NCBI GenBank assembly: GCA_022823145.1 | Contig: JAJDXS010000007.1 | Span: 1 to 64,000, forward strand | Reading direction: 5' to 3' | DNA: 64,000 nucleotides | Source of the DNA: Gemmatimonadota bacterium | GTDB lineage: Bacteria > Gemmatimonadota > Gemmatimonadetes > Longimicrobiales > Gaopeijiaceae | Shown here: positions 1 to 64,000 of the stretch, piece after piece | Position numbering within the stretch: the first letter of the stretch is position 1 | Layout: each line of letters opens with the position of its first letter | Translations under genes and position numbers: made by a program | The notes under the pieces: model-generated | Seen by the model: the letters and a program-made list of their open reading frames with translations, nothing else | Told to the model about the DNA's origin: nothing | The model's database searches: none

Positions 1-128
1 CGCTTCGTCAGCGCGTCCAGCAGTCCGCCGCCGCCCATGATCTCTTCCGGACTGCGGCCCTCCATGAGGCTGTCGAGAAGCTCGTTCACCTCCCGCTCGG
101 TCGCATCCTTCTTCTTCTTCCCGGCCAT
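1..128 (-). CDS. IS256-family transposase, N-terminal fragment (runs off left edge)
   Basis: Only the first 42 or so codons are present. The translation starts MAGKKKKDATEREVN, continues through a helix and ends SPEEIMGGGGLLDALTKR. That charged N-terminus and the G-LLDALTKR stretch are typical of IS256/Mutator-type DDE transposases. The ATG at 128 is supported by a strong Shine-Dalgarno (AGGAGGAG) six or so bases upstream. The DDE catalytic residues lie outside the window, so activity cannot be judged. Confidence 0.7.
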   Translation of the reverse strand, partial: MAGKKKKDATEREVNELLDSLMEGRSPEEIMGGGGLLDALTK

Positions 129-178
129 GGTCTCCTCCTGCTTCCAGAGTCTACTCCATGGCCATTTACACAGAAATC
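1..178 (-). mobile_element. End of an IS256-family insertion sequence (cut by window edge)
   Basis: The element is read on the minus strand. Its inside end carries the transposase start at 128. Its outer end is placed near 178, where the minus strand begins GATTTCTGTGTAAATGG, a tip resembling those of IS256-family elements. To the right the sequence immediately becomes a different transposase-like gene, whose reading frame runs into this tip and stops there. The exact boundary and target duplication cannot be fixed because the other end lies outside the window. Confidence 0.6.
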
Positions 179-435
179 AGCACACTCCCGTGCTGTCGGA
201 TGAGGCGGGTGACCTGGGCGCGCGAAAGGCCCGTCACCTTCTCGACGAACCGCTTCACCAGGCCCTTGTCGGGCTTCCCGAGGCCGTGGTACTCGAAGCG
301 GACCAGCGTGCGGCGGACGAAGACGTAGGCGGAAGTGCGGTCGGTGATCTGGAAATCGGCCGGTTCGTTGCCCTCAAGGAAGGCGTGCATCCGGTCGAGC
401 GTCCGGATCCGTTCGGTGCGAAGTGTCACGATCAT
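166..435 (-). pseudogene. IS481-like integrase/transposase N-terminus, truncated by the IS256 insertion
   Basis: The translation (89 codons) begins MIVTLRTERIRTLDRMHAFL and contains VRRTLVRFEYHGLGKPDKG and VEKVTGLSRAQVTRLIRQ. These match the helix-turn-helix N-terminal region of IS481-type rve integrases, which normally continue for about 200 more residues into a DDE domain. Here the frame enters the IS256-like tip and stops at the TAA at 166-168, so the last three residues are encoded by the inserted element. I read this as a gene disrupted by IS insertion. Family recognition is from memory of conserved motifs; the truncation is seen directly. Confidence 0.6.
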
Positions 436-461
436 CCTCCAATGATCTCTTCGCCCCGGCC

Positions 462-518
462 TTCAGGCTCACTCCCCGCTGGAAACCGGCCCCGCGTTCA
501 GGCTCATTTCCCGTTGGA
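462..518. repeat. Two direct repeats of 22 bp at 35-bp spacing
   Basis: The copies lie at 462-483 and 497-518, both begin TTCAGGCTCA and end TGGA, and differ at only three positions, all C/T. They sit between the divergently read IS481-like remnant and the tyrosine recombinase gene. Subterminal transposase sites, arm-type integrase sites or an operator are all possible; nothing in the sequence decides between them. Confidence 0.6.
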
Positions 519-604
519 CAAGACTCGCACTGGTCAAGCCGCCTTCGTCCAGCGAGATTCCGTTGCGCAGATCGTGCAGTCCATCAATCGAGAGGAATCG
601 AACG

Positions 605-1762
605 ATGGCACGCACGAAACGAAGTCGGCGCTCGTACAGCGCCGGCGAATGGGGCCGGAACCGGGTGAGGGTGTTCACCGATCCCAAGACCGGCCTTTAC
701 CAGATGGAGTGGCGCGAGAACGGGCGCAGGCTGAGCCGGTCGCTGGGGCACCGTAACTGGACTCGGGCGAAGAAGCAGGCCGACGAGGCCGCTGCGGGCT
801 TCGAGGTGCATCAGCTCAACGGCAAAACCGATCCCGAGCCGCTCACGCTGGGAAGGCTTTTTGAAATCTACGGGGAGGAGGTAACGCCGACCAAGGCCGA
901 CAGATCGCGGCGATACGACCGGGTTGCGATGAGGATGTTCCTCGGGTTCTTCGGTAAGGACCGCGATCCGGCGACCCTGTCGCAGCGCGACTGGGATCGC
1001 TTCATCCGGGAGCGGAGGACTGGCAAGGTTGGACCCAGCGGCAAACCGGTGTCCGACCGGACCGTCGAGTTCGACTTGAGATTCCTGATCGCCGTCCTCA
1101 ACTGGGCGTCGAAGTCCCGGGACGAGAACGGGAAGCTCCTTCTCGCCTCGAATCCGCTGAGGGGCTTGAAGACGCCCAAGGAGAAGAACCCCACCCGAGT
1201 CGTCCTTTCCGACGAAGAGTACGGAGCGTTGCTCGGGGTCTCCCGGCGGGTCGACTGGCGGTTCCATGTCGCGCTTGTGCTCGCACACGAGACCGGACAC
1301 AGAATCGGCGCGATCCGCCACCTCAGATGGGCGGATATCGACTTCGAGGACAGGACCATCGTGTGGCGGGCGGAGCATGAGAAGACGGGCTACGAGCACG
1401 TCACTCCGATGACCGACGAGGCCATCGTTGCCTTGGAAGAGGCTGCGCAACGCGGGCATCCCGACGCCGGGGACTCTCCGGTGTTGCCTGCTCCCAGGGA
1501 CGCCTCGCGGTGCGCGGGCATATCGGCGGTCCGGTACTGGTGGGACAGTGCCCAAGTGCTTGCGGGGCTAGAACCCAGACGCGGGAGGGGCTGGCATTCG
1601 CTGAGGCGAAAGTTCGCATCCGACCTCATGGCTCTTCCGCTGAAGGTGCTTTGCGAGCTCGGTGGCTGGAAGGAGGCCCAGACGGTGCTGCGCTGCTATC
1701 AACAGGCCGACGCTGGACAGCTCAGGAAGGCGTTGGAGAGCCGCCCGAGAGTTCGCGCCTGA
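605..1762 (+). CDS. Tyrosine recombinase / phage-type integrase
   Basis: A site-specific recombinase of 385 aa. The start at 605 (MARTKRSRRSYSAGEW) is preferred over an in-frame start 14 codons upstream because it opens with the basic N-terminal segment. Residues 1-75 form a small N-terminal region, about 80-175 the SAM-like core-binding domain, and about 200-385 the catalytic domain. Visible catalytic residues are R233 in HETGHRIGAIRHLRW, H331 and R334 in WHSLRRKF, W355 in GGWK at the usual His/Trp position, and Y365 in RCYQQ, so it looks intact. It points toward a rhodanese gene broken about 90 bp downstream, consistent with an integrase at the edge of an integrated island. Its partner attachment site is not identifiable here. 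Confidence 0.85.
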   Translation: MARTKRSRRSYSAGEWGRNRVRVFTDPKTGLYQMEWRENGRRLSRSLGHRNWTRAKKQADEAAAGFEVHQLNGKTDPEPLTLGRLFEIYGEEVTPTKADRSRRYDRVAMRMFLGFFGKDRDPATLSQRDWDRFIRERRTGKVGPSGKPVSDRTVEFDLRFLIAVLNWASKSRDENGKLLLASNPLRGLKTPKEKNPTRVVLSDEEYGALLGVSRRVDWRFHVALVLAHETGHRIGAIRHLRWADIDFEDRTIVWRAEHEKTGYEHVTPMTDEAIVALEEAAQRGHPDAGDSPVLPAPRDASRCAGISAVRYWWDSAQVLAGLEPRRGRGWHSLRRKFASDLMALPLKVLCELGGWKEAQTVLRCYQQADAGQLRKALESRPRVRA

Positions 1763-1826
1763 CCCAAGGCGTTCGGCGGGAATCGAAAAGCGGGAATTAG
1801 GGGTAGGAGTCCCGTAAGCTCAATCG

Positions 1827-2090
1827 TCACAGTAAGATGTGAGCCCGATAGCTTCCGCCGCAGTAGCAGACGTACAGCCTGGCCTTGTCGAGCGCTTCCG
1901 TGGTCTCGGCGCTGATCTCGCGGTGGGGGAGGTTGATGGCTCCGGGAATGTGTTCGCGCGCGTAGGCTTCGGCGGACCGGCCGTCGACCACGACCACCGG
2001 CTCGTTGCGGTTGAGGGCTTCGTAGACATCCCACGAGTCGGTCTCGAAGGCCAGCTTCTGCTTGTAATGGTTGAGCTGATCGATGTTCAC
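1827..2090 (-). pseudogene. Rhodanese-domain protein lacking its C-terminal half
   Basis: The translation (87 codons from GTG at 2090) has a rhodanese N-terminal half: a helix (YKQKLAFETDSWDVYEAL), VVVVDGRSAEAYAREHIPGAINLPHREI, and the strand LYVCYCGG leading to the active-site loop. After CYCGG the similarity ends abruptly and a stop follows eight residues later, so the catalytic-cysteine loop and the last two helices are missing. Rhodaneses of this kind are normally about 130-150 aa. The breakpoint near 1850 lies about 90 bp beyond the integrase stop, so integration of the neighbouring island, or a deletion at its edge, is the simplest explanation. It is probably non-functional. Confidence 0.7.
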
Positions 2091-2272
2091 GGCGTATCCG
2101 GGCGGGTGTGATCGGGTGGACCGGGGCTGACGCGCCGAAATCTACATGGATCTTGACAACGGGGCAGGCGCCGCCCCGACTATCCTGCGGGCGGTCTCGG
2201 TCCCGGGATGCGTGGAGCTCCCCGGCCGCCCGGTTGATACCGCGATCGCTCAGCCCCGAGAGGATTTCGTCC

Positions 2273-4033
2273 ATGGCATCCGAGCCAGGCAAGGCCGCAC
2301 ACGGCGTCCGCTACGAACCCGACGAGAGGCCGCCCTGGCCGCTGGCCGCGGGGTTGGCGCTACAGTACTCGGTGCTGGCGATCGGGGGTGTGGTGCTCAC
2401 CGTCGCGATCGTACTGCGCAGCGCGGAAAGCAGCGCAGGGTACCTGGCCTGGGGGGCTTTCGGTGCGCTCCTGGTAAGCGGTGTGGCCACCGTTCTTCAG
2501 GCGCGGCGCGTGGGACGGCTGGGGTCCGGATACGTGTTGATGATGGGCACGTCGGGCGCGTTCATCGCGGTGTCGGTGGCGGCGCTCCAACAGGGGGGAC
2601 CGGGGCTGCTCGCCACGCTGATCATCGTGTCCTCGCTCTTCCAGTTCCTGCTTGCGGGGCGGCTGGCGATTCTGCGGCGGATCCTGACGCCGACGGTGGC
2701 GGGCACCGTGATCATGCTGATCGCGGTCAACGTGATGCCGTTCCTCTTCGACTTCATGGACAACGTGCCCGAGGGGAGCGCGCCGCTGGCGGCGCCCGTC
2801 ACCGTGATGGCGACGCTGGTGGTGACGCTGGCGGTGATGCTGAAGTTCAGTGGCCCGGTGCGTCTGTGGGGCCCGCTGATCGGGATCGTCGCGGGGGTCG
2901 CGGCGGCGTCGTTCTTCGGGCTGCTGGACGGCGGACCGGTCCGCGAGGCCATGTGGGTCGGCGTTCCGCTCGCGGACTGGCCGGGGCTGGGGTTCGACTT
3001 CGGGCCGGCGTTCTGGGCGATCCTCCCAGCGTACACCTTCGTGACGCTGGTGGGGGCGATCGAGACGATCGGGGACGCGGTGGGCATCCAGAAGGTCTCG
3101 TGGCGCGAGCGTCGCGCAACCGACTACCGGGCGGTGCAGGGGGCCGTGGCTGCCGACGGGTTCGGCAACCTGCTCTCGGGGCTCTTCGCCACGGTGCCCA
3201 ACACGACCTACTCGAGCAGCGTCTCGGTCGTCGAGATCACCGGGATCGCGTCGCGGCGGGTGGGGGTGTGCATCGGCGTGATCTTCTGCGTCCTCGCCTT
3301 CCTGCCGAAGGTGACGCAGGTGCTTCTGGTGATCCCGGATCCGGTGCTCGGTGCGTACGCCATGGTGATCATCGCCGTGCTGTTCATGCTGGGTACCAGG
3401 ATCGTACTGCAGGATGGCATGGACTACCGCAAGGCCACGGTGGTCGGCTTCTCGTTCTGGGTCGGCGTCGGCTGCCAGAGCGGCCAGATCCCCACCGACG
3501 GGCTGGCCCCCTTCCTGCAGCAGCTGCTCAGCAACGGGATGACGTCGGGAGGGCTGACCGCGCTGGTTCTGACCGCGTTCATGGAGCTGACGGGGCCCAG
3601 GCGCATGCGCATGCAGACGGAGCTGCAGGTGGAGTCGCTGCCGAAGATTCACGGGTTCCTGGAGGACTTTGCCGGGCGCCGCGGGTTGGGTAGCGGGATG
3701 GCGAACCGGCTGGCGCACGCGGCCGAGGAGACACTGTTGCTGCTGATCGGTGAGGCGGAGGGGGGCGAGGCTGCCGGTTCCGGCCATCGCCGGCTGCGGC
3801 TCACCGCGCGGACCGAGTCGGGGGGCGCGGAGCTGGAGTTCCTGGCCGCGGGCGGCGAGGGCAACATCGAGGATCATCTGGCCGTGGTCGGTACGCACGC
3901 CGTCGACGCGGCCGAGGAGCACGAGTTCTCTCTTCGGCTGCTGCGGCACCTGGCGACCTCGGTGCAGCACCACAAATACGAGGACATCGATGTGGTGACG
4001 GTGCGGGTGGATCCTGGGGGCGTGACGGCGTAG
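2273..4033 (+). CDS. NCS2-family permease with C-terminal GHKL/RsbW-like domain (copy 1)
   Basis: A predicted inner-membrane transporter of 586 aa. The start at 2273 (MASEPGKAAHGVRYEPDERP) has a GAGAGGA Shine-Dalgarno eight bases upstream. Residues about 20-440 hold 12-14 hydrophobic segments of the nucleobase/ascorbate (NCS2, UraA/UapA) fold, including the helix-8 region FVTLVGAIETIGDAVG and the stretch VPNTTYSSSVSVVEITG. That stretch replaces the usual NAT signature (Q/E-N-x-G), so the substrate may not be a nucleobase. Residues about 470-580 (MANRLAHAAEETLLLLIGEA, GGAELEFLAAGGEGNIED, FSLRLLRHLATSV) look like an RsbW-type GHKL ATPase domain with degenerate N and G1 boxes. Full-length NCS2 proteins are usually 430-500 aa, so the tail is an extra domain. 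The gene lies upstream of an aminotransferase and a second copy of itself. Confidence 0.8.
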   Translation: MASEPGKAAHGVRYEPDERPPWPLAAGLALQYSVLAIGGVVLTVAIVLRSAESSAGYLAWGAFGALLVSGVATVLQARRVGRLGSGYVLMMGTSGAFIAVSVAALQQGGPGLLATLIIVSSLFQFLLAGRLAILRRILTPTVAGTVIMLIAVNVMPFLFDFMDNVPEGSAPLAAPVTVMATLVVTLAVMLKFSGPVRLWGPLIGIVAGVAAASFFGLLDGGPVREAMWVGVPLADWPGLGFDFGPAFWAILPAYTFVTLVGAIETIGDAVGIQKVSWRERRATDYRAVQGAVAADGFGNLLSGLFATVPNTTYSSSVSVVEITGIASRRVGVCIGVIFCVLAFLPKVTQVLLVIPDPVLGAYAMVIIAVLFMLGTRIVLQDGMDYRKATVVGFSFWVGVGCQSGQIPTDGLAPFLQQLLSNGMTSGGLTALVLTAFMELTGPRRMRMQTELQVESLPKIHGFLEDFAGRRGLGSGMANRLAHAAEETLLLLIGEAEGGEAAGSGHRRLRLTARTESGGAELEFLAAGGEGNIEDHLAVVGTHAVDAAEEHEFSLRLLRHLATSVQHHKYEDIDVVTVRVDPGGVTA

Positions 4034-4040
4034 CTCGGGG

Positions 4041-4062
4041 CCCGGGGCGCCCTGTCCCCGGG
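4041..4062 (+). terminator. Stem-loop after permease copy 1
   Basis: A perfect 7-bp inverted repeat (CCCGGGG at 4041-4047, CCCCGGG at 4056-4062) with an 8-nt loop starts 7 nt after the permease stop codon. There is no T-tract, so it may be a weak or attenuating terminator rather than a classical one. The next gene starts only 36 nt later on the same strand. Confidence 0.4.
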
Positions 4063-4098
4063 TTGCGATGCGCGCCGGTCGGCACCGATTATCCCACC

Positions 4099-5421
4099 AT
4101 GACTCCGGTAATGGCGCCAACCCTGGAGGACCTCGCAGCCGAGGCGGCTGCCCGGTACACCGCGGCGAATCCGCTGAGCCAGGCCAGCTTCGAGCGGTCG
4201 ACGGGCTTCCTGCCCGGGGCCGACACCCGCACGGTTAACCACTACGCGCCCTTCCCGGTGACGATCGTGCGGGGCGAGGGCGCGCGGCTCCACGACCTCG
4301 ACGGGCACGAGTACGTCGACTTCCTGAACGACCACACGGCCGGCCTCTACGGGCACTCGAACCCGGTCATCCAGGCCGCGATCGCCGCGGCCGCGCGGAA
4401 AGGACTCACGCTCGGCGGCCCGACCCCGAACCAGCAGGAGTTTGCGGAGCTGATCTGCGGGCGCTTTCCTTCGGTCGAACGCGTGAGGTTCACGAACTCG
4501 GGGACGGAGGCGAACCTGATGGCGGCGAGCCTCGCACGCGCCGTCACCGGACGCGACGGCGTGCTCGTTTTCGACGGTGGATACCACGGCGGGCCCCTGA
4601 GCTTCACGGGCACGGATCGGCGCCTCAACATTCCGTTCCCGTGGACCGTCTGCGACTACAACGACGCGGAGTCGGCGCAGTCCCTGATCGGGGAACTCGC
4701 GGGCCAACTCGCGTGCGTGCTCGTCGAGCCCATGCTCGGAGGCGGCGGGTGTATCCCCGGAACGCACGCATTTCTCGGCGCGCTCCGGGACGCGACGGAG
4801 CGGAGCGGCGCGATGCTCATCTTCGACGAGGTGCAGACTTCGCGCCTCGCGCCCGGCGGACTGCAGCAGGTGCTCGGCATCCGCGCCGACCTCACGACCT
4901 TCGGCAAATACCTGGGGGGCGGTGCCTCCTTCGGCGCGTTCGGCGGCCGAGCGGACCTCATGGACCGCTTCGACCCGCGCCGCCCGGATCACTTCAGCCA
5001 CCCGGGCACGCACAACAACAACGTTCTCTCGATGGCCGCGGGCCTTGCCGGGCTGCGAGATGTGCTCACGCCCGCAGCCGTGCGCGGTCTCAACCGTCGC
5101 GGCGACGCGTTGCGCGCTGCGCTGAACGCCGTCGCGGCGCGGTTCGATGCGCCCGCCCAGGTGACCGGCCGGGGGTCGATCATGAATGTGCACTTCCAGC
5201 GCGCGCCGATTCGCCGTCACGCCGACCTGGGCGCGACGCCCCAGGCCGCGCGCGATCTCTTCCACCTCGAGATGCTGCTCGCAGGGATCTGGATCGCCCG
5301 CCGCGGCTTCATCTCGGTTTCCCTCGCCCACGACGACGAGGACTGTGACAGGCTGGTCGCCGAGTTCGAGTCCTTCCTCCGGCGGCATTCGGCCGCGCTC
5401 GAGGGCCGACCGACGCCATGA
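4099..5421 (+). CDS. Class-III PLP aminotransferase, glutamate-1-semialdehyde aminomutase-like
   Basis: A soluble PLP enzyme of 440 aa from the start at 4099 (MTPVMAPTLEDL). The fold-type I class-III pattern is clear: substrate-channel motif FTNSGTEANLMAA (about 131-143), PLP aspartate D243 in IFDEVQTSR, Schiff-base lysine K270 in LTTFGKYLGGG, and a C-terminal segment FISVSLAHDDED. Closest in style to GSA-aminomutase-like 'aspartate aminotransferase family' proteins. It is unlikely to be housekeeping hemL, because it sits between two transporter paralogues rather than with heme genes. Its stop overlaps the next start (ATGA at 5418-5421), so it is translationally coupled to permease copy 2. 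A role in metabolising the substrate imported by the permeases is inference. Confidence 0.85.
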   Translation: MTPVMAPTLEDLAAEAAARYTAANPLSQASFERSTGFLPGADTRTVNHYAPFPVTIVRGEGARLHDLDGHEYVDFLNDHTAGLYGHSNPVIQAAIAAAARKGLTLGGPTPNQQEFAELICGRFPSVERVRFTNSGTEANLMAASLARAVTGRDGVLVFDGGYHGGPLSFTGTDRRLNIPFPWTVCDYNDAESAQSLIGELAGQLACVLVEPMLGGGGCIPGTHAFLGALRDATERSGAMLIFDEVQTSRLAPGGLQQVLGIRADLTTFGKYLGGGASFGAFGGRADLMDRFDPRRPDHFSHPGTHNNNVLSMAAGLAGLRDVLTPAAVRGLNRRGDALRAALNAVAARFDAPAQVTGRGSIMNVHFQRAPIRRHADLGATPQAARDLFHLEMLLAGIWIARRGFISVSLAHDDEDCDRLVAEFESFLRRHSAALEGRPTP

Positions 5422-7163
5422 CTGCTCGAGACACTCGCCAGGACCTTCGTTTCCAGGCCGACGAGACCCCCACATACCCGGTATCGTTCGGCCTCGCCTT
5501 CCAGTACGTCCTGCTCAACATCGCCGGGATCGTCATCACGGTGGCGATCGTGGTCCGCGCCGGGGGCGGCAGCGAGACCTACCTGACGTGGGCGGCGTTC
5601 GCGGTCCTGATCGTGTGCGGGATCTCGACGCTGATCCAGGCGAAGCGGATCGGCGGACGCATCGGGGCCGGGTACATCCTGCTCATGGGTACGTCCGGAG
5701 TCTTCATTGCGGTGTCCGTAGCGGCACTCGAACGGGGCGGTCCCGCGCTCCTGGCCACACTTATCGTGGCGTCGTCGCTCTTCCAGTTCCTGATCGCGTC
5801 ACGGCTGTCGCTGCTGAGGCGCGTCATCACGCCCACCGTGGCGGGCACGGTCATCATGCTGATCGCGGTCACGGTGATGCCGATCGGCTTCGACCTGCTC
5901 TTCCTGGCGCCCGAGGGCGCCGATCCGGCGGCAGCCCCGTTGACCGCGCTGGCGACCATCGTGATCACCATCGTGATCGTGCTGCGGGCGAGGGGAGCCC
6001 TGCGGCTTTGGGGTTCGGTGATCGGAGCCGTCGGAGGCTGTCTGGTCGCGGCCGGATACGGGATCTACGACATGGGCATCGTGTCCGAGGCGCAGTGGTT
6101 CGGGGTGCCGGCGGCCGGGTGGCCCGGGTTCGACCTGAGCCTGAGCCCCGCCTTCTGGGCGATGTTGCCGGCCTTCATCTTCGTCACGCTCGTCGGCGCC
6201 ATCGAGACCATCGGCGACGGGATGGCCATCCAGCGGGTGTCCTGGCGGAAGCGCCGGGCCACCGACTTCCGAGCGGTGCAGGGCGCGGTGGCGGCCGACG
6301 GAGTCGGCAACCTCCTCTCGGGGCTTCTCGCCACCGTTCCCAACACGACCTACTCGAACAGCGTCTCGATCGTCGAGATCACGGGAGTCGCAGCCCGTCG
6401 GGTGGGTGTCTGCATCGGGCTGATCTTCATCGCGCTCGCCTTCTTCCCCAAGGCGACCGCGGTACTGCTCGCGATCCCCAACCCGGTGGTCGGCGCCTAC
6501 ATCATCGTCCTGATCGCGATCCTCTTCGTGCTCGGCCTGGAGATGGTCACCCAGGACGGCATCGACTACCGGAAGGCCACGATCATCGGCGTGTCGTTCT
6601 GGATCGGGGCGGGTTTCCAGAGCGGCCAGATCCCCTCGGAGTACTTCAGCTGGGCCGGCCAGCTGCTCGAGAACGGAATGACCTCCGGCGGGCTGACCGC
6701 GATCCTGTTGTCGGCGTTCATGGAGCTGTCGGGGCCCAGACGCAGCCGCATCGAGACCACCCTTAACGTCGAGGCGCAGCCGAAGATCCAGGCGTTCATG
6801 GAGACATTCGGCGCACGCTCGGGCCTGAGCGAGGACCTGGTCCACCGGATGAGCCTCGCCGCGGAGGAGACGCTGCTGGTCCTCCTCAACGAGATGACCG
6901 AGGACGACACCCTGGGAACGCGCCGCCTGCGGGTGACGGCCCGGGCCGAGGGAGGCGGTGCCGAACTCGAGTTCCTCGCGGCCGCGGGGGAAGGCAACAT
7001 AGAGGATCGAATGGCCTTCATCGGCGGAAGCGCGACCGAGGTGCCCGTCGAACAGGACTTCTCGATCCGCCTCCTGCGGCACATCGCCACCTCGGTGCGG
7101 CACCAGAAGTACCACGATACGGATATCGTGACGGTGCGGGTGGACCCGGTCGGGGCCGCATGA
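5418..7163 (+). CDS. NCS2-family permease with C-terminal GHKL/RsbW-like domain (copy 2)
   Basis: 581 aa, clearly paralogous to the gene at 2273 along its full length, with the same N-terminus (QADETPTYPVSFGLAFQYVLLNIAG), the same VPNTTYSNSVSIVEITG stretch in place of the NAT signature, and the same soluble tail. In the tail, SEDLVHRMSLAAEETLLVLL, GGAELEFLAAAGEGNIED and FSIRLLRHIATSV repeat the pattern of copy 1. The motif LIPSEYFSWAGQLLENGMTSGG-type region marks the last transmembrane pair. The start codon lies in the aminotransferase stop (ATGA), and its own stop overlaps the next gene in the same way, so three proteins are probably made from one message. Adjacent duplication followed by divergence is the simplest history. 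Confidence 0.82.
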   Translation: MTARDTRQDLRFQADETPTYPVSFGLAFQYVLLNIAGIVITVAIVVRAGGGSETYLTWAAFAVLIVCGISTLIQAKRIGGRIGAGYILLMGTSGVFIAVSVAALERGGPALLATLIVASSLFQFLIASRLSLLRRVITPTVAGTVIMLIAVTVMPIGFDLLFLAPEGADPAAAPLTALATIVITIVIVLRARGALRLWGSVIGAVGGCLVAAGYGIYDMGIVSEAQWFGVPAAGWPGFDLSLSPAFWAMLPAFIFVTLVGAIETIGDGMAIQRVSWRKRRATDFRAVQGAVAADGVGNLLSGLLATVPNTTYSNSVSIVEITGVAARRVGVCIGLIFIALAFFPKATAVLLAIPNPVVGAYIIVLIAILFVLGLEMVTQDGIDYRKATIIGVSFWIGAGFQSGQIPSEYFSWAGQLLENGMTSGGLTAILLSAFMELSGPRRSRIETTLNVEAQPKIQAFMETFGARSGLSEDLVHRMSLAAEETLLVLLNEMTEDDTLGTRRLRVTARAEGGGAELEFLAAAGEGNIEDRMAFIGGSATEVPVEQDFSIRLLRHIATSVRHQKYHDTDIVTVRVDPVGAA

Positions 7164-8131
7164 GCGACGCGGGCGCCCCGCACCCCGACGCCGGAACCGC
7201 CGCCTACGGTGGCCCCAACTGGTCGGCGCGCCACGCCTCCCTGTCCGACGAGATCGGCTCCGTCTGGGCCCGCTGCGGCATCGACAGCGAATACGCACCC
7301 CTGCGGACGGTAATCCTGCACCGACCCGGCCCGGAACTCTTCGGCCTCGCCGACCCCGACGAGCACCTGCTGCTCGACACGCCGGACCCCGCGCGCGCAA
7401 CCGCTCAGCACGATGCCCTGGCCGATGCCTATCGCGCCAGCGGCGTCGAGGTCGTGTATGTCGACCCGGGCAAGCCGCGTCCCAACCAGATGTTCTGCGC
7501 CGACCTTTTCGTGATGACTCCCTCCGGCGCCGTCGTGGGCCGCCCGGCATCGACCGTGCGCGCCGGCGAAGAGCGCTGGGTCGCCCGCCGCCTTGCCGAC
7601 CGCGGCGTGCCGATCCTCCGCAGCGTCGGAGGCCACGGCACCTTCGAAGGCGCCGACCTCTGCTGGCTGTCCCCGGGGGTGGCGATGATCGGCCGCGGAC
7701 TCCGCACCAACGCGGAGGGCGCCGCGCAGGTGGCAGCAACCCTCGCCGAGATCGGGGTGGAGACGCACGTGGTCGACCTCCCCCACACCTCCATGCATCT
7801 CATGGGCGAGGTGCGCTTCCCCGACCGCGACCTGGCCTTTGCACGCGCCGGCCGCATCCCCTGGACCGCCCTCGAACTGCTCCGCACCCACGGCTATGAG
7901 GTCCGCTTCTTCCCCGACGACGGCGAAATGGTCCGCGACTTCGGCCACAACATCGTGACCCTCGGCCCCCGCCGCATCCTCATGCCCGAGCGCTGCCCGC
8001 AGACCCGCGCCGCCTACGAGGCCGCCGACGTGGAGTGCGTCACGGTCGAACTCGGCGAACTTCACAAGTGCGCGGGCGGAATCGGCTGCCTCAGCGGGGT
8101 CGTGACCCGGGACCGGGTTGCCGACGCGTGA
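7160..8131 (+). CDS. Amidinotransferase / arginine deiminase-superfamily hydrolase
   Basis: 323 aa, pentein fold. Typical features are the N-terminal substrate segment [16 protein letters not shown], the acid motif [12 protein letters not shown] (about 174-185), a histidine in [10 protein letters not shown] (about 213-222), and the catalytic cysteine in the C-terminal [11 protein letters not shown]. This set fits the guanidino-group modifying enzymes (arginine deiminase, dimethylarginine dimethylaminohydrolase, amidinotransferases), which attack the guanidinium carbon through a Cys thioester. Which guanidino substrate is used cannot be told from sequence. It overlaps permease copy 2 by 4 nt (ATGA at 7160-7163). 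Together with the upstream aminotransferase this suggests uptake and breakdown of a nitrogen-rich compound, which is inference. Confidence 0.8.
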
Positions 8132-8204
8132 CCGGCGGTGTCGGGCAGCGAGCGACGCACCGCAGCCCGGATCGAGACCGTCGGCTGACTCCGCCGCACC
8201 GTCG

Positions 8205-8862
8205 AATCCTGGGCTGAGGAGGGAGTTAGGGGTCTGGAGTGCCGGCGCCATCCTGGTTGGCGCGATCATAGGGAGCGGCATTTTCGGTGTGCCTGCCGAG
8301 ATCGCGGCGGAGGCGGGCACGGTGGGCGCGATCGCGCTGCTCTGGCTCGCCGGCTCGGCGATCACCCTCCAGCCCGCCGTGATCGGCGGCATCGCACTCA
8401 TCTTCGCGGCCTACGTCGGCACGCTGGTCCCACTCTCCGAGACCGGCGTGCGGGTGGTCGCCGCAGCGGCCATCGTCGGCCTTTCGCTCGCGATCTTCCT
8501 CTTCGGGGACGGCGGCGCCGGAGCGCTGGCTGCGCCTTCGCAGTTCGCACCGGCTTCGTGGACCGGCGCAGGGATCGCCCTGATTGCCGTGCTATGGGCC
8601 TACGACGGCTGGGGCGAACTGCTCTACGCGGCCGGCGAGGTCAAGGACCCAGAGCGCAACCTCCCCCGGGCGCTGATCGGCGGCTCGCTGGTCGTCGCCG
8701 CGGTCTACCTGCTCGCCAACCGGGCGTGTTCCTGCTCGCGTCCTTCGCGATGCTGGCGAACGCCCTGGTGGGGCGCCGGGGTCGACGCTGTTCAGCTTCG
8801 GCGTGATCGGGGCGGGGGTGGTGGCGTATCGGGTTTGGCGGGCACCGGCACACAGAAAGTAA
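8205..8862 (+). pseudogene. APC-family amino-acid permease remnant
   Basis: The frame contains the classic first helix of APC permeases ([22 protein letters not shown]) and a later segment with [27 protein letters not shown], but the several helices that belong between them are missing. After YLLAN the frame shifts; fragments [15 protein letters not shown] and [24 protein letters not shown] continue in the other two frames up to a TAA at 8860-8862. About 200 codons remain of a protein normally near 450 aa, so it has suffered an internal deletion and at least two frameshifts. The final TAA lies within a copy of the 42-nt intergenic repeat. Confidence 0.75.
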
Positions 8863-8897
8863 AGTTGATATGACAATATGTCATATGAACATTACAT
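8856..8897 (-). repeat. AT-rich 42-nt intergenic repeat, copy A
   Basis: On the minus strand it starts ATGTAATGTT, has a centre ATATTGTCAT and ends CTTTACT, and aligns without gaps to the five other copies. It lies at the 3' end of the permease remnant, whose stop codon it contains, and before the 3' end of the convergent amidohydrolase gene. Base composition contrasts sharply with the GC-rich surroundings. Confidence 0.75.
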
Positions 8898-8973
8898 TGT
8901 CGTTCGTGCTTCCGTGCGAAAGCGTTTCAGCTGAAACGCTGAGGCGTCACCAGCGCGCCACGGTTGAGGCTTA

Positions 8974-10659
8974 CTACCGGTCCGTTCGCCTCAGCAGCCT
9001 GCCCGGCTTCGCGTCCGTGAGCGCCCCGTCGTCGATGACCAATTCGCCATTCACGAAGAGGTAGTCCACGCCCTCGGACTGAAGCGTCGCGTTGGCACCG
9101 AAGTCGGCCCTGTCCCGCATGCGCGCCGGATCAAAAACCACCAGGTCGGCGACCATCCCGGGCTCGACGGTGCCGCGATCCTCAAACCCCAGGCGGCGTG
9201 CGGCCAGCGACGTCATTCTGCGCACGGCTTCCTCCAGGGTAATCACGCCGTCCTCCATCACATACTTGGCGATCACGCGCGGGAACGCCCCGAAGGCCCG
9301 CGGGTGCGTGCTCGACACCGAGGCCGGGTTCACCGGCGAGGCGTCGGTGTCGATCATGACGTAGGGCGCCCGCAGCGCGGCCCACTTCTGCTCCTCGTTC
9401 ATGCTCAGCGGGTTCACGCTGACGCCGCCCGCCTGGACGAGGTCGAAGAAGGCGTTCCACGGGTCGGTGCCGAGGACGTCGGCCGCTTCCCCGACGGAGC
9501 GGTTGACGACACCGGGGTCGACCGAAGCGGGTGCCGAGACGATCAGCACGTTGTTCCAGTCCATGCCGACGTGCTGGTACCAGTTCTCCCACTCGGGGTC
9601 GGTCTCGACCTCTTCGCGCAGCCGGGCCCGCAGGCCGGGGTCGCCGAGGGTGGCCAGGAAGGCCCCGGTGCCGCGCGCGTAGTGGCGCGGGTGCAGGAAC
9701 GAGCCGAGGCCGATGCCGTTGCGGATGTAGGGATAGATGTCTGCCGTGACGTCCATGCCGGCGGTGCGCGCCGAGTCGATGAGCGCCAGCGCCTCGTCCA
9801 TAAGGGGCCAGTTGCGCTGCCCGGCCGCCTTGAGGTGGTAGATGTGGACGGGGACGCCGGCGCCTTCGCCGATGGTCAGCGCTTCGCGGATGGCCTCGAG
9901 GACCGCGTGGCTCTCGTTCCTCATGTGCGTGAAGTAGACGCCACCGTACTCGCCGGCCACCGCGCTGAGGGCGATCAATTCCTCCGTCGACGCGTAGATC
10001 GCGGGCGGATAGATCAGGGACGTGGACACGCCGACCGCGCCGTCCTCCATCCCCTCTCTTACCAACGCCTTCATCTGCTCGAGCTGCTCGGGCGTAGGCG
10101 CGACATCCTCGTTGCCGAGGACCACCCGCCGCACCTGGGTCAGGCCGACGTCGTGGACCACGTTGATGGGAATGCCGTAGCGCTCCACGATCGCGAAGTA
10201 CTCCGAGTAGCGGCGCCAGCGCAGCGTGTCTCCGTCGATCACGGGCGGATTGCTCAGCGTGGCCTCGCTCTGGGGCGCGGCCGATGCCCCCTCGCCCGAC
10301 AGGTAGGTGGTGATGCCCTGGCGCAGCTTGCTCTCGGCGCTCGGCGGGTCGGTGATGAGGACGAGGCTGGCCTGGCCCATCATGTCGACGAAGCCCGGTG
10401 CCACCACACGCCCGGCGGCGTCGATGGTGCGGGCGGCCTCGCGGTCGGAGAGGTCGCCGATGGCCATGATGCGGTCACCGCGCACTCCGACATCGGCGTC
10501 TGCGGGTGGCCCGCCGGTTCCGTCGATCACACGGGCATCGGTGATGAGAACGTCGAAGGGATGGGTGTCGGCAGGCGGGGCGGCGTCGGTGCACGCGGCG
10601 GCGGGGAGAATGGCGCCGGCGGCGAGGGCGGCCAGGGTTTTGCGTCGAGCGGTCTTCAT
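8974..10659 (-). CDS. N-acyl-D-amino-acid deacylase-family amidohydrolase, lipoprotein
   Basis: 561 aa from ATG at 10659, with a GGAG Shine-Dalgarno. The N-terminus MKTARRKTLAALAAGAILPAAAC is a lipoprotein signal with the lipobox cysteine at about residue 23, so the enzyme is exported and membrane-anchored. The body is a composite amidohydrolase: a beta-sandwich (DVLITDARVIDGTGGPPADADVG), a TIM barrel with TYLSGEGAS, FTHMRNES and IYHLKAAGQ, and a C-terminal sandwich ending EPGMVADLVVFDPARM. The family removes N-acyl groups from D-amino acids. In place of the usual HxH after APGFVD there is MMGQAS, so the binuclear metal site is altered; some related proteins share this. It may have a different substrate or be single-metal. 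Confidence 0.8.
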   Translation of the reverse strand: MKTARRKTLAALAAGAILPAAACTDAAPPADTHPFDVLITDARVIDGTGGPPADADVGVRGDRIMAIGDLSDREAARTIDAAGRVVAPGFVDMMGQASLVLITDPPSAESKLRQGITTYLSGEGASAAPQSEATLSNPPVIDGDTLRWRRYSEYFAIVERYGIPINVVHDVGLTQVRRVVLGNEDVAPTPEQLEQMKALVREGMEDGAVGVSTSLIYPPAIYASTEELIALSAVAGEYGGVYFTHMRNESHAVLEAIREALTIGEGAGVPVHIYHLKAAGQRNWPLMDEALALIDSARTAGMDVTADIYPYIRNGIGLGSFLHPRHYARGTGAFLATLGDPGLRARLREEVETDPEWENWYQHVGMDWNNVLIVSAPASVDPGVVNRSVGEAADVLGTDPWNAFFDLVQAGGVSVNPLSMNEEQKWAALRAPYVMIDTDASPVNPASVSSTHPRAFGAFPRVIAKYVMEDGVITLEEAVRRMTSLAARRLGFEDRGTVEPGMVADLVVFDPARMRDRADFGANATLQSEGVDYLFVNGELVIDDGALTDAKPGRLLRRTDR

Positions 10660-10775
10660 GCGGTCGTCTCCGGCTCGGGAACTCACGGACGCGGCGGCGG
10701 GTCCGGACATCGTAGGCTGCCCGGCCCGGGGCGGCCATAGTAGTGCGGCGCCGCTCATCCGCTTCCTTTGCGTAA

Positions 10776-11396
10776 ATGTCCGGATTGGACCGAACGCGGA
10801 GCCAGATGCGAAGCCTTCAACTGATGCGAGACACCGACGACACCCGGATCGCCACGGGCGACGACCCGCTCGACCGGCTCATGGCCGCGATCAAGGGCGG
10901 TTCGTCAAGGGCGCTCGGTCGCCTGATGAGCCTCTGCTGGGAGGATCTCGTGCGCTATGCGGCGCGCCAGCTGGGCGATGTGGAGGTGGCCCGCGATGTC
11001 GTGCAGGAAGCGTTCATCCAGGTGTGGGAGCGGAGGCGGGGCTGGCGGCCGCGGGGATCCGCGCGCGCCTACCTGTACAGGATCGTGCGGCACCTGGTGA
11101 TCGACGAGAAGCGGAAGCAGGGGGTGCGGCGGCGGTGGGCGGAAAGCCGGCAGCTCGTCGATGCGCCGCGGCCCGCCACCCCCGCCGAGGAACTGGACGC
11201 GAAGGTGCTGGCGGATGCGTTCGAAGCTGCCGTGGCGTTGTTGCCGGACCGGCGCCGCGAGGTGTTCGAGCTCGTCTTTCAGCGTGGGCTGAGCCACGCG
11301 GAGGCGGCGGCTGTGCTGGACATCTCGGTGCAGACGGTGGCGAACCAGATGAGTGCCGCGCTGAGGAGCGTGCGACGAGCGATCAAGGAGGACTAG
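10776..11396 (+). CDS. ECF-type RNA polymerase sigma factor
   Basis: 206 aa. Region 2 covers about 45-110 (LMSLCWEDLVRYAARQLGDVEVARDVVQEAFIQVWERR, then YLYRIVRHLVIDEKRK) and region 4 about 140-200 (LLPDRRREVFELVFQRGLSHAEAAAVLDISVQTVANQMSAALRSVRRAI). No region 3, as expected for an ECF factor. An internal ATG at 10806 is an alternative start. It is followed without spacing by fecR and an STN-domain TonB receptor, the layout of cell-surface signalling systems in which a receptor senses its ligand and releases the sigma factor. It therefore probably activates its own operon; no target promoter could be recognised. Confidence 0.9.
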   Translation: MSGLDRTRSQMRSLQLMRDTDDTRIATGDDPLDRLMAAIKGGSSRALGRLMSLCWEDLVRYAARQLGDVEVARDVVQEAFIQVWERRRGWRPRGSARAYLYRIVRHLVIDEKRKQGVRRRWAESRQLVDAPRPATPAEELDAKVLADAFEAAVALLPDRRREVFELVFQRGLSHAEAAAVLDISVQTVANQMSAALRSVRRAIKED

Positions 11397-12419
11397 ATGG
11401 ACGAATTGCTGCTCCGGCATCTGCGTCAGCAGACGACGGAAGAAGAGAACGCCGCGGTCGAAGAGTGGCTGGGCGGATCGGGGGAGCGCGCGCGCAAGCT
11501 GGCCGCACTCGGGCGCCTGGTCGAGGCCGGACAGCTGGCCGACCGCCGGATCGTGCCTGGCGACGTACCGGCTGCCGAAGAGGTGATCTGGCGGGCCGAG
11601 GCGCGGACGGCGGGTTCGGCGGGGTTGGCCGTAGAGCGTCTCGGGAGGAGGCTCAGGCTTCCACGCCCCCGGCGTAGGTTCGACCTCGTCGCAGCGGGGG
11701 TCGTGGTCCTGGCGGCTTCGGTGGTGTTCCAGTTCTTCGTCGGCGGGACCAACAGGGGCCCCGCGAGCGCGCCCGCTTTTCAGGAATTCGTGACCGGCCT
11801 CGGAGAAACCGAGATGGTGCGGCTGGCGGACGGAACCGTGATCCGACTGGGACCGGAGAGTCGCCTGAGCGCGTCAGTGGGAGAGACAACCCGCGATGCC
11901 ACCCTCGAGGGCGAGGCCTTCTTCGCCGTCTCGACCGACCAGGGCCGCCCGTTCCGCGTCGTGACCGAGGCGGGGACGGCGCAGGTTCTGGGTACCCGCT
12001 TCCACCTCACGGCCCGCACGGACGAACTCGCCGTGACGGTCGTGGAGGGCCGGGTCGCGCTCGCCGGGCAGGACCACGAGGTACACGTCGGAGCGGGGCA
12101 GGCCACGAGCCTGTTGGGAGGTCTGCCCTCGCAGATCGAGGCCGCCGCCCCGATCGAGACCGTGGCCGAATGGATGGTCGGCTTCCTCATCTTCCACGAC
12201 ACGCCGCTCGAAGCGGCGATGAAGGAGGTCGAGCGGCACTACGACGCCGAGGTAGTGGTCGGCGACGCTGCGCTCCTGGACCGAACCCTGACCATGTGGT
12301 TCGACGCGAAGTCGCTGCCCGAGGTCATGACGGTGGTGTGCAGCGTCATCGACGCCCGCTGCAGCATCGATGCAGGGGTTGTGAGGATCGAGTCTGCTGA
12401 TCGCGGAGCGGGCTCGTGA
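11397..12419 (+). CDS. FecR-type anti-sigma/signal transducer
   Basis: 340 aa, beginning immediately after the sigma-factor stop (TAG then ATG). Residues 1-85 form the cytoplasmic anti-sigma part, a single membrane helix follows at about 95-116 (FDLVAAGVVVLAASVVFQFFV), and the periplasmic FecR domain has ADGTVIRLGPESRLS, EGEAFFAV, FRVVTEAGTAQVLGTRFHL and VVEGRVAL. The C-terminal 80 residues (HDTPLEAAMKEVERHYDAEVVV) form the short secretin-like domain that contacts the receptor. It should transmit the receptor signal across the inner membrane to the sigma factor encoded upstream. The stop overlaps the receptor start (GTGA). Confidence 0.88.
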   Translation: MDELLLRHLRQQTTEEENAAVEEWLGGSGERARKLAALGRLVEAGQLADRRIVPGDVPAAEEVIWRAEARTAGSAGLAVERLGRRLRLPRPRRRFDLVAAGVVVLAASVVFQFFVGGTNRGPASAPAFQEFVTGLGETEMVRLADGTVIRLGPESRLSASVGETTRDATLEGEAFFAVSTDQGRPFRVVTEAGTAQVLGTRFHLTARTDELAVTVVEGRVALAGQDHEVHVGAGQATSLLGGLPSQIEAAAPIETVAEWMVGFLIFHDTPLEAAMKEVERHYDAEVVVGDAALLDRTLTMWFDAKSLPEVMTVVCSVIDARCSIDAGVVRIESADRGAGS

Positions 12420-15100
12420 GGGCGGTAGGGTGGTGCCGCGCGCTGGCTCTGATGATCGCCATACTTGCCCCCACGGCGCTCGCTGCACAGGACCCCCGGG
12501 TGCTGGCCGCGCTCCGGGGCGAGACCGGCGTGAACCCCGACCCGGGCACCCTGCTGGCCACCATCTCCAGGCTGTCCATCGACCGGGCGCCGCTCGGAGA
12601 GGCCCTCGTCCGGCTCGCCGAACGGTCGAACGTCCAGATCGCCTTCAGCCCCAGTCTGCTCCCGGCCGACCTGCGCGTCGACTGCGACTGCGCGGCGCTG
12701 AACCTGGCCCGGACGCTCGACCTGCTCCTCGCCGACACGGACCTCGGATACGTCGAACTGGGGTCGCAGGTGGTCGTCGTCCCCAGGTCGGGCAGCAATC
12801 TCGCGCCGCCGGATGGGCTGCTGCGCGGCCGCGTGCGGTCCGAAGTCGCGATCCCCATCGAGGACGCCACCGTCCGCCTGACGCCAGCGGTTGACACGAC
12901 CCGACAGCAGATCACCGGTACCGACCGGCTGGGCTACTTCGCCTTCCACGATCTGGCGGCCGGTGACTATATCCTGAGCGTGGCGCACATCGGGTACGCC
13001 CCTGACCAGCAGGCTGTGGATCTGGCTCCGGGATCCGATCTGGACGTGGAGGTCACTCTGGCCGAACAAGCCGTCGAGTTGACCGGTCTCCTGGCGGAGG
13101 GCCGCCGGAGCCGGCGGCGCGAGCGGTTCGAGAGAGCCGGAGGTGTAACGGTGCAGGAGTTGAATCGCCGGGAACTGAAGGCGATTCCCGGCATTGCGGA
13201 GCCCGACGCGATCAAGAGCGTGGAGGTGCTGCCCGGCGTGACCAGGGTCTCCGACTTCAGCGCCGCCTTCAACGTCCGCGGCGGATCGGCCGACCAGAAC
13301 CTGATCCTCCTGGACGGCGTCCCGATCTTCAACCCGTTCCACGCCCTGGGGCTGTTTTCCGTCTTCAACGGCGACATGGTGCAGCGCGCCGAGCTCCACT
13401 CCGGCGGCTTTCCGGCGGAGTACGGCGGGCGTACGTCCTCGGTCCTGCTGGTCGAATCCGATCTGGGCGACGGCGACTTTGGGGTGGACGCAGGCTTGAG
13501 CCTCATCGCAAGCCGCGCTGCCGTGCAAGGCGGCCTTTCGCAAGGCGTGCAGGACCGGCTGGGGCTCGCGGACGCGCGCTGGCGAGTGTCGGGGCGCCGC
13601 AGCTACCTGGACCTGGTGACCCGCCCCTTCCTGGATGCTGCCTTCCCGTACTCGCTGATGGACTTCCAGACAGGATTCGAGGCCTGGACAAAGCATGGCG
13701 ACCGGATCCGAATCACCGGCTACTCGGGGAGGGACGCCGTCGATCTCCGGGATTGGGCGATTCTGGACGGCAGCGATCCGGAAGACATCCCGGACATCGA
13801 TTGGAGCTGGGGGAACGACGCGATCGGCGCTTCCTGGACACGCCCCATGCGCGGTGGCGGGGCGCTGGACGTGCACGGTTCCTTTTCCCGCTTCCAGGGC
13901 GAGTTCGACTTCGGCGAGTTTCAGGATGTCCGGGTCAGCACCGGAATCAGGGAGTCGTCCGTGGGTGTGGACCTCTCGCGGAGACCCACCGGGCGCCTGA
14001 ACTGGAAGTCCGGGTTGGTCGTGAACCGTGCGGCACACGACAATGCCATCGAAGGCGGTATCCCCGAAGCGTTTCCGGTCGGACAGGAAGCCGGCACCGG
14101 GTCGTCAGTCTATTCGCAACTCGAATGGAAAGCGAATGCACGGTGGCTGCTGGAAGGAGGCCTGAGGCTCGACTACTGGCGACCCGACGAGGCCGATGCC
14201 ACCACCGTGATTTCGCCCCGATTCGCCGTGAAGCGCTACGTTCGCGGCGGCGACTGGGCCGCGCGAGCAGCCGCGGGACGGTACTTCCAGTCCATTCTCT
14301 CCATGCGGGACGAAAAGCTGCCGCTCAGTCCGGACTGGTGGATGTCCTCGGGAAGCACGGCACCCGTCGTCGTTTCGGACCATATCCAGGGAGGCGTCGA
14401 GGCTTTTGTCGGGCGCAACGACGAGTGGTTCGTCGCCCTGGAGGGGTACTATCGCCGCTTCGATGGGTTGTCGGCCCGGAACTGGGCGGACGATCCGGAA
14501 GATCCCGACGACGACCTGCTGGTCGGAGAGGGGCGCTCGTACGGTGCCGACCTGATCGTGCGCCGGGACGTGGGTGAAACGACGGGCTGGATTTCCGTTT
14601 CCCTTCTCAAGGCCAGGCGCACCTTCCCCGACACCGGTGCCGGGCTGGAAGCGGCGCCGATCGTCGAATACCCCCCGGTGTTCGATCGGCGACTCGATGT
14701 GGACCTGGTTCTCCGCCGCGAGCTGCCCCACGAGATCGAGGCCGGTCTGCGTTGGAACTTCGGAACCGGGCTGCCGTACACCCGCCCACTCGGTGTGTTC
14801 GAGATATATCGTGCGCAGATCATCGACCTTCTGGTGGATCCCACCTACGCCACAGGCGTCATCTACGGCCCCCGGAACGGTGAGCGCTACCCGGTCCGGC
14901 ACCGCATGGACATCAGCTTTCGCAGGACCTGGGAGAAGGAGTGGGGCCGGATCACACCGCATGTCAGCATCGTCAATGTCTACAACCGGAAGAACGTGCT
15001 CTTCTACTCCTTCAACTTCAGGCCCGAGACTCCGGTTCGCACCGGATCTTCCATGATTCCCATCCTTCCAACCATTGGAGTGGAGGTGTCGTTCCGATGA
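12416..15100 (+). CDS. TonB-dependent outer-membrane receptor with STN signalling domain
   Basis: 894 aa from a GTG inside the fecR stop. A signal peptide ends ALAAQ; an STN domain (about 50-125: APLGEALVRLAERSNVQIAFSP, ARTLDLLLADTDLGY) receives or transmits signals; a carboxypeptidase-regulatory-like domain follows (about 138-222, LRGRVRSEVAIPIEDATVRL). The plug (about 240-360) has FNVRGGSADQNLILLDGVPIF and GGFPAEYGGRTSSVLLVE, and the rest is a beta barrel ending in a typical aromatic-terminated strand (GVEVSFR). With the sigma factor and FecR this is a ligand-inducible uptake system. The ligand (siderophore, glycan or peptide) cannot be deduced. Confidence 0.9.
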   Translation: MRAVGWCRALALMIAILAPTALAAQDPRVLAALRGETGVNPDPGTLLATISRLSIDRAPLGEALVRLAERSNVQIAFSPSLLPADLRVDCDCAALNLARTLDLLLADTDLGYVELGSQVVVVPRSGSNLAPPDGLLRGRVRSEVAIPIEDATVRLTPAVDTTRQQITGTDRLGYFAFHDLAAGDYILSVAHIGYAPDQQAVDLAPGSDLDVEVTLAEQAVELTGLLAEGRRSRRRERFERAGGVTVQELNRRELKAIPGIAEPDAIKSVEVLPGVTRVSDFSAAFNVRGGSADQNLILLDGVPIFNPFHALGLFSVFNGDMVQRAELHSGGFPAEYGGRTSSVLLVESDLGDGDFGVDAGLSLIASRAAVQGGLSQGVQDRLGLADARWRVSGRRSYLDLVTRPFLDAAFPYSLMDFQTGFEAWTKHGDRIRITGYSGRDAVDLRDWAILDGSDPEDIPDIDWSWGNDAIGASWTRPMRGGGALDVHGSFSRFQGEFDFGEFQDVRVSTGIRESSVGVDLSRRPTGRLNWKSGLVVNRAAHDNAIEGGIPEAFPVGQEAGTGSSVYSQLEWKANARWLLEGGLRLDYWRPDEADATTVISPRFAVKRYVRGGDWAARAAAGRYFQSILSMRDEKLPLSPDWWMSSGSTAPVVVSDHIQGGVEAFVGRNDEWFVALEGYYRRFDGLSARNWADDPEDPDDDLLVGEGRSYGADLIVRRDVGETTGWISVSLLKARRTFPDTGAGLEAAPIVEYPPVFDRRLDVDLVLRRELPHEIEAGLRWNFGTGLPYTRPLGVFEIYRAQIIDLLVDPTYATGVIYGPRNGERYPVRHRMDISFRRTWEKEWGRITPHVSIVNVYNRKNVLFYSFNFRPETPVRTGSSMIPILPTIGVEVSFR

Positions 15101-16074
15101 CCATCCACAAGCCATCATCCTGGCGGCCGGCGCTGCTGGCTCCCCTCGTGCTCGGCGCCTGCGAACTCGCCGAGGTCGCGATCGAACCGGTCCCGGACCT
15201 GGTCGTGGCCGCCGTCTCGGTGGTATTGACCATCGATCCGCTCGATCCCAACCGGATCGATACGCGCGCCTTCGCGCTGGTCGCAGTGAGCGAACGGGAA
15301 ACCCCCCGTGAGATCCCCGGCGCCGCGGTAACGGTCGTCGGCGAGTCGGGACGATCTCTGCGCCTGCGCGAGGTGAGCGACCCGCTGGCGACCTGCGTGA
15401 CGCCGCTCGAACTCGTGAATGGAACTCTAACCCGCCCGCCTGCCGGTTCCTGTCACGTTGCGGCGATGCCCGGGGCCCACTTTGCCCCCGGGGAAAGGCT
15501 GAGCCTGACGGTGGAGCTGCCCGACGGCGGCATACTGCGCGGCGAGAGCCGAATGCCGGGCGTCTTCACTCCCACAGGCCTGTCGCTGCACGGCGGACGA
15601 TGCCGGGTGGATCCCGATAACGTGTATCAATTCAACTGGGCGCACTCCGCTGGCAGCTGGGCGTACATTGCCGAGGCGCGGCTGGCCGGGCTGGGTGACC
15701 TGTGGCCGCACCAGGAGTCCCTCTTCCTGGACACCACCCTGCGGCGCAATGACGAGCCTCAGCTCGCTTTCCCCCGCGACCTGTTCTTCAGATTTTTCGA
15801 CGAATGGGAACTTGCCCGCGTGTTGCACAAGGGATTGCCGGAAGGCGCCTCTGCCGAGATCGCGGTCGGAGCGCTCGACCGCAACTGGGCCAACTGGGTC
15901 CGGCTCGGCCGCATCGACCTGGAAGGCGAGGTCCGCATCCCTTCAGTCTTCGGCGACGGCACCGGAATGTTCGGAACCGCCGTGCGCTGGAAGCTGGAAG
16001 TCGAGTCGCGCGCAGCCGATCCGCAGGCCGGCGACGACGACCTGCCGCTCTGCGGGCCGGCGCTCGAGAACTGA
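15097..16074 (+). CDS. DUF4249-like lipoprotein partner of the TonB receptor
   Basis: 325 aa; the ATG lies in the receptor stop (ATGA at 15097-15100). The N-terminus WRPALLAPLVLGACELAE has a lipobox with Cys near residue 21. The body is beta-rich: a region with EIPGAAVTVVGESGRSLRL, then SCHVAAMPGAHFAPGERLSLTVELPDGGILRGESRMPG. That order matches DUF4249 proteins, which in Bacteroidota follow TonB receptors and are predicted surface or periplasmic accessory lipoproteins. The family match is from the pattern and position rather than a strict signature. It closes the sigma-FecR-receptor operon. Confidence 0.6.
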   Translation: MTIHKPSSWRPALLAPLVLGACELAEVAIEPVPDLVVAAVSVVLTIDPLDPNRIDTRAFALVAVSERETPREIPGAAVTVVGESGRSLRLREVSDPLATCVTPLELVNGTLTRPPAGSCHVAAMPGAHFAPGERLSLTVELPDGGILRGESRMPGVFTPTGLSLHGGRCRVDPDNVYQFNWAHSAGSWAYIAEARLAGLGDLWPHQESLFLDTTLRRNDEPQLAFPRDLFFRFFDEWELARVLHKGLPEGASAEIAVGALDRNWANWVRLGRIDLEGEVRIPSVFGDGTGMFGTAVRWKLEVESRAADPQAGDDDLPLCGPALEN

Positions 16075-16097
16075 CGCGCAACGTCTTTTGTTGCGCG
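16075..16097. terminator. Stem-loop between convergent genes
   Basis: A perfect 8-bp inverted repeat, CGCGCAAC (16075-16082) and GTTGCGCG (16090-16097), encloses a 7-nt loop, GTCTTTT. It lies directly after the lipoprotein stop and three bases before the stop of the convergent copD gene, so it may terminate transcription from both sides. There is no trailing T-run. Confidence 0.55.
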
Positions 16098-16099
16098 GC

Positions 16100-16945
16100 C
16101 TATCCGGCGACCGGTGACGTGCGCACCAGCAGGGCCGTGACGACGATCACGAGTTGGGCGATGACCAGTTCCCGGGTCGCGTTTCGCCGCAGGGCGGCTG
16201 CGTCCCCCGCTTCCAGGAGCTGCGGCGTCAGGCGCCGCCAGTTGACCGCACCCAGGACCATCACGGTCAGGACGAGTGCCACCTTGGTCAGGAGCAATCG
16301 TCCGTAGGCGGTGGAGACGAGCGCGCCCACCGACTCCACGTGGACGAAGGACGCCACGGTGCCCGTGGCCACGAGTACTCCCGCCGCGACGAGTGCAACC
16401 GGCGAAAACACCGGCACGATTTCGGCGAGGAGACTGCCGTCCCGACCGCCGCGCCGCCGCTCCACCCCCTCCGCAACGAGCACGAACAGCAGGCCGCCGA
16501 TCCAGCTGCCGGCGGCAAGGACGTGGAGCGTGTCGGCCGGGATCAGCAGCGCGCCCAGGTTCTCACTGCCCGACGCGTGACCGGTCAGTGCCGGGAACGC
16601 ACACATCGCCAGCGCAAGGCCGGTTGCCAGGACCCAGGATGCCCGTCGCACGGCCCCGCGCCAGACCGCAGGCGACGCGGCCAGCAACAGCACCGGCATC
16701 AGGATCGAGCCGGCCGCCCCCAGCGTCCAGATCCGGCCCCACTCCGTGCCAAGCAGGAGGCCGGCGTCCTCCCGCCACGGCACGAAGGGATCGCGAAAGT
16801 CCGCCAGCTGCCGCCAGAACACCAGTCCCATCGCGACGATCAGCACGGCACTCGCCAGAATCCCCAACCGCCGAGCGGTATCGACGAGCAAGTCCTGGAC
16901 GGTCTCCGGAACGCGGGGAACGATGAGCCAGCGGCTCGACACCAC
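16100..16945 (-). CDS. copD: CopD-family copper resistance membrane protein
   Basis: At least 281 aa with about eight membrane helices. Recognisable CopD features are TGHASGSENLGALLIPADTLHVLAAGSWIGGLLFVLV and YGRLLLTKVALVLTVMVLGAVNWRRLTP. These proteins are linked to copper uptake or tolerance and partner with periplasmic CopC. The first usual start codon, GTG at 16945, falls in the middle of what looks like the first helix (VGWLHFAALIAAWGVVSSRW). The same frame runs upstream directly into the copC stop codon with no ATG, GTG or TTG before it. Either a CTG or other rare start is used, or copC and copD were one open frame now split by the amber codon. Confidence 0.75.
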   Translation of the reverse strand: MVSSRWLIVPRVPETVQDLLVDTARRLGILASAVLIVAMGLVFWRQLADFRDPFVPWREDAGLLLGTEWGRIWTLGAAGSILMPVLLLAASPAVWRGAVRRASWVLATGLALAMCAFPALTGHASGSENLGALLIPADTLHVLAAGSWIGGLLFVLVAEGVERRRGGRDGSLLAEIVPVFSPVALVAAGVLVATGTVASFVHVESVGALVSTAYGRLLLTKVALVLTVMVLGAVNWRRLTPQLLEAGDAAALRRNATRELVIAQLVIVVTALLVRTSPVAG

Positions 16946-17026
16946 CCCCCAGGCCGCGATCAGCGCCGCGAAGTGAAGCCAGCCGACCGCGGCGCCCGGG
17001 ATCGACCCGACGTCCAGTCGGCCCCC

Positions 17027-17470
17027 CTATCGAACCGCGACCGTGAAGGGAATCTCGCCCCGTACCACGTGGCCATCCTGGCCCAGCCCGCGCCACGCGA
17101 TCGCGTAGTCGCCGACACCCAGAGCGTTCTCGATGGCTACGCTGAAGACCTTGCCGTCGTCGGGGTCCTCCTCGGCGGGTCCTGTCTCGACCGGTTCCTC
17201 TCCGGCCATCAGGCGGATCGACAACGAGTTCTCCTGCGGCTCCTGGGTGAACCAGAGACGCAGCTCGTCGGGTGGGGCGACGGTCGCGTCCTTTTCGGGC
17301 ACGGACTTGCTGAGCGCGAAGTGAAGGGCCTCGTGGTCTATGGCCGCACAGCCCGCCACCGTGATGAGGCCCACCAGCGCCGGAACCAGGACACCTCTCC
17401 TCGTCGCCGCCGCCCGGCTCCGAGCCTCCGATCGCCGTCCGTTCCGGAACCCGGGTCCGTCGCCCTTCAT
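17027..17470 (-). CDS. copC: CopC-domain copper-binding lipoprotein
   Basis: 147 aa. After a basic N-terminus comes a hydrophobic stretch [15 protein letters not shown] with a lipobox Cys, then a CopC-like beta-sandwich: [25 protein letters not shown], a central strand pair, and the conserved end [26 protein letters not shown]. The histidines in the first and last segments are the expected copper ligands. It begins one base after the stop of the preceding gene and ends with TAG in the same frame as the downstream CopD coding sequence. CopC-CopD fusions are known, so the in-frame stop is notable. Confidence 0.75.
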
Positions 17471-17471
17471 C

Positions 17472-19820
17472 CTACCCTCCCAACAGGTTGAACTGGCGCG
17501 TGAACTTCACGATGAACGAGCGCGCCAGCGTGCCGCTCTCGACGAACCGTCCTCCGTCGGGGTTGAGCCCGTGGGGATAGTCGAACCCCTGGACGTCGTT
17601 GTAGACGATGAACAGCCCTGTGCCGGCCGTGTTGAGCCATCCGAAGCGCAGGTTCGCCGACCAGCTGTCGACCTGGTTGCTGTACTGGATCAGCGACTGC
17701 AGGTAGATCCGCGGGGTGAAGAAGTAGCCGAAGTTCATGCCTAGCAGGACGGTCTCGAACCTGCCCTGCGGGAGGTCGACGTCGAAGTAGTTGATGCGCG
17801 CCGAAGTGCTGAATGACGCGTTCGGGCGGAAGGTCAGCGAGCCGTTGCCGCCCCGGCGCGTGCCGCTCAGGAAGCTCCCGAAGTTGATGCGCGAGGTGAC
17901 CGAGAATCGCGCGGCCGGGTTGCTGTTGAAGACGAGCTGGGATTCCCAGCCGCTGTATGTGCCTTCCGGGACGACCACCCCCGTCCCGAGAATCTCGAAC
18001 GGTGCGTAGATGCCTTCGGTGTTGAGGTTGGCGCCCGTGTGAATCTGGGCGCCCGACGGCCACTCCCAGTGCGAGTCGATATGCAGGCGGGCGGACTCCT
18101 GGAAGCCCGACTCGATGCCGGTCTTGCGGCTGTCGTAGGTGTAGTAGGAGACGTGCGGGCGGATTTCGCGGAGCCACGAGGGGCGGATCTTGTACATGAC
18201 GTGGGACTGGTAGTACCGGTAGCCCCGGCGCGGGAGGAAGCCGACCTCGGGGTTGAACCCCTGGCCGATCTCACGGGCCTGGCCGGTGACGGTCCAGCTG
18301 CGGCTGCTCCAGTTGGCGGACAGGTCCCAGGCGTGCTCGTTGCCGACCGATACGGGGTCGTTCGTCCGGGCGACGAAGCCGCTGAAGGTAAGCGCCTCTC
18401 CCACCCCCACGGCCACATCGGCCGCGTAGGTGCGATTGAAGTCGCCATCGGGTCCGCTCTTGTTCACGAACAGCCCGCCGACGCGCGAGCGGTTGGGCAG
18501 TTCCCTGGCGAGCCGCGCCACCGAGAAGCCGTGAGCGTCGGCCAGGCCGGTCTCCGCGCCGGTCCGGATGTGCACCAGCCCGACGTTCAATCCCGCGGCG
18601 CGTCCCGAAAGCCGTGCGCCGCCCCGGATCGGCACGGGTTGGCCGCCGGCGATTCCGATCCTGCGGCTGAAGAACAGGTCCGCTCCGCCGCCGCCCACGC
18701 TGAAGAAGCCGGCGTTCTCGAGGAAGAAGGGGCGCTTTTCGGGGAAGTTGAGAGAAAAGCGGGTCAGATTGAGTTGCTGGTCGTCGACCTCGACCTGGGC
18801 GAAGTCGGTGTTGTACGTCACGTCAAGGGTGAGTCCCTGCGTAACCTGGAACTTCACTTCGCCACCGATGTCGCCTTGCTGCGAGAAGCTGGTGGCCGCG
18901 GCGTAGTCCCGTCCGGTGGAGCCCAGCATGTACGGCGTGAGGGTGACCAGCCGCCGTAACGGAGGCCTAAGCCCCTGGAGGTCGCCCGCGTAGTTGAGGC
19001 GGTAGAGGTTGAACTCACGGGGAACCGGCGTCCAGAACGACTCCTCGTTCAGCCGGCGGATCCGTCGGATCACATTGAAGCCCCACGTCTCGTTGTCGGT
19101 TCCATAGCGCAAGGTGTTGAACGGGACGCGGAACTCGGCGTACCAGCCCTCGCCGTCGGTGGTCGTGGCGACCGTCCAGCTGCCGTCCCAGTTCTTGTTG
19201 AAGCCTCCACCGGATCCGGACTGGAAGCGCTGGCGGGAGTTGAATCCGCCTCCCTGGAAGCGGCCTCCCCCGCGTCCCTCGTTCGCGACCTGGCCGTCGT
19301 ACTCGATCCCGGTCGGGGTTGTCCCGAAGACGAAGCCGTTCTGGTCGTCGTTGTAGGTGTCGAGGACGAAGACGACGGCGTCGCTCCGGTTGACCTCGTA
19401 GTCGCGGATTCGTTCGCCGTAGGTGATGGCGTCGGCCTGGCTGTCGAAGGCCCAGACGCCGACGTAGAGCGCATCGTCGTCGAAGATCACGCGGACCTCG
19501 GTGCGCTCGCTGGCTGGCTGCCCGTCGAAGGGGACGCGCTGCGTGAAGCCCGTCATGGCACCGGCCTGCTGCCAGACCGCTTCGTCGAGGCGGCCGTCGA
19601 CGGTGGGGGACTCGGCGACCTCGATCGCAGTGGCGACGGTGGGTGCGGTGCCGCCCGAGCCGCCGTTGGCCGGGCCGGACTCGGAGTTCTGTGCGAAGAG
19701 GGCGGCGGTGGGAAACAGCGCGGCCATTGCGCAGGCGCACAGTGAGGCCGGCGTGCGGGTTGTCGAGAGATTGCCGTGCCGGTAGGACCTGCAGGAGTCT
19801 GTCTTCATCAAGCCTGTCAT
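17472..19820 (-). CDS. CBM9-like / DUF5916 outer-membrane beta-barrel protein
   Basis: 782 aa; ATG at 19820 or, more likely, four codons further in ([12 protein letters not shown]). A signal peptide ends ALFAQ. Residues about 65-240 form a carbohydrate-binding family 9-like sandwich ([55 protein letters not shown]). The remainder is the DUF5916 barrel, with the conserved [37 protein letters not shown] and FFSRRIG. Such proteins are abundant in FCB bacteria and usually unassigned; an outer-membrane transport or binding role is likely. It heads a tightly spaced run with copC and copD, which may or may not imply a link with copper. Confidence 0.82.
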
Positions 19821-19878
19821 TCGAAGGTTTTAGCCGGCTCGAATATAGTACAGCGGCTTCCGGAATTCGAACCGGCTT

Positions 19879-21560
19879 CTACCGCATGCTGATCCTCGGT
19901 GGCCCGCTGGCTCGCCTTGCCAGGTTCCAGCTTGTCTGATACACGAGCCGCACCACCTTTTCGAGCTTCCCGTAGTTGATGCGCTCGGGAACGTCGTCCT
20001 GGCGGTGGTAGTCGGGGTGGAGACCGGTATGATAGAAAAGCGCGGGAACTCCGGCCTGCATGTAGGGCCAGTGGTCGCTGCGGCGCAGCAATTGGAGGGG
20101 ATGGTTGTCGTAGCGGTAGCGCATCTCGAGCCCGGCTGCACCATTGGCCCTCTCGACCTCGGCCTGGAGATCGGGGCTCCGTAACGTGCCCAGGATGTTG
20201 ATCGCGTTGGCGTTGGACTCCGCGGACTGGACTTCGAGTCCCCGGAAGCGCCCGCCGCCGCCCACGACGACCTCCTCGTTCCGCCCGATCATGTCCATGT
20301 TCAGCACCGCGACCGTCTTTTCGAGTGGGTGGAGCGGGTTTTCGACGTAGGCCCACGCCCCCAGCAGCCCCTTCTCCTCGAAATCCCAGGCGGCGACCAG
20401 CACCGAGCGGCGGGGGCCCTGACCCCTGAGAGCGGCCTCCTGGTACGCCTCGGCGATCTCGATCAGCGCGACGGTGCCCGTACCGTCGTCGTCGGCGCCG
20501 TTGTAGATGATCCCGCCGTCGGCACCGTCGTGGTCGAAGTGCGGGCAGATGACGATCCACTCGTCCCTGAGCTCGGGATCCGTCCCCTCGATCAGCCCGA
20601 CCACGTTGCGGGCCGCAGAGATGTACCGCCTCACGTCGGCGGTGATCTCGGCGCGCACCCCAGGCAGCGGCACGGGCTCGATCCCCCCGGCAGCCTCGGC
20701 CGACGCGGACAGCGACTCGAGCGTGCGGCCCGTCCCCGCGACCATGGTCTCGGCCAGCGTCGGCGAGATCTGTACGACCGGGATGCGGATGCGGTTGAGG
20801 CGGCTCTCGAGCGTGTACCTTCCGCCACGACGCACCGTGGCCGGCCAGTAGCCCGCCGCCTGCGCGCTGAAGTTGCCGCCTCCAGGGTGGTTGTGGACAT
20901 CGCTCACGAGCATTACGCCGACCGCGCCTGCCGCCTGCGCTGCGGTCGCCTTGCGGTAGGTGGCCGATGCCTCCGAGCTCACCAGCCCGTCGAAGGGGCT
21001 GTCGGCGTCGCGTTCGCCCGGCTCGTGGGCGACGATCAGGACGATGCTGCCGGCAACGCGGCCGCCGTAGTCGTCGCGGCCGAGCGCCGGGGCCGAGATC
21101 CCGAATCCGGCGAAGACCACGCCGCCGGCCGCCGTACCGCTGCCGCTCTCGCGCAACGGGTAGAAGTCCTGGCCGCGCGCCCGCGTCAGCGTGGGCCCGC
21201 CGTCGAGCGCGACGCTGAGGCGTTGTTCTCGCCCACCTCGGTCTGCGCGACGTTGAAGTTGTGGTAGTACGAGCCGCCGTCGCCGACGGGCACCAGGCCC
21301 AGCCGCTCGAAGCGCGACTTGATGAACGCGCTCGCCACACGTCCCTCGGGCGACCCGGCCAGGCGCCCCCGCAACTCGTCGCCCGCCAGAAAGAACAGGT
21401 CGGCGCGGAGGTCGGACTGGCGGATGGTTTCGATCGCGGGTGCGGTGTCCTGGGCTTTCGCGGGTCGGGGCAGGGTGAGTGGCAGGGTGGTGGCCACGGT
21501 CAACGCGACGGCAACGCTGGCGATGGCGGCTGCGCGGATCGAACGAAGCAACGCGTTCAT
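19879..21560 (-). pseudogene. M28-family aminopeptidase with PA domain, frameshifted
   Basis: A secreted zinc exopeptidase of about 560 codons. The ATG at 21560 has a strong GGAGG and opens MNALLRSIRAAAIASVAVALTVATT, a signal peptide ending AKAQ. The first frame runs to FNVAQTEVGENNA near 21221; the homologous text then continues in another frame (RLSVALDGGPTLTRARGQDFY) to the stop at 19879. One missing base in an AAC-GCC run would explain it. Downstream the protein is complete: a PA insert, then zinc ligands in ICPHFDHDG, NGADDDGTGT, FEEKGLLG, NMDMIG and YHTGLHPDYH. Either a recent pseudogene or a sequencing/assembly error. Confidence 0.8.
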
Positions 21561-21758
21561 GGCAAACCTCCGGGGCGGGGAGTGTCTGGCGGGGGTGCGA
21601 TGCCCGCAACGTACCGCCCCGGCGGGCGTATCGGCGAGGGGGTCCGATTGCGAAGCCGGCGCCGGGGCGCAATTCTGTATACAGCGCCGGCCCGCCGGCC
21701 CTCCTGCTGCCGACTCGCCGGTTCCCGTTGTACGCGCCCCTGGACCCGGAGAGTCATC

Positions 21759-24700
21759 ATGCGCCAGAAGTCGATCCTGACGGTATTCCTCACCCTCGTT
21801 CTGCTCAGCCTGGCTGCCCCCGCGGACGCACAGCCCGTCCGGCGCCCCTACCTCTTCAAGGACGCCCGCGGCGAACTCGCCCAGGCGCGTGCCCGCGGCG
21901 AGTCCGAAGTCGTGGTGGTCATCGCTTCGATGCCGGGCCGGAACGCCCGCGTGGCCGCCGCCATCGAGGCCATGGGCGGTCGCATCGGATTCCGCTTCGA
22001 CGAGGTGGACTACCTGCGCGCCTGGGTCCCCGTGCAGGGCGCCGAGGACCTGGCCGATCACCCGGACGTCCACAGCATCGACGTCTCGATCACGAATCGG
22101 TCCCGCTCGTTCGGGCTGGCTGGCGAGGCACCGGCGGACTACACGCCGAAGCTTCCGGCCGACACCGCGCCGCTGCCGGCCGACACCGTCTGGCCGCCCG
22201 TCCTCAGCGACCGCCCGCTCTCCAACCGCTACAGCCCGATCGGCGACTTGCGCGCCATCGAGTTCCGCGAAGAGAACCCCACATTCGATGGCCGCGGCGT
22301 CACGATCGCGCAGATCGACATGTTCCCGGACATGCTGCTTCCCGAACTCCAGACCGCCTACACGCTCGACGGCCAGCCGGTGCCCAAGATCGAGGTCTAC
22401 CGCAACGTGCTCGACCCCGAGATCGAGGACGACGGCCGCTGGATCGACATGGACGACATGGTCGAGGCGTCGGGCGGCACCTTCATCTACCGCGACTCGA
22501 CGTACACGGCCCCCCGCGACGGCGTGTTCCGGATTGCGCTCTTCGACGAGTCCAAGGCCGATTCCGCAGGCGTCTTCGGGTTCCAGGGGCTGGATCTCGA
22601 CGTCAACCGTGACGGCAATCCGGAGGGATCGAGTCACTTCTTCGCAGTTTTGTGGGATGAGTCGACCGGAGACGTGTGGGTGGACACCGACCAGGATCTC
22701 GACCTTACCGACGAGGCCGCGCTCGGGGAGTACGACGAGCGCCTCGAATTCGGCGTCTTCGGCACGGACGACCCCGACACCCCGGTGCGCGAATCCGTGG
22801 GATTCGGTGTCCAGATCGACGCCGACAAGGGCCGCGTCGCCCTCAACCTCGGCATCGCACGGCATGGAACGCTGGTCGTCGGCGCGTCGGTCGGCAGCCG
22901 CGGAGAAAACGGCCGCTTCGACGGCGTCGCCCCCGGCGCCCGCCTTGCCGCAGTCGGCGAAGGCGGCTCCGCGTACGGGCAGACCGAAGCCACGATCGTG
23001 GCGGCGGCTCACCCCTCGGTCGACGTCATCTACTTCGAGCAGAGTTCAAACATCACGCACAACTACCTGCTGCGGGACGGCCGTCTGGTGCCCTCGGTGA
23101 TTGCGGACCGCCTGGTGGAGCGCTACGGCTCGTCGATCCTGTCGCCCACCCACAACTTCCCCGTCCTCGGCGCCATCGACGACATCGTCATGGGGCGGGG
23201 CGTGATCGGGGTCGGCGGGCACGAGGGCAAGGACAACTTCTTCATGAACCACGGGGTGCGCGTCGAGCACGACGACATGCTGCTGATCACCGGCGGCTAC
23301 GGCCCGATGGGCGACGGGACGCTCAAGCCCGACATCATCTCGCCGTCCAATTACGTGAGCACGTCGCAGGGATTCGTGGACGGGCGCGCGATTCCGGGCC
23401 TCTTCGAACTGCCCCCCGGGTACACCATCGCGGGCGGTACGTCAACGGCTACGCCGACGGCCTCCGGGGCCGTGGCGCTGCTGATCAGCGCGGCGCGGCA
23501 GTCCGGCATGGAGGTCGATCCGTACACGATCAAGTACGCGGTGCAGCGCGGGGCCCGGTACGTGCCCAACATCGCCGCCTACAAGCAGGGCAATGGCGTG
23601 ATCAGCGTGGCGGGCGCGTGGGAGATCCTGCAGGAACTGCACGCGGGTGGCATGACGGTCGACATCGAGAGCCGCTCGTCGATCGTGACGCCGTACAGCC
23701 ATATGCTGCCCACTCCGCACGAGGGCTTCGGGCTGTACGAGCGCAGCGGCTGGAAGGACGGGGTGCGCCGCGAGCGCGTCGTCACCCTCACGCGCACCTC
23801 GGGTCCCTCCGGCCCCATGACCTTCGACGTCAGCTGGGAGGGCAACGACCACGGGACGTTCTCGTCCCCGCTGACGGTGACGCTGCCGCTCGGCACGCCG
23901 GTCGACTTCCCCGTCACGGCGACCCCCGCCGGCCACGGCGTCCACACGGCCCACCTGACGCTGGATCACGACGATATCACCGGCTACGCGCACCGCATGC
24001 TGGCGGCGATCGTGGCGCCCCATCCCCTGAACGCGGCGGGTGACTACACTGTGAGGAAAGAGGTCGAGGTCCCGCGCCCCGGCATGCAGAGCCATTTCTT
24101 CGACGTGCCCGAAGGGGTGACCGCGCTGAAGCTGGAAGTCACCTGGGAGGACCGCGCGGTTGCGTTGGCGGTGGCCCGGCCGGACACCCGCTACCAGCGG
24201 GGCGAGATCGTCGAGCGAGGCGGGTCGGGCATCACTCAGGTAATCGCCGATCCTGTCCCCGGAACCTGGGAGGTGCGGCTGGCCGACATCGCCGACACCC
24301 AGACCTTCGACTGGCAACAGGCCAAGAAGGACGAGCCGGTGCCGCCCACGCCCGCGACGCTGACGGTGTCGGCGCTGGCGGTGGACGTCGACGTGGTGAC
24401 GGCGGACATCGTCGCCGACAACGGGAATGGCAACGGCGCAGCCAACGGTGCGAGCCACCAGGTGTGGATGACGAACCGCATGGCCGCCTTCGAAGGCGCT
24501 GCGGCGACCACGCCCGTAGGAAGCGCCCGGCAGGCCCTGCACGAGATCGGCCCGCGCGAGCAACAGGTCTTCGAGGTCGAAGTGCTCCCGGGCTCAACGG
24601 CGCTGATGGTCAACACCCGGGTCACCGGCGAAGGCGACCTCGACGTCTACGTCTTCGACTGCACCGGCGACGCGTGCAGCGGCGCTCGGGCCGACGGCGA

Positions 24701-25022
24701 TCAGCTCGGCGACGAGTCGATCGTGGTGCACAACCCGGCCGCCGGCACATGGAAGGTGGTGGTGGACGCCGCCGCGGTGCCCGCCGGGGGCGCGACGTAC
24801 GAGTATCTCGACGTCGTGTTCAACCCGGCGTACGGAACCGTCGCCTCGATCGACATGCCACAGGAGCGGGCCTCCGGTGCGCGGTGGACCACGACGGCAC
24901 ACGGATGGACGGCCTCGGCGGCCCACGCCGAAGGGCGGAGGCCGTACCTTGCGGTGCTGGTGCAGGGGCGCGCCGGCGGAGAAAGCTACTGGGTGAGCAT
25001 GGGAGAGGTCGGCATGCGGTAG
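21759..25022 (+). CDS. Secreted subtilisin-like (S8) serine peptidase
   Basis: 1087 aa from ATG at 21759 (GGAG upstream). A signal peptide ends APADAQ; residues about 45-115 look like an I9-type propeptide (SEVVVVIASMPGRNARVAAAIEAMGGRI). The catalytic triad is visible: D187 in TIAQIDMFPD, H369 in RHGTLVVGASVG and S562 in AGGTSTATPTASGAVALL. A long insertion between D and H has Asp-rich segments (DTDQDLDLTDEAAL) that could bind calcium. The last 450 residues are beta-sandwich domains, with a pre-peptidase C-terminal-like domain (GEGDLDVYVFDCTGDACSG). Likely an extracellular peptide-degrading enzyme; it is divergently transcribed from the M28 peptidase and separated from it by about 200 bp. Confidence 0.88.
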   Translation: MRQKSILTVFLTLVLLSLAAPADAQPVRRPYLFKDARGELAQARARGESEVVVVIASMPGRNARVAAAIEAMGGRIGFRFDEVDYLRAWVPVQGAEDLADHPDVHSIDVSITNRSRSFGLAGEAPADYTPKLPADTAPLPADTVWPPVLSDRPLSNRYSPIGDLRAIEFREENPTFDGRGVTIAQIDMFPDMLLPELQTAYTLDGQPVPKIEVYRNVLDPEIEDDGRWIDMDDMVEASGGTFIYRDSTYTAPRDGVFRIALFDESKADSAGVFGFQGLDLDVNRDGNPEGSSHFFAVLWDESTGDVWVDTDQDLDLTDEAALGEYDERLEFGVFGTDDPDTPVRESVGFGVQIDADKGRVALNLGIARHGTLVVGASVGSRGENGRFDGVAPGARLAAVGEGGSAYGQTEATIVAAAHPSVDVIYFEQSSNITHNYLLRDGRLVPSVIADRLVERYGSSILSPTHNFPVLGAIDDIVMGRGVIGVGGHEGKDNFFMNHGVRVEHDDMLLITGGYGPMGDGTLKPDIISPSNYVSTSQGFVDGRAIPGLFELPPGYTIAGGTSTATPTASGAVALLISAARQSGMEVDPYTIKYAVQRGARYVPNIAAYKQGNGVISVAGAWEILQELHAGGMTVDIESRSSIVTPYSHMLPTPHEGFGLYERSGWKDGVRRERVVTLTRTSGPSGPMTFDVSWEGNDHGTFSSPLTVTLPLGTPVDFPVTATPAGHGVHTAHLTLDHDDITGYAHRMLAAIVAPHPLNAAGDYTVRKEVEVPRPGMQSHFFDVPEGVTALKLEVTWEDRAVALAVARPDTRYQRGEIVERGGSGITQVIADPVPGTWEVRLADIADTQTFDWQQAKKDEPVPPTPATLTVSALAVDVDVVTADIVADNGNGNGAANGASHQVWMTNRMAAFEGAAATTPVGSARQALHEIGPREQQVFEVEVLPGSTALMVNTRVTGEGDLDVYVFDCTGDACSGARADGDQLGDESIVVHNPAAGTWKVVVDAAAVPAGGATYEYLDVVFNPAYGTVASIDMPQERASGARWTTTAHGWTASAAHAEGRRPYLAVLVQGRAGGESYWVSMGEVGMR

Positions 25023-25044
25023 CGATCGGTTGTCCGGGCGCAAA

Positions 25045-26074
25045 CTACAGTTCCCCGGTCCGCGCGATCAGCTTGGCGACCGTCTCGCACTCGATGATCG
25101 CGTCGGCGAGTATCTCCGTGCGGTCCAGATCCGATGGTGCCTCCAGCACGTGGGATAGTGCCGCAACCCCATCGGGACCGAACTTCCGAAACGCCAGTTG
25201 ACGTAGCAGCGACTCTCGCCCTTCCTGGCGGCCTTCCCGGCGTCCTTCCTGGCGCCCTTCCCGGCGCAATTCCTCGTCTCGCTTCCGAAGGTTATCCGCT
25301 AGCCAGGTCTCTTCGTGTCGGATCATCGTCTTCCTCTTCTTCCTGGATTCGGGTTCCCGAGCCGCAGCCTCCTGGATTCGCAGCCATGGTGCTATCTGCT
25401 GTCGAAGCGCATCAAACCCACGAACAATGCCGTCGTCGCCGGACTCCCGCGCAAGCCGCCAGAGCTCCGCGAGACAAGTTGCGTCCTTGGCCCAACGGGC
25501 ACCTTCCCACTCGGCCAGTACCGAGAACCAGCTGTGCGGTCGCAGGTCCAAAGGTGAAATCGCCTTCAGGTTGACGAGAATATACTTTCGGCGCATCTGG
25601 AGGCCAAGCACTTCTCCGAGCGCAGGATCGGCACCAGGCACGAGCCAGTCGGCGAGATCCGTCGCGGCGTTCCAGGACGCCTTGCCGTTGTAGATGACGC
25701 TCGGCAAGACAATGGGAAGCTGGCCGGCCGAGCCGACGTTGGCTGCGAGTTCCGCTTCGCGAAGCATCAGGCCGACGTACTCCCGCACCCCGAAAGGCCA
25801 TATTGCTCACCGGCGTCGACTGGAACTCGAGCGCCAGGTACACAGGGTGGGCGCCATGCTCCCGAAGCCGGGCGCTCCAAAGCATGTCGGCATGCCGCTG
25901 CCGGAGACCCTCGGGTTTGACGAAGCTGGAGGACATCATGCGAAGAGTCGGCCAATCGACCAGCTTCGCGAAGTCCGGCAGGATGTGGAACAGAAGATCC
26001 TCGACCATGGCCGCGCTGGAAAACAGCAGCTTGTAGGCTTCGTCGTGCTTCGCTCGTGACGGTGGAGGGGACAT
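25045..26074 (-). pseudogene. Rpn-family PD-(D/E)XK nuclease / recombination-promoting transposase-like, frameshifted
   Basis: The first frame (from 26074, MSPPPSRAKHDEAYKLLF) has the Rpn/YhgA start and the nuclease core: RHADMLWSARL and HPVYLALEFQSTP, i.e. D and ExQ. At 25788-25791 a run of four G on the coding strand shifts the frame; the protein continues as VREYVGLMLREAEL and then LPIVLPSVIYNGKASWNAATDLADWL. The C-terminus has repeated RREGRQEG units followed by LLRQLAFRKFG and a helical tail, as in the family. Removing one G restores one 340-residue frame. A GTG at 25788 could also start the second part alone, which matters because Rpn genes are reported to carry intragenic small products. 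Confidence 0.75.
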
Positions 26075-26242
26075 TGGGGAAGGGATCGCTGGGATGGACT
26101 GGGCAGTCTCTGCTCTGTGGGCCTTTCCGGGCGGTGGTGTGCGTCAGAGGAGAAGGGTGGTCCCGATTGGTGGGCGTTCCAATAGCTGGATGGGACTGAT
26201 TTCGGGCGCTCTCGGCGGGATGCAACGACGGATGTGATCCAA

Positions 26243-26284
26243 ATGTAATGTTTCTATTACATAATGTCATGTCGTCTTTACATT
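26243..26284 (+). repeat. AT-rich 42-nt intergenic repeat, copy B
   Basis: The most regular copy: ATGTAATGT, then ATTACATAATGTC at positions 14-26 and CTTTACATT at the end. ATGTAAT and ATTACAT form an inverted repeat with a 6-nt spacer. It lies in the divergent gap between the Rpn gene start (26074) and the methionine operon promoter (26335). It is the only copy next to a promoter region. Confidence 0.8.
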
Positions 26285-26334
26285 CAGGCATACAGCATTG
26301 GGGGCGAGGGGCCCAGTCCGCCCGGAATCTATTG

Positions 26335-26363
26335 TTGACATCCGCCCGCCAACCCCGTACACT
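26335..26363 (+). promoter_or_regulatory. Sigma-70-type promoter of the methionine operon
   Basis: A perfect -35 box TTGACA (26335-26340) is followed after exactly 17 nt by TACACT (26358-26363). The expected start of transcription, near 26370, is just ahead of the first paired strand of the SAM riboswitch, which fits well. Confidence 0.75.
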
Positions 26364-26374
26364 GCGTGCACGAC

Positions 26375-26493
26375 AACTCATCGAGACCGGCTGAGGGAAA
26401 GGCCCGTTGAAGCCGGGGCAACCTGTGGGAAGTGGCATTCCCACGAAGGTGCCAACTCCTGCGACGGACGCGCGTCCACCGTAAAGATGAGCC
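26375..26493 (+). promoter_or_regulatory. SAM riboswitch (SAM-I clan) controlling metX-metB-aspartokinase-asd
   Basis: The closing helix P1 is CTCATC (26377-26382) with GATGAG (26486-26491). Between them are the hallmark core strings of SAM-I aptamers: GAGACCGGCTGAGGGAAA, GGCCCGTTGAAGCC, GGGGCAACC, a P3 hairpin with stem GTGGGAA/TTCCCAC, then GGTGCCAACTCCTGC and a GGACG/CGTCC hairpin. It directly precedes methionine biosynthesis genes. In this class S-adenosylmethionine binding turns expression off. Whether it is SAM-I proper or a related SAM-IV or SAM-I/IV variant needs a covariance-model comparison. Confidence 0.9.
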
Positions 26494-26497
26494 GCTC

Positions 26498-26515
26498 ACC
26501 GCCCTCCGGGGCGGT
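26498..26515 (+). terminator. Expression-platform hairpin of the SAM riboswitch
   Basis: ACCGCCC (26498-26504) pairs with GGGCGGT (26509-26515) around a TCCG tetraloop, a few bases after the aptamer. It could be the regulated terminator. No T-run follows, and the next start codon is 70 nt away, so direct sequestration of the ribosome site looks less likely. The mechanism is inference. Confidence 0.45.
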
Positions 26516-26585
26516 AGCCGGAAGCAACAGGGCGGTCGAATCTCCGGAGTCCGATGAGGCAAACTCGAGACTCGGAGAGGTCATC

Positions 26586-27635
26586 ATGGCCAACTGCTCT
26601 GCCGCTCGCGTTGCCTCATACGCCGTGCCGTATGATGCGCCTGAGCGATGTACCCGCGCCCCGACCCCGACGATTCGCTCAGGCTCCGTACGCGCACGCC
26701 TAGCATTCGATCACCTGGGGCCACGTCCGGTCCACGTCGCCTACGAGGCCCAGGGTCCGGTCGACGCGCCCGCGACCGTAGTCCTCGGGGGGATTTCGGC
26801 GGGCCGTCACCTCACGCCCACAACCTCCGATCCGAGCAAGGGATGGTGGCCTGGGGTGGTGGGGGAGGGCGACGCCCTCGACCCGGCGCGCCACCTGCTC
26901 ATCGGCATCGACTTCCTCGGCGGAAAGACGGAAGACGGCCTCCTTCGCCCGGTGACAACCCATGATCAGGCCCGCGCCGTCGCGGCCGCGCTCGACGAAC
27001 TCGGCGTTACCGCCGCCTCGTTCGTGGGATCCTCGTACGGCGGGATGGTCGCGCTGGCCTTCGCCGAACTCTTCCCGGAGCGGACCGCGCGGCTCGTCAT
27101 CCTCTGCGCGGCCCACCGCACGCACCCCATGGCCACGGGAATCCGGTCGGTACAGCGCGCGGCCGCGTCGCTCGGCGCCGACACCGGTCAGCCGGCGCGC
27201 GGTCTCGCCCTGGCGCGCGCCCTCGCGATGACCACCTACCGGAGCCCCGAGGAGTTCGAGGAGCGCTTCTCGCCCCGTCCGCTGCACCCCGGCCGGGCCC
27301 CCGCGCGCTTCCCCGTCGAGGAGTACCTGGACGCTCGCGGCGCCGACTTCGCCCACCGCTTCGACATCGAGCGCTTCCTCGCGCTCTCCGAGTCGATCGA
27401 CCTGCACCACACGCGCCCCGGATCGCTGCCGCCCGACACGCTGCTGGTGTCCTTCGACACCGATGCCCTCGTCCCGCCCTGGCTCGTCGATGAACTGGCG
27501 ACCCGAAGCGGCCGATGTCCCCGACACGTCACCGTGACCTCGCTCTTCGGCCACGACGCCTTCCTCAAGGAGGTCGACCAGGTGGCGTCCCTGCTGAAGG
27601 CGTCCCTGCCACGCACCCCGGAGGTGGTTCGATGA
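26586..27635 (+). CDS. metX: Homoserine O-acyltransferase, MetX type
   Basis: 349 aa from ATG at 26586, preceded by GGAGAGG. Alpha/beta-hydrolase fold: nucleophile S150 in SFVGSSYGGMVALAFAE, acid in LVSFDTDALVPP, and histidine in LFGHDAFLKE. It activates homoserine with an acyl group from CoA, the committed step toward methionine. Relatives with this nucleophile context use acetyl- or succinyl-CoA; sequence alone does not settle which. The first ~35 residues are a poorly conserved extension. First gene behind the SAM riboswitch; its stop overlaps metB (ATGA). Confidence 0.85.
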   Translation: MANCSAARVASYAVPYDAPERCTRAPTPTIRSGSVRARLAFDHLGPRPVHVAYEAQGPVDAPATVVLGGISAGRHLTPTTSDPSKGWWPGVVGEGDALDPARHLLIGIDFLGGKTEDGLLRPVTTHDQARAVAAALDELGVTAASFVGSSYGGMVALAFAELFPERTARLVILCAAHRTHPMATGIRSVQRAAASLGADTGQPARGLALARALAMTTYRSPEEFEERFSPRPLHPGRAPARFPVEEYLDARGADFAHRFDIERFLALSESIDLHHTRPGSLPPDTLLVSFDTDALVPPWLVDELATRSGRCPRHVTVTSLFGHDAFLKEVDQVASLLKASLPRTPEVVR

Positions 27636-28849
27636 GCACCCTGAACGGTTCCAGCCCCCGCCCACCTTCGGCGCCCCGCGCCTCCACCGTCACGCGCACC
27701 GTCCGGGCCGGCATCGGCGTCGACACGACCCACCGCGCGGTCATGCCGCCCATCCACCTCTCCACGAACTACCTCTTCGAGTCCCCGGGCGTCTACGGGA
27801 AATACGACTACACCCGTACGGCGAACCCCACGCGCGACCTCGCGGCCGACGCAATTGCCGAACTGGAGGGCGGATGCGGCGCGTCGGTGACCTCGTCCGG
27901 CATGTCGGCGATCGTCGCCGCCACCCGGCTGCTCTCGTCGGACGACCTGCTGCTCGCGCCGCGCGACTGTTACGGGGGCAGCTACCGCCTCTTCCGCCAC
28001 GAGGCGGACAAGGGCGCCTACCGCGTTGAATTCGTGGACCCGTGGGATCCCGCGACCCGGGACCTCGCGCGCGAACTCCGTCCGCGCATGATCTGGATCG
28101 AGACGCCCAGCAATCCGCACCTGCGCATTACCGACATCGCGGCGTGGGCGGCGCTCGCGGGCGAGATCGGCGCCATCTGCGTGGCCGACAACACATTCCT
28201 CTCGCCGGTCAACCAGCGTCCGCTGGAACACGGGGCCGACCTGGTCGTCCATTCCACGACGAAGTTCCTCAACGGGCACAGCGACATCGTGGGGGGCGCC
28301 GTCGTGGCCGCCGACGAAGATCTGCTCGAGGAGGTGGCCTGGTGGACCAACGCCATGGGGCTGTCCGGATCGCCGTTCGACGCCTACCTCACGCTCCGCG
28401 GCATGCGCACCCTGCACGCCCGCAGCCGTGTGCACGAGGAGAACGCACTTCGCGTGGTCGACGTGCTCGCCGCCAGCGACGTGGTCACCCGGGTCAACCA
28501 CCCGAGCCTGCCGACGCATCCGGGGCACGAGATCGCCCGCCGCCAGCAGACCGGCTGGGGCAGCCTTGTTTCCTTCGAACTGAGGGGGGGAAGGGCGGCG
28601 GTGGAAGCCTTTGTCGACGGCATCACGCACTTCGCGCTGGCCGAGTCGCTGGGAGGAGTGGAGAGTCTGGTCACCCACCCATGGACCATGACACACGCAT
28701 CGATGGACGAGCCCGCCCGCGTAGCCGCCGGGATCGGCCAGGGCCTGCTCAGGCTCTCGGTCGGCATCGAAGCGGCCGAAGACCTCGTTGCGGATCTGGA
28801 GCGGGCGCTCCAGCGCACCGAAGAGGCGGCTTCCGTGGCTGCGTTATGA
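27632..28849 (+). CDS. metB: Cystathionine gamma-synthase-type PLP enzyme
   Basis: 405 aa, Cys/Met-metabolism PLP family. Visible are YDYTRTANPTRDLAADAIAELEGG, the cofactor-stacking motif TSSGMSAIVAA, D186 in ICVADNTFLSP, and lysine K211 in VVHSTTKFLNGHSDIVGG. It would condense acyl-homoserine with cysteine to cystathionine, or with sulfide as a sulfhydrylase; this fold does both and sequence does not separate them fully. Its position directly after metX under a SAM riboswitch supports a biosynthetic role. ATGA overlaps couple it to both neighbours. Confidence 0.85.
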   Translation: MSTLNGSSPRPPSAPRASTVTRTVRAGIGVDTTHRAVMPPIHLSTNYLFESPGVYGKYDYTRTANPTRDLAADAIAELEGGCGASVTSSGMSAIVAATRLLSSDDLLLAPRDCYGGSYRLFRHEADKGAYRVEFVDPWDPATRDLARELRPRMIWIETPSNPHLRITDIAAWAALAGEIGAICVADNTFLSPVNQRPLEHGADLVVHSTTKFLNGHSDIVGGAVVAADEDLLEEVAWWTNAMGLSGSPFDAYLTLRGMRTLHARSRVHEENALRVVDVLAASDVVTRVNHPSLPTHPGHEIARRQQTGWGSLVSFELRGGRAAVEAFVDGITHFALAESLGGVESLVTHPWTMTHASMDEPARVAAGIGQGLLRLSVGIEAAEDLVADLERALQRTEEAASVAAL

Positions 28850-29637
28850 CGACCGCCCATCGGGCGCGGGCCACCCATTCCCCCGGTCTCGACGACGGGG
28901 ATCGCATCGCCGTCCTGAAGTTCGGCTCATCGGTCCTCGCCTGCCCGCGGGACTACACCGGCGCGGCGGAGGTGATCGCGGCCCGGGTCGCCGGCGGGCG
29001 GAAGGTCGTGGCGGTGGTGTCCGCCATGGGCGAGACGACGGACTCGCTGCTCTCGGCGGCCCGGTCGGTGACGCCGGTGCCCTCCGACACGATGCTCGGC
29101 GCACTGCTGGCGACGGGAGAGGAAGCTTCGGTGGCCCTGCTCTCCCTGGCGCTCGCCGCGCGAGGGGTGTGCGCGGTGGGATTCAACGTCTCGCGCGTGC
29201 CGTTGCGCACCAACGGCGCCCTGCAGGACGCCGATCCGGTCTTTGTGGATGCGGGGCAGATCCGCGCGGCGTTCCGCACCCGTGACGCGGTGGTCTTTCC
29301 GGGCTTCATCGGGGTGGACATGACGGGCGTGGCATCGCTACTGGGAAGGGGAGGTTCGGATCTGACCGCGCTCTTCCTGGGTGATGCGCTGAATGCCGCC
29401 GAGATCCGTCTGATCAAGGATGTGGACGGGATCTTCCCATCGGATCCCCGCAGCGGCAGCGCCGTGCAGCCGTTCCGGGAACTCAGCTGGGACCGTGCGC
29501 GCGAGATCGGTGGCGGGGTGGTTCAGCCCAAGGCCATCGACTTCGCCGAGCGCCGGGGGCTGCGTTTCCGGGTGACCGGGTTGAAAGGGGAGGGGACGAG
29601 CATCGGGGCGCGGGTCGGGTGGCCGGTGCTCAGCTGA
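28846..29637 (+). CDS. Aspartokinase-like amino-acid kinase without ACT domain
   Basis: 263 aa, containing only the amino-acid kinase fold. Key pieces are the N-terminal phosphate loop VLKFGSSVLACPRDY (aspartokinase-type KFG-S), AVVSAMGETTDSLL, the GEEASVALLSLAL helix, FPGFIGVDMTG, GRGGSDLTALFLGDAL and LIKDVDGIFPSDPR. It ends about where the ACT regulatory domains of ordinary aspartokinases (400-450 aa) begin, so it should be insensitive to lysine/threonine feedback. With asd next to it, it would make aspartate semialdehyde for methionine. No homoserine dehydrogenase is present in the operon. It overlaps metB (ATGA) and asd (19 nt). Confidence 0.8.
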   Translation: MTTAHRARATHSPGLDDGDRIAVLKFGSSVLACPRDYTGAAEVIAARVAGGRKVVAVVSAMGETTDSLLSAARSVTPVPSDTMLGALLATGEEASVALLSLALAARGVCAVGFNVSRVPLRTNGALQDADPVFVDAGQIRAAFRTRDAVVFPGFIGVDMTGVASLLGRGGSDLTALFLGDALNAAEIRLIKDVDGIFPSDPRSGSAVQPFRELSWDRAREIGGGVVQPKAIDFAERRGLRFRVTGLKGEGTSIGARVGWPVLS

Positions 29638-30755
29638 AAGGGCAGACAGCCGAGAGGTTCGGTACCGACGGAGGCCGAACCCCCGTGGCCGTTCTCGGCG
29701 CGACCGGACTGGTGGGCCAGCGGTTGGTGCGGATGGTCGAAGGGCACCCGTTCTTCACTGTGGCAGAGGTGGTGGGCTCGGAGCGTCGCGCTGGCCGCCA
29801 CTACGCTGAAGCAACGGGGTGGGCGATCGGGGGTGATCCTCCGGCACGGACGTCCGGGCTCGAATTGCTTCCACCGGAAGCCCCTTTGCGGAGCCGCGTT
29901 GTACTCTCCGCCCTGCCATCCGCACCGGCGAAGGAGACGGAACTGTCTCTCTCACGCTCCGGCCACGTCGTCTGCACCAACGCATCGGCACACCGGCTGC
30001 GACCCGATACGCCGCTGATCATTCCGGAGGTGAACGCTGAGGCGATCGCCGGAGTCGCAACCCAGCCCTGGTCCGAGGCCGGCGGGGCGCTCGTGGCGAA
30101 CCCGAATTGCGTGGTCGTCGCGCTGGCCATGGCGCTTGCGCCCATCGAGCGCGCCTTCGGGATCGAATCGGCGACGGTCGTGACGCTGCAGGCCCTCTCG
30201 GGCGCGGGGTTGAGCGGTCTCAACGCCGTCGAGGTTGCCGGGAACGTGGTCCCGTGGATCCGCGGCGAAGAAGAGAAGATCGGTCCCGAACTCAACAAGG
30301 TCCTCGACACCGATATCGACGTCGCGGTGGCTGTGAACCGGGTTCCCGTCCTGGACGGCCACACCGCTCACGTCTTCTGCAAGCTCCGAAGTCCGGCATC
30401 GCGCGTCGACGCCGTCCAGGCGCTGCAGGATTTTTGCCCGTCCGACACAGCGGCCGCGCTGCCCACCCTCCCCACCCGGCCCCTGGTCGTGCGTACCGAG
30501 CCCGACCGCCCCCAGCCCCGCCTCGACGCGGACGTTGCGGCAGGCATGGCCGTCAGCGTCGGCCGCATCCGCACGGCCCCCGCACCGCACGACCTCGCGC
30601 TGGTCGCGGTCGCCCACAACGGCATCCGCGGAGCGGCCGGGGCTTGCCTGGCGAACGCGGAGTTGTGCGCGTCGCACCTGGGGCTGGACCTGCCCTGGGA
30701 CCGCCCCGAACCGCGGGACAAGGGCGCCGCTCTGGTGGACCCGAACTGCCAGTAA
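29619..30755 (+). CDS. asd: Aspartate-semialdehyde dehydrogenase
   Basis: 378 aa from GTG at 29619, overlapping the kinase gene by 19 nt. It has the Rossmann motif VAVLGATGLVGQRLVRMV, the catalytic cysteine in VANPNCVVVALAMAL, LQALSGAGLSGLNAVEVAGNV and a dimerisation half ending in AVAHNGIRGAAGACLANAE. It reduces aspartyl phosphate to the semialdehyde with NADPH. It resembles the archaeal/fungal-type ASADH rather than the E. coli type (GATGLVGQ start, no long insertion). The TAA stop is part of intergenic repeat copy C. Confidence 0.87.
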   Translation: MAGAQLKGQTAERFGTDGGRTPVAVLGATGLVGQRLVRMVEGHPFFTVAEVVGSERRAGRHYAEATGWAIGGDPPARTSGLELLPPEAPLRSRVVLSALPSAPAKETELSLSRSGHVVCTNASAHRLRPDTPLIIPEVNAEAIAGVATQPWSEAGGALVANPNCVVVALAMALAPIERAFGIESATVVTLQALSGAGLSGLNAVEVAGNVVPWIRGEEEKIGPELNKVLDTDIDVAVAVNRVPVLDGHTAHVFCKLRSPASRVDAVQALQDFCPSDTAAALPTLPTRPLVVRTEPDRPQPRLDADVAAGMAVSVGRIRTAPAPHDLALVAVAHNGIRGAAGACLANAELCASHLGLDLPWDRPEPRDKGAALVDPNCQ

Positions 30756-30791
30756 TGTCGACATTACATAATGTAAAGGTGACATTACATT
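30750..30791 (+). repeat. AT-rich 42-nt intergenic repeat, copy C
   Basis: Aligned without gaps to the other copies: GTAATGT at positions 3-9, ATTACATAATGT at 14-25, and a right arm ACATTACATT. The asd stop codon (30753-30755) falls inside the left arm. This is the only copy between two genes in the same direction; it separates the riboswitch operon from the next gene 68 nt later. Confidence 0.8.
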
Positions 30792-30858
30792 AGCCCCGGC
30801 TGTCCGCGCGGGTTACCTTGGGCGCACACCCGACCGGCAAGAGACAACGATCTGACAA

Positions 30859-31608
30859 GTGTCCCCGATGCAGCCTGTCCCCTTCGAACTGTTCGGCACG
30901 GCGCACAACGTGGTGATGGTGCTGAACGTCGTCCTGGCGATCGGCCTCGTCCAGGTGGTCCGGCACTTCGATTCGGAGCGGGTCAACCGAACAGTCTGCG
31001 TCGGCTTCGCGCTCATCCTCCTGGTCAACCAGATCATGAACTGGGTGTACCGATTCGTGGTCGATGGTCGCGAACTCTTCATTCAGGAACACCTGCCGCT
31101 CCACGTCTGCGGGCTCTCGGCGATTCTCTCGGTCGTCGTCCTCCTGACCCGCAATCGGCTCGCCTATGAACTGGTGTATTTCTGGGGGCTGGCTGGCGCA
31201 ACCAACGCCGTCGTCACCCCGGCGCTCGACGCCGGATGGCCGGAGTATCATTTCATCCAGTACTACATCTCCCACGGCGGCATCGTGGTCACTGCGGTCC
31301 TCATGACCTGGGGGCTCGGGATGCGCCCGACGTTCAGGTCCCTTCTTCGGGCATTCTTCATCCTCAACGGGCTGGCAGCCGTGATGACCGGATTCAATCT
31401 CCTGACCCGCGCCAACTACATGTATCTGAGCGAACGGCCGGTCACGGATTCTCCATTCCTCTTCTTTGAATGGCCCTGGTACATCCTCTGGCTGGAGGTG
31501 CTTGCACTCGTCTTCTTCGCGCTGTGCTACCTGCCGGTCCACCTGGAACAACGGCGGGGCGGACGGGTACCCGGGCCGGAAACCGCGGCCGAAGCGGCCG
31601 CCAACTAG
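30859..31608 (+). CDS. YwaF/TIGR02206-like integral membrane protein
   Basis: 249 aa with six or seven membrane helices; a GTG at 30859 or an ATG three codons later can start it. The diagnostic stretches are LFIQEHLPLHVCGLSAILSVVVLL and VYFWGLAGATNAVVTPAL, followed by HFIQYYISHGGIVVTAVLM, all found in the TIGR02206/YwaF family. Members occur widely in Firmicutes and others and have no proven function. It has no operon partner here; the following lipoprotein gene has its own good ribosome site. Confidence 0.75.
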   Translation: MSPMQPVPFELFGTAHNVVMVLNVVLAIGLVQVVRHFDSERVNRTVCVGFALILLVNQIMNWVYRFVVDGRELFIQEHLPLHVCGLSAILSVVVLLTRNRLAYELVYFWGLAGATNAVVTPALDAGWPEYHFIQYYISHGGIVVTAVLMTWGLGMRPTFRSLLRAFFILNGLAAVMTGFNLLTRANYMYLSERPVTDSPFLFFEWPWYILWLEVLALVFFALCYLPVHLEQRRGGRVPGPETAAEAAAN

Positions 31609-31671
31609 GCGCGCACGACGCTTGCGGCTATTCTTCCAGCTTCCCGCCAACGCACCACAGGAGGTTGCCCG

Positions 31672-33870
31672 ATGATCGCCAGGTCGAGGATCACACCAGT
31701 CCTCTCACTGCTTGTGCTCGCCGGCCTCGGTGCCTGCGGCGGAGGGGACGACGGACCTTCCACCCCGCAGGAACCGCCGCGCCCAGCCACGATCACGATC
31801 GAGCCCGCTTCGGCGACTCTCACCTATATCTCCCAGACCACCACCTTCAACGCCATCGTACGAGACCAGTACGGAGCCGCCATGGCCACGACCGTCACCT
31901 GGGCGAGTTCGGACGAAGCGGTCTTCAGCGTGGACGGCAGCGGACAGGTGACGGCGGCCGGGAACGGTGCCGGCACGCTGACGGCGAGTGCCAGCGGGCT
32001 CAGCGCCAACGCATCGGTCACGGTGGAACAGAGGCCAGCGGCGATCAGGGTGGTGTCGGGAGACAATCAGGAAGCGCTGCGGGGGACCACGCTGCCGGAG
32101 CCGGTGGTGGTGCGGCTGGAGGACCGTGGCGGGCACGGGGTGGCCGGGGTAGAGATCGGATTCGCGCCGGGGGCCGAGAGCGGGTCGGTCACCGTGGAGT
32201 CGGTGACGAGCGACGACAGCGGCCAGGGCACGACGGAGTGGACCCTGGGCAACAAGTTCGGCGCCCAGACGCTTATCATCTCGGTACCGGGGGGCATCCA
32301 GAACCGGGCGCGGGCGAGAGCAACTTCCGACACGCCGCTCCCGGATCTGAGCGTCGAGACGGTTACCCTCTCGCGCAACGACCCGACCGACCTGGAGACG
32401 CTTGAGATCACCGCGACACTGGCCAACAAGGGTGACGCAGTGAGCCCCGACACCTTCGTGGTGCACCTCACGCTGGACGGCATTGCTCAGGACAGCGTCA
32501 AGGTGGCGCAGCTCCAGCCCGAGGGAAGGACCACGCTCGAGTTCACCGCCGGACCCTTCGCGGCAGGGAACCGCCGGCTGGCGGTGGTCATCGACCCGGA
32601 GCGGGGGATCGACGAATGGGAGAAGGAGAACAACACGCGCACGGAAAACCTCACCGTCGCCCACCAGGAGATCATCAGGGTCGGGCACACCTCCAACATC
32701 TCGGCAACGTTGGATGAGGTGCTGCTGTTCCGCATCGATGTCGAGGAAGGGTCGAGGGAAGCGCTCAACGTCGAGGTCGGGGCTGCATCGGGCCAGGACC
32801 CCGACCTTTTTGTCAACTACGGTTTTCGTCCCGACCACCACTACAAGTACAGTTGCATCAGTGGTGAACAGCCGGGTGACCGCGAGTTGTGCCAGCTGCT
32901 ACCTGCTCGCCCGGGCTCCTACCACGTGGCCGTCCACGCCTACAGCACCTTCAGGTCGCTTGAGTTGAAGATCTCGGTGGGCGGGATCGAGGTGGAGAGC
33001 TACGACATCGATGTCGTGTTCATTGAGCACGGATCGGCCGAGCAGGACAACGTTGTCCTGGAGGCTGCCAAGAGATGGGAGTCGGTGATCGTACAGGGCG
33101 TCACCGACATCGATCTTGCGAACAACCCCATCGGAGCGGGTCAGTGCGCGACGGGATCGCCCCTCGTTGACGATATCGTCGACGATGTGCGGATGTTCGT
33201 CAGGATCGACTCGATCGATGGACCAGGCAAGATCCTAGCGCGTGCCGGGCCGTGTTTCAGCCGGATCACGACATTCGAGGGCTATCCCGACATTCCACGG
33301 TCGGTAATCGCTGGCGCCATGGAATTCGATGAGGACGACCTCAATCGCCTGGCAGCACAGGGAATCCTGGTCTCGACCGTGCTCCACGAGATGGGACATG
33401 TCCTGGGCTTCGGCACGATGTGGGACAGGTTCGACCTGCTGGAAAACCACTCGGTCGGCGGCAACCCCAACGCGGACACCCACTTCACGGGTCCACTCGC
33501 CACGAGGGCCTTCGAGAGATCAGGAGGGCGCAACTACCGGGGAGGCGCCATTGTGCCCGTAGAGAACGGCGGCACCCGGGGCTCGGCCGACTCGCACTGG
33601 CGGGAGTCGGTGTTCGAGAACGAGTTGATGACCCCCTTCCTCTCGGCCGGGATCGAGCCGTTCAGCATCGTCACGATCGAGGCCATGGCCGACCTGGGGT
33701 TCAGCGTCGATCCCTCGGTGGCCGACAGCTACCGGATTGCAAACACGAGCGGTGCGGGAAGGGCCGTGGACCCGGAATCCGTGATCGACCTCAGCAACGA
33801 CATCGCGGATTACCCGATCGTCTTCATCGATCAGAAGGGACGTCGCGTGGAGGTCGTGCGCAGACGTTAG
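31672..33870 (+). CDS. Leishmanolysin-like (M8) metallopeptidase lipoprotein with Big2/CARDB domains
   Basis: 732 aa; GGAGG precedes the ATG at 31672. The lipobox is VLAGLGACGGG. Domains in order: a Big2 immunoglobulin-like module (about 35-120, YGAAMATTVTWASSDEAVFSVDGSGQVTA), a second Ig-like module, a CARDB-type module (about 220-320, LPDLSVETVTLSRNDPTDLETLEITATLANKGDAVSPDT), a PPC-like sandwich (about 330-445), and the peptidase. The zinc site is HEMGHVLGFG at 572-581; SADSHWRESVFENELMTPF supplies the third ligand region and matches leishmanolysins. Probably displayed at the cell surface. It ends at a strong stem-loop facing a convergent gene. Confidence 0.85.
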   Translation: MIARSRITPVLSLLVLAGLGACGGGDDGPSTPQEPPRPATITIEPASATLTYISQTTTFNAIVRDQYGAAMATTVTWASSDEAVFSVDGSGQVTAAGNGAGTLTASASGLSANASVTVEQRPAAIRVVSGDNQEALRGTTLPEPVVVRLEDRGGHGVAGVEIGFAPGAESGSVTVESVTSDDSGQGTTEWTLGNKFGAQTLIISVPGGIQNRARARATSDTPLPDLSVETVTLSRNDPTDLETLEITATLANKGDAVSPDTFVVHLTLDGIAQDSVKVAQLQPEGRTTLEFTAGPFAAGNRRLAVVIDPERGIDEWEKENNTRTENLTVAHQEIIRVGHTSNISATLDEVLLFRIDVEEGSREALNVEVGAASGQDPDLFVNYGFRPDHHYKYSCISGEQPGDRELCQLLPARPGSYHVAVHAYSTFRSLELKISVGGIEVESYDIDVVFIEHGSAEQDNVVLEAAKRWESVIVQGVTDIDLANNPIGAGQCATGSPLVDDIVDDVRMFVRIDSIDGPGKILARAGPCFSRITTFEGYPDIPRSVIAGAMEFDEDDLNRLAAQGILVSTVLHEMGHVLGFGTMWDRFDLLENHSVGGNPNADTHFTGPLATRAFERSGGRNYRGGAIVPVENGGTRGSADSHWRESVFENELMTPFLSAGIEPFSIVTIEAMADLGFSVDPSVADSYRIANTSGAGRAVDPESVIDLSNDIADYPIVFIDQKGRRVEVVRRR

Positions 33871-33893
33871 CCGCGTTCGGGGTCAGCGCTCAG

Positions 33894-33929
33894 GCGGGCC
33901 GGGGCTCTTCGGGAAGGGCTCCGGCCCGC
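33894..33929. terminator. Strong stem-loop between convergent peptidase genes
   Basis: GCGGGCCGG (33894-33902) is perfectly complementary to CCGGCCCGC (33921-33929), and the 18-nt interior can pair further (GCTCTTC/GGAAGGGC-like). It lies 24 nt after the M8 gene stop and 26 nt before the M24 gene stop, as expected for a bidirectional terminator. No T-run is present. Confidence 0.6.
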
Positions 33930-33954
33930 ATTGTCTTGAGAGGAGGGCCCGCGA

Positions 33955-35340
33955 CTACCTCACCAGCAGGATCCGGCGCGTGACGGGATACAGCCACTCC
34001 ACGCCGCGCTCGGTGACCACCGCATCGTCCTCGAGCGGGATTCTCACCTTTGCGCCGCCCCACTCGGGGTTGGCCGTATAGGCGAAGAGTTCCACCGCGA
34101 TCAGGGTACCGGGGCGCAGTTCGTAGGTCTGGCGCGTCGGGTTGAAGAACGCGAGTGACGGGCCGATGCCGTGTCCCAGGTTGCCGACCGAGTGTGGCCC
34201 GATCACGACATCGGTGACGTCCGGGTCGTCGGTGGGCTGGTTGAACTCGATCCGGTTGAAGCCGGCGGCCTCGATCGCGGCCCAGGTGGCGTCGAGGGCC
34301 TGCTGGGCGGTGGGCGCGGGCTTGATCGACGCCTTCATCACGTCGCGTACCTCCATCGCGCGGTCGAAGGCGCGCTGGATCCCCGGCGGTGCTTCGGTCT
34401 CGCCCTCGCGCAGCACGTATGCGACGCGCTTCATGTCCGTGTAGAAGTCGAGGAACCCGACGCCCCAGTCGATCATGAGCAGGTCGCCGCGCTGGATGAT
34501 GCGGTCGGACGAGGTGGCCTCGATCCCGGTGGGGCCGGTGATGTACACCGACGGCATGTCGAACGACGAATCGAGGCCGCGCGCGAGCAGCTGGTCCCAC
34601 ATCCACCACGCGACGTCCTCGAGGGCGGTCACGCCGGGCGTGATGACCTCGTTCGAGAAGGCGCGCTCGGCGATCTCACGGCTCATCTCGCCCGCCTCGG
34701 CGAACGCGGCGATCTCGATCGCGGTCCGCGTGGCGCGGAAGTCCGACACGAAGCGTTCCGCCGAGACCAGGCGGTCGGCGTAGGGCGCGCCGAGGACATC
34801 GCGGAGGTGGAGGTATGAGGTGTGCGAGAGACCGTCGGCGCCCCCGATGGATTCGGCCATGTTGACGCCGATGCGCTCGGGGTCGCGCTCGGCCACGTAG
34901 TCGCGCAGCGACGCCGCGCTCCCGAAGTGGTCGTAGACGCCGCACTGTTCGAGCATGTAGCCGCCCACGCCCAGCGCGGCGCGCTCGGTGCGCTCGCCGC
35001 GGTCGGTGAAGACGTAGTACGCCCAGTCGCCGACGTAGCCGCGGCCGAGCGCATCCCACATGGGGTCGAGGAGGCCCTCGCGCATCACCACGATCCACAT
35101 GTCGAGGTCGTTGTCGTGCATCGCGCCGGGCAGCACGAGGTCGAACTTCTCTGCGCGGATCTGACACATGCGCTCCCAGCGCCGCCGGGCCTCCTGGCCG
35201 TCGACGGGTGCGGGCCAGGAAATGGCCAGCGCGGCCGCGACCACGATCGCGACCATTCCCCCGCGGCCGCGCCCACGGCGTCCCGCAGCGCGCGACCAGC
35301 CCCCCGCGCGGCTGCCGCCGCCCTGCTTCACCCCCATCAT
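33955..35340 (-). CDS. M24-family metallopeptidase (Xaa-Pro aminopeptidase-like), exported
   Basis: 461 aa from the ATG at 35340, which overlaps the upstream peptidase stop (ATGA). The N-terminal basic stretch and GGMVAIVVAAALAISWPAPVDGQ form a signal peptide. Residues about 50-210 are a creatinase-like N-domain; about 220-460 form the pita-bread fold. Metal ligands are visible: two aspartates in LLMIDWGVGFLDFYTDMKR, the histidine in LGHGIGPSLAF, and glutamates in LIAVELFAYT and VVTERGVEWL. Likely releases N-terminal residues from peptides with proline in second position, or related substrates, in the periplasm. Coupled to the M14 gene, so the pair probably acts on the same peptides. Confidence 0.82.
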   Translation of the reverse strand: MMGVKQGGGSRAGGWSRAAGRRGRGRGGMVAIVVAAALAISWPAPVDGQEARRRWERMCQIRAEKFDLVLPGAMHDNDLDMWIVVMREGLLDPMWDALGRGYVGDWAYYVFTDRGERTERAALGVGGYMLEQCGVYDHFGSAASLRDYVAERDPERIGVNMAESIGGADGLSHTSYLHLRDVLGAPYADRLVSAERFVSDFRATRTAIEIAAFAEAGEMSREIAERAFSNEVITPGVTALEDVAWWMWDQLLARGLDSSFDMPSVYITGPTGIEATSSDRIIQRGDLLMIDWGVGFLDFYTDMKRVAYVLREGETEAPPGIQRAFDRAMEVRDVMKASIKPAPTAQQALDATWAAIEAAGFNRIEFNQPTDDPDVTDVVIGPHSVGNLGHGIGPSLAFFNPTRQTYELRPGTLIAVELFAYTANPEWGGAKVRIPLEDDAVVTERGVEWLYPVTRRILLVR

Positions 35341-37115
35341 CGTACTGCCACCCAGCCGGACCGCACGGTGCCACCCTTGTCCGATTCCGCCGTGACTCGC
35401 ACCGCGCGTTCTCCGCGCGTGGGGCGCACCACCCACGTCACCGTGCGCGACCTCTCCTTCGCGGCTTCCAGGAACGGGTTCGACCCGGCGAGATGCGGGA
35501 TCACCGCGCGGGCTCGGCCCTCCACAATCTCGAGCCCGGGGTGCGTCAGCGTCACGGCCGGCGCCCTCACCACCTGGCGGTCGATGGTGCCGTCCGGGCG
35601 CTCACGCCCCACCGTGCCCCGGTCGGTGACGCTCGTGGGCAGATACCCCGTGTTGGTCACCGTCACCGCGACGCGGAACGTCCCGTCGCCCACCGCCGTC
35701 ACCTCCGGATCGCTCACCTCGACCAGCGGGCTCTGCTCGGCCAGATAGAGGATCCAGTGCAGCTGCTGTTCGGTCTCTTCCTCGAGGAACTCGGGCGGCG
35801 GGTTCTGCCCCCAGAACTTGGCGTGCCAGCCCCCGATCTCGACGGCGCCCAGCTGAGGGTGGTCGTGCCGCGTCCAGTCCGAGAAGTAGCGGCCGCCCAA
35901 CTCCTCGTCGTTGAAGCGGTGCTGCTCGGCCTCGCTGATCTCGCCGTCGCCGTCGTAGTCGATCACCCACGCCTCGGGCCCGGGCGAGAACTCGGGGACC
36001 CATCCGACTATGCCGTGGTCCCAGTATCCCCACGAGATCAGCGTCCCGTAGCGGTGTTCCGTGGGGTGCGTGGAACTGGGCACCACCGGACGGCCGGTCG
36101 AACGCGTGTACTCCTCGCCCAGGTGCAGGATCAGCGACAGGTCGATCTGGGGGAACAGCGACGGGGCCGACGCCGACGGCAGCCGGTAGACGAAGCCGCC
36201 GGAGGTGTGTCCGGCATAGATCCCGGTGATGTTGCGGTGCGCGTTGATGAACTCCGCGGCGGCGCGCGTCTCGGGCTCCGACAGCGGGTAGTCGCCCGCG
36301 CCCGGCTGCAGGTGCGCCCGCTCCCAGTTGCGGGGGAAGTTGCGGTTCATGTCGAGCCCGCCGATGCCGTCCTCGTTGATCGTCCCGTCGCCATCGTTGT
36401 CCACCCCCTCGCGCATGGTCGAGAAGCGCAGGCCCGCCCGTTGCATCTCCGGGTCGCGCACCATGATCCGGTCGTCTTCCGGGTCGGCCACCCAGATCCC
36501 GTCGGGGTCGGGGACGCGGATCTGCGTGATCCAGCCGTCGCCGTCGAGGTCCTCGGGCGGGTCCTCGTCCGCCGCGCCGTCCTCGTCGTCGTCGAAGGGG
36601 CGGGGGGTGCTGCGCAGGAACTGGTCGTCGATAAGCGCGAGGTCCGAGCCGTCCGGGTTGAACTTGGGCCGCACGTAGAAGGCGCGCGTGTCGAGGAGCG
36701 CGGTGACTCGGGGGTCGTTGCCGTAGCCGTAGAGCAGGTGGCCGATCAGGTGCGTGGCCACCGCCGAGCCGGTCAGCTCGCCCGCGTGGATGCCCCCGTC
36801 GACGTAGAACGCGGGCTTCTCGGCCGCCGGGCCGGTCGCCTCGTTGGTGATCGTGATCAGCATGAGGGGCTGGCCGTAGAAACTCTCGCCGACCCGGTGC
36901 AGCTCGGTCAGCCCGGGGTACAGGGCCGCGAACTCGCGCAGGATCTGGTTGGTCTCGGCGGCCGTGTAGAAGCGGTTCCAGTCGACCTCGCCGGTGGGCG
37001 AGACGAAGCTGGAGGACTGGGAAGCGGCGGGGGCGGGGGCCAACGCTGTGGTCGTCGCGGTGACGATGGCGGTGGCGGCCGCGACCCGGGCCGCCAAGGC
37101 GAAGCGTTTGCGCAT
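35337..37115 (-). CDS. M14-family zinc carboxypeptidase, exported
   Basis: 592 aa from ATG at 37115 (GAGAGGA upstream); the same frame stays open upstream but without coding character. A signal peptide MRKRFALAARVAAATAIVTA precedes a domain with the M14 zinc motif in VDGGIHAGELTGSA (HxxE), substrate residues in GLDMNRNFPRNW, and the third ligand in IYAGHTSGGF. An Asp-rich insertion (FDDDEDGAADEDPPEDLDGDGW and VDNDGDGTINEDGIGG) looks calcium-binding, like thrombospondin-type or EF-hand loops. A C-terminal sandwich ends the protein. It removes C-terminal residues from peptides; the M24 gene follows by ATGA overlap and the cytochrome gene lies 8 nt upstream. Confidence 0.85.
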   Translation of the reverse strand: MRKRFALAARVAAATAIVTATTTALAPAPAASQSSSFVSPTGEVDWNRFYTAAETNQILREFAALYPGLTELHRVGESFYGQPLMLITITNEATGPAAEKPAFYVDGGIHAGELTGSAVATHLIGHLLYGYGNDPRVTALLDTRAFYVRPKFNPDGSDLALIDDQFLRSTPRPFDDDEDGAADEDPPEDLDGDGWITQIRVPDPDGIWVADPEDDRIMVRDPEMQRAGLRFSTMREGVDNDGDGTINEDGIGGLDMNRNFPRNWERAHLQPGAGDYPLSEPETRAAAEFINAHRNITGIYAGHTSGGFVYRLPSASAPSLFPQIDLSLILHLGEEYTRSTGRPVVPSSTHPTEHRYGTLISWGYWDHGIVGWVPEFSPGPEAWVIDYDGDGEISEAEQHRFNDEELGGRYFSDWTRHDHPQLGAVEIGGWHAKFWGQNPPPEFLEEETEQQLHWILYLAEQSPLVEVSDPEVTAVGDGTFRVAVTVTNTGYLPTSVTDRGTVGRERPDGTIDRQVVRAPAVTLTHPGLEIVEGRARAVIPHLAGSNPFLEAAKERSRTVTWVVRPTRGERAVRVTAESDKGGTVRSGWVAVR

Positions 37116-37123
37116 GGTTCCTC

Positions 37124-37624
37124 TCAAGGTCGAGTCCAGATGATCCAGTAGTCGTCGATCGAGTCGTCGTCGTCCGCAAGCTCGCTCTGCCCTGGCGGCA
37201 GGCCGTTGAGCTGGAAGATGTAGGTCAGCGCGTCGGTGACCTGCTCGCGCGTCAGGCTGCCCGGGTTTCCGTGGGGCATCCGCTCGTAGATCCAGTACCA
37301 GAGGCGGAAGACCGAGGCCTCCTCCCACCGTTCCAGGAAAGCGGGCTCGGTCCAGTCTGCGGGCACGTGACACTCGGTGCAGATCTGCTCGAAGACCTGA
37401 CGCCCCCTCACCGCCTGTGCCTCGGAGTAGATTCCGTCGGTCGTGTTCGGCTCGTCGGCCTTTAAGCGGGGGGCAGGGGGTCCTTCCGGTTGCGTGGAGG
37501 GCGCCTGTTCGGCGGCCGGCCGGGGCGCCGAGGCCGGGGTGGCAGTCCCGGATTGACATGCAAAGGTCCCAAGAGCGGCCACAATGAGCGCGGCGGCGAC
37601 GCAGGTTACCGGACGGGAGCGCAA
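37124..37624 (-). CDS. Cytochrome c-type lipoprotein
   Basis: About 166 aa if the TTG at 37624 is the start, which leaves a good lipoprotein signal (VTCVAAALIVAALGTFAC). The TTG sits one base after the upstream stop; no better start is seen, so this is tentative. A Pro/Ala-rich linker leads to one haem-binding motif CTECH within GRQVFEQICTECHVPADW, and a downstream methionine in YERMPHGNPGSLTREQVTDAL is a candidate axial ligand. A single-haem periplasmic electron carrier is likely. It lies between a hydratase-like gene and the M14 peptidase, all closely spaced on the same strand. Confidence 0.7.
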   Translation of the reverse strand: MRSRPVTCVAAALIVAALGTFACQSGTATPASAPRPAAEQAPSTQPEGPPAPRLKADEPNTTDGIYSEAQAVRGRQVFEQICTECHVPADWTEPAFLERWEEASVFRLWYWIYERMPHGNPGSLTREQVTDALTYIFQLNGLPPGQSELADDDDSIDDYWIIWTRP

Positions 37625-37625
37625 A

Positions 37626-38540
37626 TCAGACCAGTACGAAGGAAAACGACGGCAGCAGATCGGCCGCGACCTCGTACGTGGTTCCAATTCGCGCCTCCAC
37701 GAGGGGGGTGAGCGTTCCGGTCGAGACAAGGTAACGCTGGCCGCCATCCGTTGCCTCGCCCGAGGACGGCGTGGCAACCGGGTGTCGGGCCGACTCCCTG
37801 TCCCCGGGCGCACCGGACCCCGTCACCCCGTAGCCGGCCATGCGCTTCGCAAGGGAACCGCGCAGCTCGGCGAGCACGTTCGCGGGGCCGCCGAGCACCG
37901 CTTGGCCGTTGCCTTCGGCGAGACGTTCACCCGCGGCCGACAGCGTCGCCGCCACCCCGTCCAGGGCCCGCAGCATGCGCGGCGACACCGGTGCCACCCG
38001 CGGCCCCACGACGAGTCCCGCGTGCAGGCCGAAGTCGGCCACGCTGTGCGCGGGGTGCAGTTCCCACCCCGGGTAGTGGCAATCCACCAGCTCGGCGCCC
38101 AGCGCAACCCAGTCGGGCCCGGCCGCGACATCGGCCGGCCCGGCCGCCCCCTCGAACCCGAACACCACCTCCACCTCGATCCTCAGCGCGGCTCGCCTGC
38201 CAGCGGGTACTCGAAGTGGATGCGCGGCGTCCCTCCCATCGCGGCCACTGCCCGCCTCGAAAACCGTCTCCCGATACACCGGGGCAACCATGGGGCGGTC
38301 CAGCCCCCAGCGCGGCCAGATCCGGCGGTTGGTGAACCCCACCTTCCAACCCCCGAAGCGCCACCCCTGCCGCAGCCTTGCCCCGGCGATCAGGGCACCG
38401 ACAGCATAGGCATCGTCCATCGTGAGTTCGCCAGGGCCGGCCGGGGGCTCGACCACGGTGCCGACCGCTTCCGCGCGAAGGAGAGCCTGGGCCAGGACGT
38501 ATTCCCTTGTCGGTCTTGATCCTCTCGGGATGCCAGTCAT
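37626..38540 (-). CDS. 2-keto-4-pentenoate hydratase / FAH-fold family protein
   Basis: 304 aa from ATG at 38540, with GGAAG upstream. Family stretches include RQGWRFGGWKVGFTNRRIWPRWGLDRPMVAPVY, IEVEVVFGFEG and the metal-site region LGAELVDCHYPGWELHPAHSVADFGLHAGLVVGP. These match MhpD-type hydratases and 4-oxalocrotonate decarboxylases, which act on 2-keto acids from aromatic degradation; no other genes of that pathway are nearby, so the role is open. The segment AAHPLRVPAGRRAALR is unusually basic for the family. Divergent from the DUF805 gene with 58 bp between starts. Confidence 0.7.
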   Translation of the reverse strand: MTGIPRGSRPTREYVLAQALLRAEAVGTVVEPPAGPGELTMDDAYAVGALIAGARLRQGWRFGGWKVGFTNRRIWPRWGLDRPMVAPVYRETVFEAGSGRDGRDAAHPLRVPAGRRAALRIEVEVVFGFEGAAGPADVAAGPDWVALGAELVDCHYPGWELHPAHSVADFGLHAGLVVGPRVAPVSPRMLRALDGVAATLSAAGERLAEGNGQAVLGGPANVLAELRGSLAKRMAGYGVTGSGAPGDRESARHPVATPSSGEATDGGQRYLVSTGTLTPLVEARIGTTYEVAADLLPSFSFVLV

Positions 38541-38598
38541 CTTCCGAAGCTGGGCCACCCTGACCTGCAAGTCCACCCAGACCCCATGGAGAGAACGA

Positions 38599-38982
38599 AT
38601 GGATGCCTTCCTCGAACTGTTTTCACTCTCAGGACGAGCCAACCGCGCTCGCTACATCTGGCACATCATTCTCGACGACCTGGTCGTCGCGGGAATGGTG
38701 GGGGTTCTGTTCTTTTCCAGCTTTTTCTTCCTGCCGTTGCCCCTGATCGCAGTGCCGGCGGTCGGCATCGGTCTGGCCGGGGCCTGGGCTGCCCTGGCGA
38801 TCACCGTCAAGCGCCTCCACGACCTGGGACGTCCCGGCTGGCATTTGCTGCTGTTGGCGGTACCGCTGTACAACATTTACCTGTCGATAGTTCTCTTCGT
38901 GGTCGCCGGAACGGCGGGCACCAACGAGTACGGTCCGGATCCCCTCGCCGACCTTTATGGCGGACAACGCCGCATCGGCTGA
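38599..38982 (+). CDS. DUF805 small membrane protein
   Basis: 127 aa from the ATG at 38599 with GGAGAG upstream. It begins MDAFLELFSLSGRANRARYIW, the typical DUF805 opening, has three to four hydrophobic helices, and contains the family signature AITVKRLHDLGRPGWHLLLLAVPLYNIYL. The tail GTNEYGPDPL is also characteristic. The function is unknown; some relatives are linked to membrane stress or to prophage regions. Confidence 0.85.
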   Translation: MDAFLELFSLSGRANRARYIWHIILDDLVVAGMVGVLFFSSFFFLPLPLIAVPAVGIGLAGAWAALAITVKRLHDLGRPGWHLLLLAVPLYNIYLSIVLFVVAGTAGTNEYGPDPLADLYGGQRRIG

Positions 38983-39139
38983 CGTCAGAAGTGCACTTGG
39001 TCCCCAGGGCGACTTGCAACACCAGCCCGTAGGCAGCCACATGGACCACCGCCGCCGCGCCTGCCGTCGCCCGCGCAGGCATAAAATGGCGACCGTCCGT
39101 CCCAGGCACACGTCCACCCCCGCCGGACAGCAGCTCTAC

Positions 39140-39435
39140 ATGCCGAGAGGTGCTGGCAGCGGAGAGGTGAATAACGACCGTGTCGGAGAAGTCGGAGCAC
39201 CCGGCCTTGTTGCAGGCCTTCACCCGATAGCTGGTGGTCTGGTGCGCTCCGAAGAAGGTGTTGGGATCGTAGTCGAAGTAGCTTGTGGCGGGGGCCGAGA
39301 CCTCGGCATCTAGGTCGTCGTCATGGTAAACCCTGTAGTACGTTGCCCAGGGTACGGCGTCCCAATGGACCCGTGCCTTGTTGGTGCCAAACGGGATGTT
39401 GACCTTCTCTCCAGTGGAGCTGGGAGTGACGGGCC
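39140..39435 (-). pseudogene. Fibronectin type III-like domain remnant
   Basis: Translation of the minus strand gives an open stretch with no start codon: EKVNIPFGTNKARVHWDAV, then WATYYRVYHDDDLDAEVS, ATSYFDYDPN and TTSYRVKACNKAGCSDFSD. This is one fibronectin type III module (conserved W, Y-x-V, S-Y-x-V-x-A-x-N). The flanking sequence does not continue the gene on either side. It ends head-on against the barrel remnant on the other strand near 39420, so both look like pieces joined by rearrangement. The stretch 38983-39139 beside it shows no recognisable gene. Confidence 0.55.
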
Positions 39436-39947
39436 AATTCGCGTACGAGGGTCAGTCGAACTACACGCCCGGCGGACCGATGCAGCCGACCGAGGCTCGC
39501 CTGAAGACCCGCCGGCTACTGCTGTCGGGGTTCTGCGGGTTAGGGGAGCTTGACGCGCTGCGTGCGTGGGTGGGCGCGGGACTGGGCGCGAACCGCTACC
39601 TCGTCACCGACTACATCCAACGGTTCCCCAACCCCGACGACCCCGCCGGACCCCTCCGCAGGGGAACCAACGGCGAGGTGCCTTACACGTCTCTTCCCCC
39701 GACCTCGGGCCACGCTTTCGCATGGATGCTCGCCGCTGGACTGACCGTCCCCCTGGGGGGCGACGCGCTGCTGGACTTCGGGTACCGCTATACCGACGCC
39801 GGACCCGTCGGCACTGCCGTCGGCGACATCGAGGTGGTCCGCTACAACGAGGACGGCAGCCGCCGACTCCTGCTGATCACCATCAACCCGACCATCGCCG
39901 ACCTCCGCCAGCATGCCCTCACCACGACATTCCACTGGCTCCCGTAG
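39378..39947 (+). pseudogene. C-terminal part of an outer-membrane beta-barrel protein
   Basis: From about 39424 the frame reads as alternating beta strands: GVTGQFAYEGQSNYTP, RLLLSGFCGLGELDALRAWVGAGLGANRYL, then GHAFAWMLAAGLTVPLGGDALLDFGYRYTDAGPV and a last strand ending TTFHWLP. This is the second half of an 8-10-stranded surface-antigen/opacity-type porin. A signal peptide and the first strands are missing, and the apparent start at 39378 lies in the reversed Fn3 remnant. I regard it as a truncated gene. Confidence 0.6.
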
Positions 39948-40017
39948 TCGCGGCGGACCGGCCCTCTGGCGCTTTTCGACACCTTATGCACCAGCCAGAT
40001 CCTAGTAGGTTCAAGCG

Positions 40018-40092
40018 GGGCGCTTAGCTCAGTCGGTTCAGAGCGCCTGCCTTACAAGCAGGAGGTCGGCGGTTCGAATCCGTCAGCGCCCA
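40018..40092 (+). tRNA. tRNA-Val (anticodon UAC)
   Basis: A complete 75-nt cloverleaf can be folded by eye: acceptor GGGCGCT (40018-40024) with AGCGCCC (40085-40091), discriminator A, D-stem GCTC/GAGC, anticodon stem CCTGC/GCAGG around the loop CTTACAA (anticodon TAC), and a T-arm with the TTCGAAT loop. CCA is not encoded. Gene debris lies directly upstream. Confidence 0.95.
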
Positions 40093-40168
40093 CTTCGAGT
40101 CGACGATGGTGACCTTCCAACGTCTCCGGGGTTGCATCGCAGAGATCCCCTCATTCAGACAGGGCCCC

Positions 40169-41644
40169 ATGTCAAGAGCGAATCCAGCTTCGGCGTCCTT
40201 CGTGATCGCCACGATGCTCCTGCTCTCCTGCGGCGGTGAAGAAGAGTCCACCGTCGCACCGCCGCCTCCGCCGCCCCCACCACCGCCTCCTCAGGAGCCC
40301 AACCAGCTTCCGACGGCGTCCTTCACGGTGGACGTCGATCGTGGCCAGGCTCCCCTGGAGGTGAGCTTCGACGGGTCGGCTTCCTCTGACCCCGATGGCA
40401 ACCTGGTCTCCTACGCATGGACGTTCGGGGACGGCGGGACGGCGTCCGGCGTGCGCGTCACCCACACCTACGATGGGGCCGGGGTGTTCGAGGTCGAGCT
40501 CACGGTCAGGGACGACCGGGACGGCGAGGCTTCCGACGAGGGCAAGGTGACGGTGGCGAGCCCGGCGGGCAGCGGCCCCAACATCGTTCAGGGGACGGTC
40601 TGGTTCGACCGTAACATGGACGAAGTCATGAACGAGGACGAGCGCGCTCTCGAGGGCTTCACCGTTTTCCTCGACCTGGACGGCGACGGTACATACGACA
40701 ACGGCGAGCCCCTCACCTTTTCGGCTGCGGACGGCACTTACGGGTTCGCCGGCCTGGATGCCGGACGAGGCTATACGGTCTCCCAGATCCTGGAGTTCGG
40801 GTGGACCAGCACCTTCGCCGGGCCTTCAGCGACGCCATCCGGAGCCTTGCCTCCCGGCGTGGCCGCGATCGTCAATGGCCAGAACGCAGACATTGAGGAC
40901 TTCCCCTTCCAGGTCGCACTGCGCACCAGCGACACGCAGTTCCAGTTCTGCGGGGGAACCTTCGTCAACAGCCGCTACGTGCTCACCGCTGCGCACTGCG
41001 TCTTTGGAGCTCCTGCCGGTGAGATCGAGGTCTATGCCGGCAGCGCCGACCTGAACACGGGTGGTGAGCAGATCAAGGTCCAGGCGGTACGGTCGCATCC
41101 GGAGTTCGGTCAGACGATCGACTATGATGTCGCCCTGTTGCGCCTCGAGGGCTCGCATCTCTACCACCGCGTGTACCTGCAATCTCCCGGCCAGCCCGAG
41201 TACTCGAATCCGGGAGACACGGCCACGGCGATCGGCTGGGGCCAGATAGGGGAAGGCACCGACGGTCTGGATACCGATATCCTGCAGCGGACCCCTTTGC
41301 CGCTGATCACCAACGACGACTGCGGCAGGATAGCGGGATTCCTGTTCGGCGGCATAACGGATCGTGTCATCTGCGCCGGCGCGGAGCGACTTGGGCGGGG
41401 CGTATGCTTCGGCGACAGCGGCGGCCCGTTGCTGGTGCCGTACGAGGATTCGTGGATGGAGGTCGGAGTTTCCAGCTTCCTCGTCAACCGCGACCAGTGT
41501 GGCAACATTCCCGCGGCCTTTGCCCGGGTCTCTGCACTCTACGACTTCATCGTCGGAGTCGCACGCATCGAGGACTCACTGACCTTCGAGGTCGATTGGA
41601 GCGAAGGGACGACGGCCCGGGTGGACTTCGGCAACTTCCACTAA
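40169..41644 (+). CDS. Trypsin-like (S1) serine protease lipoprotein with PKD domain
   Basis: 491 aa from the ATG at 40169, chosen because it places a lipoprotein signal at the N-terminus (ASFVIATMLLLSCGG). A run of eleven prolines is followed by a PKD domain (about 48-130, SYAWTFGDGGTASGVRVTHTY), an SdrD-like B domain (about 140-205, GTVWFDRNMDEVMNEDERALEGF) and a chymotrypsin-fold peptidase. The triad is H276 in VLTAAHCVFG, D320 in TIDYDVALLRL and S417 in CFGDSGGP, so it should be active. The residue six before the serine is Gly/Arg-rich rather than Asp, so trypsin-like specificity is uncertain. The gene ends 7 nt before repeat copy D. Confidence 0.87.
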   Translation: MSRANPASASFVIATMLLLSCGGEEESTVAPPPPPPPPPPPQEPNQLPTASFTVDVDRGQAPLEVSFDGSASSDPDGNLVSYAWTFGDGGTASGVRVTHTYDGAGVFEVELTVRDDRDGEASDEGKVTVASPAGSGPNIVQGTVWFDRNMDEVMNEDERALEGFTVFLDLDGDGTYDNGEPLTFSAADGTYGFAGLDAGRGYTVSQILEFGWTSTFAGPSATPSGALPPGVAAIVNGQNADIEDFPFQVALRTSDTQFQFCGGTFVNSRYVLTAAHCVFGAPAGEIEVYAGSADLNTGGEQIKVQAVRSHPEFGQTIDYDVALLRLEGSHLYHRVYLQSPGQPEYSNPGDTATAIGWGQIGEGTDGLDTDILQRTPLPLITNDDCGRIAGFLFGGITDRVICAGAERLGRGVCFGDSGGPLLVPYEDSWMEVGVSSFLVNRDQCGNIPAAFARVSALYDFIVGVARIEDSLTFEVDWSEGTTARVDFGNFH

Positions 41645-41651
41645 GGACTGA

Positions 41652-41693
41652 AATGTAAAGACAACACGACATATTGTAATGTTGTCATTACAT
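41652..41693 (-). repeat. AT-rich 42-nt intergenic repeat, copy D
   Basis: On the minus strand: ATGTAATG, ATTACAATATGTC, and GTCTTTACATT, aligning without gaps to copy B. It occupies almost the whole 58-nt gap between the convergent trypsin gene (stop 41644) and the potassium-channel gene (stop 41703). Confidence 0.85.
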
Positions 41694-41702
41694 GATTGCT
41701 CC

Positions 41703-42713
41703 TCACGCCAGGTAGGCGCGCAGCTTCCCGACCTGCTCGTTATCGCCGAGGACGATCACGTCGTCTCCCGCGCCGAGTTCGGTGGCCGCGTCGGGGTTGA
41801 AGTCGACCTCGTCGTGCGTGCGGCCGTCCCTGCGGATGGCGATGACGACAAGGCCCGTGGCCTCGGGGATGCGCGCCTCGGCCAGCGTCTTCCCGGCAAG
41901 GGCGGACTTCGCGCCGACCGTCGCGTGGTCGATCCGGCGCGACACGTCGTGCCTCGGTGCGGTGACGTTCAGCAGCGCCGCGACGGACGGGCGCACCAGA
42001 ACCGAGGCCACCCAGATCGCGCCGGTCACGTTCGGGCTGACCACGTGGGTCGCCCCGGCCCTGTACATCTTGTCGATCGCCGGCTTCCCCTCCGCGCGCG
42101 CGACCACGGTGAGATCGGGGTTGAGGTGGTGGGCGGTGAGGCAGACGTAGAGGTTGTCCGCATCATCCGAGAGGCACGTGACCAGCCCCTTGGCGCGCTC
42201 GACCCCGGCCTCCTTGAGGGCTCTGTCCTTCGTTGCATCGTCCCGCAGGACCAGTGCCTGAGGGGAAGCCCTCTGCAACGACTCCGCGGCCTCCTCGTCC
42301 CATTCGACGACCACGAACTCCTGTCCGGAGTGGTTGAGTTCGTGGACGATCTGGAGTCCCATCCTTCCCGCGCCACACACAATGACATGGTCCCTGATGC
42401 GCTTGAGCCGTTTCATGGTCTTGCGTTTCTCGTTGTTGCCGAGGTCCATCCTGACCATCGCTGCCGTGACGAGGGCGAACCACATGCCCAGACCGATCAG
42501 GCCACCCCCCAGTACGAAGGTCGTCCAGGTGCGCCCGGCGCTGGTCAGCGGGTGCACTTCGTGAAAGCCCACGGCGGTGGTCGTGATCACCGTCATGTAG
42601 AGGGCGTCGTCCCAGCTCCAGCCCTCGATCCACCGGTATCCGGCAGCTCCCACCGCGTTCAGGACGACGATGAACGCGAGGACGAAGATGACCTGCGATC
42701 GTCGAAAAATCAC
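41703..42713 (-). CDS. Potassium channel with RCK (TrkA-N/TrkA-C) domains
   Basis: 336 aa. A two-helix pore unit (VIFVLAFIVVLNAVGAAG, then MTVITTTAVGF at about 40-50, then FVLGGGLIGLGMWFALVTAAM) is followed by a regulatory RCK domain: HVIVCGAGRMGLQIVHELN (Rossmann, NAD/ATP-binding) and VVVEWDEEAAE, and by a TrkA-C domain ending DDVIVLGDNEQVGKLRAYL. The selectivity filter is TAVGF, not the common TVGYG, so ion preference could differ. Probably a ligand-gated K+ channel or a related two-helix cation channel. It is convergent with the trypsin gene. Confidence 0.85.
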   Translation of the reverse strand: MIFRRSQVIFVLAFIVVLNAVGAAGYRWIEGWSWDDALYMTVITTTAVGFHEVHPLTSAGRTWTTFVLGGGLIGLGMWFALVTAAMVRMDLGNNEKRKTMKRLKRIRDHVIVCGAGRMGLQIVHELNHSGQEFVVVEWDEEAAESLQRASPQALVLRDDATKDRALKEAGVERAKGLVTCLSDDADNLYVCLTAHHLNPDLTVVARAEGKPAIDKMYRAGATHVVSPNVTGAIWVASVLVRPSVAALLNVTAPRHDVSRRIDHATVGAKSALAGKTLAEARIPEATGLVVIAIRRDGRTHDEVDFNPDAATELGAGDDVIVLGDNEQVGKLRAYLA

Positions 42714-42780
42714 AGGCGCCTAACCGCCCCCCGGTACAAACGCGCGCCTCGCGCGTGCCGCCACCGCTGCCGCTCCAAGT

Positions 42781-44208
42781 CTACCGCTGCCGCTCGAAGA
42801 TCAGGTCGCGAACCCGGCCCCCGGTCACCGTGAAGCCGCTTATCCGCCCACCGCCATCGCGCACGAAGCGCACTTCGGGCAGGAACCACTGATCGCCCGC
42901 GAACTCGTCGGTGCCCGTCGGCGACAGCACGCTGGGGTCGTTGCGCCAGTGGCCGGCGACGAGGCGCCCCTCCGCGTCCACTTCGAGGTCGTAGGTGCTG
43001 TCCAGCTCGGGACTCCGGTAGCTGCCCGCGTACTCCTGCAGCTGCCCGGGGCTCAGCACCGGCCCTTCCGCTTCGGCCTCGGCTTCGGGCGTCTCGGGCG
43101 CGGGCCCCATTGCGTCGCCGATGAAGACCTCGGCCACCCTGCGCGCACGCCCCGCCGGATCGCAGTCCGAGATGTTGCAGAACACCGCGATCGAGAGATT
43201 CTGCTCCGGGTAGCGCACAAAGTTGGTGCGATACCCCACCCACGACCCTCCGTGCCCGAAAGTCGGCAGCCCTCGGTAGTCGGTCACCGAGAGCCCATGC
43301 GCGTAGTCGAGGGTGTCGCCGCCCGTCAGCACGCCCCGCTGCATCATCGTGCCGAGCATCTCCTCGCCTCCGACCTGTGCCGTCTCGTAGTTGCGCATCC
43401 AGCGGATGAAGTCGTCGATCGAGGTGTGGAGCGACGAAGAAGCCAGCGCTGTGAGCTGGTTCGGCAGACGCTGAAAGCCCCCGCCATCGATCGGGTTGTA
43501 CGACTCCGCGCGCCCCGGCACCACCTCCAGGTAGTCGTCCGAGAAGTGGGTGCTCGTCATCCCGAGCGGCCCGAAGATCCTGGACTCGGTGTATTCGCGG
43601 AACGTCATCCCCGACTGCACCTCGATCACCCGCGCCAGCAGGTTGTAGCCGGTGTTCGAATACGCGTACTCCGATCCCGGCTCGAAGTTGATCGCCTGCT
43701 GGTGATAGAGCATCCGCAGGATCTTCTCAAACGAAATGACGTCGGTGAAGCCGATCCCGCCGAGCGCCATCGTGTGCGGCCAGTCCCGGATCCCGCTGGT
43801 GTGGTGTATGAGCTGCCTGGCCGTGATCGCCGCGCCGAAGTCCGGCAGTTCCGGGACGTAGCCACGCACATCCGCATCCAGATCCAGTTTGCCTTCGGAT
43901 TCGAGAAGGAGAGCGGCGATGGCACCGAACTGCTTGGAGATCGACGCGATGTCGAAAACCGTTCCCGGGGTGATGGGAATGTCGTGATCCATGTGCGCGG
44001 TGCCGTAACCCGCACGATGCACCACTTCGCCACCCATCACGACCCCGACGGCGGCCCCGGGGCGGTCGCCCTCGAGGTCGGCGAAGATCGCGTCGACCTC
44101 CGGATTGGTGGGCCCGTCGGAACCGCCCGTGGATGGTGCACAGGCCGGCAGGAGCAGAGGGATGAGCGCGGCCAGGGTGGCCCGCGCGATCGAGGTTCGC
44201 CGTGTCAT
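42781..44208 (-). CDS. Serine hydrolase of the beta-lactamase / penicillin-binding family, lipoprotein
   Basis: 475 aa. The signal MTRRTSIARATLAALIPLLLPAC gives a lipoprotein. The class C-like fold shows S89-x-x-K92 in FDIASISKQFGAI, the tyrosine motif in EYAYSNTGYNLL, and HGG in PTFGHGGSWVGYRTN in place of KTG. A C-terminal sandwich (about 370-475) follows. These proteins hydrolyse esters or D-amino-acid peptides; resistance to beta-lactams is not implied. The gene stands alone, with the potassium channel 67 nt downstream. Confidence 0.82.
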   Translation of the reverse strand: MTRRTSIARATLAALIPLLLPACAPSTGGSDGPTNPEVDAIFADLEGDRPGAAVGVVMGGEVVHRAGYGTAHMDHDIPITPGTVFDIASISKQFGAIAALLLESEGKLDLDADVRGYVPELPDFGAAITARQLIHHTSGIRDWPHTMALGGIGFTDVISFEKILRMLYHQQAINFEPGSEYAYSNTGYNLLARVIEVQSGMTFREYTESRIFGPLGMTSTHFSDDYLEVVPGRAESYNPIDGGGFQRLPNQLTALASSSLHTSIDDFIRWMRNYETAQVGGEEMLGTMMQRGVLTGGDTLDYAHGLSVTDYRGLPTFGHGGSWVGYRTNFVRYPEQNLSIAVFCNISDCDPAGRARRVAEVFIGDAMGPAPETPEAEAEAEGPVLSPGQLQEYAGSYRSPELDSTYDLEVDAEGRLVAGHWRNDPSVLSPTGTDEFAGDQWFLPEVRFVRDGGGRISGFTVTGGRVRDLIFERQR

Positions 44209-44324
44209 CGCTTCGTTCCCTTTCCGTCAGGATCCGCTGGTCCTGGCAGCCCGGGCCGCCAGACTCGACGGAGTCACGATGACGACGCGGAAGGGCGATT
44301 GCAAGCGACGGGTCGCGGAGTCCG

Positions 44325-45337
44325 CTAGTCCCCCTTCTCAAGCCGGTAGCGGACGATATACTCGACATCGAGTTCGTCGCGCTCCACACCCCAAACGACG
44401 TCGGACAGGATCGTCCGGAGGCGCAGTCGCGCAGGCGTCACGGCACGCGCCAGCGGATGGCCTTCGGCGTCCATTACCCACCACTCGTACACCTGTTCTC
44501 CCCCTTCGGACCTGGTGGGGTCGAAGTGTCGCAGCCAGATCGTCCCATCCCTTCCCGCCACGATTCCGCCAACTGGTGGCACGTGGGAAGGGCGGTAGGT
44601 CGCCGCGCGCACATCGCCCTCCGAATAGTTGCGCAGCCTTTCGGTCGTGGCGGGAACAATGGAATCCACGCGTTCCGAAGCCAGAGGCACTGGCGCGTAG
44701 GGGGAGCTCCGAGAAAACAGCGTGTCACCCGCCCAGTCGATCCCCGTGACCCCGATCGTCGCCGGACCACTGCCTGTCCAGGCGGCTCTGTCGACGACCA
44801 GGAGGCCGTGCTCCAGCGGGGCACTGAGCGGAGCGTCGCGGAAAGCCTGAATCGAGAACATTCCTCCGCGCCCACGTTCAGACCGGAATCCATGACCCAG
44901 AGAGAATCCCCGAAGAACCCCATCCGGCCGGGCTGCGTGAATTCCCCCGGGCCCTCGCCCCGCCGTCCGATGGTGCCCGCCGGAGTCCCATCCGCAGTCC
45001 AGCGCCGGACAACGGCGTCGCGCGGGGGCAGCGAGTAGACGAGGCCGTCGGGGCCCGGCACGACGGAACCGACCAGCCCGAAGAGATGGTCGGGATCGTC
45101 GAGTGAGCCGATTCGGACCTCGGGGCCGTCAAGCGTCCACGGGTGGTCGGGAGAGGATTCCGTTCCGGAGTCTGCGCCGCCCCCGCAACCCGTTGCGAGG
45201 AGAATCGCGAGGATGACGCCCGGCGATAGCGGTGCAGGACGGGAGAGCCCGCAGGACGCGTGAGAGAGCAATGCGGGGCGAGACGGCGAATGGTGAACCG
45301 GGGAATTGTCCAGGTAGCGAGGTGACGCGGGAAGCAT
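44325..45337 (-). pseudogene. Propeller-like lipoprotein, frameshifted
   Basis: The frame from about 45337 has a lipoprotein signal (GVILAILLATGCGGG) and a segment typical of 6-bladed beta-propeller lipoproteins: IGSLDDPDHLFGLVGSVVPGPDGLVYSLPPRDAVVRRW and GEFTQPGRMGFFGDSLWVMDSG. Near 44870 the frame is lost; the remainder, FSIQAFRDAPLSAPLEHGLLVV to YIVRYRLEKGD, follows in another frame to 44325. The join lacks part of one blade, so a small deletion rather than a single-base slip is likely. The upstream end overlaps the leader region of the TonB receptor gene on the other strand. Confidence 0.55.
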
Positions 45338-45450
45338 GTGGTTCGGCGGCCTTTCCCCAGAGTTTGAATCGACCCCGGTGCACGCTATTGCGCCGCCCAG
45401 GGCGTTGCGGTGATGATATCGCGACCCCGATAACTCGGAGCGATTTCGAA

Positions 45451-48282
45451 ATGCCGAATTGTGTGATCGATAGCGGTGCCGCACGCAGTTCTCCACGCGC
45501 CCGCCAAAGCCGTTTGTCCAGACCCGGACATTTGTTCATAAACACGGCAGCAGGGCTGGTGTTGCACCTCCTGCCGGCCTCAGCGGCGGGGCAGGGGGCA
45601 ATCGAGGGAACCATTCGCAACGCCCTGACGGGGGCCCCGCTGGCCGGCGCACAGGTCGCCATCATCGCCCTCAACCTTGGCGGGATTACCGACCCGGGCG
45701 GGCGCTTCGAAGTCACCGATGTCCCCACCGGGACTCACACGGTGCAGATCAGCCTGATCGGCTACTCGACCGTGACCCTGGACATCGCGGTCGCCACCGG
45801 CCAGCGCACACGCCTCGACGCGGAGTTGAGCGCGACGGCGGTCGCGCTGGAGGGGCTGGTCGCGGTGGGGAGCCGGGCGCGGCCACGCACGGTCACGCAA
45901 TCGGCCGTGCCGATCGACGCCATCGCCTCGCGGGACTTCGTCGAACAGGGCGACACGGACCTCAACGACCTGCTCCGCACCGTCATTCCGTCCTTCAACG
46001 TCAACCCGCAGGCCGTCGGCGACGCCGCCCGGATCATACGGCCCGCCAGCCTGCGCGGGCTGGCGCCCGACCACACGCTGGTGCTCGTCAACGGCAAGCG
46101 CCGCCACCGCGCGGCGGTGATTACCTGGATCGGCGGCGGTTTCGCCGACGGCGCACAGGGGCCCGACATCTCGTCGATTCCCGCCATTGCGGTGCGCCAG
46201 GCCGAGGTGCTTCGCGACGGTGCGTCGGCGCAGTACGGCTCCGACGCGATCGCCGGGGTGATGAACTTCACGCTCAAGGACGCGTCGTCCGGAGGAAGCA
46301 TCGAGTTCCGCACGGGCACGTTCATGGAGGGCGACGGCGAGTCGTACACGCTGGCGGGCAACATCGGGCTCCCACTCGGCAACAACGGCTTCGCCAACCT
46401 GAGCGCCGAGTTCGGCGCGTCGAACCCGACCAGCCGCAGCGTGCAGCGCGACGACGCGGCGGCGCTCATCGCGGCGGGGAACACCCACGTCCGTGACCCG
46501 GCCCAGATCTGGGGCGCGCACACCGTCGACAACGACCTCAAGCTGTGGGGCAACTTCGGGTACTTCCTCCGCGACGGCCTGCAGCTCTACGGGCACGCCA
46601 ACCAATCGACCGAGACCGTCGCCGGCGGCTTCTTCTTCCGCAACCCGAACACTCGCGCGGGGGTCTACAGCCTGGACGGCGGCAGGACGCTGCTGGTGGG
46701 CGACGTGCTCGACGCCCGCGACGGCGTGCTCGACGGCTCGGCCGGTTGCCCGGTGGTCAACATCACCAACTGGGTCCCGGACCCGGTTGCGCTGGCCCGC
46801 GTGTTCGAGGACCCCAACTGCTTCACCTTCCAGGAGCTCTTCCCCGGCGGGTTCACGCCCCAGTTCGGGGGCGATGCAATGGACGCATCGGCCGTGGCGG
46901 GCGTCAAGGGACAGACCCCGGGCGGTCTGCTGTGGGATGCGAGCGTCGGCCTGGGGCGCAACGCGATCGACTTCTTCATCGACAACACGGTAAACGCATC
47001 GCTGGGACCGGAGTCGCCTTCATCCTTCGATCCCGGCATCTACCAGCAGTCGGAGCTGAACATCAACGTCGATCTCAACTACGCGGTCAACGATGTGGTC
47101 AACGTCGCCGGGGGCGCCGAGTTCCGCGACGAACACTTCGAAATCGGGATCGGCGAGGACGCATCGTGGATGATCGGGCCCTTCGCCGCGCAGGGGTTCA
47201 GCTCCGGCTCGAACGGCTTTCCCGGCTTCAGCGACATCGCGGCGGGGGACTGGCACCGGGTCAACTTCGCGGTCTACGGCGACCTGGAGGCACGGAGCCG
47301 GGACGACCGCTGGACCGTCGCCGCCGCGCTCCGCACCGAACGCTTCGAGGACTTCGGCACCACGGCGAACGGAAAGTTGGCCGCGCGGCTCGCCCTCGGC
47401 GAAGCTCTGGCCGTCCGCGGCAGCGTCAGCACCGGGTTCAGGGCGCCGACTCCTGGCCAGCAGAACGCCTTCAACGTGTCGACACAGTTCGACCGGACGC
47501 TGCGGGAACTGGTCAACAACGGCACGATTCCGTCCACGTCCAGGGTGGCGGAAATCGCGGGCGGCAAGCCGCTCGACGCCGAGCAGTCGGTGAACGCCAG
47601 TTTGGGCTTCGTGGTCGACGCGGGTGCGTTCAGCGTGTCGGCGGACTACTTCCGGATCGCGCTGTCCGACCGCATCGCGCTGAGCCAGGTCTTTTCACTC
47701 GATCCGGCGGACGCCGAGCGCCTCATCGCGGAGGGGATCACGAGCGCGCGCAATCTGGCCAACTTCCGCTTCTTCACCAACGAGTTCGACACGCGCACGC
47801 AGGGTGTGGACGTGGTGGCGTCCTTCGTGCCCGGCGGAGCGGGGGGTGCGGGCGGTGGGGGCGGCACCGAGTTCAGCCTGGCTTTCAACCACACGAGCAC
47901 GAAGGTGACCCGCTACAACCCCAGGGTGCTCGACGAGGTGCGCATCCGGCAGCTCGAGGATGCGCTCCCGGGCACCCGCTGGATGGCATCGGCGCGGAGG
48001 ACGCTGGGCGGCGTCTCGGCGCTCGCGCGGCTGAGCTACTACGGCGGCTGGTTCGATGCGCGCGACGACCGCCCCTACCCCGGCGAGTACCTGGTCGACC
48101 TGGAGGCATCCTACCCGTTGACGGCGGCGGCGAGCGTGACCATCGGCGCGCAGAACGCGCTCAACCGGTACCCGCAGGAGAACCCCAACGCGGCCGCGGT
48201 GGCGGGCAACCTCTACAGTTCGGCGTCGCCCTTCGGGGCCAGCGGCGGATTCGTATACGCGAAGGCCGTGTATCGCTGGTAG
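45451..48282 (+). CDS. TonB-dependent outer-membrane receptor
   Basis: About 943 aa from ATG at 45451; the frame is open further upstream without a clear signal. The N-terminal hydrophobic stretch INTAAGLVLHLLPASAAGQ is a plausible signal peptide. Then come a carboxypeptidase-regulatory-like domain (IEGTIRNALTGAPLAGAQVAI, DVPTGTHTVQISLIGYSTV), a plug with RGLAPDHTLVLVNGKRRHR and VLRDGASAQYGSDAIAGVMNF, and a long barrel ending FVYAKAVYRW. No STN domain, so no sigma signalling expected. A Gly-rich loop (PGGAGGAGGGGG) lies near the end. Substrate unknown. Confidence 0.87.
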   Translation: MPNCVIDSGAARSSPRARQSRLSRPGHLFINTAAGLVLHLLPASAAGQGAIEGTIRNALTGAPLAGAQVAIIALNLGGITDPGGRFEVTDVPTGTHTVQISLIGYSTVTLDIAVATGQRTRLDAELSATAVALEGLVAVGSRARPRTVTQSAVPIDAIASRDFVEQGDTDLNDLLRTVIPSFNVNPQAVGDAARIIRPASLRGLAPDHTLVLVNGKRRHRAAVITWIGGGFADGAQGPDISSIPAIAVRQAEVLRDGASAQYGSDAIAGVMNFTLKDASSGGSIEFRTGTFMEGDGESYTLAGNIGLPLGNNGFANLSAEFGASNPTSRSVQRDDAAALIAAGNTHVRDPAQIWGAHTVDNDLKLWGNFGYFLRDGLQLYGHANQSTETVAGGFFFRNPNTRAGVYSLDGGRTLLVGDVLDARDGVLDGSAGCPVVNITNWVPDPVALARVFEDPNCFTFQELFPGGFTPQFGGDAMDASAVAGVKGQTPGGLLWDASVGLGRNAIDFFIDNTVNASLGPESPSSFDPGIYQQSELNINVDLNYAVNDVVNVAGGAEFRDEHFEIGIGEDASWMIGPFAAQGFSSGSNGFPGFSDIAAGDWHRVNFAVYGDLEARSRDDRWTVAAALRTERFEDFGTTANGKLAARLALGEALAVRGSVSTGFRAPTPGQQNAFNVSTQFDRTLRELVNNGTIPSTSRVAEIAGGKPLDAEQSVNASLGFVVDAGAFSVSADYFRIALSDRIALSQVFSLDPADAERLIAEGITSARNLANFRFFTNEFDTRTQGVDVVASFVPGGAGGAGGGGGTEFSLAFNHTSTKVTRYNPRVLDEVRIRQLEDALPGTRWMASARRTLGGVSALARLSYYGGWFDARDDRPYPGEYLVDLEASYPLTAAASVTIGAQNALNRYPQENPNAAAVAGNLYSSASPFGASGGFVYAKAVYRW

Positions 48283-48323
48283 CTGAACAGGCGGGCCGGT
48301 TCAGCCGCGCCTTGCGTCGTGGT

Positions 48324-48413
48324 CCCGGCGGTGCCCGCGTCCCCACTGGTGCCCGCGCCCCTACTCGTGCTCGCGCCCCTACTGGTGCTCGCGCCCCTCG
48401 CCGTGCTCGCGGA
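48324..48413. repeat. Tandem array of five 18-bp units
   Basis: Imperfect units share the core GTGCTCGCGCC or GTGCCCGCGCC, at 48324, 48342, 48360, 48378 and 48396. The array straddles the stop codon of the zinc-ribbon gene (48379-48381 on the minus strand), covering its last ten codons and the downstream sequence. In another frame it encodes GASTSR-like repeats. Confidence 0.7.
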
Positions 48414-49386
48414 TGAACTCCTCGGTCCCTTCGGGCAGGAACAGGTTGTCGCTGATCTCCGCGATCTCCTCGGCCTCCCGCCACGCCTGTTCGAGCAGCC
48501 AAAGCTCGCCTTCCAGGGCGCGCCGCTCCTGTTCCTCGTGGAGCGCCATCTCGAGTGCCAGCTTTGTCGGCTTCGGCATCTTGTTGATGTAGCCGGGCAC
48601 GCCCTTCTTGTCCTGGAAGCGGTCTCCATCGGCGATGTCGAGGAGGAACCGCTCGGGGTGGCCGATGGCCTCGATCTCGTGCACTGCGTGCTGGACGGTT
48701 TCCTTCGTGCCGCCCATCGAGTTCATCCTGGGCAGGATGGCGCTCGCGAAGCGGCGGGCTTCCGGGCCCTCGTGCCAGGTCTTCTTCTTCCCCTTGCGGA
48801 CCTGGACCCTGAAGCCCAGCTCGTCGTCGGCCGGGCGCACCCGCGTGCCCAACAGATCCTGACGCTTGAGCTTGATGGTCCCGCCGCTGTCGGGATGGAG
48901 CTTCACCAGCGTGCGCGCGTTCATCCACGTGTTGATTATGCTCCCGGACTGACTGAGCATGAAGCCGCTGAGGACGCCCGCCGCGGCTCCCCCGATCACG
49001 ATGCCGCCGAAGACGGCCAGCCCGGCGGCGCCATACAGGATCGTCTTGCGCCGCCGCCGTCCGAACTGGTCCCCGTAACGCCACGCCGCGAACTCGGGCC
49101 GCATGGGCTCGCCGATGCGGACCAGGGTCAGCCCCTCGGGGTGGCGTGCGAGTCCGATGTTGTCCGTGGAGACGCGGACCCGGGTGTCGCGGAAGATCCG
49201 CTCGCAGTCCTCGACTGCCTCCCAGCGCTCCTCGAGCGGGGTCAGGTTCCAGCGTTCACACTTCCGGCAGACCACCCAGAGCCGGCCGCGGGCGGCGTCG
49301 AATGCCAGCCTGCGGCCGACGGGAAACGACTCGATGACTTCGTTTGTGCCCAGAGGCTTCCGGCAGAACATACAGGACTTGTACAC
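48379..49386 (-). CDS. Zinc-ribbon membrane protein of unknown function, paralogue 1
   Basis: 335 aa from GTG at 49386, chosen because it matches the paralogue at 50726 (both start V-Y-x-x-C) and has AAGGAG upstream. C5-x2-C8 and C40-x2-C43 form a treble-clef or zinc-ribbon site, with a conserved stretch FPVGRRLAFDAARGRLWVVC. WNLTPLEERWEA and a basic RRRRK segment precede a Gly/Ala-rich hydrophobic region (about 116-143) that could be one or two membrane helices. The C-terminal half has an alpha-helical segment ALEMALHEEQERRALEGELW, nearly identical in the paralogue. I do not recognise the family. It is transcribed away from the DUF819 transporter gene. Confidence 0.75.
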   Translation of the reverse strand: MYKSCMFCRKPLGTNEVIESFPVGRRLAFDAARGRLWVVCRKCERWNLTPLEERWEAVEDCERIFRDTRVRVSTDNIGLARHPEGLTLVRIGEPMRPEFAAWRYGDQFGRRRRKTILYGAAGLAVFGGIVIGGAAAGVLSGFMLSQSGSIINTWMNARTLVKLHPDSGGTIKLKRQDLLGTRVRPADDELGFRVQVRKGKKKTWHEGPEARRFASAILPRMNSMGGTKETVQHAVHEIEAIGHPERFLLDIADGDRFQDKKGVPGYINKMPKPTKLALEMALHEEQERRALEGELWLLEQAWREAEEIAEISDNLFLPEGTEEFIREHGEGREHQ

Positions 49387-49505
49387 GGTGCTCCTTGTTT
49401 GCCCTGATCGGGGATCGCAGGTTTCCAGCCGAAGATACGCGGGCGCAGGCGATTCCATTCCCCGAGCGTGGGAATCTACCAGAGAACATCAGCGAGGTGA
49501 GGACC

Positions 49506-50699
49506 ATGCCGCAGGAGACCACGGCGATGATCAACGACCCGATGGGGGTATTCGCTTTCCTTGCGGGACTTGTCGCGCTGATCTTCTGGGTCTCGGAACT
49601 CCCACGGTGCAAGAAGCTCTTCGAGGTTGTTCCCCCGGTCATCTACGTCTATTTCCTGCCGATGCTCGCGACTACGGCCGGGATTACGCCGGCCGCGTCG
49701 CCGTTGTACGAATGGACGGTTCCCTACCTGCTTCTGTTTGCGCTGCTGATGCTGATGGTGTCGGTCGACCTGGGCAGCGTCGCGCGGCTGGGGCCGGTCG
49801 CCCTGTTCATGGTGGCGGCGGGCACCATCGGCATCGTGATCGGCGGGCCGATTTCGCTGATGATCTTCGGCGGCATGCTTCCCGAGGACGCATGGACGGG
49901 GTTTGCCGCGCTTTCGGGAAGCTGGATCGGGGGGACGGCCAACATGGTGGCGATCGCGGAAAGCGTGGGCACTTCGCCTGACGCGATGGGACCGGTGATC
50001 GTGGTGGACACAGTGGTCGGGTATGGATGGATGGGCGTGTTGATCGCCATGGTCGGGCTTCAGGGCCGGTTCGACCGCCGGACAAAAGCGCGCACGGACG
50101 CCATCGAGCAGACCAACCGTCGGCTGGAGGAAATGAAGAGCGAGAGACGCCCCCTGACGCTGCGCCATGCAGTGGTGATGATCGGATTCGGGATGGCGTG
50201 CGCGGTGTTGGCCCAGCGATTGGGACAGAGGTTCCCTGCGGTCGGCGACCCCACGATCATCAGCGGCACCACCTGGGCGATCCTCATCGTCGTCACCGGC
50301 GGGCTGGTGCTCTCGTTCACCCCGCTCAGGAAACTGGAGACCGTGGGCGCTTCGCACCTCGGCTACACCGCGCTGTACCTGCTGCTGGCCGGTATCGGGG
50401 CGCAGGCGGATCTCCGAGCGGTGCTCGATGCGCCCGTCTACCTGCTGGCGGGCGCCGTCTGGATCGCGATCCACCTGAGCATCCTCCTCATCGCCGCCAG
50501 GATCGTGCGCGCGCCGTTGTTCTTCGTGGCGACCGGGAGCATGGCCAACATCGGCGGGGCGGCGTCGGCTCCGGTGGTCGCAGGGGTGTACCACCGTGCG
50601 ATGGCTCCGATCGGGCTGCTGATGGCGGTCGCGGGCTACATCCTGGGGATCTATGCAGCGATCCTGTGTGCGTGGCTGCTGGGGCTGGTGGGGGGCTGA
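49506..50699 (+). CDS. DUF819 (YjcL-like) membrane transporter
   Basis: 397 aa from ATG at 49506 (GAGGTGAGG upstream), ten or so hydrophobic helices. The DUF819 pattern is visible: VPPVIYVYFLPMLATTAGI, a central FAALSGSWIGGTANMVAIAESVGTSPDAMGPVIVVDTVVGYGWMGVLIAM, and a second half FFVATGSMANIGGAASAPVVAGVYHRAMAPIGLLMAVAGYILG. The two SMANIGG/GGTAN segments mark the inverted repeat of this fold. Substrate unknown in the family; some relatives have been linked to amino-acid or peptide-related compounds. It lies between two paralogous zinc-ribbon genes, 26 nt before the second, so a shared role is likely. Confidence 0.82.
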   Translation: MPQETTAMINDPMGVFAFLAGLVALIFWVSELPRCKKLFEVVPPVIYVYFLPMLATTAGITPAASPLYEWTVPYLLLFALLMLMVSVDLGSVARLGPVALFMVAAGTIGIVIGGPISLMIFGGMLPEDAWTGFAALSGSWIGGTANMVAIAESVGTSPDAMGPVIVVDTVVGYGWMGVLIAMVGLQGRFDRRTKARTDAIEQTNRRLEEMKSERRPLTLRHAVVMIGFGMACAVLAQRLGQRFPAVGDPTIISGTTWAILIVVTGGLVLSFTPLRKLETVGASHLGYTALYLLLAGIGAQADLRAVLDAPVYLLAGAVWIAIHLSILLIAARIVRAPLFFVATGSMANIGGAASAPVVAGVYHRAMAPIGLLMAVAGYILGIYAAILCAWLLGLVGG

Positions 50700-50725
50700 T
50701 CGCCGCCTGACGGGCAGGGGTCTGG

Positions 50726-51793
50726 GTGTACCGGAACTGCATGTATTGCCAGAAGGACCTCGGAAGCAACGAGATAGTCGAGGAGTTCCCGGTCGGCCGC
50801 CGCCTGGCCTTCGATGCGGAGAAGGGACGGCTATGGGTGGTGTGTCGCCGCTGCGAGCGCTGGAACCTCACTCCGCTGGAGGAGCGATGGGAGGCGGTGG
50901 AAACGTGTGAGAAGCTCTTTCGGGGCACACGCGTCCGTGTTTCAACTGAGAACATCGGGCTGGCGAAGCACCGCGAAGGGCTGGAACTGGTTCGGATCGG
51001 GAAGCCGCTGAGGCCCGAGTTCGCGGCGTGGCGGTACGGGGACCAGTTCGGCCGGAGGAGGCAGCGCGCCTTCGTGCTGGGAACCGCGGCGACCGTTGCC
51101 GGACTCGGGGGCCTGGTCTTGGGCGGGGCGTTGGTGGGACTGGGGGGTCTCGGGCTCGGGTCGGCTGCCTTCCACTTGGTCGACGTCTTGCGCAACTATA
51201 ATCCGTCGGTGTTCTTCCGCCCGGAGGACGGGCGACTGAGGTGGATGAACGCACACCGCATTCGCAGCGCTCGACTGGTGCCGGCGCACGACGAATCCGG
51301 CTTCAGCGTTGAAGCGAAGGCCAAGGGCCTGGTCTCCGACGAGGAGCGGTTCGACGGGGAGGACGGAATGCGTGCCCTGAACGCGATACTGCCGAGGGTC
51401 AATGCCGGAGGCGGTTCCCGAAGGACCGTACAGGACGCGGTCGCGAGGATTGCCTTTGCGGGGCAGCCCGACCGGTTCATGAGGCGCCTTGCACACGGGC
51501 GGGCATCTCCATACTCACCGGCAGGCGTACAGTTGAGCACGCTGACGAAGCCCACTCGACTGGCTCTCGAGATGGCACTCCACGAGGAACAGGAGCGTAG
51601 GGCGTTGGAGGGTGAGCTGTGGATGCTGGAGCGAGCATGGCGGGAGGCCGAGGAGATTGCCGCGATTTCGGATAATCTGCTGGTGCGGAAGAGTGCGGAC
51701 GCCTTCATCCGGGAGCACCGGGACGCGCGCGGGGGTGAGGGTGGACCCCCGGAGGCCGGGAGTGGACCCCAGAAAACCGGGGGACGCGGGTGA
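50726..51793 (+). CDS. Zinc-ribbon membrane protein of unknown function, paralogue 2
   Basis: 355 aa from GTG at 50726. Same layout as paralogue 1: CMYC (5-8) and CRRC (40-43) cysteine pairs, FPVGRRLAFDAEKGRLWVVC, a basic stretch, a Gly-rich hydrophobic region (about 117-150, GGLVLGGALVGLGGLGLG), and a C-terminal helix LALEMALHEEQERRALEGELW. The first 110 and last 60 residues are closely conserved, while the central part (about 150-260) has diverged and carries its own LNAILPRVNAGGGSRRTVQ. The C-terminus ends in a Gly/Pro tail. It overlaps the next gene by 4 nt (GTGA). Function unknown; regulation or sensing together with the DUF819 transporter is only a guess. Confidence 0.75.
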   Translation: MYRNCMYCQKDLGSNEIVEEFPVGRRLAFDAEKGRLWVVCRRCERWNLTPLEERWEAVETCEKLFRGTRVRVSTENIGLAKHREGLELVRIGKPLRPEFAAWRYGDQFGRRRQRAFVLGTAATVAGLGGLVLGGALVGLGGLGLGSAAFHLVDVLRNYNPSVFFRPEDGRLRWMNAHRIRSARLVPAHDESGFSVEAKAKGLVSDEERFDGEDGMRALNAILPRVNAGGGSRRTVQDAVARIAFAGQPDRFMRRLAHGRASPYSPAGVQLSTLTKPTRLALEMALHEEQERRALEGELWMLERAWREAEEIAAISDNLLVRKSADAFIREHRDARGGEGGPPEAGSGPQKTGGRG

Positions 51794-52521
51794 GCACACT
51801 TAAGGTCGAATACCACTGGCCGCGGCAGTCGGGGGGCCCCGAGGCCGGGCGGGGGCGCCGGGGCGGCTCGGGACATCACCGCCGGCCGAGGCGCCTGCCC
51901 CTGCGCCTGCTCCGCTGGGCCGTGCTCGCTGTCATCCTGGCGATTGTCCCCTTCTTCCTCCTCATTCGGGGCGGCGTGTTCGCCGACCAGCAATGGGGGC
52001 TGGGTCCGTGGCCGTCCCTGGCGGTGTCGGCGGCGGCGACAGCGCTTCTCCTGGTCCTCTACGCGTGGGCCCTGGGCCGCCGCCTCGGAGCGGGGAAGGG
52101 GCTCAAATGGCTCTTGACCCGGGGCGCGGCGGCTCTGGCGGTCGCGTACGTCGCCTACTCCGTCGTCTACGTGGGAAGCGCAAACGTGAAGTCGGAAGAG
52201 GTGCGCGCCGAATACGCTGCCCTCCACCCGCTGCTGCGCCTGGCCGCGAGCGCCGTCATCCTTGCCGACCAGGGCGCCGTCATCACGGACGCGAGCCGCA
52301 CCCCCGACTTCTACCGCCGGATGGGGCTATCACCGAACGAATCGTCGCTCCACTTCAGACAGGACGACGGCTTCGTGCACGCGCTGGACCTGCGCACGGT
52401 CGGCCGCCCCGAGTGGCGGAACCGCGCCGTCGAGTTGACGTTCCGGGCGCTGGGCTTCAACACGCTGCGTCACGTGGGGACGGCGGACCATCTGCACGTG
52501 TCGGTGAAGGCCCCAGGATAG
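51790..52521 (+). CDS. Membrane protein with LAS (M15-like) metallopeptidase-type domain
   Basis: 243 aa from a GTG in the upstream stop. A basic, Gly/Arg-rich N-terminus is followed by three hydrophobic segments (about 40-60, 75-95, 110-130). The soluble part ends with SSLHFRQDDGFVHALDLRTVG and TADHLHVSV. The H-x(3)-D and the terminal HxH with a preceding helix (RNRAVELTFRALGF) fit the zinc site of LAS peptidases (D-Ala-D-Ala carboxypeptidase, M15 type). The similarity is motif-level. A periplasmic role on peptidoglycan or a peptide is possible. It is coupled to the zinc-ribbon gene, which makes it part of the same unit. Confidence 0.5.
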   Translation: MSTLKVEYHWPRQSGGPEAGRGRRGGSGHHRRPRRLPLRLLRWAVLAVILAIVPFFLLIRGGVFADQQWGLGPWPSLAVSAAATALLLVLYAWALGRRLGAGKGLKWLLTRGAAALAVAYVAYSVVYVGSANVKSEEVRAEYAALHPLLRLAASAVILADQGAVITDASRTPDFYRRMGLSPNESSLHFRQDDGFVHALDLRTVGRPEWRNRAVELTFRALGFNTLRHVGTADHLHVSVKAPG

Positions 52522-52529
52522 GTCCATCA

Positions 52530-52627
52530 AGTCCATCACCGACTGTCGACTCCAAGTCGCTCCAGTCCTCGTCCGCGGCTCGCAACGCGCGGAAGGTCTC
52601 CTCCCAGGACATCCTGTCGCGCGCCGG
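52530..52627 (-). pseudogene. Possible antitoxin (AbrB/MazE-type) C-terminal remnant
   Basis: On the minus strand the frame contains ARDRMSWEETFRAL and ADEDWSDLESTVGDGLDG, which resembles the tail of AbrB-fold antitoxins of toxin-antitoxin pairs (W-E-E-x-F-x-A-x, acidic stretch). There is no DNA-binding N-terminal domain, and the upstream side is occupied by intergenic repeat copy E. The match is weak, and no toxin gene is adjacent. I list it only as a likely degraded fragment. Confidence 0.25.
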
Positions 52628-52642
52628 CGTCCCGCCCACGAA

Positions 52643-52684
52643 TTGACAACTGTACATTACATAATGGCAAGTACAGTTTACGCA
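52643..52684 (+). repeat. AT-rich 42-nt intergenic repeat, copy E
   Basis: The most diverged copy. It keeps the core ATTACATAATG at positions 14-24 and TTTAC at the correct distance, but its left arm has changed. It lies between the convergent M15-like gene (stop 52521) and the DUF3500 gene (stop 52714). Confidence 0.65.
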
Positions 52685-52713
52685 ATTGCGACATCAAAAG
52701 ATCCGCGCCCCCC

Positions 52714-53775
<1,062 letters not shown>

Positions 53776-53783
53776 TCTCTTTC

Positions 53784-55109
53784 CTACCCTTCTTCTGCTT
53801 GAATCATCGCTGCAACTTCCTGCACCTCGTCGAGAACGCGAAGCAGGTTGCCGCTCCAGAGCATGCCGATCTCCTCTTCCGTGTAGCCGCGCCGGACGAG
53901 TTCCAGCGTGACGTTGAAGGTTTCCGATGCGTCGTCCCAGCCCGCCACGCCGCCGCCGCCGTCGAAGTCCGAGCTGATGCCGACGTGCTCGAGGCCGATC
54001 AGGTTGACCATGTAGTCGATCTGGTCGACGAAATCGGCCACGCTCACGTCGGGGGGGATGTCCATGTCGGCCGCCCGTTCCGCCGCCGTGGCCCGGACCT
54101 CGGACATCTGCGCGAAGTAGGCGTCGCGTTCATCGGGGGGAAGGGCGAACATCCCGCCCCGTCCGAGCATCTCGACGCCCATTTCGGCCGCCACCTCCGC
54201 CTCGATCGCGTCCATGGCCTCACGGTGGGCCGCGTTCCGGGTCGTGTTAACGAAGGAGCGGAGCGCGACGGTTTGCACCACACCACCGTTCGCGGCCACG
54301 GCGTGCAGCTGCTCGTCGTCGAGGTTGCGGCTCACGTCGCTCAGCCCGCGGGCGGACGAGTGCGACGCCATCACGGGTGCCCGGGTCATCTCCAGCGTCT
54401 GCATGATCGAGGGCTTCGACGGGTGCGAGATGTCGATCATGATCCCGAGCCGGTTCATCTCGGCGACCGCCTCGCGGCCCATCTCGCTCAGGCCCCCGTG
54501 CAGGAAGTCGCCGTCGTTCTCGCCGGAGTGCGCGTCGGACAGCTGGTTCGGGCCGGTGTGCGCGAGCGACATGTAGCGCGCGCCCCGCCCGTGGAACTCC
54601 TCGACGCGCGAGATGTCGGTGCCCAGCGGATACGCGTTCTCGACCCCGATCATCGCGACCAGCTTGCCGGAGGCCGCGATCCGGCGGACGTCGTCGGATG
54701 TGAGCGCCAGCTCGATGCGGTCGGGCGCGTATTCGTTCACCATGCGGTGGATGGCGTCGAACTTGTCGACCGCGTTCTCGTAGGCCGTGGCGTAGCCTTC
54801 GTCGTTGAGCAGGCCCTGGGACGTGTAGACGACGAACCAGCCGACGTCGAGCCCGCCCGCTTCCATCTTCGGCAGGGTGACCTGCGTCGGCAGGTCCGTG
54901 GTGTAGTTGCGCTCGGCGGTGAAGTTCGCCGTGCTGATGTCGATGTGCGTGTCCAGCGTGATGACCCGGTCGTGGATCTCGCGGGCGCGTTCGATCACGG
55001 CCTCCTCGGATTCCTCGGCGGAGTCGTCGGCGGGGGCGCAGGCGGTGGCGCTGACGGCGAGTGCGAGTGAGAGCGCGAGGAAGCAAGTGGCAGGACGGGC
55101 AATGGTCAT
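53784..55109 (-). CDS. Membrane dipeptidase (M19, renal dipeptidase family), lipoprotein
   Basis: 441 aa; lipoprotein signal MTIARPATCFLALSLALAVSATAC. The TIM-barrel metalloenzyme shows HxD in VITLDTHIDIS, the bridging glutamate in AMIGVENAYPL, histidines in MIDISHPSKPS and MASHSSARGLSDVSRNL, and the C-terminal GISSDFDGGGGV. It hydrolyses dipeptides, often with a D-residue at the C-terminal side. It forms a probable two-gene unit with DUF3500. It fits with the other peptidases in the window and the D-aminoacylase-like protein at 8974. Confidence 0.87.
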   Translation of the reverse strand: MTIARPATCFLALSLALAVSATACAPADDSAEESEEAVIERAREIHDRVITLDTHIDISTANFTAERNYTTDLPTQVTLPKMEAGGLDVGWFVVYTSQGLLNDEGYATAYENAVDKFDAIHRMVNEYAPDRIELALTSDDVRRIAASGKLVAMIGVENAYPLGTDISRVEEFHGRGARYMSLAHTGPNQLSDAHSGENDGDFLHGGLSEMGREAVAEMNRLGIMIDISHPSKPSIMQTLEMTRAPVMASHSSARGLSDVSRNLDDEQLHAVAANGGVVQTVALRSFVNTTRNAAHREAMDAIEAEVAAEMGVEMLGRGGMFALPPDERDAYFAQMSEVRATAAERAADMDIPPDVSVADFVDQIDYMVNLIGLEHVGISSDFDGGGGVAGWDDASETFNVTLELVRRGYTEEEIGMLWSGNLLRVLDEVQEVAAMIQAEEG

Positions 55110-55270
55110 GTGTGCTGCTCCGGTCTCCGGTGTCCGGTTAGGGCGGTATCCCGTTCAACATAGGGGTCGGGACGGGGTACGGCATCCCGGCAGGTGCGCC
55201 CGGACTCTCGGTACCTTGTTGGACGGGACTTTCCCGCGATCAGCCAGCCTCCCCGAACCCGGAGCCCGCC

Positions 55271-55594
55271 ATGGGAATCGTCGACTCCACCCGCCAGCGC
55301 CGCTTCTCGCCCGAGAAGATGCAGAAGCTCAACCTCTTCGAGACCGGTCAGATGTTCTGCGACGTCTACTGCCTGGGTCCCGAGCAGGCCCAGCACGTAC
55401 ACACGCATGCGGGCGCGACGAAGTTCTATTATGTGATCGAGGGCGAAGGCCGATTCACGGTGGGCGACCGGAGCGAAGTCCTGGGCCCGGGCGCGGTGGC
55501 GTGGTCAGAACCGGGTGAGCCGCACGGCGTCGCCAACGAGTCCGGTGGCGCCCTGGTTCTGCTGGTGGCGATGGCGCCGAACCCGAACCGGTAG
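55271..55594 (+). CDS. Small cupin-domain protein
   Basis: 107 aa, a single cupin barrel. Motif 1 is GPEQAQHVHTHAGATKFYYVIEGEGRFTVG (HxH, then E) and motif 2 is GPGAVAWSEPGEPHGVANESG, giving the three His/Glu metal ligands. No other domain. It could be a metal-dependent isomerase, dioxygenase or sugar-binding protein; sequence does not tell which. It starts divergently from the dipeptidase gene and precedes the methyltransferase gene by 10 nt. Confidence 0.82.
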   Translation: MGIVDSTRQRRFSPEKMQKLNLFETGQMFCDVYCLGPEQAQHVHTHAGATKFYYVIEGEGRFTVGDRSEVLGPGAVAWSEPGEPHGVANESGGALVLLVAMAPNPNR

Positions 55595-55604
55595 GGGGCC
55601 GCGC

Positions 55605-56153
55605 ATGTCCAACATTCTCTTCGGCGTCGCCGTCCTGATCCTGCTGGCGGCGCTGGCGGGTGCAGTCTGGTCGGTGGTGGTCCCGGAAAAGCGTCTGTGG
55701 CCCCCGCCCAGACGTGGTTCCTGGCCGTACCTGCTGAACTGGCTCGGCTTCTATGTAGTGTGCGGGATCAGCCTCCTGCTGCTTCTCATGTACTGGAACT
55801 CCTGGATCTTTCCGAGCCCGCTCCGCTTCGTCCTCGGTGTGCCGCTGGCCGTGCTCGGCGGCTCGCTGGCACTCTGGGCAACGTTGGCCGCGGGCTGGAA
55901 GAACACGAGCGGGCTGAAGGACGGGTTCGTGTCCTCGGGCCCCTACAGGTTCTCGCGGAACCCGCAGTACGTGGGCCATATCGCATTGTTCATCGGCGTG
56001 AGCGTAATCGCGAACTCGCTGCTCCTGTGGATCACGCACCTGTTGATGGCGCTGTTGTTCGTGCTGGCGCCGCTGGCGGAGGAGCCGTGGCTGGAGGAGC
56101 AGTACGGCGGCGCTTACCGGGAGTATCGGAAGAGGGTGCGACGATTTCTATGA
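55605..56153 (+). CDS. Isoprenylcysteine carboxyl methyltransferase-like membrane protein
   Basis: 182 aa from ATG at 55605, with four or five helices. The C-terminal ICMT/PEMT signature is present: GPYRFSRNPQYVGHIALFIG, then a helix and APLAEEPWLEEQYGGAYREYRKRVRRFL with the acidic pair and final Arg. In this family SAM is used to methylate lipids or small lipophilic acceptors. Bacterial members are rarely assigned. It shares a transcript with the cupin gene by position and ends 35 nt before repeat copy F. Confidence 0.8.
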   Translation: MSNILFGVAVLILLAALAGAVWSVVVPEKRLWPPPRRGSWPYLLNWLGFYVVCGISLLLLLMYWNSWIFPSPLRFVLGVPLAVLGGSLALWATLAAGWKNTSGLKDGFVSSGPYRFSRNPQYVGHIALFIGVSVIANSLLLWITHLLMALLFVLAPLAEEPWLEEQYGGAYREYRKRVRRFL

Positions 56154-56188
56154 GCGGTGAGGAGCCACGATTGAGTTCCAACAGTGAT

Positions 56189-56230
56189 ATGTAAATTGTG
56201 CTTTACATAATGTCGTATTTACTTTACATC
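56189..56230 (+). repeat. AT-rich 42-nt intergenic repeat, copy F
   Basis: Aligned gap-free with copy B: ATGTAA, TTTACATAATGTC at 14-26, and ACTTTACAT at the end. It lies in the 93-nt gap between the convergent methyltransferase gene (stop 56153) and permease copy 3 (stop 56247). Confidence 0.85.
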
Positions 56231-56246
56231 GATGATCGCGCGGTGC

Positions 56247-58022
56247 CTAATCCCACCCCACCTGACCCGCCCGTCCGACGGCATCCACGCGGATCGTCAG
56301 GATGTCGATGTCGTGATACTGCTGGTGGCGTATCGACGACGCGTAGTGGCGCAGCAGCCGCAGCGGCGTCTCGGTCTCGACGGGTACGCTGGCCGTCGCC
56401 TCGCTGAGCATCGCCAGCTGGTCCTCGATGTTGGTCGCGTCCGTGGTGGCGATGAACTCCAGATCGGCGGCGTTGCCGTCGCTGCGCGCAATCAGCAGCA
56501 GGCGCCGCTCCGCGTCCGCCGTCTCTTCCGCTTCGCCGCTCGTCAGGATCTGCATCGTCTCTTCGCCCACGGCGCGGAGCCGCGTTTCCATCTCCCCGTC
56601 CCAGCGCTTGCGGGCGGCGAACCGCGTGAGGAAGACGTCGACCTCCGGCCACGTCTCGGCGGTCAGGCGGGTCTTGAGGCGTGATCGGCCCCCGCCTCCG
56701 ATCTCCCCGAACACCGTCAGCAGGATTACGGTCAGGCCGCCGACGGTCATGCCGTTCCCGAGCAGTTCGCCCCACGCGCCCTGCAGGTACTCCGGGTAGA
56801 TCCAGCCGAACTGGAAGGCGATGCCGAGCCAGAAGGCGACGCCGACGACCAGGCCCTTGCGGTAGTCCAGTCCCTCCGAGAGCAGGATCTTCATGCCGAA
56901 GACGAAGATCAGGGCGACGAGGATCACGTAGTACGCCGCCACCACCGGCCCCGGTATCGCGACGATCAGCGTGACGAACTTGGGCAGGAACGCGAGTACG
57001 ACGAACACGGCTCCGACGCAGATCCCAATCCGGCGCGCGGCGACCCCGGTCAGTTCGGCGACCGCGATGCTCATGCCGTACGTGGTGTTCGGGACGGTGC
57101 CCGCCAGGCCGGAGAGGAGATTGCCCACGCCGTCGGCGCCGATCGCCCCCTGAATCGAGCGGAAGTCGATCGCGCGAGGCTTGCGCCACGAGACCCGCTG
57201 GATCGCGATGGCGTCTCCGAGGGTGTCCATCGCGCCAACGAGGGTCACCATGATGAACGAGGGCAGAAGGGCCCAGAACTCGGGCCGGAAGGAGAGGTCG
57301 ACCCCGGGATATGCCAGATCCGGCAGGCCGATCCACGCGGCTTCGGCCACCGTGGTCATGTCGTAGATCCCGAAGCCGAGGGCGGCGACAAGGCACCCGG
57401 ACACAATGCCGACGGCGGGTGCCCACAACCGTAGCACGCCCGAGAAGCGAAGCGGTATGAGGAGGGTGACGAGGAGCGTCACGCCCGCCGTAACAGGTCC
57501 GGCCAGCGGTGAGGCGTCGGCCGGCACCTCGGCCAGTTTTCGCAGGATGAGCGGCGTGAGCGTAATCGGAATGAGGATCAGCACGGTGCCCGCCACCGTC
57601 GGCGTAAACACCTTGCGCAGGAGCGCCATGCGTGCCGCAAGCACGAACTGGATCAGTGCGGCGGCGATGATCAGAGTGGCGAGCATTCCCGGCCCGCCCC
57701 GCTCGATGGCGGTCACGCTCACGGCGAGAAACGCGCTCGTGCTTCCCATCACCAGGATGTAGCCGGCACCGATCCGTCCCAACTTGCGGGCCTGAATCGC
57801 CGTGGTGAGGCCGCTGATCACGAGCGCGGCGAACACGGCCCACGACAGGTATTCGTCGCTGCCGCCCGCGAGGGTGATCATGATCATCGGGGTCAGCACG
57901 ATGCTCGCGATGCAGAGCATGGCATACTGCAACCCGAGTCCGATGGTTATGGGCAGCGGGGGCCGGTCGTCGGGCTGGTAGCGGACGTCCTGGCGGGCCC
58001 CGGCGGGGCCTGGGCCGCTCAT
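56247..58022 (-). CDS. NCS2-family permease with C-terminal GHKL/RsbW-like domain (copy 3)
   Basis: 591 aa from ATG at 58022 (overlaps the decarboxylase stop as ATGA). The layout repeats the other two copies: RYQPDDRPPLPITIGLGLQYAMLCIASIVL at the start, SFIMVTLVGAMDTLGDAIAIQRVSW in mid-protein, and VPNTTYGMSIAVAELTG in place of the NAT signature. The soluble tail is also recognisable (GEMETRLRAVGEETMQILTSG, AADLEFIATTDATNIEDQLA, TPLRLLRHYASSIRHQQYHDIDILTIRVD). It is more diverged from copies 1 and 2 than those are from each other: TM segment LTPMIMITLAGGSDEYLS and the G1-like box differ. It is the last gene of the reverse-strand operon. Confidence 0.82.
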   Translation of the reverse strand: MSGPGPAGARQDVRYQPDDRPPLPITIGLGLQYAMLCIASIVLTPMIMITLAGGSDEYLSWAVFAALVISGLTTAIQARKLGRIGAGYILVMGSTSAFLAVSVTAIERGGPGMLATLIIAAALIQFVLAARMALLRKVFTPTVAGTVLILIPITLTPLILRKLAEVPADASPLAGPVTAGVTLLVTLLIPLRFSGVLRLWAPAVGIVSGCLVAALGFGIYDMTTVAEAAWIGLPDLAYPGVDLSFRPEFWALLPSFIMVTLVGAMDTLGDAIAIQRVSWRKPRAIDFRSIQGAIGADGVGNLLSGLAGTVPNTTYGMSIAVAELTGVAARRIGICVGAVFVVLAFLPKFVTLIVAIPGPVVAAYYVILVALIFVFGMKILLSEGLDYRKGLVVGVAFWLGIAFQFGWIYPEYLQGAWGELLGNGMTVGGLTVILLTVFGEIGGGGRSRLKTRLTAETWPEVDVFLTRFAARKRWDGEMETRLRAVGEETMQILTSGEAEETADAERRLLLIARSDGNAADLEFIATTDATNIEDQLAMLSEATASVPVETETPLRLLRHYASSIRHQQYHDIDILTIRVDAVGRAGQVGWD

Positions 58023-59542
58023 CCGGTTCGCCCCGCGGCTGCCACCGTCGAGCTCCACCCTTCGGGGTGAGCCTCGAGCCGTTCGAGCGCCTCGCGCAGG
58101 ACCACGAGCGCCAGATCGATCGTGTCGAGATGCGTCCGAAACGCCAGCGCCGCCATCCGCAGCATGAACTTGCCGCCGACCGTCGTGGAGGACAGGAAGA
58201 TCCGACCGTCGCGGTGCGTCTCTTCGACGAGCGCCTGGTTGAACGCGTTCGCGCTGCCCGACTCGGGCACCCACCGGAAGGTCACTACGGTGAGATCCGG
58301 CTCCGGCCCCAATTCGAAACCAAGCCTTCCGACCTCGCCGTGGAAGTACTTCGTGAGTTCCAGTTTCTCGCGCAGGCACGCCCGGAACGGCTCCTCACCG
58401 TGCAGGAGCAGCGGCAGCCAGACGCGCAATGCGCGGAAGTGCTTGGTCAGCTCCGGCGAAACCGCGGCGGGCGAGCGGCCTCCGCCTTCCGACTCCACCG
58501 TATCCTGCAGGTACGCGGCGTAATAGGCGTGTGCGTCCTGCAGCGCATCGCGGTTCCGGACGAGGACGGCGCCCGTGCCGTATGGCAGGAACATGCTCTT
58601 GTGCGGGTCGAGCACCAGCGAGTCGGCGCGTTCCAGTCCGGCGAGCCGCGGCCGAAACTCATCGAGCAGGGCGAAGAAACCTCCGTACGCGGCGTCGACG
58701 TGGAACCAGAGACCTTCGCGCCGGCAAATGTCGGCGATCCGGTCGAGCGGGTCGATGGCACCCGTGTCCGCCGTGCCCGCCGAGCCGAGAACGAGCCAGG
58801 GCTGCAACCCCTGCGCGCGATCCGCGGCGACGAGTTCGGAGAGCGACCGGGGGCACATGCGGAAGCCCTCGTCGACGGGGACGTCCCGGCGGACGGTTTC
58901 ACCCATGCCGGCCACGCGGATCGCCTTGTGGAGGCACTGGTGAATGTGGGGGGTGGCGTACACGACGGCGCGATCGAAGTCGCGGGCCCGCAGCCCGGCC
59001 GCTTCCCGTGCCGCGACGATCGCGGTCAGACTCGCGATCGAACCGCCCGACGCGAGGTTGCCGTCGGCCGTCGGGGGGAAGCCGACGACACGGGCCATCC
59101 AGTCGAGGATCATGTCCTCCATCTCGACGGATCCAGGGCCCACGAATCGGACGCCGGCGTATTCGTTCGTAACGGCGGCGAGGTAGTCGGCGAGTGACGA
59201 CGCGTAGAGTCCGCCACCCGGGATGTATGCCAGGTGTCCCGGATGGGAGGGAAGGAGGCCAGGGCGCACGACGGATTCGTCGAACCGGCCGATGAGTTCC
59301 TCGATGGCATGGGGTCCGTCGCCCGCCCCGAGCTTTCGGATCTCCTCGACCGCCGACTTGTCGTGGCTGTAGGCCGGCTTTTTCGAGATGTCGCTCAGGA
59401 GGTGTTGTGCGAACCCGTGCGCCGCGCGCATGAGCCGGTCGCGCTCACCCTCGTCGGGGTCAAGCGCCCGTGCCAGGCCCTCCAGTTCGAGAATCCGGGC
59501 CCGTGCCCGGCCTGAGTTGGGATGCATGGAGCTATCGATCAC
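58019..59542 (-). CDS. PLP-dependent group II decarboxylase
   Basis: 507 aa from GTG at 59542 (in the upstream stop, GTGA); an ATG five codons in is an alternative. Fold-type I decarboxylase of the aromatic-L-amino-acid / glutamate type: LLPSHPGHLAYIPGGGLYASSLADYLAAVTNEYAG, TADGNLASGGSIASLTAIVAARE, D283 in WFHVDAAYGGFFALL, and Schiff-base lysine K315 in SLVLDPHKSMFLPYGTGAVLV. It should convert an amino acid to an amine. The substrate-specific residues cannot be assigned by eye. Coupled to the LanC-like gene upstream and to permease copy 3 downstream. Confidence 0.85.
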   Translation of the reverse strand: MIDSSMHPNSGRARARILELEGLARALDPDEGERDRLMRAAHGFAQHLLSDISKKPAYSHDKSAVEEIRKLGAGDGPHAIEELIGRFDESVVRPGLLPSHPGHLAYIPGGGLYASSLADYLAAVTNEYAGVRFVGPGSVEMEDMILDWMARVVGFPPTADGNLASGGSIASLTAIVAAREAAGLRARDFDRAVVYATPHIHQCLHKAIRVAGMGETVRRDVPVDEGFRMCPRSLSELVAADRAQGLQPWLVLGSAGTADTGAIDPLDRIADICRREGLWFHVDAAYGGFFALLDEFRPRLAGLERADSLVLDPHKSMFLPYGTGAVLVRNRDALQDAHAYYAAYLQDTVESEGGGRSPAAVSPELTKHFRALRVWLPLLLHGEEPFRACLREKLELTKYFHGEVGRLGFELGPEPDLTVVTFRWVPESGSANAFNQALVEETHRDGRIFLSSTTVGGKFMLRMAALAFRTHLDTIDLALVVLREALERLEAHPEGWSSTVAAAGRTG

Positions 59543-60930
59543 CAGGGATCATCGGGCAGTACCACGCGGGGTCCCTCGTCCCGCTCCTCCATCGCGTCCA
59601 TGTGGAGAAAGTACTTGCCGACCCCCGCCGCGCCCTGCATGTGGCCGGTCTGCGCGACGAGCAGGTCGGGCTGCACCCGGTGCTCGGACTGGATCCACTT
59701 GCGGCCCGCGCCTGCGGGGGTGTCGACGCTCGCGGCGCGGCCAAGCAGGTCGGCGTTGAGCCGGTCCACGAAGGCCCTGTACTCGTCGTTGCCGGTGGTC
59801 CGGTGCAGCGTCAGGAAGTGCTCGGCGGCGCCGGTGGTCCCGCAGCACTGGCTGATGTTCTCCCAGAACCCGGGGGTGCGGGTCTCGGGGATGCCGGTGG
59901 CCATGACCCCACGGGCGCCGCGGGCGACCCAGGCGTACCACTCGGCGTCGCCGGTGATCTCGCCGAGCTGGTGGAAGAGCCGGTTGGTGCCGACCGGGCC
60001 GTGGCACCACGACAGGTAGTAGAGATCTTCGCCGCCGGGACGGGAGTGGAAGAGGCGGTAGCCATCGCCCTGCGTGACCTGCGAGGTGAGGTAGCGGGCG
60101 CCGGCCAGCGCGGCGTCCAGGAAGTCGCGCTCCCCGGTGGCCCGGTGCAGGGTGGCCAGGAAGTACGCGATGCCGGCCGTGCCGTGCGAGAAGTTGGGCA
60201 TCTCGCGCGCATAGCCGGGCCACATGTCCCAGCGCAGGCCGTTCGAGGTCTCGATGGCGCGACCGAGGAGCCTCCTTCCCGCCCCCTCGGCCGCTTCCAG
60301 CGCGCCCCGGTGACCGAGTGCGCGGTCGAGGTGGAGGAGGGCGAGCCCGGTGCCGGCGGTGCCGCTGATGATGTCGTTGGATTCGACCGCGTCGGCGCCG
60401 GAGCCCTGGGGCCACGCGATGCCCGCGCCGACCGTGCGGGCGCGGTCGACGAGGAGCTGGGTGGCGAGCCCGGCGTGGGACCGGTGCATGTCGAGATCGG
60501 TCGCGCGCCAGGTCTCGGTCAGAACGAATGCGATGCCGGCGAGGCCGGTGTACAGGCCGGCGCCGGGCACGTCCGAGAGGGTGGCGGCGAGGTGTGCCGC
60601 GCCTTCCACCGCGGCGTCGAGGTACTGCTGGTCGTCCGTGGCGTAGTGGAGCTCGAGGGCGAAGGGGAGGACGCCGGGGCCGTGTGTATAGAGTGTGTAT
60701 CCGGTGGACTCAGGGTCCGTCGGGTCGGCGGGCCAGGTCGCGCCGCGCCCGGTACTGATGCGCGATGCGTCGAGCCAGTTCCAGGCCTCGATGGCGACCT
60801 GGAGGTGCGGGCGGTCGTGTTCGGCCAGCGCGCGCAGCAGGGCGGGGGAGAGCGCGAAGGCTGCGGCGGCGCCTGCCGAGCCGGAGAGGAACGAGCGGCG
60901 CGTGAGTACGTGGTCGCACACCTGGCACAT
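59539..60930 (-). CDS. LanC-like zinc protein with Tat signal
   Basis: 463 aa. The N-terminus HVLTRRSFLSGSAGAAAAFALSPALLRALA is a twin-arginine export signal, unusual for this cytoplasmic-type fold. The alpha-toroid repeats of lanthionine cyclases are visible: GLYTGLAGIAFVL (125-137), IISGTAGTGLALLHL (188-202), FSHGTAGIAYFLATL (247-261), LSWCHGPVGTNRLFH (306-320), QCCGTTGAAEHFL (361-373) and TGHMQGAAGVGKY. Zinc ligands would be C309 and C362 plus C363, where classical LanC has Cys-His, so the third ligand is changed. No lanthipeptide precursor is seen nearby, so a role outside lanthipeptide synthesis is likely. The ATG lies one base after the upstream stop. Confidence 0.82.
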   Translation of the reverse strand: MCQVCDHVLTRRSFLSGSAGAAAAFALSPALLRALAEHDRPHLQVAIEAWNWLDASRISTGRGATWPADPTDPESTGYTLYTHGPGVLPFALELHYATDDQQYLDAAVEGAAHLAATLSDVPGAGLYTGLAGIAFVLTETWRATDLDMHRSHAGLATQLLVDRARTVGAGIAWPQGSGADAVESNDIISGTAGTGLALLHLDRALGHRGALEAAEGAGRRLLGRAIETSNGLRWDMWPGYAREMPNFSHGTAGIAYFLATLHRATGERDFLDAALAGARYLTSQVTQGDGYRLFHSRPGGEDLYYLSWCHGPVGTNRLFHQLGEITGDAEWYAWVARGARGVMATGIPETRTPGFWENISQCCGTTGAAEHFLTLHRTTGNDEYRAFVDRLNADLLGRAASVDTPAGAGRKWIQSEHRVQPDLLVAQTGHMQGAAGVGKYFLHMDAMEERDEGPRVVLPDDPW

Positions 60931-60931
60931 G

Positions 60932-63900
60932 TCAGCTGCCTCCCACTCCGGGCAGCGCGCCAGGCTCGTCGTCCCACCACCACATCGGCCCGACCTCGCG
61001 GTCGCCCGGGTATTGCTCGGCGAGCGTCTCGGCGTCGAAGAGGCGCCCGTTCATCATCACCATCGCGATCCGGTTGGTGTTGCGGATGTCGTCGAGCGGG
61101 TTGGCGTCCAGGATGACCAGGTCTGCCAGCTTGCCGGTCTCGATCGTGCCCAGGTCCTCGTCGAGCCCGATCGCCTCGGCGCCCAGGATCGTGGCCATGC
61201 GCAGCGCGTCGAGTTCGCCGATGCCGCCTGCCGCCATGGCCCACAGCTCCCAGTGATACCCCAGCCCCTGGAGCTGCCCGTGGCTGCCGACGCCCGCGCG
61301 GCCCCCCGCCTCGACCAGGTCCTTCACGAAGACCGCGTGGTCGGCGAACACGTGCTCCTCGTCGCGGAACCACTGGGCACGGCGGCGCGTGCCCGAGTCG
61401 ATCACCGAGTGGGGGACGAAGCGGCGGAGCTTCTCGTCGTCGTGCGGGTTCTCCCGGCTGAAGAAGTAGTTCTCGGCCCAGGGCCCGCCGTAGGAGACGA
61501 GCAGGGTCGGGCTGTAGGCGCGCCGGGTGGCCACGAAAATCCGGACATAATCTTCGTAGACCGGGTAAATCGGGATCGAATGCTCCAGCCCCGGGTACCC
61601 GTCGATGGTCTCGTTCAGGTTCTGGCGGAGGTTGAGCGACCCCTCGGTCGTGGGCATCAGCCCCAGTTCGCGGGCCGCCATGATGATCCACTGGCGCTGC
61701 TGGCGATTCCCCGCGACGTACATCTTGATCGTCTTCGTGTCGAAGTAGTTCGCGTACTTGGACATGATGTCGCGCGCCTCGTCCTCGGAGTCGATCATGT
61801 GCTGCCAGAAGACGCCGGGGCCGGTCGAGTAGACGCGCGGTCCGACCAGGTCGCCGGTGCGGACGAGGTCTGCGTAGCTGAGCACGTCGGTGGTGCCGGT
61901 CTGCGGGTCGCGCGTGGTGGTGACGCCGTACGCGAGGTTGGCGAGGTACGGCCAGACATCGGCGCGGTGCAGGTTGCGTGCGGGCCGCATGTGCGCGTGC
62001 GTGTCCACGAAGCCGGGCACGATGGTCTTGCCGGAGACGTCGATGACACGGGCGTCGGACGGGATGTCGAGGGAGCCGGAAGGGCCGACCGCGGCGATGC
62101 GGTTGTCGCGGACCAGGATGTCGCCCCGCTCGATCGTCCCCGCGCCGGCCACGGTCACCACGCGCGCGCCGCTCAGCAGCGCGGTTCCGCGCGGAATATC
62201 ACGCTCGGCCTGAATGTTGATCCACACCTCGACGGGCGTGTAGCCCTCGTCGTCCTCGTCGGGGTCTTCGCCCTCTTCTCCCACCTCTTCCTCTTCGGCC
62301 TCAGCGGCCTCCTCGGCCTCCTGCGCCTCCTCGAATGCCTCGGCCGCATCCAGGTCGTAGGTGAAGAACGCGCGGCCCAGCGACCAGTGCACGGCGCGCC
62401 CGCTCGCGGCCCACGCGGGGAATTCGCCGCCCATGTCCGTGAGGCGGCGGGCGGGCATGGCGGCGCGGTCGGGATTGCCGACGTTGATGAGCGGGGCATC
62501 GCCGCCGACCATCGGCACGGTTGCGGTATAGATCTGCCCCTCGATCAGCGCCATGATCTGGTCGCCCTGCGGGGCCATGCGCAGCACGGACGGGGTGAGC
62601 GCGTTCTGGGAACCCGGTGGCGTGGCGCCGCGGATGCGCACGTGTTCGCGCTCGTCGGTGCCGTCCCAGCGGATCGAGACCAGCATGTCCTGGCCGCTCT
62701 GGAAATGGATGCGGTCGCCCGAGCCGGCCGTGAAGTGGGGTCCCCGGCGTCCGTCGACCGGCGCGACCAGCGTGGCGGCGCCCGGCCCGTCGCCGTCGGC
62801 CACCCAGACGATCTCGCCGGGCTGCGGCGCGCCCGACCCGAACCCGCCCGCCGACTCCTGGAAGTCACGCGCGTAGCTGCGCAGCGCCACGATGCGGTCG
62901 CCCGCGGGGGACCACGCCGGCGTGATGTAGACCGCGCCGCGCTCGGTCAGCCGTACCGGCGAATCGCCGCCGGCCGCGCGGACCTTGTGGAGGTGGCCGG
63001 CCTCGCCGTCCCAGGTGGCGTAGGCGATCCAGTCGCCGTTCGGGGACCAGGCGGGGTAGTGCTCGGAGTGCTCGTCGGCGGTGAGGCGCCGGGGTTCGGT
63101 GCCGTCGGCGTTGGCGACCCAGAGGCGGTCCAGCGCCGTGAACGCGATCCGGGAGCCGTCGGGCGAGGGCGCGGCGTCGCGGATCTGGCGCACGGTGAAG
63201 GTGGGAGTGTCCTCGATCGGGTAGTCGAATTCGACGAGCGGCCCGAGTTCGAGGTCGTACTGGACGCGGAAGGGGATCTCCTCCGCACCGCCGTCCACGA
63301 CGTCCAGCTTCCAGATCCTGCCGCCGTAGCTGGCCACGAGATGGCCCGAGTCGGGTGTGAACGACATGCCGGGCAGCACGTCGAGGGTGCCGCGCGACTC
63401 CTGGTCGTCGTGCTGCACGGGGTACGCCAGCCAGCGCTCACCGCCCGACTCGAGGTCGCGGATGATCAGCCCCGTGCGGGCGTCGTGCCGGGTGCCGTAG
63501 ACGAGCCAGCGCCCGTCGGGGGAAGGGGTGGGGCGGATGCCCGAGCCGTACCGCGACGTACGCGTGTAGGTCTCGCCGGTCTCGCGGTCGTACACGGCGA
63601 GCTGGTACTGCGGGAACTGCGCGTTGTAGGTCCAGTCGCCTGTCCGCCGCGCATGCCAGATGTAGCGGCCGGTCGCATCGAACGCGGCCCCGAGGGTCTT
63701 GAGGTTGTCGGGCTCGTCGATCAACTGGACGCCGGAGCCGCCGTCTACGTGGTGCAGCCACAGCTTCGGCAGGCCGCCGCCGCGAAAGCCGCCCTTCGAC
63801 GACACGACGTACTCCCCGTCGGGCGCCCAGTCCGGCGACTCGGTGCGATTGGCCCCGCCCGTGGTGACCTGCGTGGTGTCGGATCCGTCCAGCGACATGA

Positions 63901-64000
63901 TCCAGACGTTCTGTCCCCCGCTCCGATCCGAAGTGAAAACGATCCGCGTCCCGTCGGGCGAAAACCGCGGCTGTGCGTCGAAGGCCATCCCCGACGTCAG
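60932..64000 (-). CDS. TolB-propeller amidohydrolase (5' end beyond right edge)
   Basis: About 1020 codons visible, open at the right edge (an in-frame Met near 63988 is preceded by LTSG and is not a real start). The first 580 residues are WD40/TolB-type propeller repeats: [62 protein letters not shown]. An Asp/Glu-rich linker (about 585-610) leads to an amidohydrolase with the HxH in [17 protein letters not shown], a region with [41 protein letters not shown], and a C-terminal [12 protein letters not shown]. Such proteins are usually exported amidohydrolases or dipeptidase-like enzymes. It heads the four-gene operon. Confidence 0.85.
   Translation of the reverse strand: [1022 protein letters not shown]

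What the first reader, a model, noticed from the sequence alone, without database searches (positions are those of the whole stretch)
8856..56230. Six dispersed copies of a 42-nt AT-rich repeat in a GC-rich genome
Copies at 8856, 26243, 30750, 41652, 52643 and 56189 (A and D in the reverse orientation) align without any gap. Shared blocks are ATGTAAT(G) at 1-8, ATTACATAATGTC at 14-26 and CTTTACAT at about 34-41. ATGTAAT-N6-ATTACAT is an inverted repeat, and TGTAA/TTACA half-sites occur three or four times. All copies are intergenic; four of six lie between convergent genes (A, D, E, F). Arms with a 6-nt spacer recall recombinase core sites, but clustered operators, a MITE-like element or a nucleoid-binding site are also possible.
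Basis: seen in the sequence. Interest (0 to 1): 0.85.

Follow-up and report, generated by a model that had tools for sequence, protein, structure and literature searches.

The report
Metal-regulator operator copied genome-wide
In a group of sponge-associated bacteria, the short DNA landing site of what looks like a molybdenum/tungsten-type switch protein is found not once but tens to probably hundreds of times per genome, more often where genes end than where they start, and evolution appears to be preserving it there.

Summary
The repeat is real and the six window copies are a small sample. The 42-bp unit is two abutting palindromes (GTMA-N8-TKAC, centres 21 bp apart). The window's genome (sponge-type BD2-11/Longimicrobiales Gemmatimonadota) holds at least 93 copies. 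It occurs in 22 of 23 genomes of the genus and was rare or not found in the other genera sampled.

A gene for an HTH_3 + PBP_like regulator (TaoR-like architecture; modA- and modB-like genes follow) is present in all 22 site-bearing genomes, absent from the site-less member, and has this site just upstream in 22 of 22. One genome of another genus has a single strict match, upstream of its homologue. The unit is therefore very probably that regulator's autoregulatory operator, multiplied.

Between orthologous copies, half-site columns differ at 2.5% and spacer columns at 34%, so sites look selected. They are enriched between convergent genes and near gene 3' ends and avoid divergent gaps. The palindromes do not covary as RNA hairpins. 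Some copies ride in a 249-bp MITE-like repeat whose site-less 174-bp form also occurs in two other genera; 84 of 86 own copies examined do not.

The recombinase reading is not supported. What the satellite copies do (roadblock at gene ends, chromosome organiser, decoy) is inferred, not tested.

The parts
8856..8897 (-). copy A; between convergent genes, overlaps the 3' end of the left ORF
26243..26284 (+). copy B; tandem gap, upstream of a SAM riboswitch
30750..30791 (+). copy C; tandem gap, its first GTAA overlaps the stop codon of the left ORF
41652..41693 (-). copy D; between convergent genes; a site is also present at the orthologous gap in G002 and G015, and in a gap about 1 kb longer in G006
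52643..52684 (+). copy E; between convergent genes; a site also present in G002, G015, G010, G006 and, in longer gaps, G012, G020, G021; none found in G001, G004, G016, G017, G019, G022
56189..56230 (+). copy F; between convergent genes; no site at the gap in G002, G004, G006, G010, G016, G017; G021 has one in a gap about 1.85 kb longer

Best explanation
The 42-bp unit is the operator of one DNA-binding regulator, an about 370-residue protein with an HTH_3 domain and a PBP_like ligand domain, encoded once per genome just downstream of a copy of the unit and followed by modA/modB-like transporter genes. Shown: the unit's anatomy, its copy number, its tie to this gene, and conservation of its half-sites. 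Inferred: one dimer sits on each 16-18 bp palindrome, and two dimers bind side by side two helical turns apart; a molybdate- or tungstate-type ligand switches binding; the copy at the gene gives autoregulation. In this genus the operator has multiplied from one to tens or hundreds of copies that are kept by selection. My most likely role for the satellites is local: a protein-covered roadblock or insulator at gene ends that stops read-through or head-on transcription (about 0.35 on its own). The confidence below is for the operator identity plus selective maintenance, not for that role.
For: Co-occurrence: regulator found in 22 of 22 site-bearing genomes of the genus, not in the site-less G009; homologues in 5 of the other 35 genomes searched. 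Position: site 5' of the regulator, same orientation, in 22 of 22, PWM score 35.4 to 66.8, while 2 Mb of simulated sequence gave none above 10. The own-genome copy at this place was found only this way, missed by the genome search. Another genus: G033 has exactly one strict-pattern match, 112 bp before its 55%-identical homologue, palindromes intact and centres 22 bp apart. Strict pattern: 4 to 159 matches in each of the 22 genomes, 0 in the reversed control of all 58. Selection: 63 distinct orthologous pairs, 25 of 1008 differences in high-information columns, 103 of 305 in low-information columns, flanks 89% identical; with one pair per own site 6 of 288 and 27 of 86. Retention: of 16 own sites asked, the gaps readable in G002 (10) and G015 (11) are all consistent with a site. 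Placement: convergent over divergent, odds ratio 7.0 own and 7.1 in relatives without MITE loci; in tandem gaps closer to the upstream 3' end (23 against 78 bp own; 35 against 52 relatives). No RNA covariation: 74.1% paired against 73.8% shuffled.
Against: Binding is not shown; the link is by position and co-occurrence, and the 22 genomes share ancestry, so 22 of 22 is not 22 independent events. Homologues in G035, G038 and G023 show no such site in the upstream stretch printed, and G034's upstream was not available. Two sites lie inside called genes and 10 in divergent gaps. Orthologous pairs are conditional on a site being detected in both. One measure of base-pair covariation was high (pairs with a change on both sides, 12 of 500 shuffles reach it). 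Genes starting within 200 bp of own sites show no common function in the 25 Pfam families displayed of 90, so the satellites have no evident metal regulon. G009 and other genera do without them. G010 lacks one of the asked sites and F has no counterpart in six relatives.
Confidence: 0.72

Rival explanations
1. Chromosome-organising sites: the regulator, or a protein derived from it, bridges dispersed sites like MatP/matS, SlmA/SBS or Noc/NBS, and gene ends are simply where binding is tolerated.
For: Dispersed, sequence-specific, tens to hundreds of copies, mostly outside divergent gaps.
Against: Spacing in G021 is near random (CV 0.90) and neither G021 (96 sites, KS p 0.24) nor G001 (20 listed sites, p 0.13) shows a dependence on distance from dnaA; copy number varies several-fold within the genus; G009 lacks both.
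Confidence: 0.2
2. Decoys: satellites have no local effect and soak up regulator, buffering or delaying the autoregulatory loop.
For: Single autoregulated regulator with many operator-strength copies; decoy effects on self-regulated genes are an established theoretical theme (titles and abstract starts only).
Against: Selection through a shared pool should be weak per site, yet half-site columns are strongly conserved and placement is biased to gene ends.
Confidence: 0.15
3. Ordinary pleiotropic regulon: each site controls the adjacent promoter.
For: The copy at the regulator gene, and B in the window, are upstream of genes; 10 of 87 mapped sites are in divergent gaps.
Against: Divergent gaps are avoided, convergent gaps enriched; no shared function among 53 genes starting within 200 bp in the families shown.
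Confidence: 0.15
4. Mobile DNA only: the units are debris of a MITE and have no function.
For: A 249-bp repeat with terminal inverted repeats and the site in the middle: 34 listed near-full copies in G021, 2 in own genome; one-armed copies occur.
Against: 242 of 287 distinct held sites have no arm; arms without site (174-bp form) occur in G009, G030 and G033, which lack satellites; half-sites conserved while spacers drift.
Confidence: 0.08
5. Recombinase or cassette-insertion sites.
For: Some orthologous gaps hold extra genes next to a site, e.g. G006 at D, G021 at E and F.
Against: Gaps with extra DNA and no site also occur (G010 and G009 at D, G004 and G010 at F); readable gaps in G002 and G015 keep the site. 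No recombinase was searched for.
Confidence: 0.03

Closest known systems
TaoR-family regulators (HTH plus PBP-like domain, molybdate/tungstate)
   Same: HTH domain joined to PBP_like PF12727, next to modA/modB-like genes.
   Different: HTH_3 here; TaoR-like proteins are described with HTH-17 (PMC11980592, passages). A multiplied operator is not something I know of for TaoR. Rajeev 2019 was seen only as a reference entry.
REP elements (GTAG/CGTC tagged)
   Same: Small palindromic repeats, mostly between unidirectional or convergent ORFs and downstream of genes (PMC3733652, abstract).
   Different: No GTAG/CGTC tag in the consensus, no covarying hairpin, a fixed two-palindrome operator layout and a candidate binding protein.
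matS, SlmA and Noc binding sites
   Same: Dispersed specific binding sites of one protein (recalled; listing only).
   Different: No origin/terminus pattern; four half-sites; protein carries a ligand domain.
MITEs carrying protein-binding sites (Correia elements with IHF sites)
   Same: A MITE-like repeat here carries the operator; analogue seen in a listing only.
   Different: Most copies are outside the MITE.

Membership tests
TaoR-like regulator | HTH plus PBP_like PF12727 in one protein | tested here: met
   L228 protein and own L337 protein, PF12727 E 1e-42 and 1e-43, HTH_3 E 3e-11 and 7e-12
TaoR-like regulator | HTH of the HTH-17 type | tested here: not met
   best HTH match is HTH_3; HTH_17 not among matches at E <= 0.001
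TaoR-like regulator | binds molybdate or tungstate | not testable with these tools
   inferred from domain and neighbours only
autoregulatory operator of this regulator | site just upstream of the gene wherever gene and sites co-occur | tested here: met
   22 of 22
autoregulatory operator of this regulator | protein binds the site | not testable with these tools
   no binding data
MITE | terminal inverted repeats around the unit | tested here: not met
   242 of 287 held sites without either arm; met only for 31 with both arms
REP element | RNA/DNA hairpin with covarying stem | tested here: not met
   pairing 74.1% against 73.8% shuffled; covariation reached by 111 of 500 shuffles
REP element | associated RAYT transposase | not tested
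   no search made
nucleoid-organising site | non-random placement relative to origin or terminus | tested here: not met
   KS p 0.24 (G021) and 0.13 (G001), dnaA as origin proxy
tyrosine recombinase core site | precise gain or loss of DNA between sites and a dedicated recombinase | not tested
   no recombinase search; retention in close relatives argues against
MazEF toxin-antitoxin operator | antitoxin gene next to sites | tested here: not met
   MazE homologues within 150 bp of a site only at gap E, in 7 genomes

The most novel reading that the evidence does not exclude
A local, ligand-sensing autorepressor has been turned into a genome-wide gene-end factor: its operator was copied to hundreds of 3' ends and convergent gaps, where the bound protein acts as a terminator or insulator, coupling transcription boundaries to metal status. 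In G011, the member with the densest sites seen here (15 in 110 kb fetched around known sites), part of the ligand domain seems lost, as if binding had become constitutive.
Probability: 0.3. Interest if true: 0.88.

Novelty: new variant of a known kind. Interest (0 to 1): 0.7.

Why it matters
It would be a clear natural series, within one genus plus an outgroup, from one operator (G033) through about 20 (G001) to about 100 (own, G021) and probably hundreds (G011), for how a local regulator becomes a genome-wide DNA-binding factor. It gives a named candidate protein and in vitro tests (DAP-seq) that need no culture. It also adds a class of selected intergenic repeat that is neither an RNA hairpin nor, mostly, mobile DNA. 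My searches found no description of it (open-access PMC library, listings only).

Tried and rejected
RNA hairpin or terminator: no covariation; a strict hairpin-plus-T rule finds 1 of 175 gene ends without and 1 of 90 with a site, so substitution for intrinsic terminators could not be judged. MazEF operator: suggested by gap E, where G012 has mazE and mazF beside the site, rejected because no other site region held shows it. Metal regulon: no common family seen (first 25 of 90 families). Recurrent neighbour genes: large paralogous families near several sites, no single cassette. Origin/terminus pattern: none; GC skew samples were too noisy to place the origin. Other genera as intermediates: G252's six matches discounted, because the contig listed (C164, 57829 bp) has the length and site position of JAPPJO010000126.1 (L122), whose site flanks are identical to the VXQO genome; G122, G174, G197, G245, G052, G156, G279 and G293 have 1-2 matches each and were not followed up. 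Single-palindrome sites were not counted separately. Structure prediction was not used: the stated rule lists loci of other tools than the one that brought the regulator.

Limits: genome searches score a capped number of candidates (150 of 354 own; 150 of 496 G021), so counts are lower bounds. The 92 own places were merged by hand; one more was found upstream of the regulator. Gene calls come from my own caller. Relatives' loci were chosen because they hold strong sites. One search counted reciprocal pairs twice; one search replaces it (2.2% against 33% became 2.5% against 34%). Genome-to-accession matches rest on contig length.
Full report
Observation. The six copies are present as described. 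In the window's own genome (G000, 4,490,311 bp in 83 contigs; window = C38:1-64000) the core TTACATAATGTC with up to 2 mismatches has 146 matches against 31 for the reversed control. A sequence-only model of 34 copies gives 92 distinct places, a lower bound because 150 of 354 candidates were scored. A PWM built from these sites separates cleanly: 86 sites in 80 fetched stretches plus the window score above 40, none between 20 and 40, and none above 10 in 2 Mb of simulated sequence; one of the 87 mapped sites (C69:118678, shorter spacing) does not fit the PWM.

Anatomy. Two palindromes, consensus TGTMATGT-NN-ACATKACA, abut with centres 21 bp apart. High information lies in GTMA/TKAC of all four half-sites; spacer and flank columns carry little (one search uses 54 copies not in the seed set). 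Half-sites vary independently (M at the fourth position without the matching change in its partner), and base pairing does not exceed column shuffles (74.1% against 73.8%), although one of five measures, pairs changed on both sides, is high (12 of 500). This fits protein-DNA recognition rather than an RNA stem.

Distribution. 22 of 23 genomes of the genus have the unit; G009 has none; 0 of 36 genomes of other genera at E <= 1e-4. In 298 genomes drawn from the phylum, 26 have a match at E <= 0.001: 17 of the genus and 9 others with 1 to 6 matches, of which G252's is probably a misbinned contig. A strict pattern, GTAA-N8-TKAC-N4..8-GTMA-N8-TTAC, has 4 to 159 matches in each of the 22, none in G009, 1 in G033, 1 in G049, 2 in G052, and no reversed-control match in any of 58 genomes. 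A viral scan found none. Sponge origin is recalled from the kind of record, not from a call.

The protein. Among genes next to sites, one family stood out in the low-copy genomes: an HTH protein adjacent to a site in G001, G004, G016, G017 and G019. It has HTH_3 and PBP_like domains and is followed by a ModA-like and a ModB-like gene (ModA by Pfam; ModB by eye). It is found in 22 of 22 site-bearing genomes, not in G009, and as homologues in G033, G034, G035, G038 and G023 of 35 others. The 42-bp unit precedes it in 22 of 22, including the window's own genome at C23. G033, another genus, has one strict match, upstream of its homologue, with centres 22 bp apart. G035, G038 and G023 show none in the stretch printed. 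The simplest account is an ancestral autoregulatory operator that multiplied in this genus.

Selection and turnover. In 63 distinct orthologous pairs (flanks 89% identical) differences are 25 of 1008 in 16 high-information columns, 198 of 1134 in 18 middle columns and 103 of 305 in 5 low-information columns; three pairs under 60% identity were dropped, and with them the figures are 2.7%, 19% and 36%. Using one pair per own site (18 sites): 6 of 288 against 27 of 86. These are conditional on a site in both genomes. An unbiased look asked 16 own sites in three relatives: in G002 10 gaps could be read, 9 with an extra 43-49 bp and one with +9; in G015 11 could be read, 9 with +44-48, one +63, one +9 where one search lists a site; in G010 one is absent (-4) and the rest are unclear. 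In the window, D and E have counterparts in G002 and G015, while F has none in G002.

Placement. Own genome, re-called genes: 24 convergent, 48 tandem, 10 divergent against 22, 131, 64 for other gaps of 45 bp or more. Relatives without MITE loci, duplicates removed: 41, 83, 13 against 65, 320, 147. In tandem gaps sites sit nearer the upstream 3' end. Positions in G021 and G001 do not depend on distance from dnaA.

Mobile DNA. A repeat with ends AGCAGTCCGTGGA... and ...TCCACGGGCTGCT occurs at about 174 bp without the site and about 249 bp with it. Site-less arms occur in G009 and in two other genera (G030, G033); near-full site-bearing copies are listed for G021 (34), own (2), G001 (3) and G004. 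The extra 75 bp is bounded by a GCGAAGC-like repeat, which may be a target duplication. So the operator once entered a family-level repeat and was then carried by it, but most sites travelled or arose otherwise; how is unknown.

Mechanism and standing. Shown: anatomy, abundance, the tie to one regulator gene, half-site conservation, gene-end bias. Inferred: binding by that regulator, two dimers per unit, a metal ligand, and the role of satellites. I favour a roadblock or insulator at gene ends, because conservation per site and the 3' bias are easier to explain by a local effect than by titration, but organiser, decoy and regulon readings remain open. In G011, 15 sites were found in 110 kb fetched around known sites, roughly 230-380 per genome by extrapolation, and its regulator seems to lack part of the PBP_like domain (reading; a 227-residue part scanned has no PBP_like match).

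Known relatives. The protein works like, and shares domains with, TaoR-family regulators but has a different HTH class (passages of PMC11980592). Placement resembles REPs (abstract of PMC3733652). Searches for prior descriptions gave none in their listings; no paper on this genus was read.

Noticed in passing
window 26375-26493: SAM riboswitch (RF00162, 73 bits) 91 bp after copy B, upstream of a Cys/Met PLP enzyme gene.
   Followed up: no
window about 52526-52615 (minus); L315:10569-11152: Remnant of a MazE-type antitoxin gene next to copy E; G012 has complete mazE and mazF there, 32 bp from the site. Described only.
   Followed up: partly
L108:3870-4119, L088:3923-4170, L088:7043-7216: MITE-like repeat with terminal inverted repeats in two sizes, 249 bp with and 174 bp without the operator; the short form also in G009, G030 and G033.
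   Followed up: yes
L301:16356-16433 (gap F of G002): A 78-bp remnant of the same repeat, without the operator, fills the gap where the window has copy F.
   Followed up: no
L344 (G011): The regulator seems to have lost part of its ligand domain in the genome with the most strict-pattern matches, 159.
   Followed up: partly
L122 (JAPPJO010000126.1): Contig filed as Gammaproteobacteria with site flanks identical to VXQO (L164): probably a misbinned contig.
   Followed up: no
G000 C50, right flank of the site at 1411: An about 105-bp stretch next to this site matches many places in G002, G010 and G015: another dispersed repeat.
   Followed up: no
G000 C69:118678: A variant unit with shorter spacing between its two palindromes, found by the model but not by the PWM.
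   Followed up: no
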